Source: a virus
IMG/VR virus record: IMGVR_UViG_3300003322_000724
Span: 1-39,708 of that record
Strand: one strand, 5' to 3'
Length of the DNA: 39,708 bases
In this document: one piece after another, positions 1 to 39,708 of the stretch
Layout of the letters: the number at the start of each line of letters is the position of its first letter
Numbering within the stretch: position 1 is the stretch's first letter
Notes under the pieces: model-generated
What the model was told of the DNA's origin: nothing
What the model saw: the letters and a program-made list of their open reading frames with translations, nothing else
The model's database searches: none
Translations under genes and position numbers: made by a program

Positions 1-385
1 CGATCTGGTTCGCCATGTCCTGTGCGCGCATCTTCATGGTTGTTTCCATGAGAGAGAGCGTAGCGTACTTGGTTTTGTTGACCGAGAGCTGGTCGCCTGG
101 AAGCGCAACGTTCGTAGCGAAGAACTTAGGCAAGTAAATCATATTGACAAGTACAGTCTGATATGACGTTGGAAGAGCATCGAAGCCCGAAAACATCGTA
201 CCTGGAACGCCTGTCTGGTATTTGATCGGAATGACCATCTGCGAGCCTTCGAACTTACCGGCGTTCTTCATGAAGTAGAAGAAAGCGGTGTTCGCGCGGA
301 GTACGGTATCAACAACTTCAGGAACGAGTTCCTGGTTGGTTACCGATTGCACATCCTGGCCGTATGCGTTATATGAAGGATTCAT
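1..385 (-). CDS. Major capsid protein, N-terminal part (continues across the circular junction)
   Basis: An open frame starts with ATG at 385 and runs off the left edge without a stop. It encodes the first 128 residues, beginning MNPSYNAYGQDVQ, plus one base of codon 129. That base joins in frame with the last two bases of the window (GGT, Gly) and continues into the frame ending at 39059, for 344 residues in total. The position after scaffold and portal genes, the abundance of hydrophobic and beta-forming residues, and the length fit an HK97-fold major capsid protein; the specific family is inferred. No Shine-Dalgarno motif precedes the ATG; the leader is A/T-rich. Confidence 0.8.
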   Translation of the reverse strand, partial: MNPSYNAYGQDVQSVTNQELVPEVVDTVLRANTAFFYFMKNAGKFEGSQMVIPIKYQTGVPGTMFSGFDALPTSYQTVLVNMIYLPKFFATNVALPGDQLSVNKTKYATLSLMETTMKMRAQDMANQI

Positions 386-413
386 AATGTTTTAATTGGT
401 AAATGATTGATAA

Positions 414-1214
414 TTATTCGTTTTCGCTGATTCGGCTTCTCCATGGAAGCGATTTGAAACCTCCTCTGCGTACTGATTCTGCCGAACGGGTCGGCATTTC
501 GTTGCCTGATGAACGAGCCATTGAGACAGATGCGGCTTGCTTTCGAGCATTCGAAGATGGGAGTTTAGCCAATTTTTCCTCTTTCTCAAGGATTTCGTAG
601 GCTTTAGTAAAAGGAATGTATGTATACGTTCCGTCTGCATTCTTCGGAGAATATTCATCGAGAACTTTCCAAAGTTTCTGTTTGAGCTTTGAGTTATCGT
701 TTATATTCAATTCAGGATGCGCCTGATCGAGATCATCGAGTTCAGATTGAATGTGCTGTTCCCATGCTTTCGTCTCTTCCTCAACTGCGCGAGCTTTTGC
801 TTCTTCCTCCTGTTTCAGAAGGTTCTTTGCGCGTTCGAGGATTTCCTCATCATGTTTCTGCATGACTTGCCATGCGGCGTCAGCGGCTTCCTTTGATTCA
901 TATGCCTTTGACCAGTATTCTGGTGCTTCCTTCGGCTGATTGGTAGTTTGGAGCTTCTGTTCGAGCTCGTTGACTTTCTGGTACAGTTTGTCGCTGTGTT
1001 CCATAGTTTCGAGCAATTTACGCTCTGTCTCACGCCAATTCTTTATGACTCTTTGAAAACGCGGCTGTTTGTGAAGGTCTTCGTTACTGGATTCGTCAAG
1101 AGTATTTTCTTCTTCGCCCCCTTGCGATGGCTTTTCGTCTTCACGTTCGGAGGTTTTATCCTCCTTGTCGAGATATGCAAAGATATTCTCTGGTTTGTTT
1201 TCTTTGATTTCCAT
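414..1214 (-). CDS. Putative scaffolding protein, 266 aa
   Basis: A highly charged protein with an acidic N-terminus (Glu/Asp/Lys-rich residues 1-50), a long predicted coiled coil through about residues 50-190, and a basic C-terminal tail rich in Ser/Arg. It sits directly upstream of the major capsid gene and downstream of portal, the usual place for an assembly scaffold, and the composition fits that role. The basic tail would be the expected coat-binding end. The leader contains CCTGCGTAAA just before the ATG, a motif repeated before the gene at 36724-37227. It could instead be a head protease-scaffold fusion, but no protease motif is visible. Confidence 0.65.
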   Translation of the reverse strand: MEIKENKPENIFAYLDKEDKTSEREDEKPSQGGEEENTLDESSNEDLHKQPRFQRVIKNWRETERKLLETMEHSDKLYQKVNELEQKLQTTNQPKEAPEYWSKAYESKEAADAAWQVMQKHDEEILERAKNLLKQEEEAKARAVEEETKAWEQHIQSELDDLDQAHPELNINDNSKLKQKLWKVLDEYSPKNADGTYTYIPFTKAYEILEKEEKLAKLPSSNARKQAASVSMARSSGNEMPTRSAESVRRGGFKSLPWRSRISENE

Positions 1215-1275
1215 AGTTTTTACGCAGGTTTTTTCTTTATTGTCTTAAACCGAGAAACAAGACTTAAATTTTTAA

Positions 1276-1437
1276 TTATTTCATCTTCTTCGTCATCGCT
1301 TTGTGTTGCGCTGACTTCTCTACGCCCTTGATCGTTCCTTTATTTCTTGATGCGTAGAATACTTGCTTACCTTTCTTATCTCCGTATTCTTCTTTCATGG
1401 CACCCATAATTTCTGCTCCTTTTTTTGTTAGTGGCAT
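1276..1437 (-). CDS. Small basic phage protein, 53 aa
   Basis: A Lys-rich 53-residue protein starting MPLTKKGAEIMGAMKEEYG with VFYASRNKGTIKGVE in the middle. This pattern (KKG..IM..M...YG.KKG..VFYAS.NKGTI.GVE) is familiar from short proteins encoded near phage portal or capsid genes. Function is unknown; a DNA- or capsid-associated role is only a guess from charge and position. It lies between the scaffold and portal genes on the same strand. Confidence 0.65.
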   Translation of the reverse strand: MPLTKKGAEIMGAMKEEYGDKKGKQVFYASRNKGTIKGVEKSAQHKAMTKKMK

Positions 1438-1440
1438 ATA

Positions 1441-1566
1441 TTATTTCATACACTTCTTCATAGCTTTCGACTGAGCTTTTGCTTTTAATTCTTTTTCGTC
1501 CAACTTTATATCTTCTTTCAAAACTTTTGCCCATCCTTTAGTCATCGGTTCCTTTTTTCTCGCCAT
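1441..1566 (-). CDS. Small Lys-rich protein, 41 aa
   Basis: A short basic ORF starting MARKKEPMTKGWAKVLKED and ending in KKCMK. It stops just before the start of the next small basic gene. An in-frame ATG at 1593 would extend it to 50 residues, but the purine run GGAGAAG lies suitably upstream of the 1566 ATG, so that start is preferred. No family recognised. Together with its neighbour it forms a pair of tiny basic proteins between portal and scaffold. Confidence 0.45.
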   Translation of the reverse strand: MARKKEPMTKGWAKVLKEDIKLDEKELKAKAQSKAMKKCMK

Positions 1567-1602
1567 AATTTTCATTACTTCTCCATGTGACATATATATT
1601 TG

Positions 1603-3420
1603 TTAAATTGCTGATAATCTCGGTGCATTTTGTTCCATTTGTATCGGGCTTTGTGGTCGAGCGACTGGATTCAAATTCTGGTCTTGCGGCGGACTTTCTC
1701 CTGGAATTCCAGGTTGCATTTGAGGAGGAGGAATATTTGGGAACAAGGCTTGAGGGTTCGTCTTCCACAGATAAAGCTTTTCGGCTTGCGTAACAGGGTC
1801 TGGGAAGTCTAGCGCGGTGAATAGTGATACTGGATCAAGTGCGCCTGCTTCCCACAAATCCATTGCTTGGTTTGCCTTAGTCACTTGGTCTTTAGGCATC
1901 ATTGAATTAGGAACTACAGTAACGACAATATCTCTTTGCAGAAAGTCAATCTGTGAAAGCGAAACTTGCTGTACTGCCTTATCCTGTCCTATGACTGCGT
2001 ACTGGCGAGGAGAATCATAATAAACGCAGTATAGCTGTACAAACCAGTTAAATACTTGATCGGCAACCTGCTCAATAGATTCCGTAATAGTTCCACCAAT
2101 ACGGGATGAATCATATTGCTGATTCATCATGCGACCGCGGACAGTTTTTGTGCCTTCCTGACCTTCTGCCGTGAGTCCGCGAACGCCCCATACATTCATG
2201 AGTTCTTGACGAGCATCTATAAGCTGATCGAATACCTGACCTGGAAGCGGAGTAGGATTGAGACGTTTGACTGCAGAATCAATCGGTCCGTTCGGAACGA
2301 ATATGCCTTGACCAGTATTAACCGCTTTATTTCCTTGCTTTGCTTGCTCTTTAGTGAAGAATGGTCCAGCAAATGCAAGGCTATTATTCATAGCATTGAC
2401 GTTCGATGTTATCTGATCGTTTCGTGTCTGAATAAGGTCTTGTGCACGCATATTCTGTTCCAAGAGAGAGGTATCATCGTGCGGATGTTCTCCGATGTTA
2501 AATACAGTGAGAAAGATATACGGAATGCAAGGCGTATCAAAATGGTTCGGAAGTTCCTGTGCCGGTACCTCCATACCTATTTCATCTACTTCTAGCTTTG
2601 CATCGTTCCAGTTCCAGTGCGGGTTCTTCATCTTCTGAAGCACTATGCGTTTGAACGTGTAGAAACAATAATCAGGTGTCCACCATTCCGTATAGGTTAC
2701 GTTAGTGCCCATTTGATCAAGCACTTCTTCCTTAATTTGCGATGCGAATTTAGGGAAAAGGTCTGCCAATTCTTGTGCGGTAACAGTCTTTCTTTCACCT
2801 ACCCAACGAGCATTAGTGCGTCCTTTGAAGTCAACTGTGCTATCAGGATCGATGAGAATTCGCTGCGAGTGAATATGTTTAAGAGTTATATTCTTTGAAG
2901 TTTCCTCATCCCATCCGACTTTGAGTACGCCGATATAATACAGCGACCAATGGCGAGCCATATCCTTGAGGAGATAACGAAGTCCAAGCCGTTCTGCATG
3001 ATATGAGTTCATTCCATCAACATTCTTAGCAAACGCTATCTGCTCTGGGTCTTTTCCTGCATTTGATACAGAAACAGGATTTTGTGAGGTTGCCTGCGGT
3101 AGGAAAGTCTCCAAAGATTGGAAGATGAGATTATCGTAAATAGGCCTATTGTCACCAGTAACAGTATTATTCTGCAAGCCGAGCCAATATCTTTTGGATA
3201 CTTCTTGCTTTTTTTTGAGAGAGCTTTCGTAGTTTAAATACTGGTTTTCCCACTTAGACTTGAGCGATAGAAGCTCTTGATCAGTCATTGGAAGCTCCAA
3301 TTCTGGCAGGGTTTCACCTGTAATACCTTCGGCAAGTTGCTCGGCTGATTTGCCGACTTTATTCATATCAGAACCTATGAGCTGGGATACTCCCAGAACA
3401 TTTACTTCTCGTCCGTCCAT
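1603..3420 (-). CDS. Portal protein (head-tail connector), 605 aa
   Basis: A 605-residue protein with the length and composition of podovirus portal proteins: mixed alpha/beta, a central Trp- and Tyr-rich region (WWTPDYCFYTF), a long C-terminal helix region with RQELMNVWGVRG and VRGRMMNQQ, and a Pro/Gln-rich tail. It forms the dodecameric ring through which DNA is packaged and ejected. It lies between the large terminase and the scaffold/capsid genes, the canonical order. No SD motif precedes the ATG; a terminator-like hairpin ends about 10 bp upstream. The next in-frame ATG (residue 19) is an alternative start. Confidence 0.82.
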   Translation of the reverse strand: MDGREVNVLGVSQLIGSDMNKVGKSAEQLAEGITGETLPELELPMTDQELLSLKSKWENQYLNYESSLKKKQEVSKRYWLGLQNNTVTGDNRPIYDNLIFQSLETFLPQATSQNPVSVSNAGKDPEQIAFAKNVDGMNSYHAERLGLRYLLKDMARHWSLYYIGVLKVGWDEETSKNITLKHIHSQRILIDPDSTVDFKGRTNARWVGERKTVTAQELADLFPKFASQIKEEVLDQMGTNVTYTEWWTPDYCFYTFKRIVLQKMKNPHWNWNDAKLEVDEIGMEVPAQELPNHFDTPCIPYIFLTVFNIGEHPHDDTSLLEQNMRAQDLIQTRNDQITSNVNAMNNSLAFAGPFFTKEQAKQGNKAVNTGQGIFVPNGPIDSAVKRLNPTPLPGQVFDQLIDARQELMNVWGVRGLTAEGQEGTKTVRGRMMNQQYDSSRIGGTITESIEQVADQVFNWFVQLYCVYYDSPRQYAVIGQDKAVQQVSLSQIDFLQRDIVVTVVPNSMMPKDQVTKANQAMDLWEAGALDPVSLFTALDFPDPVTQAEKLYLWKTNPQALFPNIPPPQMQPGIPGESPPQDQNLNPVARPQSPIQMEQNAPRLSAI

Positions 3421-3429
3421 CGTGTAAAT

Positions 3430-3462
3430 AAAAAACGCAGTGCCCCGAATTGGGACACCGCG
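3430..3462 (-). terminator. Terminator-like hairpin between terminase and portal
   Basis: Read on the minus strand, an 11-bp arm pair (CGCGGTGTCCC with GGGGCACTGCG, with wobble or mismatch) closes a short loop at 3436-3462 and is followed by six U residues at 3435-3430. This is the shape of an intrinsic terminator, sitting inside the head operon just ahead of the portal start codon. Confidence 0.6.
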
Positions 3463-3529
3463 CTTCGTTGCGTTGGGTGTTAAACTAATACCATTTAATT
3501 ATACCACGTGCGATATATCGTGCAAGTTT

Positions 3530-3724
3530 TTACCTGAAATGTTTTGTGATTGCAGTATGGACTACTATACCTTTAGCGTCTGTATCGAGCTGAATACTGC
3601 AATTCACCAGTTTATCAAGCTGCATCATATCCATGTATCCTAACATTGGCGCAAGTACAGCATGCTTTTTCTGAAATATAAGAAACAATTTAGCTTCATC
3701 ATCAGTAAGTTCGATTTTTGTCAT
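3530..3724 (-). CDS. Hypothetical protein, 64 aa
   Basis: A small protein starting MTKIELTDDEAKLFLIFQKK, predicted largely helical with several Met/Leu residues in the middle. Its start overlaps the terminase stop by a few bases, indicating translational coupling. It lies between terminase and portal, followed by a terminator-like hairpin. No family recognised. Confidence 0.6.
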   Translation of the reverse strand: MTKIELTDDEAKLFLIFQKKHAVLAPMLGYMDMMQLDKLVNCSIQLDTDAKGIVVHTAITKHFR

Positions 3725-5244
3725 AGAAAAGATGCGTTCATCTGGCCATCAAAATAGCCTTCTTTTAATTTGTAATCTGGCTCGTTACCTACGAATCCAC
3801 CGCTTTCTCCAGTGAATCTGCTTATGCCAGTGAGATAATAAACGGTGCCGAATACCCAATGGTCGGGTCCATTTCTCTGCCATACACGTTTCATAATGCC
3901 CGAAGCAGATTCTTCATCAACGCGCATAATATTATTCCAGTGTTCTGCAAACGGCTCCCAGTCTTCCATAGAACCGAATAAAGGTATTCTCTTATCTCGC
4001 ATGTGATCCACTGCGTATTGTACGGACGCATTGCGGTCTATACGAACTGTTCCTGGCTCATTTTCTGGCCATTCGGCAATCTTTTCTTTTAGAGAAGTGT
4101 TTGAATAGACAAGGAATACTCTGCCTGGATATTTATCTCTAAGCTCTCGCGGCCCGATCAAGTCTCCACCTGCATCGGCTATGACGATGCTTTTAGGCCA
4201 ATTACGCATGAATTGCTCAATCTGTTTCCATGAAGTGCAGGTTCCGTAATAGAACAAACCTTGCTCGTTGCCGATTGAATAATGAATTGGTATACCTGAA
4301 TCCACACCAATAATGATCTGCCCCGACTGGTCATTTACCTTTGAAACGCAGTTCGCCAGTATCTCGCGCTTTGAAATCTTATTGCCTGATCCTGCCCATG
4401 GCTTGCCAGCGATGAAATTAGCAAAGTAATCAGGGGTTTTTGTTCGTTTTTCCTTGCATATCATTGAAGCTGGAATCCATGGAGCAATCCATAGCGGTAT
4501 CCAATAGCCTGACCATTCTCCTTGTGCGGTCGCTATCCACTCGCCCTTACGACGTTCTTCGTTCGTTATTTCCCCCCTGCACGACGGACAAGCGTATATT
4601 TCACGGCCATAATCTATGCAGTCCTCGTCCATTTCGAATACTTTCCCACATGAGTGTTTCACGTGCCACTTTTTCTGGTCGGAAAGCAAATACCATTTGT
4701 GTATGCCGTATTCTGGCGATGAAGGGTTTGAAAAGAATGCTTTGCGAGGATTTGCAGTGGACTGTAGGCGTGAATCGTACTGCTCGACGACGGAAGGCTT
4801 ACAGCGGTCATATTCGTCCACTACGAGCTTTTTAGCGGTTGTAGAAAGCGCGGCGCGTTCTGTCCATGAGCCTTCATAATAGATCGTATTATCGCCGAAT
4901 TGCTTCTGTTCGATTGAATCCTTATCTTTTGTCCATGAAGCAAGTACCGGGTTCTGCGCGATTATCTTATTAGTTTTACCGCCTGAAAATCTTTTAACAT
5001 CGTTTGCAGAAGGAAGTACATAGATAATATCCAGTTTTTCGTAATAGCATTCGTGCGCTGTCTTAAGTATTTCAAAGGTTGTGAATCCTATCTGCGCCGC
5101 CTTCATGCAACAGAGAAGTGGGCTTCTATCGGCATAAATATCATACATGAAGCGATATTTTGAGAAGTCCAGTACTTCACCCGCTTCGGTTTTTATTCCA
5201 TTATTTTGTATCCAGCTGTGAATGCTTATTTGATCAAGAAGCAT
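3721..5244 (-). CDS. Terminase large subunit, GpA-like, 507 aa
   Basis: The packaging motor ATPase and nuclease. Visible elements in order: a Walker A-like segment KAAQIGFTT (about residues 48-56), a Walker B segment LVVDEYD (140-146), a four-cysteine zinc knuckle (C199, C209, C219, C222 in HSCG...YACPSC), then nuclease-type acidic motifs GVDSG (313-317) and IVIADAGGD (353-361). The deviant Walker A plus zinc knuckle is typical of the phage lambda GpA family; GpA proteins are usually somewhat longer (around 640 aa), so this one is short. It follows the small terminase and an overlapping 59-aa gene, and precedes portal. Confidence 0.88.
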   Translation of the reverse strand: MLLDQISIHSWIQNNGIKTEAGEVLDFSKYRFMYDIYADRSPLLCCMKAAQIGFTTFEILKTAHECYYEKLDIIYVLPSANDVKRFSGGKTNKIIAQNPVLASWTKDKDSIEQKQFGDNTIYYEGSWTERAALSTTAKKLVVDEYDRCKPSVVEQYDSRLQSTANPRKAFFSNPSSPEYGIHKWYLLSDQKKWHVKHSCGKVFEMDEDCIDYGREIYACPSCRGEITNEERRKGEWIATAQGEWSGYWIPLWIAPWIPASMICKEKRTKTPDYFANFIAGKPWAGSGNKISKREILANCVSKVNDQSGQIIIGVDSGIPIHYSIGNEQGLFYYGTCTSWKQIEQFMRNWPKSIVIADAGGDLIGPRELRDKYPGRVFLVYSNTSLKEKIAEWPENEPGTVRIDRNASVQYAVDHMRDKRIPLFGSMEDWEPFAEHWNNIMRVDEESASGIMKRVWQRNGPDHWVFGTVYYLTGISRFTGESGGFVGNEPDYKLKEGYFDGQMNASFL

Positions 5245-5413
5245 CTTTTATGTCGTTTATAAACTTCGCTTTAATGCTCAATTTAAGCCATTCAATTGCT
5301 TTAGTTTTCGGATTTTGGTACGGAAAAAGCATATAAATGCCATGAAAGCCTATTTCTTCTAATGCCTTTTTGAGCACTTTCTCTCTAATTTGGTTTAGTA
5401 CACTTTTACTCAT
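5234..5413 (-). CDS. Small basic protein overlapping terminase, 59 aa
   Basis: A 59-residue ORF starting MSKSVLNQIREKVLKKALEE, helical and basic, with the central stretch GFHGIYMLFPYQNP. Its last 11 nt overlap the start of the large terminase in another frame, a strong coupling arrangement. No family recognised. Confidence 0.6.
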   Translation of the reverse strand: MSKSVLNQIREKVLKKALEEIGFHGIYMLFPYQNPKTKAIEWLKLSIKAKFINDIKDAS

Positions 5414-5433
5414 ATTATAAATTCTTATTTAGT

Positions 5434-5547
5434 CTAAGAGCATTTTATGCAGACAACATTTTTGTAGAAAGATTCACGAGTTTTATAAACTTTTTTACTA
5501 TCAATCCACCATTCATGTCTACAAGTTTTCTTTGAGTCTTTCTTCAT
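5434..5547 (-). CDS. Micro-protein with zinc-binding spacing, 37 aa
   Basis: A 37-residue ORF with C9-x-H11 near the N-terminus and C33-x2-C36 at the end, separated by a basic/aromatic stretch, consistent with a tiny zinc finger. It overlaps the C-terminus of the 55-aa gene upstream in a different frame. Several similar C-x-H...C-x2-C peptides occur in this genome (9343-9486, 15103-15231, 15718-15876). Function unknown. Confidence 0.5.
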   Translation of the reverse strand: MKKDSKKTCRHEWWIDSKKVYKTRESFYKNVVCIKCS

Positions 5548-5686
5548 ATTTATCTAAAAATTCTTTACTCGTATAGAAGCTTTCATTACTTTTTATAAAC
5601 TCCTGACTTTTTGAGTAATCGTTCTTTTTAAACGGACGAAGCTCTTGTTCTACCAAAGCTAGGACATCATAATTCCATTTTCTCAT
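5519..5686 (-). CDS. Hypothetical protein, 55 aa
   Basis: A short charged protein starting MRKWNYDVLALVEQEL and ending KYEERLKENL, probably all helix. Its ATG overlaps the stop of the small terminase as ATGA, so it is translationally coupled to it. No family recognised. Confidence 0.6.
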   Translation of the reverse strand: MRKWNYDVLALVEQELRPFKKNDYSKSQEFIKSNESFYTSKEFLDKYEERLKENL

Positions 5687-6144
5687 AGACTCTCTTTCAA
5701 TTTATTTTCATATTCTTTTGCTAATGCTAAATGAGCAGGATTGTTTGTTTCCAATTTCTCTCCCTTTGTAGTTACATCTGTATCTACTGCGTCTCTGTAA
5801 CCATGTTTTGTAAGAAGGACTTTAGCAATTGTTGGATTGTAGTCTCCTGAAAGTCCATTGTTTATTAGTCTTTCTTCTTGTTTTGCTCCGAGTTTTTCCA
5901 TAATGTCAGAAAACTCTTGGTATTTACTCGACCAGTCATATAATGTTTCACGCGCAACGTCAAGATATACAGCTAGTCCTCCTTTGGTAGGCATCTTTAC
6001 CTTCAGTTTGTTTTTGTACAATTCAGTTCCTTTTTGACTCAAACCTGTAAGTTGCTGTTCTTCTTCGTCCTCGCATAATTCAAGATACTCTCTAGCCTTT
6101 TCTAGGATTATTTCGTTGTATTCAGTTGGTCTTCCTCCTGGCAT
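5683..6144 (-). CDS. Terminase small subunit, 153 aa
   Basis: It begins MPGGRPTEYNEIILEKAREY, the typical start (M..GRP.KY) of small-terminase/DNA-packaging proteins. A helix-turn-helix follows at about residues 52-75 (MPTKGGLAVYLDVARETLYDW), with aligned W-S-S-K-Y-QEF after it as in that family. It would recognise the packaging site and recruit the large subunit encoded about 0.4 kb downstream. The C-terminal part (residues 115-153) is charged and likely contacts the motor. It overlaps the next gene by 4 nt (ATGA). Confidence 0.85.
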   Translation of the reverse strand: MPGGRPTEYNEIILEKAREYLELCEDEEEQQLTGLSQKGTELYKNKLKVKMPTKGGLAVYLDVARETLYDWSSKYQEFSDIMEKLGAKQEERLINNGLSGDYNPTIAKVLLTKHGYRDAVDTDVTTKGEKLETNNPAHLALAKEYENKLKESL

Positions 6145-6148
6145 CTTT

Positions 6149-6316
6149 TTATTCGAATACTTCTTTACTTGTAAGATTTATTGCTGCGGCGTGGATCATT
6201 CCCATTTTGAATCCCGATTCATAATCATCACATATCCAACAATTTCCGTATCTTTCTAGATGCTTTTCTTCATTCAGGAAATCCTTTAATTGATTTATTT
6301 CACTATTTCTATCCAT
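6149..6316 (-). CDS. Hypothetical protein, 55 aa
   Basis: A short ORF starting MDRNSEINQLKDFLNEEKHL with a single C-x2-C pair (CWIC) and a small hydrophobic C-terminal helix (GMIHAAAINL). Its start codon overlaps the end of the 45-aa gene upstream in a different frame. No family recognised. Confidence 0.6.
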   Translation of the reverse strand: MDRNSEINQLKDFLNEEKHLERYGNCWICDDYESGFKMGMIHAAAINLTSKEVFE

Positions 6317-6446
6317 TTGGTTTATCCATTATCTCAATATCAAGGTTTCCTTCCGCTTCTGGCTTTTCTAGTGAGAGGCTTTCTTTGAGAGATACTTTAG
6401 GAGAGAATTGCCAGTTTTTAGCCATTGGCTTTTTGTATTCTTTCAT
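6309..6446 (-). CDS. Hypothetical protein, 45 aa
   Basis: A short ORF starting MKEYKKPMAKNWQFSPKVSL. A longer reading upstream in the same frame overlaps the GroEL coding region and is rejected, so the ATG at 6446, 18 bp after the GroEL stop, is the likely start. The end overlaps the next gene's start by 8 bp. Function unknown. Confidence 0.55.
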   Translation of the reverse strand: MKEYKKPMAKNWQFSPKVSLKESLSLEKPEAEGNLDIEIMDKPNG

Positions 6447-6463
6447 GCGGTAATTATAGCATA

Positions 6464-8047
6464 TTACGCCTGTGGCGGCATCATCATAAACTGCTGTTTC
6501 GGTTCTACCTGCGTGCATACGCCGCCGTTGTAGATGCTGAACATGAGTTCTACCGTACCGACTGCTGCACGTACCGAATTTTTGCATACGATAGCTGAGT
6601 CTATAATGCCAGCATCGAACATGTCTACAATAGCTCCTTTCTTTGCATCAAATCCATGATTGTTCTTAAAGTCTTCTCCCTCTATAAAAATAGTTTTGCC
6701 CTCATTCGGAATTTTATCTGCGATTTCATATCCACCATTGCGAATAATATTCTTGACTGGAGCTTTTAGAGCGATTTTAAGTATGTTCCCTCCTAACGTA
6801 TCAGGCATTTCACGTGAAACATTAAGTAAACATACACCTCCTCCTGCTACATATCCTCCCTGCATAGCCAATTTGGTAGAATTTACGCAGTCCTCGGCTT
6901 TATCACGGAGATACGATAGTTCCGACTCAGATTTTGCTCCGATTTTGAGCTTTGCTGCTTTTGCCGACAATGCGCCAAGCCGTTCCTTGAGAAGTGGTGT
7001 GTCTTCATCGAGCGTGGTTTTCAAGTGTTCAATATAATCAGTAAGGTCTTTACCGCCAAGTACAGTAGTCGTATGCTCGGTAATGGTTATTTTTTCACAT
7101 GTTCCAGCATTATCAAGACGTGCGCGATCGAGCGTTACGCCAGTTTTAGCCGAAAGGAGCGTTGCGCCTGTGAGTTCTACAATATCCTCAAAAAATGCAT
7201 CTTTGCCGATTGTAGGGGATTTGACGACGATCATTCGCGCACCGACTGCACGATTAGTTCCTGCTATGTCTTTAAGTGCTCGATCGTCTACTTCATCTGC
7301 GATGAGCACCATATCCTGTCTTCCTGCCTTTCCAACTATACCGAGGATGTTTTTGAGTGCGACAGAATCCCTAATTGGCTGGGTAGTTACGAAGATAATA
7401 GGGTTTTCCTGTTCGTATTCACCTTTATTATCCAAAAATGCGCGGCTATATGACTTTGCACCAAGGAAACGAACACCTTTGATTTCTTCCCAAGAAGTAT
7501 CAGCATTTCCAGAGTTTTCAATTTCAACGAATCCTTCTTTGCCGATTTTATGATAAATATCTGCTACAACTGTACCGAGTTCTTCAGATTCTGCGGAAGT
7601 AATAGCTATGTTGCGGATTTCCTCGTAGGTAATGCATGGGCGAGCTTGTGCATCGATCGCTTTCTCTACCTCTGGTAGAATAGCGTCAAGTTCGCGCTTG
7701 ATTGCGATGCCGCTCTTGTCTTTCAATAGTTTCATTCCCTCATCAATGATAACTGGTGCGATTGTAAGCGCAGTTGTAGTACCGTCGCCAGACCTGTCAT
7801 TGGCTCTTTTTGAGACTTCACGAGCGATGTTTGCGCCTATTTCAAGCGCATTGTCTTTGAAATGGATAGAGTGGGCAATAGTGATGCCGTCATTGGTGAA
7901 ACGATGAAAAGGTCGCAGCTTTTCTTCTATGAGGAAATTATTGCCTGATGCGCCGAGCGTTCGGGATACAGCTTTACATACTGTCGTAAAACCTGCTTTT
8001 ACTTTATCAAATCCCTCTGCTCCTTCGTAATAGTTTGATTCGTACAT
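6464..8047 (-). CDS. groEL: Phage-encoded chaperonin GroEL, 527 aa
   Basis: A full-length 60-kDa chaperonin subunit. The ATP-site motifs are present and collinear with bacterial GroEL: TLGASG (30-35, in place of TLGPKG), NDG (52-54), GDGTTT (87-92), and GGYVAGGG near residue 400 following the conserved acidic RDKAEDC segment that carries the catalytic Asp. The length is slightly below the usual ~545 residues. The C-terminus is MMMPPQA, not the GGM repeat of host GroEL. It would form the double-ring cage with the GroES-like protein encoded two genes upstream. The start overlaps the preceding stop as TAATG. It sits just upstream of terminase, portal and capsid genes, suggesting virion proteins as clients. 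Confidence 0.95.
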   Translation of the reverse strand: MYESNYYEGAEGFDKVKAGFTTVCKAVSRTLGASGNNFLIEEKLRPFHRFTNDGITIAHSIHFKDNALEIGANIAREVSKRANDRSGDGTTTALTIAPVIIDEGMKLLKDKSGIAIKRELDAILPEVEKAIDAQARPCITYEEIRNIAITSAESEELGTVVADIYHKIGKEGFVEIENSGNADTSWEEIKGVRFLGAKSYSRAFLDNKGEYEQENPIIFVTTQPIRDSVALKNILGIVGKAGRQDMVLIADEVDDRALKDIAGTNRAVGARMIVVKSPTIGKDAFFEDIVELTGATLLSAKTGVTLDRARLDNAGTCEKITITEHTTTVLGGKDLTDYIEHLKTTLDEDTPLLKERLGALSAKAAKLKIGAKSESELSYLRDKAEDCVNSTKLAMQGGYVAGGGVCLLNVSREMPDTLGGNILKIALKAPVKNIIRNGGYEIADKIPNEGKTIFIEGEDFKNNHGFDAKKGAIVDMFDAGIIDSAIVCKNSVRAAVGTVELMFSIYNGGVCTQVEPKQQFMMMPPQA

Positions 8048-8277
8048 TATTTTTTATATTCATGCTTATAAAGTGGATGCCATGGTTGTATCATTTCCTT
8101 TAAATGCGTCTGCTGATCAAATCTTTTTGAGGTACTGCCGTCAAATGGGCTATATCTCATATATACCTTCTTTTTACAACGATTGCATTGGTCAACTAAT
8201 GCGCTTGTATTCTCTACCATCTTAAAATCATGTAGGAAACCAGCAACACATTGTGATTTTTCAAAGAATCTACTCAT
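8047..8277 (-). CDS. Hypothetical protein between groES and groEL, 76 aa
   Basis: A basic protein starting MSRFFEKSQCVAGFLHDFKM with one C-x2-C pair (CNRCKKK) and a Tyr/His-rich end (WHPLYKHEYKK). The ATG at 8277 is chosen over an in-frame TTG 6 nt upstream because it overlaps the GroES stop. The stop overlaps the GroEL start (TAATG). The three genes are thus tightly coupled. No family recognised; a chaperonin cofactor role is only a positional guess. Confidence 0.65.
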   Translation of the reverse strand: MSRFFEKSQCVAGFLHDFKMVENTSALVDQCNRCKKKVYMRYSPFDGSTSKRFDQQTHLKEMIQPWHPLYKHEYKK

Positions 8278-8521
8278 TCGCAACGATTGCCTTTACAAAT
8301 TCACTGTTTTCTTGGGTAAAGTAGTATTTTTCTTCTCCGATTTCTATGACATCAACACCCCATCCTTTAACAAAGATTTTGTTTCCTGGTTTAGCATGTT
8401 TTACGTCTTCGCCAACTGCGATAACTTCTCCCATTTCAAGGAAAGCGTCAATCTGCATGAGAGGCATATTTTCCTTTTCCGGCCTGAAATATATGTTATT
8501 GAGTATTGGTTGTATCTTCAT
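8270..8521 (-). CDS. groES: Co-chaperonin GroES-like, 83 aa
   Basis: A short GroES-type protein: an N-terminal strand MKIQPILNNIYFRPEKE (compare the bacterial opening MKI.PL.DRV.V...), a short mobile-loop region, GEVIAVGEDV then KPGNKIFVKGWGVDVIEIGEEKYYFTQENSEFVKAIV, matching the roof and barrel strands of GroES. At 83 residues it is shorter than the usual ~95, and the mobile loop (around residues 18-26, with MPLMQIDAF) seems reduced. It caps the phage GroEL. It overlaps the upstream membrane-protein gene and the downstream 76-aa gene. Confidence 0.85.
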   Translation of the reverse strand: MKIQPILNNIYFRPEKENMPLMQIDAFLEMGEVIAVGEDVKHAKPGNKIFVKGWGVDVIEIGEEKYYFTQENSEFVKAIVANE

Positions 8522-8699
8522 TGAGTATTTTCTTTATTTTTTCGTGTTCTGATTCTATGTCGAGGAAATCACCATGCTCTTGAAAATAAGTAGCGTGTGT
8601 TCTTTCGATGACTTTATCAACTGTAGGAGCGACTTTCTTGTTTATAATGGATAGAAATATGGCTATGAGTAAGCCGATAATGATTCCTAAATACAACAT
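8496..8699 (-). CDS. Single-pass membrane protein, 67 aa
   Basis: An N-terminal membrane segment (residues 3-19, LYLGIIIGLLIAIFLSI) is followed by a charged cytoplasmic or periplasmic helix. The end overlaps the GroES start by about 26 nt in another frame. The operon position is second after the promoter at 8.89 kb. Could be a spanin- or holin-like accessory, but there is no direct support. Confidence 0.65.
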   Translation of the reverse strand: MLYLGIIIGLLIAIFLSIINKKVAPTVDKVIERTHATYFQEHGDFLDIESEHEKIKKILNEDTTNTQ

Positions 8700-8881
8700 T
8701 ATTTTTCTTCTTCTTTAGTTTCTTTACTTTCTTCTGTGGTCAAAGGAATAGGGGTTATCATGCTGTTGATCTTGATAAGAAGTTGTGCAACAGTAACAGA
8801 ATCTGCGCCGCTAATAGGTGCTTTACCAATCAAAACTGCGATATTTTTAAGCTCTTCGTTTGTAAATTGTTTGTTTTGCAT
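8699..8881 (-). CDS. Hypothetical protein, first gene of the chaperonin operon, 60 aa
   Basis: A small acidic-tailed protein starting MQNKQFTNEELKNIAVLIGK and ending in a Glu/Lys run. Its ATG lies 9 nt after a strong -10 box, so the transcript would carry almost no leader. Its stop abuts the next start. No family recognised. Confidence 0.65.
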   Translation of the reverse strand: MQNKQFTNEELKNIAVLIGKAPISGADSVTVAQLLIKINSMITPIPLTTEESKETKEEEK

Positions 8882-8890
8882 ATGTTTTTT

Positions 8891-8919
8891 ATTATACTAT
8901 TTTACTGTTAATTTGACAA
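8891..8919 (-). promoter_or_regulatory. Sigma70-type promoter of the chaperonin/packaging/head operon
   Basis: On the minus strand TTGTCA (8919-8914), a 17-bp spacer, then TATAAT (8896-8891). The -10 box is 9 nt from the ATG at 8881, so a transcript starting about 7 nt downstream would have a 2-3 nt leader. It overlaps the end of the 97-aa gene upstream. Confidence 0.7.
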
Positions 8920-9201
8920 CTTATCTTCATGTAATTTTATGTATAAATCTGCCACTGCTTCCTCTTTTGTTTGTCCATAACCTGAGATCATTACTTTCCA
9001 TCCGCATTCTTCACACGGATATGAAATTGCGCTCCACGGAGAATCATTAGTGTGTTTCATTTTTGTCAGTTCTTGAAATCTATCTCCACATGCTTCTATG
9101 AGTTCTGAGAGAGTGGGAAAATAGGATTCGTCCATTGTTTCCCAAGTTTCTTTATTGAATCCTATCTCTTTTAGTTTTTTAGCTGTTTCGTGTGTAATCA
9201 T
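8908..9201 (-). CDS. Conserved phage hypothetical protein, 97 aa
   Basis: It starts MITHETAKKLKEIGFNKETW and contains FPTLSELIEACG, a pattern familiar from phage proteins of about 90-120 residues (start ...A..LK..GF..., then PTLSELIEACG). A C-x2-C pair (PCEECGW) suggests metal binding. Function unknown. Its ATG overlaps the upstream stop as ATGA. Confidence 0.7.
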   Translation of the reverse strand: MITHETAKKLKEIGFNKETWETMDESYFPTLSELIEACGDRFQELTKMKHTNDSPWSAISYPCEECGWKVMISGYGQTKEEAVADLYIKLHEDKLSN

Positions 9202-9338
9202 TTTATTTCAGTTATTTTAACTTTAATTATCATTTCCGTCTTTTTATCGATCTTTACATCATCATCCTCGTATATCTCATACACTGAGAGTTTGGGATTC
9301 TTTTTCTTTACTATTGCGTAAGCTGTGAGTGGTTTCAT
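9198..9338 (-). CDS. Hypothetical protein, 46 aa
   Basis: A small Lys-rich ORF starting MKPLTAYAIVKKKNPKLSVY with an acidic centre (YEDDDVKID) and a beta-like end. It overlaps the next gene by 4 nt (ATGA). No family recognised. Confidence 0.6.
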   Translation of the reverse strand: MKPLTAYAIVKKKNPKLSVYEIYEDDDVKIDKKTEMIIKVKITEIK

Positions 9339-9342
9339 ATTA

Positions 9343-9486
9343 TTAGAATTTTACATGTCTATTACACCGATCGCAAATCATAGTATTACCATTCATACGT
9401 ACTGGTTTATGCTTGAATATCTTACAAATGAGGGTTTTGAAGTAATACCAGATTATTTTTGATTTTAACTTTCTTATTGTCTTCAT
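9343..9486 (-). CDS. DUF1660-like small protein, 47 aa
   Basis: A basic 47-residue protein with ICKIFKHKP in the middle and ICDRCNRHVKF at the end. The C-x3-(F/L)-x-HK ... C-x2-C arrangement resembles the small prophage proteins of the DUF1660 type, probably a minimal zinc finger. Two further relatives occur at 15103-15231 and 15718-15876. Function unknown. Confidence 0.55.
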   Translation of the reverse strand: MKTIRKLKSKIIWYYFKTLICKIFKHKPVRMNGNTMICDRCNRHVKF

Positions 9487-9490
9487 ATAT

Positions 9491-9790
9491 TTATTCTTGA
9501 TTTATCGCTTTGATAAGGTCATCAAGAGCGTCTTGATATGTACAAACTGCTATACCTTTTTTAAGACAATTTTCTTCTGCCTTCTTCATTCTCTCCGCTA
9601 TCCCAATGATTCTTGAGCGTTCCTCTAAGAGAAGAGCTCGCATGAAAGACTTGATCGTTTCTCCTCTTAAAGTGAGGCGTAAATCTTTAGTAATTAAGTC
9701 TTCATGTCTAACCCTGTAATCATTAACAGGTAATTCAAACATTAACTTATCAAATTTTTCTTCCCAATCTTCTTTTTTAGGCATAGTCAT
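9491..9790 (-). CDS. Hypothetical protein of a duplicated phage family, 99 aa
   Basis: It starts MTMPKKEDWEEKFDKLMFEL. The signature LLEERSRIIGIAERM is shared with the protein at 14777-15097 (LLEERSRIVGILEKH), and both share the MTMPKKED start, so they are paralogues. Ends with a helix DALDDLIKAINQE. Longer in-frame starts overlap the previous gene and are rejected. Function unknown. Confidence 0.6.
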   Translation of the reverse strand: MTMPKKEDWEEKFDKLMFELPVNDYRVRHEDLITKDLRLTLRGETIKSFMRALLLEERSRIIGIAERMKKAEENCLKKGIAVCTYQDALDDLIKAINQE

Positions 9791-9795
9791 GGGGG

Positions 9796-10080
9796 TTAGA
9801 TATTTGCTTCTGGTAAATTTTCGACCCATTTATTGGTTTTCATGAAAAACTTTATCTCAAAATTAAGTTTTCTTCCTTCGTCACCATCCATTTGTTGTTC
9901 AATAAAATCTTCTAGTTCGTTCAATTTCATTATGAATCCAGAGACACCTAGCTCTTTTTTCATTTTGCTTGGAAAAGTGACACTAGCACATATCACCTTT
10001 TCTTTTAACCGTTCTTTTTCAGATTCTTTTTCTTTTTGCTTCTGTTCCTCGATTTCTCGAAGTTCGTCTATTGTTGGCAT
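9796..10080 (-). CDS. Hypothetical protein with charged N-terminal helix, 94 aa
   Basis: Residues 5-30 form a strongly charged Glu/Lys helix (a likely coiled coil), followed by a mixed alpha/beta half with FPSKMKKELGVSGF. It follows directly on the 51-aa gene at 10082. No family recognised. Confidence 0.6.
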   Translation of the reverse strand: MPTIDELREIEEQKQKEKESEKERLKEKVICASVTFPSKMKKELGVSGFIMKLNELEDFIEQQMDGDEGRKLNFEIKFFMKTNKWVENLPEANI

Positions 10081-10081
10081 A

Positions 10082-10237
10082 TTATTTATCTTCTGTTAGT
10101 TTATTTTTTTCATTCCACTCTTCATCAAGATACTTAATAATTGAAATAACTACAGCATTTACATTATCTGGTCGCTGACCGAGTTCATTGACTATTTCAT
10201 ATATCCTTTCTCTTGGTCTTTTTATTTCTCTAGTCAT
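10082..10237 (-). CDS. Hypothetical protein, 51 aa
   Basis: A small ORF starting MTREIKRPRERIYEIVNELG, helical, ending NKLTEDK. The last codons and downstream bases resemble the end of the gene at 15233-15721 (ELTEDK), another sign of duplication within this early block. No family recognised. Confidence 0.6.
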   Translation of the reverse strand: MTREIKRPRERIYEIVNELGQRPDNVNAVVISIIKYLDEEWNEKNKLTEDK

Positions 10238-10242
10238 TTGTT

Positions 10243-10626
10243 TTATTCTTTAGTGAGGGAGGAGATTTGTATTTTCTTTACACTAAAGTTAGATTTAGTC
10301 CAGTCTATTTTGTCTCCACAAATACGTTCTACTTCTTCCCAAGCTTTTTTCTCTGTGCAAAAATGCTGCCGAAGTTGAATAGATCCATTCATAATCACAT
10401 AATCACCTAATCCACTTTCGCGCATCTTTTTCGTAATGGTATATCCTAATCTAGCAATTACATCGCATGGCACTATTTCATAATAAATTTCTGGTACATC
10501 TTTACGCTGTTCTTCCAGTTCTTTTTCAGCATCTTTTTTGTGAAAATGAACAGATAAGATGGTGCAATCACCCCCAAAAACTCCTGTTATTGCGAAGCAT
10601 TTTTGTATCTTTTGTATTTTCCCCAT
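10243..10626 (-). CDS. Hypothetical protein, 127 aa
   Basis: It starts MGKIQKIQKCFAITGVFGGD, with a beta-rich N-terminal half and helical segment KKDAEKELEEQRKDVPEIYY. No catalytic motif visible. It lies in the run of accessory genes, 5 nt after its upstream neighbour. Confidence 0.6.
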   Translation of the reverse strand: MGKIQKIQKCFAITGVFGGDCTILSVHFHKKDAEKELEEQRKDVPEIYYEIVPCDVIARLGYTITKKMRESGLGDYVIMNGSIQLRQHFCTEKKAWEEVERICGDKIDWTKSNFSVKKIQISSLTKE

Positions 10627-10631
10627 ATGTT

Positions 10632-11174
10632 TTAATCGAGTTCTACTCCAAATGATTGAGCAACCTTGTAAATATTAACAATATCAACCGCATTTCCTTG
10701 TTCCACATTGTCATCAGTAGAAAGTATCTTTTTTAATATTTCCTCTATCACTTCTTTACGGACTTGGGAGGCGGTGCGTGCAATAGCTTCGTGAATGAAT
10801 GCAAGTAGATATTCTCTTGTGACAAGCGAACGACTACCATCTTCCCATTTTTGAAATAAGAGTATTGGTGGAGTGCTTGCATCATTATTTCCTTCAAAAG
10901 AAAATCCTCTATCAAAGGCAGCATCCACATCTGTGTGGGCAATAAGTTTTTTTCCTACACTGTCTGGTAATTCTCCGACTGATTTTTTATCTGTGTGATC
11001 TTTTGAAATATTTCCAGGGCTATTGCATCCTGAAAGTTCATTTATTGAAGCATCTATGCAGAACGAAGTATGTCCTTTTTCATTTAGATTACAGCAAGAG
11101 ATCCAACCTGATTTTTTACATGCATCACATTGCTTAGGATACTTCTTTTCTTCTTTTTTAGGGGGTTGGGGCAT
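10632..11174 (-). CDS. Cys-rich hypothetical protein, 180 aa
   Basis: It begins MPQPPKKEEKKYPKQC. The N-terminal third has several cysteines (CDAC, SCC, C...C) that could bind metal. Then comes HTDVDAAFDRGF, and a helical C-terminal half with TASQVRKEVIEE. A paralogue lies at 15233-15721 with the same PKKEEKK start, HTDVDA motif and TASQ/VRKE segment, so the family has been duplicated and diverged. Function unknown. Confidence 0.6.
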   Translation of the reverse strand: MPQPPKKEEKKYPKQCDACKKSGWISCCNLNEKGHTSFCIDASINELSGCNSPGNISKDHTDKKSVGELPDSVGKKLIAHTDVDAAFDRGFSFEGNNDASTPPILLFQKWEDGSRSLVTREYLLAFIHEAIARTASQVRKEVIEEILKKILSTDDNVEQGNAVDIVNIYKVAQSFGVELD

Positions 11175-11176
11175 GG

Positions 11177-11338
11177 TTATTTAATTTTTGATAATGTTGC
11201 AACTATCAAAACACGACACGTTTCTCCTATACTTTCATTATTTTCTTTGGCAATTTTTTTCACCGATTCATATTCATCAGTGGTAAGACGAACACCCGTC
11301 ATCTTCACTTTCGGTTTTCTTTCAAAATTTAGTTTCAT
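11177..11338 (-). CDS. Ribbon-helix-helix DNA-binding protein, 53 aa
   Basis: The sequence KVKMTGVRLTTDEYESVKK then IAKENNESIGETCRVLI fits the ribbon-helix-helix fold: a short strand, helix, turn and second helix, with the strand VKMTGVRL making base contacts. Such proteins act as dimers and are often autoregulators. Its operon promoter (11461-11489) contains a 14-bp palindrome, the likely target. It overlaps the 39-aa gene upstream as ATGA. Confidence 0.7.
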   Translation of the reverse strand: MKLNFERKPKVKMTGVRLTTDEYESVKKIAKENNESIGETCRVLIVATLSKIK

Positions 11339-11454
11339 TTGTAAAATTTATCTGCCCATTTTTTATTACGACCTTCATATTTCATTAATCCCATTCCTCG
11401 AACATATTTTTTACCTTCGAAAACTACATATGCTTTTAATTTTTCTCTGATCAT
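11335..11454 (-). CDS. Small basic protein, 39 aa
   Basis: A 39-residue ORF starting MIREKLKAYVVFEGKKYVRG, first gene behind the promoter at 11.46 kb. The ATG is only 6 nt from the -10 box, so the message should be leaderless. It overlaps the RHH gene by 4 nt. No family recognised. Confidence 0.6.
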   Translation of the reverse strand: MIREKLKAYVVFEGKKYVRGMGLMKYEGRNKKWADKFYK

Positions 11455-11460
11455 ATTAGA

Positions 11461-11489
11461 AGTATATCATATTTGAAATCAAATTGCAA
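11461..11489 (-). promoter_or_regulatory. Leaderless promoter with palindromic operator
   Basis: On the minus strand TTGCAA (11489-11484), 17-bp spacer, TATACT (11466-11461), then 6 nt to the ATG at 11454. The spacer contains the palindrome ATTTGAAATCAAAT (11471-11484; 6-bp arms), placed to block RNA polymerase. The RHH protein is the second gene of this operon, so autorepression is likely. Confidence 0.7.
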
Positions 11490-11491
11490 AT

Positions 11492-11794
11492 CTATTCTAT
11501 TTCTGATAACGCATCCTCAATACTTTTCCCTTCGATTAAGAGGTCGAGAAATACGTGCATTTTGTATTGCCAAGGATACAAATATACTCCACCAATAAGT
11601 GATTCATCTCCGTCAGCAGTATCAGCTGAATATATTTCCTTTTCTTCTCCCCACTCTCTCACTTTGCCTACCGTTTTCCATGCTGAAGGATCAAGGAGAT
11701 ATTTCTCAATATAAACATTCTTTTTTATACTCACATGAGTAGTATTCCATCCTCCCTTTATTGCGTCTTCGATGAATTTTTGTGTGTGGATCAT
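11492..11794 (-). CDS. Hypothetical protein, 100 aa
   Basis: It starts MIHTQKFIEDAIKGGW, has a mixed alpha/beta composition with SLIGGVYLYPWQYKMHVFLD, and ends in an acidic helix. The stop is within 40 nt of the promoter of the RHH operon. No family recognised. Confidence 0.6.
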   Translation of the reverse strand: MIHTQKFIEDAIKGGWNTTHVSIKKNVYIEKYLLDPSAWKTVGKVREWGEEKEIYSADTADGDESLIGGVYLYPWQYKMHVFLDLLIEGKSIEDALSEIE

Positions 11795-11795
11795 G

Positions 11796-12065
11796 TTATT
11801 CTATAAATAATTCATTATAAATCTCATCCATCGTATCTTCTGCTATCTTCTTTGATTCAAGATGTGTGATTCCGAATCCTCCTTTGAGCAGTCTAGCGGT
11901 TATATTTGGTACATACGGGTCATCATATTCAATGGCTTCTATACATAGTTCTCTTGCTTTCTTTCGTGCTCCTTTGAAGTCTTTCTTTTTACCGATATAT
12001 CCTACATTTTGTGGGCCATTTCCGTGTTTAGTTGCCCAATATATTTTAGACAATCTTTTCTTCAC
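11796..12065 (-). CDS. Hypothetical basic protein, 89 aa
   Basis: A GTG start at 12065 overlapping the preceding stop (GTGA) gives an 89-residue protein starting KKRLSKIYWATKHGNG after the initiator. The longer ATG start at 12104 overlaps the 43-aa gene in another frame and is less likely. The N-terminal half is basic, the C-terminal half acidic and helical. Function unknown. Confidence 0.55.
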   Translation of the reverse strand: MKKRLSKIYWATKHGNGPQNVGYIGKKKDFKGARKKARELCIEAIEYDDPYVPNITARLLKGGFGITHLESKKIAEDTMDEIYNELFIE

Positions 12066-12193
12066 TGTATTGCTTGCTTTAGTTCTTCTGCAAACTTGTC
12101 GCAATAATCTCCGTCATTTCCTCCCCACAACAGTGTATCATATCCACATTTAGAACATTCACTACCCGTAAAAAAGAATATGCCTGCGTTCAT
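12062..12193 (-). CDS. Hypothetical protein, 43 aa
   Basis: A 43-residue ORF starting MNAGIFFFTGSECSKCGYDT, with C-x2-C and a third Cys near residue 31 that could bind zinc. It overlaps the next gene as GTGA. No family recognised. Confidence 0.5.
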   Translation of the reverse strand: MNAGIFFFTGSECSKCGYDTLLWGGNDGDYCDKFAEELKQAIQ

Positions 12194-12209
12194 GACTAGT
12201 AACTATATT

Positions 12210-12386
12210 TTATTCAAAGCTGAGTTTAGTAATCAAGTCTTCGATTTGATTCTGACGTGAAGTCTCTCCTAGTCCACTATTCCGGCATTCGACCAATTCA
12301 TTATTGAGTATTTCTCGTGCAATAAGTAGTTCTTTTCTTGAAAGTGTCATTACTCTTTCGCCGTCAGTTATTTTAAAGGTATTCAT
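12210..12386 (-). CDS. Hypothetical protein, 58 aa
   Basis: It starts MNTFKITDGERVMTLSRKEL and is followed by helical segments ending in LITKLSFE. The layout resembles short phage proteins with a beta start and helical hairpin. Function unknown. Its upstream neighbour ends 1 nt before its start. Confidence 0.55.
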   Translation of the reverse strand: MNTFKITDGERVMTLSRKELLIAREILNNELVECRNSGLGETSRQNQIEDLITKLSFE

Positions 12387-12387
12387 A

Positions 12388-12510
12388 TCAAAATCTTTTT
12401 TCTTTTAAATCTTCAATGAGCAATTCTACTGTTGGTATGAAGCCTTCTTTCTTTTTTTCCTTGTTGTAATTTTCAAGAAACACTATAAGTAAATCATTAA
12501 AAGTCTCCAT
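12388..12510 (-). CDS. Hypothetical protein, 40 aa
   Basis: A 40-residue ORF starting METFNDLLIVFLENYNKEKK, amphipathic and charged. It ends immediately before the 58-aa gene and begins 1 nt after the membrane peptide gene. No family recognised. Confidence 0.5.
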   Translation of the reverse strand: METFNDLLIVFLENYNKEKKKEGFIPTVELLIEDLKEKRF

Positions 12511-12511
12511 A

Positions 12512-12601
12512 TTATTTAAGCATATTTATTGCTGATAGGACTGCTAGCAAGATTATCAAAACAATACATACCCACGCGACTGATTGTACTGGATTTTTCA
12601 T
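12512..12601 (-). CDS. Single-pass membrane micro-protein, 29 aa
   Basis: A 29-residue ORF with a continuous hydrophobic segment (about residues 7-26, SVAWVCIVLIILLAVLSAI) flanked by Lys at both ends. It is too short for a family call; membrane insertion is the only clear property. Confidence 0.5.
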   Translation of the reverse strand: MKNPVQSVAWVCIVLIILLAVLSAINMLK

Positions 12602-12602
12602 A

Positions 12603-12788
12603 TTATTTGTTCAAATGATTAAAGAGCACTATTTCAGCTTCTTCCTCCCCTGCATCAATTCCGAGATCAGTAAACTTATTCTCTAGCCATGATTCATATA
12701 CATTCTCAAAATTGTCTTTAATAACCATTGGATTTTCTTTCATAAAGAGTGCATGACAGAAATCTTGAGCATTTAGTACTTTTTCCAT
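12603..12788 (-). CDS. Hypothetical acidic protein, 61 aa
   Basis: It starts MEKVLNAQDFCHALFMKENP; the second half is strongly acidic (AGEEEAEIVLF). Its stop abuts the membrane micro-protein start. No family recognised. Confidence 0.55.
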   Translation of the reverse strand: MEKVLNAQDFCHALFMKENPMVIKDNFENVYESWLENKFTDLGIDAGEEEAEIVLFNHLNK

Positions 12789-12821
12789 AAGATGTTTGTA
12801 ATAGTGTCTTAGGTGTTTCTA

Positions 12822-13046
12822 TTACTTCTTAAGTATACTCTTTTTGTCCTTAATGTCCATACTCATATGTGGATAAGTTGCCCATAGGTGAGCCTGACTA
12901 GAAGTTACATTCCTATTGAGTTTTTTACCCATAATTTCAGCTATTTTACGGTAGGAATAGCCTTTTTCACGTAGTTTATAGGCAATAGAACGTTCTTTTT
13001 TGAACTTCTTTACCCAGATATATTTTCTTTTGTCGTCTTTTTTCAT
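12822..13046 (-). CDS. Helix-turn-helix protein, 74 aa
   Basis: A very basic protein with a probable helix-turn-helix at residues 20-50 (SIAYKLREKGYSYRKIAEIM, then turn and SSQAHLWA). The pattern 'REKGYSYRKIAEIMG' is typical of resolvase/transposase-type HTHs. It may be a regulator. Its gene overlaps the NinG-like gene by 4 nt. Confidence 0.6.
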   Translation of the reverse strand: MKKDDKRKYIWVKKFKKERSIAYKLREKGYSYRKIAEIMGKKLNRNVTSSQAHLWATYPHMSMDIKDKKSILKK

Positions 13047-13603
13047 ACTTTCATTTCTTTTAATTTTTCTGAGTAATATTTTATTCTCTGGACATATTCA
13101 ATCTCATCCCATTTAAATGAGCGTTTCATTCCTTGTAATCTCTCTATTTCTAGAAGAACATCTATACCATATTTTGTTATCATATTCACTCTCATCAGAA
13201 TCAGATGCCATCCATTACCTTTGAAATCTGCATTACACTGTGCACATTCACCATTAACATTAAATTCTGAGAAACATAGTTCAAGATCATTTCCTCCTGC
13301 CGGTGCAAAGTGTCCTGCTTGCAGTTCTGAATATGTTTTTCGTTCACCGCATGATATACATATTCCTTCATCTCTCTGACGAATGTATTGACTGAACACA
13401 GTCCAGAGCATTCCCTTTAGAATATCTGTCCTTGTTGGTTTCTTTGCAGTGCCCCAACGTGAGCATCGTATATTTGTAAGTTCGTATTGAGCAATGATTT
13501 GTTTACGAAGCTCGATCTTCTTTGCTCGCTGGGTTTTCTTTATCTTCTTCGATACTGGCTTTTTATTCCAATAATTCTTTGCTCGGAGTGGAGTTTTTTT
13601 CAT
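13043..13603 (-). CDS. NinG-like recombination nuclease, 186 aa
   Basis: A zinc-binding endonuclease-type protein of the lambda NinG family: basic N-terminus, the stretch LWTVFSQYIRQRD, C82-x2-C85 (ICISCG), QAGHFAPAGG with H98, then C120-x2-C123 (CAQCN), and the closing segment YGIDVLLEIE. NinG proteins work in RecF-type recombination and Holliday-junction processing; here it pairs logically with the ERF annealing protein at 16.2 kb. Length is within the family's usual range (~200 aa). Confidence 0.85.
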   Translation of the reverse strand: MKKTPLRAKNYWNKKPVSKKIKKTQRAKKIELRKQIIAQYELTNIRCSRWGTAKKPTRTDILKGMLWTVFSQYIRQRDEGICISCGERKTYSELQAGHFAPAGGNDLELCFSEFNVNGECAQCNADFKGNGWHLILMRVNMITKYGIDVLLEIERLQGMKRSFKWDEIEYVQRIKYYSEKLKEMKV

Positions 13604-13740
13604 TTTGCTAAAAAAATCATACTAAGAAATATGAATAATAGGCTTATAATAATTCCCCAGAATGAACTATGCAGAATAGCAGCCCAGAGAGACATCGAAA
13701 ATACTCCTATTGCAAACGAATGTTGACAAAAATATTTCAT
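13600..13740 (-). CDS. Membrane protein, 46 aa
   Basis: A small hydrophobic protein with one or two membrane segments (about residues 8-24 and 26-45). It overlaps the NinG-like gene start by 4 nt (ATGA). No family recognised. Confidence 0.55.
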   Translation of the reverse strand: MKYFCQHSFAIGVFSMSLWAAILHSSFWGIIISLLFIFLSMIFLAK

Positions 13741-13763
13741 ATTAATTGATTATTTTTTTATAT

Positions 13764-14105
13764 CTAAAATAATGTTTTCATTTTTAAATCTTCGGAATAT
13801 CCAGGAGAGTATCCTAATGAGATTTCATAATTCTGCTCTACTGATTCCTTTGTTCCGTCCTCTTCGCCGTAATCGCTTCCACGCAAATCTCTTCGTTCCT
13901 TAAGAATCATACGCCAATAGCGTGTCATACTTTCTGCGTCTGTCAATATTTCTGCAAAGTATTTTGGATCATGAGCAATTTTATTGTTACTTGAAAGGTG
14001 ATACTTCTCTTGGAGAATAGCAGCTATACCGGCAGTTTTATTACGTCTCTCACGGAAATTCTTATCATTTTCAAGTTTTTTTAGTACGACCTGTTTTATA
14101 TCCAT
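13764..14105 (-). CDS. Hypothetical protein, 113 aa
   Basis: The ATG at 14105 (MDIKQVVLKKLENDKNFRER) is chosen because the longer reading from 14204 has an odd Trp/Tyr/Cys-rich stretch that is the shadow of the membrane gene at 14108-14248. The chosen protein is charged and helical in the first half, with ESMTRYWRMILKERRDLRG, and Tyr/Gly-rich near the end. Function unknown. Confidence 0.6.
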   Translation of the reverse strand: MDIKQVVLKKLENDKNFRERRNKTAGIAAILQEKYHLSSNNKIAHDPKYFAEILTDAESMTRYWRMILKERRDLRGSDYGEEDGTKESVEQNYEISLGYSPGYSEDLKMKTLF

Positions 14106-14107
14106 AG

Positions 14108-14248
14108 CTATTTTTTGATTATATCTTTCCATCCAGTAATGAACATACATGCAAGAATACCAATAACGGTCCCAATTCCAATAAACGCACATGCTACACC
14201 ACACATAAAGAAAAATATATTAAGTTGTGTTCTGTTTAATTTAGGCAT
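14108..14248 (-). CDS. Membrane protein, 46 aa
   Basis: A small hydrophobic ORF starting MPKLNRTQLNIFFFMCGVAC with one long membrane stretch (about residues 11-38) and a basic tail. No family recognised. Confidence 0.5.
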   Translation of the reverse strand: MPKLNRTQLNIFFFMCGVACAFIGIGTVIGILACMFITGWKDIIKK

Positions 14249-14260
14249 CTTGTTTCATTT

Positions 14261-14593
14261 CTAATGCTGATTAAATTGTTCCGCTTCCGCGTTTCTGATA
14301 ATTGCCCTGAGACCGCCTATGAGGGCTTTGATTCGTTTGATCCGACTTTCGTACCAGTTGTGCTCAATCCCTTCTTCTGTGCGTTGCCATGCTTTGTCTG
14401 TAGAAGCATCTGACTTCTGTTCTTTTCTTAGAGCAAGCCACTGATGCGGGTGCAGTTTTTCAATATCAGATATTTTCGCCAGGTAAAATGAAAGTTCTCC
14501 CGATAGCGTGGCTATATATTCAGCGCATTGATGGGGATTAGAGATAAGTTCATTAGACCTCAGTTCTTGTTCGATTTTTTCTATTGTTTCCAT
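14261..14593 (-). CDS. Hypothetical helical protein, 110 aa
   Basis: Starts METIEKIEQELRSNELISNP; composed of helices with HPHQWLALRKEQKSDAS and a basic region RIKRIKALIGGLRAIIRN. No motif recognised. It lies 2 nt after its upstream neighbour. Confidence 0.6.
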   Translation of the reverse strand: METIEKIEQELRSNELISNPHQCAEYIATLSGELSFYLAKISDIEKLHPHQWLALRKEQKSDASTDKAWQRTEEGIEHNWYESRIKRIKALIGGLRAIIRNAEAEQFNQH

Positions 14594-14595
14594 AT

Positions 14596-14784
14596 TTATT
14601 CATCTGATTGAATTGCTGATAATTTGATTCCACAAAACGGACAATATGTTACTTCACTCGTATATTCTCCATTCCCGACATATAATTTGCCATCAATTTC
14701 CCAGCATCCTTCAATAGCGTGTCCAAACTCCCCCTTATATGCATTTGAAGAAATTACACAATAATGTTCGTTTTCTTTATTCAT
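14596..14784 (-). CDS. Small zinc-binding phage protein, 62 aa
   Basis: Ends with YCPFCGIKLSAIQ, a C-x2-C knuckle commonly found at the C-terminus of short phage proteins; a second possible ligand pair (H7, C9) lies near the N-terminus. Function unknown. Overlaps the upstream gene's stop by several nt. Confidence 0.6.
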   Translation of the reverse strand: MNKENEHYCVISSNAYKGEFGHAIEGCWEIDGKLYVGNGEYTSEVTYCPFCGIKLSAIQSDE

Positions 14785-15097
14785 CTGAATCTGTTGCTTT
14801 TATAAGGTCGATACATTCTCTGACGGTTGTTCTGAAAACTGCTTCTTCATTATCTTCATATGTATTTGTTCTACAATGCTTTTCTAAAATTCCGACGATT
14901 CTTGAGCGTTCTTCCAATAAGACAGAAGAAATGTATGATTGTATTTTTTCTAGGTCTATATCTGAATTTACAATTCTTATTTGTGGCAAAGTGCCTTTTC
15001 CAAGAACACCATCAATATAGTAAGTTTCGGCCTTTTGGAATTGTATACCTGCTTCTTCGAGCACCTTTTTCAAGTCTTCTTTTTTAGGCATGGTCAT
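14777..15097 (-). CDS. Hypothetical protein, paralogue of the 9491-9790 gene, 106 aa
   Basis: Begins MTMPKKEDLKKVLEEAGIQF and carries LLEERSRIVGILEKH, matching the paralogue at 9.5 kb in start and in this core motif. The leader bases upstream of the ATG are also similar. Function unknown. Confidence 0.6.
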   Translation of the reverse strand: MTMPKKEDLKKVLEEAGIQFQKAETYYIDGVLGKGTLPQIRIVNSDIDLEKIQSYISSVLLEERSRIVGILEKHCRTNTYEDNEEAVFRTTVRECIDLIKATDSDE

Positions 15098-15102
15098 GAG
15101 GA

Positions 15103-15231
15103 TTAGATTTTAATATTACATTTTTTACAAACTGCAAATGGATCGATTACTTCATAATCGCCTATTTTAGTCTTTGTGATTTCGATATCATGGAAACATA
15201 TGCCAAATATTTTTTCTATTATTTTTTCCAT
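15103..15231 (-). CDS. DUF1660-like small protein, 42 aa
   Basis: A 42-residue protein with ICFHDIEI near the start and AVCKKCNIKI at the end, the C-x-H ... C-x2-C pattern of DUF1660-type small phage proteins. Lies directly after the gene at 15233. Function unknown. Confidence 0.5.
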   Translation of the reverse strand: MEKIIEKIFGICFHDIEITKTKIGDYEVIDPFAVCKKCNIKI

Positions 15232-15232
15232 A

Positions 15233-15721
15233 TTATTTATCTTCTGTTAGTTCCCCGTCTTTAACGACAAGGGAAGTAGCTTTATCTATAATTTCCTCTA
15301 AGTGACGGAGGCCGCCGATTCCACCTGCGCTGTTGATGCTTGCGATAATGGATTTCTTCATAGCCGATGCGGTCTCTTTACGGACTTTGGGAGCGTACTC
15401 TTGTTTACATAATTCCCAACCATCCTGTGTGCCTTTCTTATAATCTTGGGAGGCGGTGAGTGAAATAAGAGACTCAATAAAAGGAAATATGAAGTTTGGA
15501 AATGCCTCCCCTCCAGTTACTTCGTCCCATTCTTTCAAAAAGTCTTTCTTCCAAGCATCCACATCTGTGTGGGAGGGGGAGGGGGAATGACAGAAGCATC
15601 CTTTGAATCCGCAATATTCAGTTCCATATATCTGACTTTCTTTCATAGAAGAAGGGATACTTGCATGGTAAGTACACTTTTCACAACACTTCTTTTCTTC
15701 TTTTTTAGGGGATTGGTTCAT
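15233..15721 (-). CDS. Cys-rich hypothetical protein, 162 aa, paralogue of the 10632-11174 gene
   Basis: Begins MNQSPKKEEKKCCEKCTYHA; about seven cysteines in the first 45 residues suggest one or two zinc sites. Then SHTDVDAWKKDF, LTASQ and VRKE segments shared with the paralogue at 10.6 kb, and an end ELTEDK shared with the 51-aa gene at 10082-10237. The family appears to be a mosaic of reused pieces. Function unknown. Confidence 0.6.
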   Translation of the reverse strand: MNQSPKKEEKKCCEKCTYHASIPSSMKESQIYGTEYCGFKGCFCHSPSPSHTDVDAWKKDFLKEWDEVTGGEAFPNFIFPFIESLISLTASQDYKKGTQDGWELCKQEYAPKVRKETASAMKKSIIASINSAGGIGGLRHLEEIIDKATSLVVKDGELTEDK

Positions 15722-15876
15722 AATTTTTTTACTTTAATATCACCACAATTAGAGCAACATAGGCAATATTTGTAATAATTTGGGATTGTCATACTAATAC
15801 CAACATCATATACGTTTACAATTTGTATAGTTTTCCACTTATGCTCACATAATCCGAGTAGTTTTCTTAGATTCAT
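15718..15876 (-). CDS. DUF1660-like small protein, 52 aa
   Basis: Starts MNLRKLLGLCEHKWKTIQIV and ends with CLCCSNCGDIKVKK. The C-x-HKW ... C-x2-C pattern is characteristic of the DUF1660-type small phage proteins. Overlaps the next gene by 4 nt (ATGA). Function unknown. Confidence 0.6.
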   Translation of the reverse strand: MNLRKLLGLCEHKWKTIQIVNVYDVGISMTIPNYYKYCLCCSNCGDIKVKKL

Positions 15877-15879
15877 ATA

Positions 15880-16173
15880 TTAAAATCGAATCTGGTTTGC
15901 CGCATCATTCATATCAATTTCTTCAGGTCGTGCTTCGCCTTCTTCACGTTTTACGTCCTCTGTAATGCTATAGCCTTTACGTGTCTTTGTTCGATCTGTA
16001 TGATCGACCCACGCGTCACTAAGTTTACAAGAGAGATATTTTCCGTTCTTACCATCTTTGATCCAACATGCACCAACTTTAACAAAATCTTCACCGACTT
16101 TCATCGAGATTTCATAGTCGGGCTGTTTATCGCTTTTTTTATCTACTTTAAAAATTGAAAAATTCTTTTGCAT
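15880..16173 (-). CDS. DUF736-like protein, 97 aa
   Basis: A beta-rich start (FSIFKVDKKSDKQPDYEISM) then GACWIKDGKNGKYLSCKLSD, resembling the DUF736 layout in which a small OB-like domain ends in '(G)YLSVKLDD'. The second half is charged. It lies 11 nt downstream of the ERF gene, where a single-strand DNA accessory protein would be sensible, but that role is inferred. Confidence 0.5.
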   Translation of the reverse strand: MQKNFSIFKVDKKSDKQPDYEISMKVGEDFVKVGACWIKDGKNGKYLSCKLSDAWVDHTDRTKTRKGYSITEDVKREEGEARPEEIDMNDAANQIRF

Positions 16174-16184
16174 ATTATTTATGA

Positions 16185-16613
16185 TTAAAAAGGCATATCA
16201 TCATTTGTAATATTTTGGACTTTTTCTTTTGTTTTCTTTTCTATCTGTTCACCAGTTGCATCATTATCCTTATCTGTTACAAGACCGAGGAGGCTAGAGA
16301 GCGCATATCGACGGATATACGTGATTGCAGAGCCGAGTACTTGGAAGTCATTCATTCCCTTAAGGGAAACACCTTGGGGAATACTCGTATTGCTTTCGAT
16401 CGTTTCACCGCTTTCTATATGAAAGATTGTCGTTTTTATCGTTGTATCGTTTACCGCCTGATAGAACCCAAGGCCGTGCTTTTTCATGAGTGGGTTAATA
16501 ACCTTGAATATTGCCGGTAGATCACTGTATGAGTATCCATACCCTTGAGTTTCTTTCAAAATAACTGGTACTTCCTGTTCAAATGCTGCGAGCGATTTAT
16601 ATAGATTCTTCAT
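16185..16613 (-). CDS. ERF-family single-strand annealing protein, 142 aa
   Basis: Contains the ERF hallmarks: a helical start (MKNLYKSLAAFEQEVPVILK), GYGYSYSDLPAIFKVINPLMKKHGLGFYQ, and SAITYIRRYALSSLLGLVTDKDNDA. ERF proteins anneal complementary strands during phage recombination and genome circularisation. The length (142 aa) suits a compact ERF core. The protein ends DDMPF, like a single-strand-binding-protein tail. The start at 16613 is preferred over 16643, whose extra 10 residues overlap the previous gene's end. Confidence 0.85.
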   Translation of the reverse strand: MKNLYKSLAAFEQEVPVILKETQGYGYSYSDLPAIFKVINPLMKKHGLGFYQAVNDTTIKTTIFHIESGETIESNTSIPQGVSLKGMNDFQVLGSAITYIRRYALSSLLGLVTDKDNDATGEQIEKKTKEKVQNITNDDMPF

Positions 16614-16614
16614 A

Positions 16615-16749
16615 CTATTTAAGATTAGGTACGATGAATACAAGTATCATCATTACAGTGAGAATAAAGCTTATTGCTAATTCTCTATTATTAAATTCTT
16701 TTATTTCTCTCCTTTCTTTTGAGAATCTTCCTTCGTAGTAGTTAAGCAT
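16615..16749 (-). CDS. Single-pass membrane protein, 44 aa
   Basis: A charged N-terminal half (YYEGRFSKERREIKEFN) is followed by one membrane helix (about residues 24-41). Its start overlaps the end of the YopX-like gene in another frame. No family recognised. Confidence 0.55.
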   Translation of the reverse strand: MLNYYEGRFSKERREIKEFNNRELAISFILTVMMILVFIVPNLK

Positions 16750-17116
16750 GTTTTATTTTATTACTTTCAAGCAAATTTTTATGTTCCCAGATATTGCCGA
16801 TGATTTCTAATTTAGAATAATAATTATCAATCAAATAGGATTTAGCATTTCTAAGAGAAGTGAAAATCCATCCGTAAGCATTATGATCAGTATTCCAACC
16901 GAATTCGATTATAAAAATAATATCTCCTTTTGTATTTTTAAGAATATCCCCCTCATAAATCTCAGTTCCGTTTTTGTCTTTGAGGCCTGTGTATTGCATG
17001 ACTTTCCAATCATAGTCAGACCACAACTGAAATTCCCCACCCTCCGTAGAGGGATTCCAATAATACATTTTTCTTAATGTTTTATCCCAAAATCTAAATT
17101 TTATTTCTCGATCCAT
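16742..17116 (-). CDS. YopX-like protein, 124 aa
   Basis: Classic features of the YopX family: start MDREIKFRFWD, centre MQYTGLKDKNGTEIYEGDIL, end LEIIGNIWEH. These proteins are common in phages and plasmids; function is unknown. It is the first gene after the structured leader and DnaA-box region at 17.1-17.35 kb. Confidence 0.88.
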   Translation of the reverse strand: MDREIKFRFWDKTLRKMYYWNPSTEGGEFQLWSDYDWKVMQYTGLKDKNGTEIYEGDILKNTKGDIIFIIEFGWNTDHNAYGWIFTSLRNAKSYLIDNYYSKLEIIGNIWEHKNLLESNKIKHA

Positions 17117-17168
17117 TTAAAGATGTTTATATTTATAAAGTCCCTATTAAATAATTTTGAAAAGTACC

Positions 17169-17262
17169 ATATCCCCCGTCCAAAGATTTTAAGCGTCCTT
17201 GTCCGATTTTAACAAAGGCTCCGCAGATCACTCTTTTGGAAATCTTTAACTAGCGGGGAATA
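17169..17262 (-). ncRNA. Structured leader RNA upstream of the YopX-ERF operon
   Basis: Read on the minus strand, TATTCCCCG (17262-17254) pairs with CGGGGGATA (17178-17170), enclosing a second stem AAAGATTT/AAATCTTT, and inner short stems with CCTT/AAGG. The 3' end leads into the 5' region of the YopX gene about 50 nt later. A leader element or a small RNA are both possible; the class is not recognised. The gene-free stretch 17117-17343 is thus mostly leader plus promoter. Confidence 0.5.
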
Positions 17263-17300
17263 CGATACTTCTCTTTGTTAAGAGCTCTTACTTATTTAGT

Positions 17301-17342
17301 GTACACAATGTATACATACTGTCCATACTTAATTGTGGATAA
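17301..17342 (-). promoter_or_regulatory. Regulatory region: DnaA box, palindromes and weak promoter
   Basis: A perfect DnaA box TTATCCACA lies at 17342-17334 (minus strand). Downstream on the minus strand TGGACA, 16 bp and TACACT could be a promoter. Palindromic cores ATGTATACAT and GTGTACAC fall between and over the boxes and could bind a regulator. The DnaA box may be a replication or regulatory site; a single box is not proof of an origin. Confidence 0.4.
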
Positions 17343-17343
17343 C

Positions 17344-17718
17344 TTATTTTGGTTTTATACTACCCATTACATACTTACCTACTGACTCACCCCGTTTATA
17401 TTTATCTCGTGAAACTGATAGCATGTAATAAAGGCTTTCTGTGGGAATAATACTTAAATAAATCGCCAGTTGCTTATCCGTTTTTTCCTTGATGAAAATC
17501 TTGTATTTTTTGAACTCTTGCTGTCGTTCTTTCGTATCCCTTATTTTATTTGCTTTGAGGTATTTAATGTAATTTTTCCAATTCTCTATCCGACGAATTG
17601 TACGTTCCTTTTCTGAAGAATAAAGTTGATATATTTCCTTTATTACTTCATTGCGAAGATTTGATCGTTTCTTTACTTTGAAGTGATCGAGAGTTATTTC
17701 TGAGAAAGCGGATTTCAT
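17344..17718 (-). CDS. Hypothetical basic protein, 124 aa
   Basis: Strongly basic and helical, starting MKSAFSEITLDHFKVKKRSN with a long Lys/Arg/Glu helix (residues 30-85). Possible nucleic-acid-binding protein from charge alone. It ends next to the perfect DnaA box. Neighbour upstream ends 1 nt before its start. Confidence 0.6.
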   Translation of the reverse strand: MKSAFSEITLDHFKVKKRSNLRNEVIKEIYQLYSSEKERTIRRIENWKNYIKYLKANKIRDTKERQQEFKKYKIFIKEKTDKQLAIYLSIIPTESLYYMLSVSRDKYKRGESVGKYVMGSIKPK

Positions 17719-17719
17719 T

Positions 17720-17941
17720 TTAATTATTCATACACATTAAATTACCTAGACAAATTGGTCCTTTACCAGGAACTTCTTCTGTTTCTTCTTTAATCATTTC
17801 CCATCCTGATTTTAGTAAATTCATTTGGCTTTTTAGTAAAAAAACTCTAGTTTCGCCAATAGAATGATCCACTGTTCCGACTGATGTGATTATTTTACCT
17901 GTTTTTATATGTTTCCATGTTTGTATTATTTTTTGAGCCAT
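17720..17941 (-). CDS. Hypothetical protein, 73 aa
   Basis: Starts MAQKIIQTWKHIKTGKIITS with beta-rich segments and an MKTxW-like core; ends with PICLGNLMCMNN. No family recognised. It is the first gene of the leftward block after the RNA-rich zone. Confidence 0.55.
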   Translation of the reverse strand: MAQKIIQTWKHIKTGKIITSVGTVDHSIGETRVFLLKSQMNLLKSGWEMIKEETEEVPGKGPICLGNLMCMNN

Positions 17942-17957
17942 ATATTAAATTTATTTC

Positions 17958-18018
17958 TTAGAAAAAGGAAAGAGGAAAACCAACGCATTGAAGTTTAAAG
18001 AGAAAGAAAAAGAAGTCC
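17958..18018 (+). other. Polypurine tract at the start of the gene-free zone
   Basis: About 60 bp consisting almost entirely of A and G on the plus strand with only a short interruption, lying just upstream of the 73-aa gene. It could be structural (triplex or bent DNA) or simply the leader of a leftward transcript (pyrimidine-rich on the minus strand). No gene seen here. Confidence 0.35.
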
Positions 18019-18033
18019 CTAGAAGTAAACTTA

Positions 18034-18063
18034 AATGGTATCGGTTATCCGACCATTCTTTTT
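18034..18063 (+). terminator. Hairpin with U-tract (plus strand)
   Basis: AATGGT and ACCATT arms with an inner CGG/CCG step enclose a short loop at 18034-18057, followed by CTTTTT. This is terminator-like for a plus-strand transcript; no plus-strand gene is visible upstream, so its use is unclear. Confidence 0.4.
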
Positions 18064-18099
18064 AAGACAAACATTATTAAATTAGTTCCATAAACACCA

Positions 18100-18337
18100 A
18101 GTAGAGACGGCAAGGATTTGACGAGATGCGGTTCGTCCACAGCGTTTCCACTTGACGATGCCGCAGCAATAACGCTTATACTCGTAATAGTCACCTTGCA
18201 TATTCCCGCATCACTTCGGCTTTGATTGCGTACAGGTCACAGGTTTCCCTCGCTGGATAACCGCTTTCTCTACCACACCATACTGACGGGAACTAACCCA
18301 CCTCTTTAGCGTCTACCTATTCCGCCACGTCTCTACT
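18100..18337 (-). ncRNA. tRNA-Leu-like RNA with large insertions (RNA A)
   Basis: On the minus strand a 10-bp closing helix AGTAGAGACG/CGTCTCTACT is followed by TGGCGGAATAGGTAGACGC, which is a normal tRNA-Leu D-arm. At the 3' end GCAAGGT and TCAAATCCTTGC form a canonical T-arm, but about 70 nt separate the halves, and an oversized domain replaces the anticodon and variable arms. The T-loop insert has nested stems ACGAG/CTCGT, TGCGG/CCGCA and a possible pseudoknot GCGTT/AACGC. No anticodon arm could be assigned with confidence. It could be an interrupted tRNA, an intron-bearing tRNA or a different structured RNA. Confidence 0.45.
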
Positions 18338-18355
18338 CGATGTTCATAGAACTTA

Positions 18356-18439
18356 AACAAAAAGCGCTTGCCTGGTTAGGACAAGCAAGCGTTCTCTGCT
18401 CACAACCTTCCTAACAGGTTATGCAATCTATTTGTTTAT
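18356..18439 (-). ncRNA. Candidate small RNA with promoter and terminator
   Basis: The predicted start near 18439 lies 7 nt after a consensus promoter. The RNA contains CCTGTTAGG, then a hairpin ACGCTTGC/GCAAGCGC (18365-18391) whose loop contains CCTAACCAGG, complementary to the earlier segment, and ends with a U-tract (18363-18356). It is about 80 nt long. Either a discrete small RNA or an attenuator ahead of RNA A. Confidence 0.55.
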
Positions 18440-18445
18440 ACCTAA

Positions 18446-18474
18446 ATTATAAAAAACTATATCAAAAATTGCAA
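18446..18474 (-). promoter_or_regulatory. Promoter of the 80-nt RNA
   Basis: On the minus strand TTGCAA (18474-18469), a 17-bp spacer and TATAAT (18451-18446), a near-perfect sigma70-type promoter with no protein gene behind it. Confidence 0.65.
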
Positions 18475-18537
18475 GTGTGGAAAACTAAAATCAATCAATT
18501 CTTTACATAACAAAATGAATTATTAACTCCGTAAATA

Positions 18538-18566
18538 TTTACATATAAACCATAATATGTTATTAT
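18538..18566 (+). promoter_or_regulatory. Promoter of a plus-strand small RNA
   Basis: TTTACA (18538-18543), 17-bp spacer, TATTAT (18561-18566). No ORF follows before the hairpin at 18648, so it likely drives a non-coding RNA. Confidence 0.55.
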
Positions 18567-18572
18567 ATAGAT

Positions 18573-18685
18573 AATCCTGAAAAGGAGATCGTTGCTTGAG
18601 GCAACTACACCCTGGCGAGGGAAAATACGCGCTATATAGTCTAAAACGAGCAAGTTCTCATTAATGGGGGCTTGCTCTTGTTATA
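18573..18685 (+). ncRNA. Candidate plus-strand small RNA, ~110 nt
   Basis: Begins about 7 nt after the promoter above. Contains a GTTGC/GCAAC hairpin, a purine-rich CCTGGCGAGGG segment, and a final hairpin GAGCAAG/CTTGCTC (18648-18677) followed by a weak U-rich run. No ORF of useful length. The class is not recognised. Confidence 0.45.
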
Positions 18686-18723
18686 GGTCAATTTTGAGCG
18701 TTATAGAACGTTTTAAAGACATA

Positions 18724-18939
18724 CAAAAAAGCCCCAAGAATATCAAAACTTGGAGCTAATCTGTATATATCCCAGAATATAGGTTCTTAAGCTATATTTT
18801 TGCGCCGTTACTCGGTTATTACTTAACCTGCTCTGAGCGAGGTTTTGCTGATACCTTTCTCGAACGCCCGCGATTTATTTTTGACTCTAAGAGAATGTAA
18901 TAGATTATCAAATTTGTTTGAACATCTCTAGTAAGAGTC
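18724..18939 (-). ncRNA. Candidate small RNA, ~215 nt, with terminator
   Basis: Behind TATAAT at 18951-18946 (with -35-like TGTACA 17 bp upstream) lies a gene-free transcript. TTTGACTCT near the 5' end can pair with AGAGTCAAA about 50 nt later. The 3' end is a clear intrinsic terminator: AGCTCCAAG/CTTGGGGC (18756-18731) followed by six U residues (18730-18725). The length is in the range of regulatory RNAs, but no known family was recognised. Confidence 0.55.
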
Positions 18940-18984
18940 AAACATATTATACCTATTACAAACTCCAATGTACACTGTGGAAAA

Positions 18985-19419
18985 CTAAGCAGTAGGCGTT
19001 ACTGCAATGATAGCATTAAGAATCTGCTGAAGGATACCAGTCTGTGCAGCAGTAGCCGCAGAAGCCCTATCATCGCGGAGAACGCGAATCTCACCTTCGA
19101 GACGTGTCTTTTCAAGTTCACAGAATTTTTCCTCGACGAGCTTGGACATTCTGCGCTCGGAATCCTTTACTTCGCTGACAGCGGCAAACTTTGCGTCCAT
19201 TGCAGCCTTTTCAGCATCGACGACACGATCGAACAGGTGAAAGTCAGCAGTATTTCGCTGACCATCGGAAATGGCGATGCGACGGCCAGTACCGGCTTCC
19301 GCGTCTTTGATGTCCGATCGGACGCCAGAGAGGGTAGCGAGAGTATTGCAGTCTACGCCATATGATGGGTCATAGTCACGACCATAGGAAACAGGGGCAA
19401 TTTGTGTTGATGGATTCAT
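18985..19419 (-). CDS. Hypothetical protein with coiled coil, 144 aa
   Basis: N-terminal disordered segment (MNPSTQIAPVSYGRDYDPSY), then a long helix from about residue 55 to 120 with heptad-like Leu/Val/Ala (AKFAAVSEVKDSERRMSKLV), and a hydrophobic C-terminus ILQQILNAIIAV. A structural or membrane-contacting role is possible. A TATAAT-like box lies about 60 nt upstream with a short CCTGT/ACAGG hairpin in the leader. No family recognised. Confidence 0.6.
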   Translation of the reverse strand: MNPSTQIAPVSYGRDYDPSYGVDCNTLATLSGVRSDIKDAEAGTGRRIAISDGQRNTADFHLFDRVVDAEKAAMDAKFAAVSEVKDSERRMSKLVEEKFCELEKTRLEGEIRVLRDDRASAATAAQTGILQQILNAIIAVTPTA

Positions 19420-19535
19420 AAATTAGATAATTAAATACTAATCCTGTCCATAACAGGGTTCTTTAGCCCGTAGCTATCTTTATTATACTATATGTGCCAA
19501 ACTTAAGACAGTATTTATTACCTAATTCAAACTAT

Positions 19536-19712
19536 ATGGAAAAACTATTGAAAGGCCTGTCAAAATGCTGTCCTCTGTGCAAAAAGATACTTTTTAGATA
19601 TATGAAATTGAAAGGGGAGGGTTCGTTCGAAGTTAAGTGTAGCCACTGCCAGGAAATAATACTTGTTTTAGTAGGAACAGATACGACAATAGAAACTCAT
19701 AAATGTAAATAG
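19536..19712 (+). CDS. Com-like zinc-finger protein, 58 aa
   Basis: Starts MEKLLKGLSKCCPLCKKILF; C12-x2-C15 and C35-x2-C38 frame an LF...G.FEVKC core that matches the layout of the phage Mu Com protein, an RNA-binding translational activator. An in-frame GTG at 19494 is a weaker start. One of few plus-strand genes; it ends right before the minus-strand tRNA-Ile. In Mu, Com activates translation of the DNA-modification gene mom; no mom is visible here, so its target is unknown. Confidence 0.65.
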   Translation: MEKLLKGLSKCCPLCKKILFRYMKLKGEGSFEVKCSHCQEIILVLVGTDTTIETHKCK

Positions 19713-19784
19713 TACGACTTGAGGGAATCGAACCCCCGACAACGACTGTATAAGAATCGCGTTCTGCCACTGAACTAAAGTCGT
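19713..19784 (-). tRNA. tRNA-Ile, anticodon UAU
   Basis: A complete 72-nt cloverleaf on the minus strand: acceptor ACGACTT/AAGTCGT, D-arm GTTC...GAAC type, anticodon arm CGATT-CTTATAC-AGTCG with U33 and anticodon UAU, T-arm with GTTCGATTC. A is the discriminator; CCA is not encoded. The UAU anticodon reads AUA; many bacteria instead use a lysidine-modified CAU tRNA for this codon. Confidence 0.85.
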
Positions 19785-19791
19785 AATGGTG

Positions 19792-19840
19792 CGCGGGTTT
19801 TTTAATGACCCGCGACTTGGGAACCAGACAACGTGTCTGG
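19792..19840 (-). other. Two hairpins between the structured RNA and tRNA-Ile
   Basis: CGCGGGT/ACCCGCG (19792-19814) and CCAGACA/TGTCTGG (19824-19840). Neither has a U-tract on the minus strand, so they may be processing or spacer hairpins in a transcript that carries RNA B and the tRNA. Confidence 0.4.
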
Positions 19841-19855
19841 GTATATATGGAATTG

Positions 19856-20345
19856 TTTGCCGAAAGAAAGAACTGATCTGCTCAAACCCCCGTCTAAGGC
19901 ATCGTGATATTTCTTACCCCTGACAACAAATCACTTTAGTCGCCAGGACCTTAAACTGACAGGGATTTGAACAGACCAGATTGTGAGAAGTGCTTAGAGC
20001 AAGTGGCAAGGATTCCCGTAGCCACCTTGCATGGATTTTTCTATTTTCTCGCTGATTCCTCCTTAGACCCGAGAAACCTCCATCGAGGTAAGTAAATCTT
20101 AGCGTCTACTACTTGAATGCCCCTTTATGAGAGTGGCACTCCACGTCTATTCCGCCACACTTGCTTTAAACAATCCTCGTTCCTATACAAAGCCCTCCAT
20201 CGGATTAAGGGAGTTATCCATCTTGATTCCTGAAAAAGAAATCATGGCGCAAATACCTTCCGATATTCTCCCTCCTTCAATCACGATGCAGAGCAAAGTT
20301 TGGATCCCCTGCCTTTACGACAGAGGGCTTCATATAGGAACTGGG
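19856..20345 (-). other. Gene-free, structure-rich region around RNA B
   Basis: No coding frame with plausible features. It holds the RNA B core, an additional 6-bp hairpin CCTCTG/CAGGGG near 20310-20330, and further stems on the minus strand. Its length (about 490 nt, with a tRNA following) recalls large ornate phage RNAs such as ROOL or GOLLD, but no similarity could be tested. Confidence 0.4.
19998..20165 (-). ncRNA. tRNA-Leu-like RNA with insertions (RNA B core)
   Basis: Minus strand: closing helix AGCAAGTG/CACTTGCT, then TGGCGGAATAG...GTAGACGC, a tRNA-Leu D-arm split by about 35 nt, a stem GATTT/AAATC enclosing two hairpins (ACCTC/GAGGT and TTTCTCG/CGAGAAA), and a T-arm-like GCAAG/CTTGC with an enlarged loop. 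The D-loop insert itself contains a hairpin with loop CTCATAA, like a CAU anticodon loop. It shares TGGCGGAATAG, GTAGACGCTAA, ATGCAAGGTG and AATCCTTGCC with RNA A in the same order, so the two are related. Confidence 0.45.
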
Positions 20346-20356
20346 TACAGTGTACC
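20344..20356. promoter_or_regulatory. 13-bp palindrome (possible operator)
   Basis: GGTACAGTGTACC is a perfect palindrome around a central base, between the terminator of the holin gene and the structured RNA region. It fits a dimeric repressor site. Confidence 0.35.
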
Positions 20357-20365
20357 ATAAACACA

Positions 20366-20385
20366 AAATCCCCAAAAGGGGATTT
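20366..20385. terminator. Terminator after the lysis genes
   Basis: AAATCCCC-TTTT-GGGGATTT hairpin on the minus strand followed by TTTTGTGTTT. It lies 45 nt after the stop of the holin candidate and should end the lysis transcript; the symmetric A/T arms make it usable in both directions. Confidence 0.75.
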
Positions 20386-20430
20386 CATGCAAGTAAGTCT
20401 TCCAACGAAAGAAGACATATTTAGTATATA

Positions 20431-20655
20431 CTATTCTTTCCAGGATGCCCACTTGTGACCGGCCATGACTACACCTGTAAGAAATCCGTTTACGAAAGCG
20501 ACACAAAGTGCAGTGACGAATGTACGTGTTTCAGCAAGTGTAGCGATTTGTCCTTCTTTTGTATATGAAGCTACGATAAGCATCATTGTAGTAAAAGCTG
20601 ATGCGAGACCTGCTTTGAGAAAACGTTTAAGAATTGATTTTGTTTTTATTGACAT
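20431..20655 (-). CDS. Putative holin, 74 aa
   Basis: Two hydrophobic segments (about residues 14-31, LASAFTTMMLIVASY, and 46-66, VTALCVAFVNGFLTGVVMAG) separated by a short polar loop, with a basic N-terminus and a short charged C-terminus. The size and topology match class II holins, and it lies in the same unit as the amidase. It would open the membrane to release or activate the endolysin. No sequence family recognised. Confidence 0.6.
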   Translation of the reverse strand: MSIKTKSILKRFLKAGLASAFTTMMLIVASYTKEGQIATLAETRTFVTALCVAFVNGFLTGVVMAGHKWASWKE

Positions 20656-20659
20656 AATT

Positions 20660-20827
20660 TTATATTAATGATGAATATATGGAGTGAGTATGTTTCACTT
20701 CCGAATGACAATTTTTCCGCTCACATTTCCAACCCTTAGGCGTTGGTACTTCTACAATAAAAGTTCCGTCGTCTACCATCGTAGATAAAACTTTAAATTC
20801 TGTATTACTAAATACTGGTTTTCCCAT
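20660..20827 (-). CDS. Hypothetical protein, 55 aa (leaderless)
   Basis: Starts MGKPVFSNTEFKVLSTMVDD; beta-rich, with a C-x5-C and His-rich end (CERKNCHSEVKHTH) that could bind a metal. The longer reading from 20914 overlaps the 44-aa gene. A -10 box TATAAT with extended TGG lies 6 nt before the ATG. Function unknown; lysis accessory from context. Confidence 0.6.
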   Translation of the reverse strand: MGKPVFSNTEFKVLSTMVDDGTFIVEVPTPKGWKCERKNCHSEVKHTHSIYSSLI

Positions 20828-20833
20828 AAGATT

Positions 20834-20839
20834 ATTATA
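20834..20839 (-). promoter_or_regulatory. Extended -10 promoter for the 55-aa gene
   Basis: Minus strand TGGTATAAT, with the hexamer 6 nt upstream of the ATG at 20827. The -35 is poor, but the TGn extension can compensate. Confidence 0.55.
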
Positions 20840-20969
20840 CCACGATAATAAACATTGTTGGATAGATTCCAATCTCTGAATAAATTCCTGTACCAGTAGA
20901 CATACAATCACCAACGTATTTTATATTTCCGAAGTTATTTTCATAGTCACTTCTATAGTTATATTCCAT
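20835..20969 (-). CDS. Hypothetical protein, 44 aa (leaderless)
   Basis: A 44-residue ORF starting MEYNYRSDYENNFGNIKYVG with a hydrophobic end. Its ATG lies 6 nt after TATAAT (20981-20976, with TGT extension). Its stop overlaps the next promoter. No family recognised. Confidence 0.5.
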   Translation of the reverse strand: MEYNYRSDYENNFGNIKYVGDCMSTGTGIYSEIGIYPTMFIIVV

Positions 20970-20975
20970 GATGTT

Positions 20976-20981
20976 ATTATA
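20976..20981 (-). promoter_or_regulatory. Extended -10 promoter for the 44-aa gene
   Basis: TGTTATAAT on the minus strand; hexamer 6 nt before the ATG at 20969; overlaps the amidase stop region. Confidence 0.5.
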
Positions 20982-21573
20982 ACACACTTTGTAATAGTGC
21001 GATAGCTTGTTTGATCTTTTCAGATTTGTCGTCTTTAACTGGTTGTGGATTTGATTTGTCTATTGCAAACTGTACATCTTGTTTAAACTGATCCCATGTT
21101 TTTCCTATAGTATTAAGCGCAGTTATCGGATCTTTACGGCGTGCTGGGTCGAGTTGAAAATGTCCTGCGATATTATTTGATTTGAGACCAAATTTGATGC
21201 ATTTAGATGCTATGTATTCTACATAGTTTCTGTACGCTGCTATATTATCAATCTTGCCACCATAACATAGTTCTATTCCTAGAGCATAGTCATTTGCATC
21301 GCCTCCGAAGAGAATATTATCTATAGTTTCGGTGTATCTCACGTGCCACGCTTTTTCGGAGTCAGGGACGACTTCGATCACTCCAGTATCGTCAACAAAC
21401 GCATGTGCTGAGACTTCGGCTTCATTGGGAGTTGAAGTATAGTAATTGGCATTTTGTAGGGCTGTTGAGCCAGGATTTCCTGTATCGTGCGCGACTATGA
21501 ACTTTACACCATTTAGTTTAAGACCTGATCGGCGTTTTGTTCCTGATAGGATATATTTCGTTATCAATTGCAT
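20977..21573 (-). CDS. N-acetylmuramoyl-L-alanine amidase (endolysin), 198 aa
   Basis: An Amidase_2-type zinc hydrolase cleaving the sugar-peptide amide bond of peptidoglycan. Visible: VKFIVAHDTGNPGS with the zinc His29, SAHAFVDDTGVIEVVPD, ALGIELC, AGHFQLDPARRKDPI with the second zinc His138 and the Lys/Asp acid pair. C-terminal residues 170-198 are a helical tail. The ATG at 21573 is chosen over 21831 because a consensus promoter lies immediately before it; the upstream extension looks like non-coding DNA. It is the first gene of the lysis group. Confidence 0.85.
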   Translation of the reverse strand: MQLITKYILSGTKRRSGLKLNGVKFIVAHDTGNPGSTALQNANYYTSTPNEAEVSAHAFVDDTGVIEVVPDSEKAWHVRYTETIDNILFGGDANDYALGIELCYGGKIDNIAAYRNYVEYIASKCIKFGLKSNNIAGHFQLDPARRKDPITALNTIGKTWDQFKQDVQFAIDKSNPQPVKDDKSEKIKQAIALLQSVL

Positions 21574-21579
21574 GTATAA

Positions 21580-21608
21580 ATTATACCTTATGGTGGTCCT
21601 CTTGTAAA
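21580..21608 (-). promoter_or_regulatory. Leaderless promoter of the amidase gene
   Basis: Minus strand TTTACA (21608-21603), 17-bp spacer, TATAAT (21585-21580), 6 nt to the ATG. A 29-nt direct-repeat copy ends 7 bp upstream of the -35, a likely activator site. Confidence 0.7.
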
Positions 21609-21615
21609 ATATTTC

Positions 21616-21644
21616 ATACGTTAGTGTCGCACAATACTTCTTTT
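21616..21644. repeat. 29-nt direct repeat, copy 1
   Basis: Identical over 29 nt to 24008-24036, in the same orientation. It contains TTAGTGTCGCACAATACTTC. It lies directly upstream of the amidase -35 box. Confidence 0.8.
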
Positions 21645-21847
21645 CAGTCACAGAGAATGTGTATATTCTACCGAGTAGGGGAGTGGTGGGGGAGGAGAGA
21701 GGAAATATTTTCCGACACACTTGATTTATTTTTTTGCTCGTGAGAGAATATACATGAAAGTCATTCGTTAACCGAAAATGGATTTTTCTCCGCTTGGTTT
21801 GGTAGACCAAGCACATGGAGGGCGCGGACATTATCAGCTAACCGTAA

Positions 21848-21988
21848 AAGAGACACTAAGAAAGTTTTGCACGGTGCTGGGACAAGACGATTAAATCGTT
21901 AAGTCCTGGCTTACCACTGGGATGAGTTTATGTTTCGCAAGAGACATAACCTTGTCTAGCGCCGCGCAAAGAGTTTTTAGTGTCTTTT
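21848..21988 (+). ncRNA. Structured RNA element with GNRA tetraloop (RNA C)
   Basis: Plus strand: outer stem AGACACTAA/TTAGTGTCT, second stem TTTTGCACGGTGCT with AGCGCCGCGCAAA (G-U pairs favour the plus strand), and inside a junction with hairpins ACGAT/ATCGT and a 9-bp stem TTATGTTTC/GAGACATAA closed by a GCAA tetraloop. A U-rich run follows. Unknown class; could be a leader of the small plus-strand genes or a stand-alone RNA. Confidence 0.55.
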
Positions 21989-21994
21989 GTTTTA

Positions 21995-22110
21995 TAGCGA
22001 GCTATATAGAGCACGCTTGATTACCCTGCATGCGTGATCTCGGCATGTAAGCATCTCCGTGTCGAACGGAAAGAAAAAGTAAAAATAAAGAGATAAGGAT
22101 TGTTCTACAC
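21995..22110 (+). other. Leader of the plus-strand small-gene pair
   Basis: Three small hairpins on the plus strand: TATAGCGAGCTATA, GCACGC...GCGTG and TCCGT...ACGGA. A purine run AAGGAT lies about 10 nt before the ATG at 22111. No good promoter seen in this interval; RNA C and these genes may form one transcript. Confidence 0.35.
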
Positions 22111-22254
22111 ATGGCAAAAAACGAACGAACCTCGAAGAGTGTTGGGACACTTGCTTCACGAGTACTCAGTGGCGAAAGGAAAGCTACACAAAGTGACGCT
22201 CGTCGTCTTGCAGCAAGCGTTCTTACCCAAAGACCAGACAGAAAAAGGCGTTAG
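22111..22254 (+). CDS. Small basic protein, 47 aa
   Basis: Starts MAKNERTSKSVGTLASRVLS and ends TQRPDRKRR; Ser/Ala/Lys/Arg-rich. The pattern MAKN.RTSK.VA..AS..L with a final 'S.L.QRPD' occurs in small plasmid/phage proteins of unknown function as I recall them. Its codon usage (CGT, ACC, CTT) and SD-like leader differ from neighbours, hinting at recent acquisition. It is read opposite to almost all neighbours. Confidence 0.6.
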   Translation: MAKNERTSKSVGTLASRVLSGERKATQSDARRLAASVLTQRPDRKRR

Positions 22255-22320
22255 TATTTTATTCGCTGGTTTAATCACTTTGACAAGCTAGTCAGAAGCG
22301 GCGAAAAAAATTACAAACGC

Positions 22321-22464
22321 ATGAATAAATTCTCTGTCTGTATTCCAGACTATACAAATGGTTTGGTATGGTGCCAACACTTCAATGGAAGATGGGCACC
22401 GCCATTCCCAATGTTGGACTGGAAAGCAAAAAACTCGCCAGAAATTGACGAGTCTAATGCTTAA
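22321..22464 (+). CDS. Small protein, 47 aa
   Basis: Starts MNKFSVCIPDYTNGLVWCQH, then FNGRWAPPFPMLDWKAKN and an acidic end. Trp- and Pro-rich, probably a compact fold. It follows the 47-aa gene at 66 nt and is closed by a UUCG terminator, so the two likely form one unit. No family recognised. Confidence 0.6.
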   Translation: MNKFSVCIPDYTNGLVWCQHFNGRWAPPFPMLDWKAKNSPEIDESNA

Positions 22465-22489
22465 AATCTCCACGATTTTAGACACATCA

Positions 22490-22507
22490 AGCCCTTCGGG
22501 GCTTTTT
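22490..22507 (+). terminator. UUCG-capped intrinsic terminator
   Basis: AGCCC-TTCG-GGGCT followed by TTTTT on the plus strand, a textbook rho-independent terminator closing the small plus-strand gene pair. Confidence 0.85.
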
Positions 22508-22594
22508 GTGTATGTACTCATTATAACCCTAGGGCCATAACTTGTGAAAGACACTTTAACTTAACATATTAGTTAAGTCAATTATAAAGAATTT

Positions 22595-23263
22595 TTAAAG
22601 TTTAAGCCAAAGGTTAGTAAACAAACTTTGACAATATATATTTCCGACATCATCTATATGAGATGAGTTACAGACTTCTTCTTTGAGAGAAGCTCTAAGT
22701 TGGTTTTCTCTAAACTTTAATTCCTTTTGTTTCAGAACGATTTTTGATGATATTGAACTTATTTCTTTTTCTTTCTCATAACAATTCTTTTCTTCTTCTG
22801 ATAAAGATCTTACATCTTCATAAGGAGAGTTTAGTTTTTCTTTAGGAACTTTTGCCCATATGCTACAACTTGGAATTACATTTTTGTTGAGCTTAATTGC
22901 AAGGTCTTCTTTCATACTTTTAAGTTCATTTTGTAGATCAATTTTCTGATTATTGAGATCGAAAAGTTCTGAATTTAATGGATCAGAAGCAATGATTTCA
23001 GAATTTCTTTGAAAACCTGCTTTAACAGAGGCAAGAATCTGTGCTTCTGACCATATACCTGAATTAACAGAAATTACAGGTTTAGGAACAGTAATAGAGT
23101 TTGGTATTGGTGTCGGAGGCAATAAAGGTACCTCTGGAGACGTTATAGGGATCATAGAAGGGGATACAAGAGCCAATTGACGGTTTCTTGCCTGAGATAC
23201 AGATATACCTGTACCTATGAGCAAAATGAGGGCAATAAAGCCCATAAATATGTATTTTTTCAT
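22595..23263 (-). CDS. Secreted or membrane-anchored coiled-coil protein, 222 aa
   Basis: A basic start and hydrophobic segment (about residues 4-22, MGFIALILLIGTGISV) form a signal peptide or anchor; a Pro-rich linker (residues 35-60) follows; then a long Glu/Lys helix (residues 95-200) with cysteines at roughly 132, 163, 202 and 213 that could form disulfides. Its single anchor and periplasm-facing coiled coil recall spanin-like or surface-exclusion proteins; neither is proven. It has a switch-like leader at 23263-23358. Confidence 0.6.
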   Translation of the reverse strand: MKKYIFMGFIALILLIGTGISVSQARNRQLALVSPSMIPITSPEVPLLPPTPIPNSITVPKPVISVNSGIWSEAQILASVKAGFQRNSEIIASDPLNSELFDLNNQKIDLQNELKSMKEDLAIKLNKNVIPSCSIWAKVPKEKLNSPYEDVRSLSEEEKNCYEKEKEISSISSKIVLKQKELKFRENQLRASLKEEVCNSSHIDDVGNIYCQSLFTNLWLKL

Positions 23264-23358
23264 TGCAAGTCTTAATTATTTTAAAAGCAAAACACCGCCT
23301 TTGAGAGGGTAGACTTGCAAGAGAACCCACCCCAAGGCGGAGCTTTATTTGCAAGTCT
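23263..23358 (-). promoter_or_regulatory. Switch-like RNA leader of the 222-aa gene
   Basis: On the minus strand, AGACTTGCAA (23358-23349), then a hairpin CCGCCTT/AAGGCGG (arms 23340-23334 and 23301-23295) with inner GGGT/ACCC, whose loop displays TTGCAAGTCT (23320-23311), then AGACTTGCAA again (23272-23263), whose last A is the first base of the start codon. The loop can pair with either copy but not both, so translation start could be exposed or masked. Confidence 0.55.
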
Positions 23359-23404
23359 GGTATTTTGTTTTTATATTTATATAATACTTTCGTATTTATG
23401 TCAA

Positions 23405-23551
23405 TCAATCTTCAAGGGACTCAATAATGGGATAAAATGATCTTTCTATGTCTATAAGCAGTTTTACTTTTGTATGACCTTCGCTATCTATGAAGAGAAG
23501 AAAACCGCTTCCATCTTCGTTAGGGAGCCACCTGACATTTGATATGGACAT
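23405..23551 (-). CDS. Small hypothetical protein, 48 aa (leaderless)
   Basis: Starts MSISNVRWLPNEDGSGFLLF, beta-rich, then VKLLIDIERSFYPIIESLED. Divergent from the 52-aa plus-strand gene at 23619. Promoter TAGACA (23585-23580), 16-bp spacer, TATACT (23563-23558), 6 nt to ATG. No family recognised. Confidence 0.55.
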   Translation of the reverse strand: MSISNVRWLPNEDGSGFLLFIDSEGHTKVKLLIDIERSFYPIIESLED

Positions 23552-23557
23552 ATAATA

Positions 23558-23612
23558 AGTATATCCAAATCGTCTATAGTGTCTATACTTACTTGGGGAT
23601 TCTTGATATGAT
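23558..23612. promoter_or_regulatory. Divergent leaderless promoters with inverted repeat
   Basis: Minus: TAGACA (23585-23580), TATACT (23563-23558). Plus: extended TGATATGAT (hexamer 23607-23612), 6 nt before ATG at 23619. AAGTATA at 23557-23563 and TATACTT at 23584-23590 form an inverted repeat over the minus promoter, a possible operator. Confidence 0.5.
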
Positions 23613-23618
23613 TATTTT

Positions 23619-23777
23619 ATGAAAAAAGACGAAAAGAAAGATATCGACGAAGCGTTCAGAAAAATTGTCTTTATTTGTTATCCAATGATCGAAGAAGGGA
23701 AGAAGATTACTGTAGAAAAAATCAAGAAAATCCATACGATCGCCAAGGAACAACTGAGAAAAATAAGGGGAAAATAA
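23619..23777 (+). CDS. Small Lys-rich protein, 52 aa
   Basis: Starts MKKDEKKDIDEAFRKIVFIC, very charged and helical, ends QLRKIRGK. Its ATG is 6 nt after an extended -10 box. Divergent to the 48-aa gene. Possibly nucleic-acid-binding from its charge; no family recognised. Confidence 0.55.
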   Translation: MKKDEKKDIDEAFRKIVFICYPMIEEGKKITVEKIKKIHTIAKEQLRKIRGK

Positions 23778-23784
23778 TATTCTA

Positions 23785-23981
23785 AAAATCCGTTTTGATG
23801 CTATTATCTATTCGCAGTTCCTTGAGTAAGAACTGCGTGAGATTCTTGATATTGAGAAATCCTATATATGGAAATCTTAAAACTCGTTCTCGTCCTTTTG
23901 ATATTGCGAGAATTAAATAAACGATAATATCGACAGATAATCGTCATAGCCCGGCGATTTTTCTGTATCAAAACGGATTTT
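23785..23981. repeat. 197-bp element with 15-bp terminal inverted repeats
   Basis: AAAATCCGTTTTGAT (23785-23799) and its exact reverse complement (23967-23981) bracket the element. Inside are a GCAGTTC/GAACTGC hairpin and a 19-codon hydrophobic ORF. The arms could close a large cruciform/stem in RNA or be ends of a small mobile element. No target-site duplication was seen. Confidence 0.55.
23868..23927 (+). CDS. Possible hydrophobic micro-peptide, 19 aa
   Basis: ATG-initiated ORF encoding MEILKLVLVLLILRELNKR: a hydrophobic core and a charged tail, as in type I toxin peptides. It lies inside the inverted-repeat element. There is no promoter or SD of note, so this is weak; it could be chance. 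Confidence 0.25.
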   Translation: MEILKLVLVLLILRELNKR

Positions 23982-24007
23982 CAAAATACTACTTGACAAG
24001 TTATATT

Positions 24008-24036
24008 ATACGTTAGTGTCGCACAATACTTCTTTT
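24008..24036. repeat. 29-nt direct repeat, copy 2
   Basis: Identical to 21616-21644 in the same orientation, 2.39 kb away. A TTGTCA hexamer lies 8 bp from it on the minus strand, mirroring the repeat-to-(-35) spacing at the amidase promoter, but no -10 box follows. Confidence 0.75.
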
Positions 24037-24117
24037 GCGATGTCAATAGGTATACATATATTATAGCAAATAGTTTTAAACTTAGCAAAATAAGTTTGTG
24101 TATTGTTTCTTTATTTA

Positions 24118-24146
24118 TTGATTAATTTTTAATTTTTGACTATAGT
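24118..24146 (+). promoter_or_regulatory. Leaderless promoter of the 29-aa peptide
   Basis: TTGATT (24118-24123), 17-bp spacer, TATAGT (24141-24146), then 6 nt to the ATG at 24153. Confidence 0.55.
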
Positions 24147-24152
24147 TTAAGT

Positions 24153-24242
24153 ATGATTTATATAATCATTTCAATTCTATTATTTGCTCTTGCAGAAATG
24201 CTAGTCGGAAATCAAGATTCTACTTTTCTTGGTCTATGGTAG
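24153..24242 (+). CDS. Hydrophobic micro-protein, 29 aa (leaderless)
   Basis: Starts MIYIIISILLFALAEMLVGN: one membrane helix of about 18 residues and a polar tail. It ends convergently overlapping the stop of the 563-aa gene. A matched promoter with the same 6-nt spacing as other genes argues it is real. Toxin-like or membrane-effector role possible. Confidence 0.5.
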   Translation: MIYIIISILLFALAEMLVGNQDSTFLGLW

Positions 24243-25925
24243 GATACCTGCTCCTTTGAGCAATTCTCCTCCTGCCAGTGTTCCAATTCCCTTTTTTGCT
24301 ATGCCAGAAATTATAGGATTTCTAGCACTAAAACGTTGAAGTGCATTTGTACCGACTTCTGATTGCGCATTAGCGCTCATTCTATCTATTGCTTCGTATA
24401 AGTCTGCTTGTTTAGCTAGACTTTCCTTAAATTTATTCCCTTCTGGCAAACTCTCTCCTATAAAATCGTTCATTTCTCTTCGAATATCTCTTATTGCACT
24501 CTTCATTGGTGTCAATTTATCGCTTGAATATAGATTAGGGAATTGTCTTTCAACAAAAGCATCAAATTTCTTTCGTGCTTCTAGTAATCCACTAATAGTA
24601 CCTCCTTCTTTTTTTGCAATATCTACAGCAGCTTTCCTTACGGTATCATATGCTTTGTTTAGGGTATTATCTGAACTTATGAGAACAGGTTTCTCAATTT
24701 TATTTATTCTAGATTGAAGTTTTTTGAATGTATACGGGTGATTTTGAATCGCTACATCATTCTTCAATGTTTCTGCCTCTGATGTGAGAGCCCGTTTCAC
24801 AAGACCTACATTTTCAGTGATTGTCTTGCTTGGATCAACCATTCCAGATATAGCTTTTCCTATGCGAATATCTTTTTTATTAGGTTTAATAGATATTTTA
24901 CCCAAAATACCAGTCTTTTCTGCTCTTCCTTCCCCAACCGCTTTAGACACAGCTTTAGCAGACATTTTAGGCATTACCATTTGAACTTCAGGTGCAATCT
25001 TTTCAGCGGTTTTAATGCCAACTGTTTTGAGACCTTTCTCGATCGCTCCCTTTGCTATATTCTTTTCCAAATTAAATGTCTCTCCCAGTGCGGTTGTAAC
25101 AGGAATAAGAGATGCGATATTTCCTACAGCAGATAAATTAGCAGCAGCTTCTGGGTGCTTTTGGGAAAATTCTTGATATTTTTCTACTCCTTTTTTAACC
25201 AAAGGCATCTTAGTTATTTGTTCGGTAGCACCTTTGAGTGCCCCGGCTATTGGTCTTTCAATAAAGTTAGGAGTTATAGCGGAAAGCGCACGAGTTGCTA
25301 ATGATCCAGCTTCCCCTGCTATCTCCCCTCCTTGCTGAAGTAAACTACTTCCAAGACCTATTAAGCCCTGTTTTCTTTGTTTTTTTATATTCTCAATTTC
25401 CTGTTTTCTTCTCTTTATCTCATCGATAATACCTTCATCTGAAGAAAAGCTAGGTGTATTCTCTTTTTGAGAAGATGATGGAGCTTGTGTTACAGTAGAT
25501 TGATTATACTGATCATAATATTTAGCTACATTATTTACATAAGAAGGAACATCATAATTCACTCCTTGCTCTGCATTATAGCCAGAATGACCTTCTTTGT
25601 ACGCATTAGGATTACCACTATTCCATTTAGAAGCAATTTGTGCTGGATTTAGTCCTTGTTTACCCCAACTTTCAACAGTTTTGTACGCTACTCTGTCTTG
25701 ATTTGTAGGGGAAAAATCGTCGGGATTTTCCCCTACTGATTGGGCAAAAGACCTAAAATTTGCTGGTATTTCTCCATCTCTTAATGGAGCAGGATTATTC
25801 CACTGATATGCACCTTTAGAGTGTCCGTTATCTCCTATTTTATTGTAATCCCCGCCTGATTCTTGCTTACCAATAGCTTTGGTCAGAGCAATAACCGATG
25901 GGTCTAATTGTTCTTGTGGATTCAT
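24234..25925 (-). CDS. Virion-associated transglycosylase / ejection protein, 563 aa
   Basis: N-terminal 120 residues form a lysozyme-like domain: ALTKAIGKQESGGDYNKIG with a catalytic Glu (E22), GAYQWN, then NPAQIASKWNSG and YVNNVAKYYDQ. The remaining ~440 residues are Ala/Lys-rich and helical, with hydrophobic stretches (LIGLGSSLLQQGGEIAG, LSAVGNIASLIPVTTAL) that could enter the membrane. In podoviruses such proteins are packed in the head and form the ejection conduit. It closes the virion operon that begins at the other end. Confidence 0.75.
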   Translation of the reverse strand: MNPQEQLDPSVIALTKAIGKQESGGDYNKIGDNGHSKGAYQWNNPAPLRDGEIPANFRSFAQSVGENPDDFSPTNQDRVAYKTVESWGKQGLNPAQIASKWNSGNPNAYKEGHSGYNAEQGVNYDVPSYVNNVAKYYDQYNQSTVTQAPSSSQKENTPSFSSDEGIIDEIKRRKQEIENIKKQRKQGLIGLGSSLLQQGGEIAGEAGSLATRALSAITPNFIERPIAGALKGATEQITKMPLVKKGVEKYQEFSQKHPEAAANLSAVGNIASLIPVTTALGETFNLEKNIAKGAIEKGLKTVGIKTAEKIAPEVQMVMPKMSAKAVSKAVGEGRAEKTGILGKISIKPNKKDIRIGKAISGMVDPSKTITENVGLVKRALTSEAETLKNDVAIQNHPYTFKKLQSRINKIEKPVLISSDNTLNKAYDTVRKAAVDIAKKEGGTISGLLEARKKFDAFVERQFPNLYSSDKLTPMKSAIRDIRREMNDFIGESLPEGNKFKESLAKQADLYEAIDRMSANAQSEVGTNALQRFSARNPIISGIAKKGIGTLAGGELLKGAGILP

Positions 25926-25930
25926 GATTT

Positions 25931-27151
25931 TTAAAAGAAACTTCCAAACATATTACCTCCAGAATTTTGTCCAGTTGATGCACCTACATATGGCAATCCA
26001 GTACCACCTAGAGTTCCTTGCGCTGCTCCTATAGCACTTCCCTGGCCAGAAATGACATTATCCATTGCAGTTCCCAATCCCTGGAGTACCGTAGTTATTG
26101 CTTCACCTGTCATATGACCATTTATAAGCTCATTAGCGGCATTTCTAACGGTATCAGTAGTAGTGCCACCTGCTGACAAATAGTTGCTGTAACGGGCTGT
26201 TATGTCGTTTACAAGACCGTTAAGGAGCTGATAATTAGGATTTGATGCTCCTTCTCGCATTACGGTATTTATGAAGCTGTTCAATCTTGGAATTGACGAA
26301 GGGTTGAGACCTTGTTCTCCTATAAGACCTGTAAGCTGACCTTCTACATTTTTTATACCCTGTCTATTCCCTATCGCAGAGAAATATTCAGGTGTTGCAT
26401 TTTGGATATATCCTGCTGCCCCACCACGAAGTGCGGATTCAGAAGCGGAATATCCAGGCAAAGATTGACCAGTGACTGGAGATATAACCCCTGTACCTGG
26501 AGATACCTGCATAGGTTCAAGTGCGCCACGAGCACCTTGAGCAGCAGACAATCCTCTATTCAATCCAGTTTGTACCCCAGTGAGTTCGTTTTGTATACCT
26601 GTATTTAGAGCATTATATCTAGCCAATTCATAATCGCTCATTCTCTGTGGCCCTTGTCCGATTCCAGGTTGACCGAATGGAGAAGCAACAAGCGGAGCGT
26701 ATTTATTTCTTAAAGCTGCTTGTTCGTTAAAAAGCGATTGTTCTCGTGTTTGATATGAAGATGGTGCGCCCATTGCTAATTCACCTCTAATAGCTGACGG
26801 ATACGTAAGTTGTGCATCAGGAGTAGTACTTGATGCAATAGATGGATTCATCGGAGGAAGTGGGGATATACTTGTCGGTGTAGGATTTTGTTGGGAAGCT
26901 GCACCTGTTGTAGAAGAGGCAGGTTGAGGAGTTGGTGGAGGAATGACATGCTGTGTCATAGAGCCAGGCTGATTTGAATTCGCTACCGATGTTGGAATTA
27001 CCTGAGGGCGAGCATAATTAAATCCACCTGGAGTACCGACAGGAGCATTTTCTCCATAAAGGTTTCTAATGCCTCTTACCCTATCATAGAGTGAATTATT
27101 CCCAAGTATTCTTTTCCATGCGCTCTGTTGTGGATTATTATTCGGATTCAT
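25931..27151 (-). CDS. Virion protein, Pro/Gly/Ser-rich, 406 aa
   Basis: First 120 residues are low-complexity (Pro, Ser, Gln, Thr); the rest is Gly/Ala-rich with helical segments (TEYELARYNALNT, QLTGLIGEQGLN). A virion or ejection-complex component is likely from its place between the adaptor and transglycosylase genes and its composition. A -10-like TATAAT with TGG extension lies 10 nt before the ATG. No family recognised. Confidence 0.6.
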   Translation of the reverse strand: MNPNNNPQQSAWKRILGNNSLYDRVRGIRNLYGENAPVGTPGGFNYARPQVIPTSVANSNQPGSMTQHVIPPPTPQPASSTTGAASQQNPTPTSISPLPPMNPSIASSTTPDAQLTYPSAIRGELAMGAPSSYQTREQSLFNEQAALRNKYAPLVASPFGQPGIGQGPQRMSDYELARYNALNTGIQNELTGVQTGLNRGLSAAQGARGALEPMQVSPGTGVISPVTGQSLPGYSASESALRGGAAGYIQNATPEYFSAIGNRQGIKNVEGQLTGLIGEQGLNPSSIPRLNSFINTVMREGASNPNYQLLNGLVNDITARYSNYLSAGGTTTDTVRNAANELINGHMTGEAITTVLQGLGTAMDNVISGQGSAIGAAQGTLGGTGLPYVGASTGQNSGGNMFGSFF

Positions 27152-27187
27152 AGTTTATATAATTATACCATTTTTAATGATGAAGGA

Positions 27188-28315
27188 TTAAGGATTCTGT
27201 TGCCAGAATAAATTCGAATTGTACGTCGGGGCTTCTGTTCCCAGGGAAACGTCCGTGCTTTTCATTCCCTCATATTCGTCCATTCTCGATATACCGTCAT
27301 TATACAATCCCTCAAATTGCGCTTTCTTCGAGTCGTCCTTGTTTATCGACGAGAAGTAAATCATAAGAGGACGATATACGAGCAAATCTTGGAAGTCTTC
27401 ACGGATTATCGGCACCTGTCCGAGAGTGTAACTCGACCCAGATACTGCAGTAATGCCACTATACGGCGATACGAGCGTGAGCTGCGTCGTGCTATCGACT
27501 GATTCGACCTGATACCATTCGTTATCGCCTCCTGGAAATGGGATATTGAGCCAGCGGAGTTCATTGATACCGGTTGTAACTGCCCAACTTGTTCCTGAAC
27601 CTGTAACAATCCTACCACCTGCGACCGCCGCTACTTCAAATGTTGCTGTGCCATCGCCACCTGTTATTGTCAATGTATCTCCAACCGAATATCCCGAACC
27701 TGGGTTATTTATGGTAATTGCTGTTATAACGCCCGAAACGGCTGTTATATCGACCGTACAGCTAGTACCTGTACCTCCAGTCGTTACAACACCTGTAGCG
27801 GTCGTATAACTGCTTGTTCCCCCAAATAAATTGGTCGTAGATACTACTGTATTGATATTTACTGAAACTGTGCCTGTAGTGACATCATCCAGTACCAAAT
27901 CTGGCATGCGAATCTTATAGTTTATAGTTATAGGATCGCCATTCGCCGATGGAATAGGAAATATAAGAAGTTTATTGTTATAAATGAAGTATCTGAATGG
28001 AAATGTGGACTGATACTGCACGAAATTGAGATAGTCCCACTGCTGACGAGTAAGGATTTCTGGTGGTGTATAGAGAAAACCGCCAACACGGACAGTAACG
28101 TCTTTTACTTGGAAATTGTTAAACGGAAGCGTATATTCTTGAACACCTTGAATAGTTCCGCCTGGTACAGTATAGCTTCGTTCGTTGTCGTAATACTTTT
28201 GAAAAAGATAGCGGTGCCCATCGTTTATGAGCTGACCAGCGAGCGTCCGATTATCTGAAGAACTATTCTGCGAAAGGCTGACAAAAAGGTTTTTGAGTGT
28301 GGTGTATGTTTTCAT
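27188..28315 (-). CDS. Head-tail adaptor-like protein with inserted domain, 375 aa
   Basis: Residues 1-160 (MKTYTTLKNLFVSLSQNSS..., RQQWDYLNF, FRYFIYNNKLLIFPIP) and the C-terminal part (VPIIREDFQDLLVYRPLMIY) resemble podovirus head-tail adaptor/gp4-type proteins with YFI...L.I.P signature. A Gly/Thr-rich segment (about residues 165-235) with PGSGYSVGDTLTITGGDG interrupts it, a beta domain common in bacterial/phage surface proteins. The insertion may project from the virion. Confidence 0.65.
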   Translation of the reverse strand: MKTYTTLKNLFVSLSQNSSSDNRTLAGQLINDGHRYLFQKYYDNERSYTVPGGTIQGVQEYTLPFNNFQVKDVTVRVGGFLYTPPEILTRQQWDYLNFVQYQSTFPFRYFIYNNKLLIFPIPSANGDPITINYKIRMPDLVLDDVTTGTVSVNINTVVSTTNLFGGTSSYTTATGVVTTGGTGTSCTVDITAVSGVITAITINNPGSGYSVGDTLTITGGDGTATFEVAAVAGGRIVTGSGTSWAVTTGINELRWLNIPFPGGDNEWYQVESVDSTTQLTLVSPYSGITAVSGSSYTLGQVPIIREDFQDLLVYRPLMIYFSSINKDDSKKAQFEGLYNDGISRMDEYEGMKSTDVSLGTEAPTYNSNLFWQQNP

Positions 28316-28316
28316 T

Positions 28317-29147
28317 TTATTTTAATTGTTTTAATTTAAAATATGTAACCTGATTACTTCCTGTAGTATCTATTGGGCTAGTCGATCCATTTGTTACCGA
28401 TATTCTTATATTATTTTCTATAGGTGTTGTGACTAATGTAGATATAGTAACAACTATTGGTTCAACAGGTCCAACAAAGTAAAATGTATTGTAATTAATG
28501 ATATTTCCATCTACTTCTATGTTTATATCTGCAGTTTCTCCTGCTACTGCTGCTTGAGGCACTATACCTACAGATGCTGTTACTAAATACCATATAGGGT
28601 CTTCGAAAGCTCCATAAATTTGATTATTACCTCTTGGATTATTAACCGTCTTAAATTCTCCAGTAATTGGATTAACAAAATCGTAATAAGCCCCTGTAGG
28701 CTTTTGGAAATTCATAGAATCAAAAACTATTGTATCTGTAGAACCGGCATTTATTGTTTGAGATATTGTCTGTCCTGAATCCAAATAAAAATCAGCAAGA
28801 TTGATAGTGGTATATGAATTAGTAGGAGTTATTGATGTCCCATCATAATAGCCATTATTTCCAAGGAATAGCTTCTGTCCCCAATAATAGAATGTCGTCG
28901 CATCTAAAGGATCAATCAAATTACTTTCATCGAAAAAGAACTGTGTTCCAGTTATATTCTGGTCAAAATCATTAATTCTGGGATTGATTGGATAAGGCAA
29001 TAAATCGGATGATTTTATCTGCGGACTGTCTGAACCATTATGGTAATGACGAGGAGTAGCAAAACTACCAGAAGTTCCTCCTCTTTGAGTATAGGTTTCT
29101 TTGACTATATCTTGTATTTGTTTTTTATGATTATCGCCTATTTTCAT
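28317..29147 (-). CDS. Virion protein, 276 aa
   Basis: Beta-rich, with a helical N-terminus (MKIGDNHKKQIQDIVKETYT) and long Thr/Asn/Ile stretches. It starts 1 nt before the previous stop and precedes the adaptor gene. Likely a tail or head-tail component; no family recognised. Confidence 0.6.
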   Translation of the reverse strand: MKIGDNHKKQIQDIVKETYTQRGGTSGSFATPRHYHNGSDSPQIKSSDLLPYPINPRINDFDQNITGTQFFFDESNLIDPLDATTFYYWGQKLFLGNNGYYDGTSITPTNSYTTINLADFYLDSGQTISQTINAGSTDTIVFDSMNFQKPTGAYYDFVNPITGEFKTVNNPRGNNQIYGAFEDPIWYLVTASVGIVPQAAVAGETADINIEVDGNIINYNTFYFVGPVEPIVVTISTLVTTPIENNIRISVTNGSTSPIDTTGSNQVTYFKLKQLK

Positions 29148-29148
29148 A

Positions 29149-30735
29149 TTACAAGTTTGTTAGGAGCAAACTTCGTATCTGTGGTGTTTGCGTCTGTTGT
29201 GAACCTGTATCGAACTTTGCAGCAATTTGAATGTATCGTACCTCCTGAAATGGGAGTATCTGGCAAGCACCAGAAAGATGGGTTCCAAGTTCTGTAGAAG
29301 TCACGGAGTTAGAAGTTCTGCTGAAAGGGATTATCGCATAATCATCCGCAAGAGATTTTCTATAGTAAAACGTGATAGTTTGTCCGCTTGTAAGCGGTTG
29401 AATCAGATTAAATTCAAGTTGATCAAATGTTCTTGGATTGAGAGAAGTACCAACTTCATATATCGCGCTTTCGAGAAATGTGGTATCTGGGTCTGTTATG
29501 TAGTCTGACAGTGAAAGCAAGTCAATACCATATGTGGTTCCTTTAGCCCAACCGACAATGACTGAAGTATCGTTGATAGTCTTTACAAAACCTATCTTAT
29601 AAGTTGTAGTGTATTGAGCATTTATGTCCCCAAAAGAAAGAGGAAAACGACAACCTACTACTTCATTTTCTATATTTGCTGACCAAACGCCATATGGAAA
29701 TAGCCCAGTGCTTGTCTGTTGCGATGAAATCTGTGGTTGATTACATCCTCCTGTGAGAAGTTCTGGTCCCAAGAAATCCGCACCATGAGGAAATATAGGA
29801 GATACAGTCCTGCTTGTATTCTGTGCACCACCAGCAGTCCTACTTGACATTCTAAGTGCTAAACGATCGACGAGTTCTGCAGATGATCCATTCACAGTAT
29901 AGATTCCGTGTTCTCTGGTTGTTATACAGTATAAAATTCCGTTTTTAGAAAGCATCTGAATAACTGCACCAGAAGCTCCTGGTAAAGAGACAACGTTATT
30001 CAAAATACTGTCAGATGCACCATCCCATACGCAAATATCAGCTTGGCTATTTACCATTGTATTGTCTACAGCGATAGCTACAGTATCAGGAGGAAGAAAA
30101 CCCATATTCTTTGAAATATAGTAGCCAGGAAGTGTCAGTTTATTATTTATAGCAACATATGTTGTACCATCAGAAGGATCAAATCCTCCCGTAACATCAG
30201 TCAATTTAATCTGGTTTATATACCTTTCATTACAGAAATTAAGCGTGTTATTCGAAGGGTTTATGAAAGGAACATGCTGTATAGACGAAGAAGTGTTTAT
30301 GAGTGCTGGTTGTGATGCAGTTGTGGTCCACCATGTATTATCCCATGTTGGAGAACCAGATAATGGTCCGTATACTGCAACGTCAGTAGGAGTAAAAGCG
30401 AAAAGATAGTCTTCCCATACGATTATTCCCCTACCAGCATTTGCAGAAGGAGTCGGACCACCAGCAACAGTTGCCCACGAGCTAGCATTAGTAGTGCCTT
30501 TATATATCACTCCCGTATCTCCTTGGACATAGACATCTCCATTGACTGCTTCTGTTACATAGAGAGGAAAGTCTGTGCAAACGCTTCCGCTCGCTTTTGA
30601 CATTTTCCTTGAAAGCCTTGCTACTCCTTTGGTCGTATACAAATCCATACCAACAGCCACACCCGCACCAATATGCGGATTTTCAGCTTGTCCACTGAAC
30701 TCTGTTATTAGTACTGGTTTTGTATCTGCTGCCAT
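29149..30735 (-). CDS. Tail tube/nozzle-like protein (beta-propeller), 528 aa
   Basis: Repeated short strands with Trp/Gly-Asp turns (GDVYVQGDTGVIYKGTT, DYLFAFTPTDVAVYG, ILYCITTREHGIYTVNG) indicate a beta-propeller. The size and the position between fibre and adaptor genes match podovirus nozzle proteins (tail tubular B / P22 gp10 type). The C-terminus (GQTITFYYRKSL...QIRSLLLTNL) fits the propeller's closing strands. Confidence 0.65.
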   Translation of the reverse strand: MAADTKPVLITEFSGQAENPHIGAGVAVGMDLYTTKGVARLSRKMSKASGSVCTDFPLYVTEAVNGDVYVQGDTGVIYKGTTNASSWATVAGGPTPSANAGRGIIVWEDYLFAFTPTDVAVYGPLSGSPTWDNTWWTTTASQPALINTSSSIQHVPFINPSNNTLNFCNERYINQIKLTDVTGGFDPSDGTTYVAINNKLTLPGYYISKNMGFLPPDTVAIAVDNTMVNSQADICVWDGASDSILNNVVSLPGASGAVIQMLSKNGILYCITTREHGIYTVNGSSAELVDRLALRMSSRTAGGAQNTSRTVSPIFPHGADFLGPELLTGGCNQPQISSQQTSTGLFPYGVWSANIENEVVGCRFPLSFGDINAQYTTTYKIGFVKTINDTSVIVGWAKGTTYGIDLLSLSDYITDPDTTFLESAIYEVGTSLNPRTFDQLEFNLIQPLTSGQTITFYYRKSLADDYAIIPFSRTSNSVTSTELGTHLSGACQILPFQEVRYIQIAAKFDTGSQQTQTPQIRSLLLTNL

Positions 30736-30736
30736 A

Positions 30737-32626
30737 TTATCTTGATGCTACCGTTTGATTCATAAGCCAATAATCTGTGGTAAATGCCTTTGTTGCTCCC
30801 GTAAGTGATTCGATGAGGAAAAATGGTCTTCCTCCTGCGCTTGGAATATGTGTTGTAAGTGAACCCAAAGAAGAACCATCAATCAAGAATTCAACCGAAG
30901 TGCCTCCTGCATTCATTATAATCTCGAACTTATGGTAGTTCGTGTCTGCCGCTACAGTTGTCACTGTTTGTGCTGCCGTACCATCATATGTAGTGCCACG
31001 CCAATTAGTATCAACACCAGTATCTAATTCAAAATAAATGCCATTAGAAATGGATGCTTGGCTTATATCTGAAAATCCAAACTGCATTTTTATATTTGCA
31101 GTACTTCCGAGTTTGAATGATCCAGTTACTGACCAATTACCCTGATTCATTGGGCCGATGTTTGTAGAACCGGCAGATGATGGGTCCCATCCAAAGTATT
31201 CATTGTTTGTATCGAAATTTCGGACAGTATTCGATTCTCCAAGTACTATATATCCCGTATCGTTTGCTGATACGGTTACTGTTACCAATCCCGGTCGTCC
31301 TGATGTAGCGGTTGCTGCTGCACAAGTAACTGTGGCATTGTCTCCTGCACCTACGCTCCAACCCAATATTCCCAAAACAGGACCGATAACATGTGGTGTT
31401 ACACCAGCTGCCCCAGTAGTAAGAGTTATTGTTCCTACTCCGAGAAAATCTTCAAATTGGGATATAGAAGTCTGACTAAATCCTGAACCTGTAGAGGAAA
31501 GTGTATGACTCGCATGATCGTATGAAAGACCAGTACCAATTGTCCAAAATCCGATACTATTATCAGTATCATCCCATCCCCAAAGTTTATTAGCACCTGG
31601 ATCAGAGAGAGACGATCCAGTACCGCCGTTTGCGAGTTTAAGATTTCCTGTTGAAGACGAGAACGCTGCAAGTGTCGTTGGTTCACCCGAACCGTCGCCG
31701 ATAAGAATTGCACCATCTGTCGTAAGAGGTATTGCTGTAAATGCAGAAGTACCGTTTCCATGAAGAACGCCTGTAAGTGTTGCAGCTCCTGTACCGCCAT
31801 TAGGAACAGGGAGAATACCAGTTACCTGTGTTGTAAGATCAATTTGAAGCGTTGGACCGGCGTTGTTAATAATCGTTACAATATCTCCCTGGAAAGTGGT
31901 ATTGCTCGTAAGAGTCGTAATAAAGTTGTTATCGTTTGCAAGATTCGTTGTGAAATAGGTATTTGCAATCAAATCGTCAATAAACGTGCTGTTATTGGCA
32001 AGCGTGTTGACAAAAGTGCTATCGTTCGCAAGTTCTGTGACATTGATCGAAACATCTGTGCTTGCGTTTCCAGCATCATCAGTCACCGTGAAATAATCAA
32101 CGAAATTGAGAATCTGACGCTGTGGATTGATATTCACTCCATCGTCCTGAATTTGATTATATCCCGTGAATGAGGTTGGTGTTGTCCATAATGGGAATCC
32201 ACCTGAAACAGTAAGAACGTCACCTGTCGAACCGATGCCGAGATTAATAAGCAAACCTGTATTGTCGCGATAATAAATATCGCCTGGATTGTCCGCTCCG
32301 AGATCAAATTCTACTGAGCCGTCTATATGAAGTGTTGCAGCAGGAGTGTTCGTTCCAAGTCCAAGGCGATTATTCGTATCATCCCAGAAGAAATTGGCAT
32401 TGTCTTGCGCGAGCGTTCCTCCGACACCGCCGAATAAAACCGAACCTTGCGTCAATCCCGGAATCGTAGAACCAATAGAAGTGTTGCTCGAAGTGACCAC
32501 CGCTTCGCAAATAAGTCGGTTCAAGGCAGGATTCATCCTGAAATTGAGAATATAAGCGTTTGAATCATTCGTTACGCCTGCTCCTCCCCAACGTCCATTT
32601 TCATCTATTGCTATATTTTCATCCAT
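30737..32626 (-). CDS. Tail fibre protein, 629 aa
   Basis: N-terminus MDENIAIDENGRWGGAG (shared motif IDENGRW with the 108-aa gene at 35716), then short beta repeats LGLGTNTPAATLHIDG, a helical/heptad stretch of related TF...LANN units (about residues 205-260), NGGTGAATLTGVLHGNG repeats typical of fibre shafts, and a C-terminal lectin-like domain (about 430-629) with ANIKMQFGFSD...YHKFEIIMNAGG. Receptor-binding function is inferred. Confidence 0.75.
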   Translation of the reverse strand: MDENIAIDENGRWGGAGVTNDSNAYILNFRMNPALNRLICEAVVTSSNTSIGSTIPGLTQGSVLFGGVGGTLAQDNANFFWDDTNNRLGLGTNTPAATLHIDGSVEFDLGADNPGDIYYRDNTGLLINLGIGSTGDVLTVSGGFPLWTTPTSFTGYNQIQDDGVNINPQRQILNFVDYFTVTDDAGNASTDVSINVTELANDSTFVNTLANNSTFIDDLIANTYFTTNLANDNNFITTLTSNTTFQGDIVTIINNAGPTLQIDLTTQVTGILPVPNGGTGAATLTGVLHGNGTSAFTAIPLTTDGAILIGDGSGEPTTLAAFSSSTGNLKLANGGTGSSLSDPGANKLWGWDDTDNSIGFWTIGTGLSYDHASHTLSSTGSGFSQTSISQFEDFLGVGTITLTTGAAGVTPHVIGPVLGILGWSVGAGDNATVTCAAATATSGRPGLVTVTVSANDTGYIVLGESNTVRNFDTNNEYFGWDPSSAGSTNIGPMNQGNWSVTGSFKLGSTANIKMQFGFSDISQASISNGIYFELDTGVDTNWRGTTYDGTAAQTVTTVAADTNYHKFEIIMNAGGTSVEFLIDGSSLGSLTTHIPSAGGRPFFLIESLTGATKAFTTDYWLMNQTVASR

Positions 32627-32628
32627 GG

Positions 32629-32841
32629 TTATTTCTTAATTACTAATGCTACTAATGCTCCCAGAACCGCAAGCGTCGATACTCCCACTAATCCGAACGC
32701 AATCAATTTCACTGGCTGGAACTCTTCTTTCGTAACGTATTTTTCTTCAAGTTGTTTCTTCAAATCGTCTAGAATCTCTTTAATATAAGAAATATCTTGT
32801 GAAATGAGAGCCATATTCGTTTTTTCTAATTCTTTTCTCAT
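32629..32841 (-). CDS. XhlA-like membrane protein, 70 aa
   Basis: A helical N-terminal part (ISQDISYIKEILDDLKKQLE, EEKYVTKEEFQPVK) is followed by one C-terminal membrane helix (about residues 44-67, AFGLVGVSTLAVLGALVALV). This coiled coil plus TM layout is typical of XhlA/hemolysin-type phage proteins, which sit in the lysis apparatus or with fibres. The start at 32841 avoids overlap with the fibre gene; a second ATG (MALISQ) is also possible. Confidence 0.6.
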   Translation of the reverse strand: MRKELEKTNMALISQDISYIKEILDDLKKQLEEKYVTKEEFQPVKLIAFGLVGVSTLAVLGALVALVIKK

Positions 32842-32842
32842 A

Positions 32843-35383
32843 TTATATAACCTGATAAGAACCACTAAACGAATATGTTTGACTAGTAACATTTATCGGT
32901 GTCATCCAAACAACGAGTGTATCGTTCGCTGCTGATGAAAGTATTTGGAAACCTTCCTGGACATTTCCCGAATATCCTGTACCTCCTGCATCAGTAGCTG
33001 CGCCGAAGTTAGAAGCGATCGGCAAACTCAATTCAAATGACGTAAATGTTACTGTCGTTGTTGGGTCTATGACGACTTGGCCTTCAAAAAAGACCATATT
33101 CCCCATTCGAGTATAATACGTTACGAGTGGCGTAACTGCAGTGATGTTCGATGTATTTGAAGCTGTTGGTGTATATGATCCTTGAGTAAATACAAAGCCA
33201 TTCTGAAGACGTCCATTTGTCGTTGCAATTGGAACTTGACCAGAAGTAAGTGCACTCTCATTTAGAGTAATCTCTTTTCGAGCTGTACCTGTTGTAATTG
33301 TTCCGTACCATTTATCAGTCAGGAACTCTACTGCTCCAGCTTCGGCAGAGGTCATGAGTGATCCCGAATTGAATTTGAGTGGAGCAGTAGAAGCAGATGT
33401 CGTACCTGCTGCAAGTTCGAGATATGCGGTTGGCGCAGTGATTTTCGTCGAAGATGATCCTGAGATACCGACTCCCGCTTCAGCGATAGTTGCTATCTCA
33501 GATGCAGTTGTTGATCCATTCGCAGCGAAAATATGGCGTGTTCCTGATGTTCGGACATCATAGACTATATTTCCAATCGTGTTTTCGAAACGCGCCGTAT
33601 TCTGAGTATAGAGTCCTCCATATGAGCTATTATTATTTCCCACAATGCCGATGAGAAATTGAGATGTTCCGTTATACAGATTGAAATGTAATGCTGCTGC
33701 TGATCCACTATTCGTATTTGAGAACTGGTGCGCGACCGTGCTGTTTATGTTATAGGAGAAATTAAATTGTGAATTTGAGCTCACAAGCGACGGAACATTG
33801 AAACTCATCTGCAACGGATGCTTTATTTCATACTTATCAGTAATGCTGCTTGAGGTTATTGTGTGAATGAAATCCGCATACCTGTCCATACCAGGTGCGT
33901 CATTCTGACGTACAGCGTGTTCTGCTTCATATACGCCCGCATCGGCGGTTGCTATCGCCACGTTGAAATCCTGATTAGTGATATTCGATCCAGCATAGAA
34001 GGCCGGCGGCGTGATGATGTTTACGTTTGTGGCGACGATAAGTCCGTTACCATCATCGGAAATGACGTCGGCGGTATTACCCGCATCATCTGTAAGCGTG
34101 TCACCAGGAGAGAACGTAAACGATTCATCAGAATAAATCTGATATGGTGTCGTATAAGAATTATATATCTTCGAAGCATCACCCAAAGATTCTGATGTAT
34201 ATCCGTTCACATCAGAATAGGTCAGATCATAGTTTGCCGCCTTAAAGATACCCTGCGCGACATTACCAGTGCCGTTATCATAGTAGATTCTGCTTCTTGT
34301 CGAAGTAGCTTGAACAATTGCATCAACAGTGCTATTTGTCCATTCCATCGTAGTACTGAATAGATTTCCAAATATCTGTGCAAGAGTACCTGTGTTTGTA
34401 GTCCAGATGGTAGTAAATTGATTTCCATCAAGATTTGTATATGAAGAATTACCCGATCCAGAATCAGAATAATACAGACGTGATTTTATGGCATCAAGTG
34501 TCACATCGTTAGCAATTCCAAGGCCGTCAAACCAATTCATGTATGTTTGTGTATCTTCTGTTGATACGATACCTGCCGAAGTTGCCGGTAATGTATGACG
34601 GAAACGCATGAATGCTTTGTCATTCAATGCTTCAAAATAGCTCTGTGTTCCTGCACTCGTATCATCGAGACGTGAAGTTACGAGACTTGGCGTTGCATTA
34701 AAGTATGCCGTCTGACCGAGAGAGTTTACTGTACGAAGATCAGCTTGTGTTGCATCAAGTGTATTCGATGAAGTAACCGATTGGTCAGTCCATATAGAAG
34801 CGATTGAAGTATCTGTATAACCAGTTGTAGCACTTATGAAGTTATTATAATGATATACCGTAGCTCCAGTTCCATCTGATGGCCCATTTATACCAGAAGA
34901 TACTATTCCTTGTGAACCAAACAGATTGAAGCCACGCACAGTATCCAAAGAAAGTCCCTCTGATTTTCCATTGGAAAGATTATTTTCAAGAAGCGCAACA
35001 TTTCCTTGTGAAGCACTTATTTCTGAATTATATGATGCTCCATCAGTAATTTGTGTATGAAACAGAACCTGAGGGTTAAATGAAAATTCTGTAGGGTCTT
35101 GGGAAAGAAGACCACCACTGCTCAAGAAAAGGATTGAAGGATCGGTACCAAAAGTTACAAGATTTCCTATTGCCATGTTTCCCGATCCTACATTTGTCCA
35201 AACGAAATTTGTTCCATTCCATGATAGGACAGTGTTCGCTAAAGACGGTGTAGAAAGACCCAGATTTCCTGATGAATCGTCTATAAGTACAGAATTTGGA
35301 GTGCCAAGGGTAATAGGCTGACCTACGATGAGGTTCCCTGTTGCTCCTGGATTCTCTCTGATTCTAGGTGTGCCTTCAATCAT
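32843..35383 (-). CDS. Large tail fibre or spike, 846 aa
   Basis: A long Ser/Thr/Asn-rich beta protein: start MIEGTPRIRENPGATGNL, mid-sections with repeated DATQADLRTVNSLG-type units, and a C-terminal ~100-residue domain (TYYTRMGNMVFFEGQVVI, LSLPIASNFG) that resembles the tip domain of phage fibres. It likely determines host recognition. It overlaps nothing upstream; the next gene ends 4 nt before its start. Confidence 0.7.
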   Translation of the reverse strand: MIEGTPRIRENPGATGNLIVGQPITLGTPNSVLIDDSSGNLGLSTPSLANTVLSWNGTNFVWTNVGSGNMAIGNLVTFGTDPSILFLSSGGLLSQDPTEFSFNPQVLFHTQITDGASYNSEISASQGNVALLENNLSNGKSEGLSLDTVRGFNLFGSQGIVSSGINGPSDGTGATVYHYNNFISATTGYTDTSIASIWTDQSVTSSNTLDATQADLRTVNSLGQTAYFNATPSLVTSRLDDTSAGTQSYFEALNDKAFMRFRHTLPATSAGIVSTEDTQTYMNWFDGLGIANDVTLDAIKSRLYYSDSGSGNSSYTNLDGNQFTTIWTTNTGTLAQIFGNLFSTTMEWTNSTVDAIVQATSTRSRIYYDNGTGNVAQGIFKAANYDLTYSDVNGYTSESLGDASKIYNSYTTPYQIYSDESFTFSPGDTLTDDAGNTADVISDDGNGLIVATNVNIITPPAFYAGSNITNQDFNVAIATADAGVYEAEHAVRQNDAPGMDRYADFIHTITSSSITDKYEIKHPLQMSFNVPSLVSSNSQFNFSYNINSTVAHQFSNTNSGSAAALHFNLYNGTSQFLIGIVGNNNSSYGGLYTQNTARFENTIGNIVYDVRTSGTRHIFAANGSTTASEIATIAEAGVGISGSSSTKITAPTAYLELAAGTTSASTAPLKFNSGSLMTSAEAGAVEFLTDKWYGTITTGTARKEITLNESALTSGQVPIATTNGRLQNGFVFTQGSYTPTASNTSNITAVTPLVTYYTRMGNMVFFEGQVVIDPTTTVTFTSFELSLPIASNFGAATDAGGTGYSGNVQEGFQILSSAANDTLVVWMTPINVTSQTYSFSGSYQVI

Positions 35384-35386
35384 AAA

Positions 35387-35710
35387 TTATACTTTTGAGA
35401 AACGGAAAGTAGCCGTTCCGTTTCCTGATGAGCGAGTAATATAGATCGTATTCATCCGAGAACATCCGATAGCTTCTTTCGAACCGCCGACTATAACATC
35501 GTAAGTTGTCATCGTTGAATCCTCTGAAATCTTGAGATCAGTGCTTGGAGCGATAACAAGTTCCACTGCTCCATCAGGAATGATAATCGCAGTTATAGCA
35601 TTTGTATATGAAAGCGGAGAATTCTGTGTTCCGTTTGTAGTAGCGAATGATGAAGCAATCTGTATCACTCCTCCGCTCTGATCTCTAGCTAGTTGTTCTG
35701 GTTTTGGCAT
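35387..35710 (-). CDS. Small virion protein, 107 aa
   Basis: Beta-rich, starting MPKPEQLARDQSGGVIQIAS, with AIIIPDGAVELVIAPSTDLK and TIYITRSSGNGTATFRF. The size and fold pattern suggest a decoration or fibre-chaperone-like protein. No family recognised. Confidence 0.55.
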   Translation of the reverse strand: MPKPEQLARDQSGGVIQIASSFATTNGTQNSPLSYTNAITAIIIPDGAVELVIAPSTDLKISEDSTMTTYDVIVGGSKEAIGCSRMNTIYITRSSGNGTATFRFSKV

Positions 35711-35715
35711 AGGAA

Positions 35716-36042
35716 TTATGGAAGCACTGTGAGGTCAATCCTCACTGCTGGGGCAGTGCCGCCGAGGTTAGTCATAGTAACGGGTACATGAGATTCATCT
35801 ACAGAAGAAAGTCCGAACAGAGTCCAGCGTCCGTTTTCGTCTATTTTGTGACGGTTAGTCGCTGCAACCGAAGGAGAGACAGGTATCACTTCAATGAGTA
35901 TCTTTCCATCAGCGGTCATAGGAATAGGAGTGATCTCCGCGGTTCCGTTGAAATACCCGAACATCACGCCCTTGGCGTTTTGGTCTGGATTTGCGGAACC
36001 TTGGAGGTAACCACTATTTGGTATGACTTGATTTGTGCTCAT
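35716..36042 (-). CDS. Small virion protein with shared IDENGRW motif, 108 aa
   Basis: Starts MSTNQVIPNSGYLQGSANPD and has FGYFNGTAEITPIPMTADGK; near residue 66-90 it carries HKIDENGRWTLFGLSS, sharing IDENGRW with the N-terminus of the fibre at 30737. It may be a virion attachment module or the same domain split from the fibre. Ends in a beta strand. Confidence 0.55.
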   Translation of the reverse strand: MSTNQVIPNSGYLQGSANPDQNAKGVMFGYFNGTAEITPIPMTADGKILIEVIPVSPSVAATNRHKIDENGRWTLFGLSSVDESHVPVTMTNLGGTAPAVRIDLTVLP

Positions 36043-36724
36043 GGTAATTTATTCGCTGTTCCCTATCGAATAATGCTCGTTCGCGCTTCTTGAGTTGAAA
36101 TTCTTTCAGTGAAAGCTCTTTTTGATAGATTTTCATTTCTTCCTCGCGCTGTGACACGCGATTTTCGCGCTTTTCTATTTCGTCTTTCATCTTGTAAACT
36201 TCATTCTCAACAGCGTTCTTGTAGTTTTCCAGCTTTTTGAGTTCATTTTGCACGATTTCGGACTGTTTCAAGAGATTTTTTGCCTGATTTTCAAGCAATA
36301 GGCTTTTTTCTGCGTTCTTGTCTATGACTTTCGCTATGTTTTCAAGCTCTTCGTCATAATAGTCCTTTTGTTCTCGGATTTGACGCCATTCCTCAGAAAT
36401 ATCGAGCTTGACCGACTCTATTTCTTGGCGTTCCTTGTGAAGCAAAGCTTTTTCTTCATCAAGCGGCTTTCGTAATTCCGCAAGCTCTCTTGAACGTTCT
36501 ACAATATCGCCTTGAATTTTGTCGATTTCGCCTCTTTTCACATTGAGTTCTTCTTCAAGGGCTTCATTCATTTCTTTCCGATATTCAGAAATTGAACGGG
36601 TTTCCTCATTAAAGGACTTTTGCAATTCAGTTAGGCGGTTTATCAATACTGTTTCCTGTTGGGCGATGAGTGCGTCCTGGCTTCGCTTCGCTTCTTCAGC
36701 TTCTTTTTTGCTGAATAATCGCAT
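36014..36724 (-). CDS. Long coiled-coil protein, 236 aa
   Basis: Almost entirely Glu/Lys/Arg/Leu heptads from residue 15 to 225, broken by short helices; ends HKSSHTK. A rod-like virion or scaffold protein is likely. Its end overlaps the 108-aa gene start, and its own start abuts the 167-aa gene stop (ATAATG). Confidence 0.65.
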   Translation of the reverse strand: MRLFSKKEAEEAKRSQDALIAQQETVLINRLTELQKSFNEETRSISEYRKEMNEALEEELNVKRGEIDKIQGDIVERSRELAELRKPLDEEKALLHKERQEIESVKLDISEEWRQIREQKDYYDEELENIAKVIDKNAEKSLLLENQAKNLLKQSEIVQNELKKLENYKNAVENEVYKMKDEIEKRENRVSQREEEMKIYQKELSLKEFQLKKRERALFDREQRINYHEHKSSHTK

Positions 36725-37227
36725 TATTCCTGACCGCCAAGCTCCTTAATGTGGCTTGTCGCCTTTAGGACATGGTAGTCCTTGACGATTTCGAGATTCT
36801 TCTCTTCGCCAAGTTCCGCTTCGCTGACAGGTGCTTCTTCGAGCGCACGCTGAACATATGAAGTAAGTTCAGTATCGCGCGGATAGCGGGCTTTCTTATC
36901 GCCCTCCACCTGTGGATGATCTGCATACCATGCTTTGACAGCAAGATCATATGCCCACTTCTTGCGTACGTTCTGGTTTTCCTGTACGCCTCCGATTTGA
37001 ACAGGAGATTTTGTTCGTGCTTTATAAATGTACTCTTTGCTATCCCACCATAGGCTCACATCATTATTTAGATAATTCGTGATGTAAATGGTCGGTATTT
37101 TCACTCGTGTCATCGGCTGACCGACTGGACGAGGTGCCTCAGTGATTGTCTCGATCTTTGGAAGAGATTCGATTGCACCCATAGGCGAGTTGTTTTCTAC
37201 ATTTTCTTCTTTTTTTGATTTGTTCAT
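36724..37227 (-). CDS. Virion-associated protein, 167 aa
   Basis: Charged, disordered N-terminus (MNKSKKEENVENNSPM), then RVKIPTIYITNYLNNDVSLWWDSKEYIYKA and a helical second half. The leader contains CCTGCGTAAA just before ATG as at the scaffold gene. No family recognised. Confidence 0.6.
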   Translation of the reverse strand: MNKSKKEENVENNSPMGAIESLPKIETITEAPRPVGQPMTRVKIPTIYITNYLNNDVSLWWDSKEYIYKARTKSPVQIGGVQENQNVRKKWAYDLAVKAWYADHPQVEGDKKARYPRDTELTSYVQRALEEAPVSEAELGEEKNLEIVKDYHVLKATSHIKELGGQE

Positions 37228-37231
37228 GTTT

Positions 37232-37330
37232 ACGCAGGCTTTGAGGAAAGCCGAGGAACCGTTATTTATAACGGGCTACTCTGCCCGCGACAACCCCCAT
37301 AAAAGGGGCTGAGCGCCGACAGAAAGCCTG
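37232..37330 (-). other. Hairpin-rich spacer
   Basis: Four short hairpins on the minus strand: AGCCCC/GGGGGTT, CGGGC/GCCCG, CGTTAT/ATAACG and GGCTTT/AAAGCC. No U-tract, no gene; could slow or mark the transcript between the decoration gene and the 167-aa gene. Confidence 0.45.
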
Positions 37331-37334
37331 TGGA

Positions 37335-38069
37335 TTAAAGCTGAAGGTACACTGAACCGTACTGCGAAGCTGCAACAGCATTTGCCGTAAAGCCAAGCAT
37401 CGGGGTTGAATCGGATGTGGTATCAAGTGCAGTAAATGCACCTGCGACAGTTGTTGAAGTAGTGACTTGCAATGCTGCTGCAGTTGAACCGACGGCATCA
37501 AACAGAACAGTTGAAAGGCCGCTCGTCTGAATGTAACCGCCGTTTCCTGCTGGAATTGAGGTTACAGTAACACCGATCGGAGCAGCAGTTGCTGATGTAG
37601 GATTGATGACGACTCCATTATAAGGGTCAGCAATGAGATTGAAGCGTGATGACGTACCTGTTGCCGCAACGAACGCATCTTCGAGTGTCACTACCATTGT
37701 AGTAGAGAGTGAAGCTGCTGGATTCGATGCAATCTTCAAACGCTGGCCTGCGCCTGTACCAGTACGGACTTCGAGGAAGCCGTTTGCGTACTGGTTAAGA
37801 GTAGCTGCAGTTGCCCCGAGCGTGACCGTGATGGTCTTGTCGCCGACTGCCTGGGTAGTACCAGTGAGGTTCTGATGAGCTGCTACGAGCGGAGATGACT
37901 GCACTGCGACGCCGATTGGAATATCGACTGCGCCTGCGAATACATACGCCAAATCGCGGCCATCATCAGTTTTGAAGTCGTTCCCAGAAGCTGCTGCTAC
38001 TCGGTTATTGTCCGTTGTATTGAACAATCCATGTGGAGAGACTGCTGGACCTTGTGAGATTCTAGACAT
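37335..38069 (-). CDS. Putative head decoration protein, 244 aa
   Basis: An Ala/Thr/Val/Gly-rich beta protein with VGDKTITVTLGATAATLNQY and LEVRTGTGAGQRLKI; such motifs recur in phage capsid-associated proteins. It directly follows a beta-helix gene beside the major capsid gene. Role inferred from position and composition. Confidence 0.6.
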   Translation of the reverse strand: MSRISQGPAVSPHGLFNTTDNNRVAAASGNDFKTDDGRDLAYVFAGAVDIPIGVAVQSSPLVAAHQNLTGTTQAVGDKTITVTLGATAATLNQYANGFLEVRTGTGAGQRLKIASNPAASLSTTMVVTLEDAFVAATGTSSRFNLIADPYNGVVINPTSATAAPIGVTVTSIPAGNGGYIQTSGLSTVLFDAVGSTAAALQVTTSTTVAGAFTALDTTSDSTPMLGFTANAVAASQYGSVYLQL

Positions 38070-38093
38070 GATATATAAGAATTACATTAATAA

Positions 38094-39023
38094 TTAAGCT
38101 GGGCGAGCTGTAGACCATCCAGCTTCTGTTGCATTCGCCACCCACATGACGCCTGCACCGACCTTGAGGTCTGCGATTGCATTTGTAGGGATAGCGAATT
38201 GATTTGCAGTAAAGATACCTGTATCTGAAGCATCATTGACATTAACGTAATCCGATGGATTAGTACCGTCTTCCATTGCTTCAAAAAGGCAATTCTTTAC
38301 CATGAGATTGCGTACAGAACCGATACCAAAGGCACCTGGAACACCGAGAACTTCCGTACCATCAATGTTGTGCATTCTGCAATTCTGCATGTATACCTGC
38401 GTAGGAACGCCGTAATCAGATGCTGTGAGTGCAAGACCATTGTGTGACCATGCGAACTCACAATCGTAGAGATTCACATCTCCGCAATTGCCAGCAGTAC
38501 CTGCTGATACCTGAGCGACTGAACCTGGTCCGATGACAAGCGCAGAACCGGACGTATCAACGCCTTCGATTTTGCCACCATAAATGCGGAATCGTGAGCC
38601 AGTGCTGAATGCTGCATATGCTGCAGTTGATTCGCCTGCCACGCCGACATTGATGAGCGTTACATCGTCTGCATTGTTGATAAGGCCGACTGCCGCAGTG
38701 GTCGTAGGAGCGATGCCTATAGCACCTTGATTCCCCTGACCGATAAGCGTGAGCCCGTCGAGCGTTCGTGCGATGGTAACTGTCTCATCGTATGCGCCTT
38801 CGCCGATGACGATGACATCACCTGACGAAGCTGCATTGACCGCAGCTTGAATTGTCGCGTATGGAGCGTTCTGCTGTCCAGAGAACGTATCATTGCCAGT
38901 AGCTCCGTTTACATACCAGACGTTGCCGAAAGCGGTGTAGCCACCTCCGAGAATATCAGAGAGAAGCCATTTGCCTCCGACTGAACCGACTGCTGGATCA
39001 TAATTTCTTGCGAGTAGAGTCAT
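38094..39023 (-). CDS. Right-handed beta-helix virion protein, 309 aa
   Basis: Residues 45-290 show the pattern of parallel beta-helix repeats: NAPYATIQAAVNAASSGDVIVIGEGAYDETVTI, then repeated short strands with N/D-G turns (LTLIGQG, VTLINVGV, RIYGGKIEG, VNLYDCEFAW). This fold is common in tailspikes and decoration proteins; it could cap or decorate the head or degrade polysaccharide (no catalytic residues could be assigned). It is next to the capsid gene. Confidence 0.7.
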   Translation of the reverse strand: MTLLARNYDPAVGSVGGKWLLSDILGGGYTAFGNVWYVNGATGNDTFSGQQNAPYATIQAAVNAASSGDVIVIGEGAYDETVTIARTLDGLTLIGQGNQGAIGIAPTTTAAVGLINNADDVTLINVGVAGESTAAYAAFSTGSRFRIYGGKIEGVDTSGSALVIGPGSVAQVSAGTAGNCGDVNLYDCEFAWSHNGLALTASDYGVPTQVYMQNCRMHNIDGTEVLGVPGAFGIGSVRNLMVKNCLFEAMEDGTNPSDYVNVNDASDTGIFTANQFAIPTNAIADLKVGAGVMWVANATEAGWSTARPA

Positions 39024-39058
39024 AATTATTTCGTATTAGCTGATAATGACTGCTCGCA

Positions 39059-39708
39059 TTAGACCGTGAGGCAGTTCGTGAGCTTGCCGAGACGGCGAGG
39101 ATCGTTCGTTTCGAGTTCACCACCGAGGATAATGAAACCGTTGATAGCACCTACGTTGTAACCACGGACGAAGTCTGTCCAAGTGAATACATTGCCGATG
39201 TTCTCGTTTTCGTACACGTTACCGATGACATCCGAAGATTTTGTGGTAACTGGAGTACCTTCCCACCAATTCTTACCCTTGAATTCGATGAATTCGGTAT
39301 TCAAGAGGAAGATAGTATCGGATGGGCATTTGCGGTCAACAGTGACCATCATATCTGCCCACTGGAGACCTGTGAAGCCAGTGTTTGCGTAGAGCGAACG
39401 TGGCTGTGCGCCGATTTCGTAGACATTGCGCTGGAATGGCATTTCAAGCTCTTCCATGAGCGTGTAAACGTCGTACGAGGTGAGGAACATGTCTGGTTTG
39501 ATCTGACCGTCCGAGATTGCGTTTGCAAGCGTACGGATTTTAGCGAGCGATAGAACACCGCCTGCGCTCTGCACTACTGCATCCAAAGTAGGATACGTAG
39601 CGCGTGAGAGTCCGCCGATCGTGCCTGCTACCGTACCGTCATCGACAATGTTTCCAAGGCCGTTGAATGGTGTAGGATTACCAACGCCATAGCCATAGAA
39701 AATATCAC
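39059..39708 (-). CDS. Major capsid protein, C-terminal part (runs off the right edge)
   Basis: The frame is open to the end of the window and continues into the N-terminal piece at 1-385. The stop is TAA at 39061-39059. Segments include GQIKPDMFLTSYDVYTLMEE, FLLNTEFIEFKGKNWWEG and VRGYNVGAINGFIILGGEL, typical of capsid proteins ending in a beta-rich axial domain. 216 residues plus a shared codon here; with the N-terminal piece the protein is 344 aa. Confidence 0.8.
   Translation of the reverse strand, partial: DIFYGYGVGNPTPFNGLGNIVDDGTVAGTIGGLSRATYPTLDAVVQSAGGVLSLAKIRTLANAISDGQIKPDMFLTSYDVYTLMEELEMPFQRNVYEIGAQPRSLYANTGFTGLQWADMMVTVDRKCPSDTIFLLNTEFIEFKGKNWWEGTPVTTKSSDVIGNVYENENIGNVFTWTDFVRGYNVGAINGFIILGGELETNDPRRLGKLTNCLTV

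Follow-up and report, generated by a model that had tools for sequence, protein, structure and literature searches.

Candidate leaderless promoters with a 6-nt gap between the -10 box and the start codon in a phage family that probably infects Patescibacteria

Phage genes that lack a leader and are expressed from host-type promoters are represented by lambda cI and by the Thermus phage phiYS40, whose leaderless transcripts are said to have been described by Shean in 1992 and Sevostyanova in 2007. Among bacteria, Zheng et al. (2011; PMC3160421) recognize TA-led leaderless genes by a TANNNT -10 box whose distance to the start codon is about 12 bp, and place this loose TAnnnT signal most strongly in Actinobacteria and Deinococcus-Thermus. 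In Deinococcus-Thermus, reporter assays demonstrated that leaderless genes are expressed from a -10 motif placed a few bp ahead of the ORF, that there are constraints on its spacing, and that a -35 box strengthens it (PMC12340547). Leaderless signals have also been discussed for other phyla that are poor in Shine-Dalgarno (SD) motifs (PMC5397173), and RSA-ATP1, a tailed phage of 39 kb that infects a patescibacterium, uses genetic code 25 and comes from a study in which NinG-like phage proteins were annotated (PMC13059738).

Here, we analyzed a viral stretch of 39,708 nt (IMG/VR record IMGVR_UViG_3300003322_000724; hereafter, the window). One of the four hexamers TATAAT, TATACT, TATAGT or TATGAT ends 6 nt before an ATG (gap 6) at eight places across both strands, and all eight open plausible genes. 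The candidate promoters, together with two at longer gaps, are as follows.

6453-6458, minus strand: TGC-TATAAT-TACCGC-ATG, extended -10, gap 6; gene 6309-6446, 45 aa, directly after the GroEL-like gene
8891-8896, minus strand: TATAAT, gap 9, -35 box TTGTCA at 8914-8919, spacer 17, a strong promoter; gene 8699-8881, 60 aa
11461-11466, minus strand: TATACT, gap 6, -35 box TTGCAA at 11484-11489, spacer 17; gene 11335-11454, 39 aa
20834-20839, minus strand: TGG-TATAAT extended -10, gap 6, overlapping the stop codon of the upstream gene; gene 20660-20827, 55 aa
20976-20981, minus strand: TGT-TATAAT extended -10, gap 6, overlapping the endolysin stop codon; gene 20835-20969, 44 aa
21580-21585, minus strand: TATAAT, gap 6, -35 box TTTACA at 21603-21608, spacer 17; endolysin gene 20977-21573, Amidase_2, 198 aa
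23558-23563, minus strand: TATACT, gap 6, -35 box TAGACA at 23580-23585, spacer 16; gene 23405-23551, 48 aa
23607-23612, plus strand: TGA-TATGAT extended -10, gap 6; gene 23619-23777, 52 aa, divergent from the gene at 23551 (minus)
24141-24146, plus strand: TATAGT, gap 6, -35 box TTGATT at 24118-24123, spacer 17; ORF 24153-24242, 29 aa, hydrophobic, the weakest gene call
27162-27167, minus strand: TGG-TATAAT extended -10, gap 10; gene 25931-27151, 406 aa

The initial annotation had listed seven of these gap-6 sites (11454, 20827, 20969, 21573, 23551, 23619 and 24153), the gaps of 9 and 10 nt at 8881 and 27151, -35 boxes with 16-17 bp spacers at 11454, 21573, 23551 and 24153, and TGn-extended -10 boxes at 20827, 20969 and 23619; every one of them is present in the sequence. 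The eighth site, at 6446 (minus), was absent from that annotation, surfaced through gene calling, and is kept in a 99%-identical contig. Five of the eight genes were called independently; the caller passed over the other three, the short ORFs at 20827 (55 aa), 23619 (52 aa) and 24153 (29 aa). In all eight, the first T of the hexamer lies at -12 from the start codon, within the roughly 10-12 bp expected of a TANNNT box.

Taken on its own, the window is suggestive of a fixed spacing but is weak evidence and not proof. By chance, the 146 core hexamers and 1447 ATGs of the two strands would form 2.66 pairs at any single gap. Eight were seen at gap 6, but other gaps reach comparable numbers, with seven pairs each at gaps 13 and 34 and eight at gap 43. 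It is the comparison of gap 6 with shadow ORFs and other ATGs across the phage family that makes the evidence strong and decides the matter. We gathered about 80 related viral loci by terminase alignment, made our own gene calls, and removed duplicate upstream regions. In these related phages, where the initial annotation had suggested looking for the spacing, gap 6 again forms a peak: a core hexamer stands there at 20 of 1233 ATG gene starts relative to 31 of 31266 other ATGs (p=8e-16). Equal frequency before shadow ORFs had been named beforehand as grounds for abandoning the spacing, and it proved about ten times rarer there (5/2922; Fisher p=2.6e-7). Without the window, gap 6 still occurs at 15/1169 starts; the window is richer than its relatives (5 of its 64 called starts; p=0.003). 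Overall, gap 6 is a minority feature, found at 8 of about 70 window genes and 1.6% of family starts.

The surrounding sequence resembles sigma-70 promoters. Upstream of family genes that are headed by intergenic DNA, TGnTATAAT (18 vs 2.0) and TTGAC-TAnnnT (13 vs 2.1) are enriched, as is TATAAT itself, and either a 4/6 match to the -35 box or a TGn accompanies 65% of phage gap-6 sites, compared to 25% when all starts are examined at the corresponding position. The combination of TATAAT with TTGACA at 16-18 bp or with TGn is found in the window, in the phages, and in Patescibacteria. Bacteroidota-type promoters were rejected (TAnnTTTG, 16 vs 17.8 expected; TAnnTTTG at -7 paired with TTG at -33, 2 vs 1.6). 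In sigma-70 geometry, a 6-nt gap after the -10 box puts the A of ATG at the canonical +1. The initial annotation had transcription beginning at or next to the start codon; a fixed spacing that would place +1 there stands, and the position itself is read from canonical promoter geometry. The gap-6 hexamers would be active promoters, and the RNA 5' ends of their genes are predicted to fall at the start codons.

Which host would read these promoters was approached through the terminase large subunit (TerL). No relatives were found at the DNA level among named phages, whose TerL proteins match at only about 23% identity. When 380 Patescibacteria genomes, a set reached through a Saccharibacteria genome found by 16S pattern, were searched with a profile, five of them gave a strong TerL match (E 1e-111 to 1e-120), in two cases on a large contig (0.82 and 1.10 Mb). 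The same search of 301 Chloroflexota, the only control phylum, returned one weaker match (2.6e-33). Class-level searches added further Patescibacteria matches, and one class yielded none (0/288). At the DNA level, the first half of the window gave only tRNA-like and short weak matches to the 380 genomes. No close prophage or CRISPR spacer came to light. The phage belongs to an uncultivated family that probably infects Patescibacteria. Because the Patescibacteria TerLs are about 30% identical to that of the window (36-38% to other members of the phage family), the host phylum is likely rather than proven.

The same signature recurs in Patescibacteria genomes, which we sampled at up to 20 kb per stretch; several host samples were examined, and the per-class figures are exploratory. 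In pooled samples (779 starts), gap 6 accounts for 30 sites and most gaps for 1-6, U precedes the start codon in 45% of starts, and SD motifs occur in 15%. An unselected sample of 40 genomes has gap 6 at 16/498 starts on a background of 1.85 per gap (Poisson p=1.6e-10 vs far gaps; Fisher p=4e-12 vs shadow ORFs, for which the host set was slightly larger than that used for the starts). Across 39 host gap-6 sites, T, T, G and A reach maxima at -35, -34, -33 and -30 from the ATG, resembling TTGACA, and T-G is in excess before the hexamer. The class with the most TerL matches had gap 6 at 9/103 starts at first and at 5/306 in a follow-up sample, and another class, sampled separately, had 3/257 and no significant peak. 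The Chloroflexota sample had 0/202, SD motifs at 38% of starts, and no U preference. Since Patescibacteria share both gap 6 and the TTGACA-like element, the phage appears to follow the grammar of its host.

Alternatively, the host may lie outside Patescibacteria, in a lineage with few SD motifs and sigma-70 promoters, and the TerL link may be old or indirect; the leaderless reading would stand in that case. The identity of only about 30% to Patescibacteria prophage TerLs would allow for this, as would a TerL scan of 84,980 genomes in which no relative was confirmed and no closer cellular relative was found. We consider such a host rather unlikely, as Patescibacteria contain the nearest cellular TerLs found, and U at -1 together with gap 6 matches them and not the Chloroflexota sample. 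Furthermore, promoters of the Bacteroidota type are not seen, and the use of TGA as a stop argues against Mycoplasma-type hosts.

Translation context bears on a second alternative. SD words occur at approximately their shuffled frequency across the 1233 family starts and at none of the window genes; host genomes retain some (about 0-30% of starts), whereas the phage family has none above chance. U occupies -1 in 58% of family start ATGs vs 22% of other ATGs, and A is preferred at -3, -5 and -6. Since operon-internal genes share the U preference, it is a translation signal rather than a promoter signal. Esposito reportedly put forward in 2003 an extended codon-anticodon model in which U at -1 pairs with the initiator tRNA, and the preference fits that model. 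Spacing between family genes peaks at -4 and +1.

A/T-rich, SD-free starts combined with TAA stops might yield TATAAT-like words with no promoter function at all. Loose hexamers do peak at gap 3 as well, TANNNT counts are high at several gaps in operon-internal genes, and two window hexamers (20969 and 20827) contain an upstream stop codon. Strict hexamers, however, peak at 6 and number only 0 to 4 at gaps 4, 5 and 7 (gap 5, 0; gap 7, 4), with about two at each gap beyond 13 nt. Ten of the family gap-6 sites, half of the total, precede genes whose upstream intergenic DNA spans at least 40 nt. The peak is therefore no product of stop-codon overlap, and the intergenic distance of 7 that such overlap needs is not common. 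The hexamer is moreover coupled with a -35 box or TGn at the right distance in both phages and hosts, which leaves composition a very improbable source of the spacing. A secondary family excess at gap 8 (11 sites) suggests that some leaders are 1-2 nt long. Real promoters whose transcripts all carry leaders of 1 to 5 nt and are near-leaderless in function, with initiation at a distance of 8 to 10 nt or more from the -10 box, would accommodate that excess and the longer gaps at 8881 (9 nt) and 27151 (10 nt), but are scarcely likely given the main peak at 6, the purine (A of ATG) at the canonical +1, and an initiation point that at gap 6 would fall inside the start codon.

The genes served by the candidate leaderless promoters are varied. 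In the window, gap-6 sites head the endolysin, small genes of unknown function, and the divergent pair 23551/23619; in relatives, they precede inserted nuclease-like genes, a gene resembling the terminase small subunit, and others (labels based on sequence and position). The initial idea that the spacing governs a class of small phage genes is too narrow: the same gap stands before the 198-aa endolysin, a 399-aa protein, and many Patescibacteria chromosomal genes, and it therefore looks like a host-type promoter grammar. Orthologues among related loci mostly lack the promoter, and it is shared only by identical copies, by one pair resembling the terminase small subunit (gaps 6 and 7), and by one nuclease-like pair (gaps 6 and 8). 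A compact unit of hexamer, 6 nt and ORF would let one gene be inserted and expressed alone.

Several other elements stand out in the window and its relatives. An H-type pseudoknot (nnGTG-CTAA-stem2-aCTCACnn-stem2') lies 14-24 nt before head-region gene starts and is conserved among relatives (loci L031, L034, L043, L045, L048, L050, L053, L056, L066, L068 and L072; for example, L066:5224-5256). Its stem 2, of 3-8 bp and differing sequence, pairs in 15 elements, and the element occurs twice in tandem; the summed stem length is 76 relative to a mean of 42 and a maximum of 63 in shuffles (permutation test), and the loci scanned gave no Rfam match. A second 5' element before head-region genes is a hairpin with a TCTCGG-like loop followed by CCTGCGTAAA directly before the ATG, found upstream of 1214 (minus) and 37227 (minus) in the window and in L012, L026, L038, L041, L044, L054, L056, L063 and L082; it too had no Rfam match in the window or the related loci scanned. 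A possible noncoding RNA at 23765-23998 (minus) has a 28-bp closing stem (MFE -67.7 kcal/mol, z -6.4), is preceded by TATAAT at about 24005, and had no relatives in our searches. A 35-nt repeat precedes both this putative RNA (24002-24036) and the endolysin promoter (21610-21644); repeat D6 was found in no other viruses.

The window also encodes a GroEL-like chaperonin at 6464-8047 (minus), with 27 matches among related loci (best 37-42% identity), and a tRNA-Ile at 19712-19784 (minus) with anticodon TAT; ATA is common in the window, at 308 of its 812 Ile codons. Direct repeats in the early region, spaced about 4.5-5.3 kb apart (11141-11188/15688-15735, 9761-9804/15068-15111 and 10069-10101/15220-15252), suggest an old duplication of small genes.

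We propose, with a probability of about 0.8, that the gap-6 sites are host-type sigma-70 promoters phased with +1 on the A of ATG, which would produce leaderless mRNAs in a phage that probably infects Patescibacteria. The host RNA polymerase would read a -35 box, about 17 bp, TATAAT, 6 nt and the ATG in that order, and the resulting leaderless mRNAs would mainly serve singly transcribed accessory, lysis and inserted genes. Translation in these phages, and largely in their hosts, would be independent of SD pairing. The start codons of operon-internal genes would lie in A-rich sequence and be preceded by U at -1, and these genes would often overlap the preceding stop or begin 1 nt after it. Where a gene needs its own promoter, that promoter would abut the start codon, and the ribosome would recognize the 5'-AUG.

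These patterns suggest that Patescibacteria and their viruses often make leaderless messages. A broader scheme, which we regard as doubtful, is that SD-independent initiation is the rule throughout Patescibacteria and their phages, with leaderless +1-on-AUG for promoter-proximal genes, U at -1 (extended initiator-tRNA pairing) for internal genes, and the covarying phage 5' pseudoknots before head genes as SD-free initiation or control elements. Surveys of leaderless expression have so far dealt mostly with cultured phyla. If Patescibacteria and their phages share a measurable fixed-phase promoter, it would account for the expression of genes that lack a ribosome-binding site, improve start-codon and promoter calling in both, offer a compact expression design for patescibacterial hosts, and give a sequence signature that links orphan viral contigs to Patescibacteria.

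Finally, we return to the described systems. ORFs adjacent to a -10 box are established in other phyla, and our incomplete coverage of the literature on leaderless expression or Shine-Dalgarno motifs in Patescibacteria, Saccharibacteria or the Candidate Phyla Radiation returned no paper that reports such promoters; the promoters described here are therefore no new mechanism but a known kind of leaderless promoter in a new phage family and, apparently, a new phylum. Likened by description only, lambda has one leaderless gene and phiYS40 a host rich in them. RSA-ATP1, also likened by description only, is similar in size and probably in type of host but uses code 25, and its study does not mention promoters (PMC13059738). 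The Deinococcus-Thermus system belongs to another phylum and co-exists with an RBS motif (PMC12340547) that is absent from this phage family. The TA-led genes (PMC3160421) are alike in position, since the first T lies at -12 in the window genes as well, but here a full TATAAT is accompanied by a -35 box or TGn, and the setting is a phage family together with Patescibacteria, which the excerpted text of that survey does not name.

Follow-up and report, generated by a model that had tools for sequence, protein, structure and literature searches.

Terminator and antiterminator folds alternate in attenuators, and the lambda cIII mRNA exists in two interconverting structures. Bacteriophage leaders of several kinds are described as governing the translation of the gene that follows them: binding of RNase III is reported to relieve the inhibitory structure of the cIII mRNA (PMC2777011), and the leaders of the T4 genes e (lysozyme), soc, 49 and I-TevI are presented as sequestering their starts (PMC3014915). 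For the timP mRNA of a type I toxin-antitoxin system, mutually exclusive conformations have been proposed, the active one being described with a pseudoknot (PMC11228461). Here we compare with these systems the region 23263-23373 (minus strand) of an uncultured phage, which may, with somewhat less than an even chance in our judgement of the fold models, form a bistable 5' leader, or an attenuator between cistrons, in the mRNA of the ORF P0001, with two mutually exclusive folds.

The window, that is, the whole 39,708-base stretch analysed (a 39.7-kb contig, virus record IMGVR_UViG_3300003322_000724), belongs to a bacterial virus in which family matches identified genes for a P22-like portal, a GpA-type terminase, a chaperonin and an amidase. 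The large ORFs regarded as genes are all encoded by the minus strand. The chaperonin gene (6464-8047, minus strand) is of the Cpn60 family (E 1.9e-33), and small ORFs that by eye resemble co-chaperonins are found in the related loci L011, L049 and L059. A gene for tRNA-Ile with anticodon TAT (19712-19784, minus strand) is located in a long ORF-poor stretch. According to the ORF list used, long ORF-free stretches cover 11795-13042, 17719-18984 and 19420-20976; 11.1 kb of the 39.7 kb fall outside the list, which is much for a phage, and small genes may be missed.

P0001 (22595-23263, minus strand) encodes a 222-amino acid protein from an ATG. Its predicted architecture comprises an N-terminal hydrophobic signal or anchor, a proline-rich linker and long helices at residues 95-127 and 156-198. 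Searches against Pfam, PHROGs and NCBIfam assigned it to no family, and its sole match among PDB sequences was a GCN4-fused chain (E 0.21). Structure prediction without an alignment gave a mean pLDDT of 59.9, a model too poor for a fold search. Downstream of P0001 lies an endolysin-type amidase (PHROG endolysin, E 7e-38). A spanin-like role was considered for P0001, given its N-terminal anchor and coiled coil near an endolysin, as an unproven analogy. A hairpin followed by a T-run, resembling an intrinsic terminator, is located 3' of P0001 (22431-22455, minus strand), and a 47-amino acid ORF between P0001 and the amidase (22111-22254, plus strand) matches phrog_5079, a family of unknown function (E 3.4e-5).

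Directly upstream of the leader and promoter region, a 48-amino acid ORF (23405-23551, minus strand), for which searches found no relatives, is possibly the first gene of the unit; since it ends at 23405, transcription reading through from upstream is also possible. A candidate sigma70-type promoter, TTGACA-17-TATAAA, matches the consensus at 23376-23404 (minus strand) and is predicted to begin an RNA at about 23369. Its spacer contains AATACGAAAGTATT (23383-23396, minus strand), a perfect 5-bp inverted repeat around GAAA and a candidate operator or small RNA hairpin. A Bacteroidota-type promoter was considered but dropped, the minus strand showing no excess of TANNTTTG. The motif TGNTATAAT occurs six times on the minus strand of the window, five of them outside the listed ORFs, and not at all on the plus strand. 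Its minus-strand sites are found, for example, at 27170, 24068, 20842, 6461 and 3506; at 27170 an ATG follows after about a dozen bases, suggesting a nearly leaderless mRNA. No Shine-Dalgarno sequence is evident by eye at the P0001 start or at most of the 41 listed starts, so that control would act at the start codon region itself. A literature search on Shine-Dalgarno or leaderless starts in Patescibacteria returned nothing. Further upstream, a 28-nt inverted repeat (23772-23799 and 23967-23994, 86% complementary, 167 nt apart) sits right after a 52-amino acid plus-strand ORF (23619-23777) and may represent a small element, either mobile or structured.

Examination of the leader confirmed the presence of the three exact 10-nt copies, the third at the start codon, which had been noted in the preliminary description; that description left the strand unnamed, and everything applies to the minus strand. 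Copy 1 (AGACTTGCAA, 23349-23358) and copy 3 (AGACTTGCAA, 23263-23272) flank copy 2 (TTGCAAGTCT, 23311-23320), which is the exact complement of AGACTTGCAA, and the last A of copy 3 is the A of the P0001 ATG. The view that chance is an unlikely source was borne out as well: a 10-mer, its complement and the 10-mer again within at most 120 nt occur together once in the window and in none of 300 dinucleotide shuffles, and the same design with 9-mers in 1% of the shuffles. Among 1300 ATG starts (ORFs of at least 100 amino acids on both strands of the window and the related phage loci, a set that includes chance ORFs and some overlapping loci), three, P0001 among them, have an exact complement of at least 10 nt upstream; two are A/T low-complexity cases and P0001 is the only one that contains G or C. 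The core TTGCAA is itself palindromic and any copy can pair with any other over 6 bp, so the copies hold less independent information than three 10-mers. In the literature, either 10-mer appears in 79 papers, of which the 10 listed concern, by title, unrelated subjects.

The copies may instead act at the DNA level, as binding sites for a phage or host protein that is a repressor or activator of the P0001 promoter or is part of an origin or recombination site, RNA pairing being a by-product. We consider this rather unlikely. It agrees with the perfect palindrome TTGCAA and with the position of the copies just 3' of a promoter-like sequence whose spacer holds an inverted repeat, and outside the window five of 94 related loci (1.13 Mb) likewise have clusters of 10-mers in both orientations. 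Of the four clusters viewed, the ones in L011, L049 and L059 look like iteron arrays and the one in L068 lies inside an ORF; L062 has a motif in common with L059. The leader, however, has just three copies, whose starts are unevenly spaced (48 and 38 nt), and further exact copies or clustered near-copies of the 10-mer are found nowhere else in the window; neither the regular spacing nor the wider set of sites of an iteron or operator array was thus found. A protein-binding role would also leave unexplained the 58-nt quasi-palindrome around copy 2 and the two arm positions at which a mismatch becomes a G-U pair in the sense RNA alone. The case against chance is stronger than that against DNA binding. 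As to the arrays themselves, they consist of TGACAACTT and ATCTGGCAGA in both orientations (L011 868-1029, L049 6761-7075, L059 7958-8276); they are situated upstream of the terminase region and are probably replication origins.

Copy 2 had been placed in a hairpin loop. It is not a plain loop: its TTGCAA sits exactly in the middle of a 58-nt quasi-palindrome without gaps (23289-23346, minus strand; 21 of 29 pairs), the best one in the window, in which the copy is partly paired. Maxima over 100 shuffles of the whole window ranged from 17 to 20 pairs. As minus-strand RNA the hairpin, which we call fold H, has a predicted energy of -27.1 kcal/mol over a 67-nt stretch (z -4.6), compared with -19.6 kcal/mol for the plus-strand RNA. 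At arm positions 14 and 26, where the plus strand has A/C mismatches, the minus strand has G-U pairs, an asymmetry that mildly favours a role as sense RNA. The U-rich tail UGUUUUGCUUUU follows 3' of the hairpin in a terminator-like arrangement; a terminator scan for perfect stems with loops of at most 8 nt listed only shorter hairpins inside the 58-nt one. At the gathering score, the tRNA was the only Rfam match in the window and the leader matched no known family, and at E<=5 one sub-threshold match overlapped the leader (20.5 bits against 99).

The hairpin alone may be what matters, either as a simple terminator after the 48-amino acid ORF or by protecting the 5' end of the mRNA, the copies having no role in switching; we hold this to be unlikely. 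The folding energy, its z-score, the U-rich tail and the ORF end at 23405 just upstream all agree with it, but it accounts neither for copy 1 nor for copy 3, the exact 10-nt repeat that reaches into the start codon. Moreover, a plain terminator right before P0001 would stop its own transcript if the promoter at 23404 were used.

The bistable reading concerns the folding of the complete leader. In fold A (23282-23373, minus strand) the 10-bp helix between copies 1 and 2 lies inside an outer helix in which 23359-23373 pairs with 23282-23296, so that the A-rich 5' end takes up the U-rich tail; by prediction, this excludes fold H. For the 141-nt leader, fold A has an energy of -34.2 kcal/mol, and the best fold with no pair in common with it reaches -31.4 kcal/mol, a value that constrained folding assigned to the hairpin fold. 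Across 1000 shuffles of the whole leader the energy of the second fold averaged -20.0 kcal/mol (sd 2.5) and none reached -31.4 kcal/mol. When shuffling was confined to the flanks of the hairpin, none of 1000 sequences reached -34.2 kcal/mol; with both the hairpin and the three copies kept, 45 of 1000 reached the energy of fold A, whose strength thus comes mostly from the repeats themselves. The pair of folds is non-random in silico, and the earlier claim that the two pairings exclude each other is supported in silico as well. Like an alternative-fold leader, the region has two exclusive folds of comparable energy, both better than chance, a result softened by the comparison with 1079 distinct real start regions, in which the second-fold energy ranked 92 raw and 5 after linear GC adjustment: real gene starts weaken what the shuffles suggest. 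Bistability of the kind modelled here is unusual, yet not unique, among real sequences.

Relatives of P0001 were found neither in the viral_contigs, genome_contigs, phages and plasmids collections nor in the related phage records (none in 11, then none in 47). The contig scans require an exact 8-residue peptide and the two record searches ran without a positive control, so that remote homologues could be missed. Terminase searches yielded 179 relatives, from which 80 loci were retained. The record L007 is 99.93% identical to the window, covering only 7342-3078; its only three differences (L007 2805-2843) are clustered in a 39-nt segment of the terminase gene, where two turn Trp codons into stop codons. 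The neighbour gene at 24234-25925, lytic-transglycosylase-like by eye and without a Pfam family, was found in two of the 11 and 10 of the 47 related records. Its downstream side was read in eight of these 12 records (L015 and L101-L107; the L016 record breaks off within the gene), and all eight carry other genes there, none of them like P0001. Together with its leader, P0001 looks like an accessory, phage-specific cassette. Tandem short-repeat ORFs occur in two of the related phages (L107 4364-4972 and L015 11-346, of the STG...STG and CPVLLCPVF types). The three-copy pattern followed by an ATG had no match in viral_contigs; the two-copy inverted repeat had four, none with a nearby third copy or a common context, and these are chance or unrelated hairpins. 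A genome scan with the terminase alignment found no relative, and no host was thus identified.

The repeats may be a functionless mutational leftover, a short segment copied by replication slippage or template switching at the quasi-palindrome, as the duplication-like similarity of copies 1 and 3 over 15 nt (87%) and the phage-specific occurrence, with no conserved relative found in searches, would suggest; we regard this as unlikely, since the copies are exact although non-coding DNA drifts freely and since the two folds are nearly equal in energy.

Predicted pairing at different transcript ends bears on the bistable leader itself. According to the preliminary description, the leader could mask or free the start, masking being due to pairing of copies 2 and 3. 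The second half of this was not supported by prediction: among the 5' ends tried, the probability of the 10-bp pairing of copies 2 and 3 stayed at 0.00-0.11 except with 23343, which lies beyond copy 1 and gave 0.57-0.92. In long transcripts this helix had a predicted probability of 0.00, unlike a masked start of the T4 gene e type. The start does fall outside the helices in the fold formed by copies 1 and 2, and pairing of copies 2 and 3 is predicted to be minor unless copy 1 is missing. By fold prediction, the real competitor of the pairing of copies 1 and 2 is the 58-nt hairpin, and masking in fold H is predicted to come from copies 1 and 3, which pair through the 6-bp core TTGCAA over the start.

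The predicted balance between the folds shifts with the 5' end. With the 5' end placed between 24060 and 23420, copies 1 and 2 paired with a probability of 0.83-0.99; this was 0.44-0.94 at 23376 and 0.06-0.52 at 23369, where the hairpin reached 0.47-0.90; at 23358 the hairpin reached 0.69-0.98. The states differ by 1-3 kcal/mol, which is within model error, and the effect varies with the chosen 3' limit; a dependence of the fold balance on the 5' end is put forward as a hypothesis suggested by these models, not as a result. AUG accessibility is predicted to be only moderate in both states. Even where fold A prevails in long transcripts, the bases of the AUG are only partly unpaired (0.04-0.72), and a free start is thus a weak prediction. 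For the 23369 start, lower temperature favoured the hairpin and decreased AUG accessibility, which is true of any helix. When prefixes of growing length were folded, the helix of copies 1 and 2 appeared at about nt 70-78, ahead of the 3' arm of the hairpin, and persisted to full length.

These models suggest how the leader may work. In fold A, the pairing of copies 1 and 2 together with that between the A-rich 5' end and the U-rich tail would block the hairpin; the start codon would lie outside the helices, translation being on and any termination off. Since copies 1 and 2 are transcribed earlier than the hairpin's 3' arm, fold A should form first. Formation of fold H, with the 58-nt hairpin and its U-rich tail, would set copy 1 free to pair with copy 3 by TTGCAA, the start would be partly covered, translation would decrease and early termination would be possible. 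Transcripts coming from upstream would remain in fold A and those starting at or inside the leader would favour fold H, so that the state could be flipped most simply by promoter choice or 5' processing. That both folds exist in vivo, that transcription starts from this promoter, that the leader controls translation or termination and that such a cause flips the state is inferred.

A further reading, in our view improbable, is a switch among three self-complementary copies, open when copies 1 and 2 pair, masked when the hairpin forms and copies 1 and 3 pair, and closed when copies 2 and 3 pair in the absence of copy 1, the state being tied to transcript start or trimming. Pairing among all copies in three states would be allowed by the palindromic core TTGCAA that each carries. 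If true, it would link start-codon access and possibly termination to the 5' end of the transcript or its trimming.

Among the known systems, the bistable P0001 leader comes near T4 gene e as that leader is presented in PMC3014915: a phage leader helix over the start region of a lysis gene, with masking set by transcript start. Gene e has a single helix, its start being masked in long early transcripts and free in short late ones, whereas the P0001 leader is predicted to have two competing folds and a 5'-end dependence opposite to that of T4, long transcripts taking fold A and short ones fold H. With lambda cIII, as portrayed in PMC2777011, it would have in common that translation of a phage mRNA is decided by leader conformation; it would differ by having a terminator-like hairpin as one state, and no sequence relationship is known. 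The timP mRNA is enterobacterial and comes with an antitoxin RNA, whereas no antisense RNA is known for the P0001 leader. The order of elements, copy 1, arm, copy 2 and arm with U-rich tail, with the pairing of copies 1 and 2 predicted to block a terminator-like hairpin, is that of an attenuator; in contrast to attenuators, the P0001 leader has no known ligand, protein or leader peptide, and in contrast to an intrinsic attenuator hairpin, fold H is interrupted by internal loops and followed by a U-tract that is imperfect, so that termination is a prediction. If it works at all, the P0001 leader resembles those of T4 gene e, lambda cIII or timP, membership in any of these groups being an analogy. 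A working switch, compact and simple in sequence, would join the few known phage leaders that restrain a gene of the lysis region, and its masking would act on the start codon itself in an uncultured phage without evident Shine-Dalgarno use.
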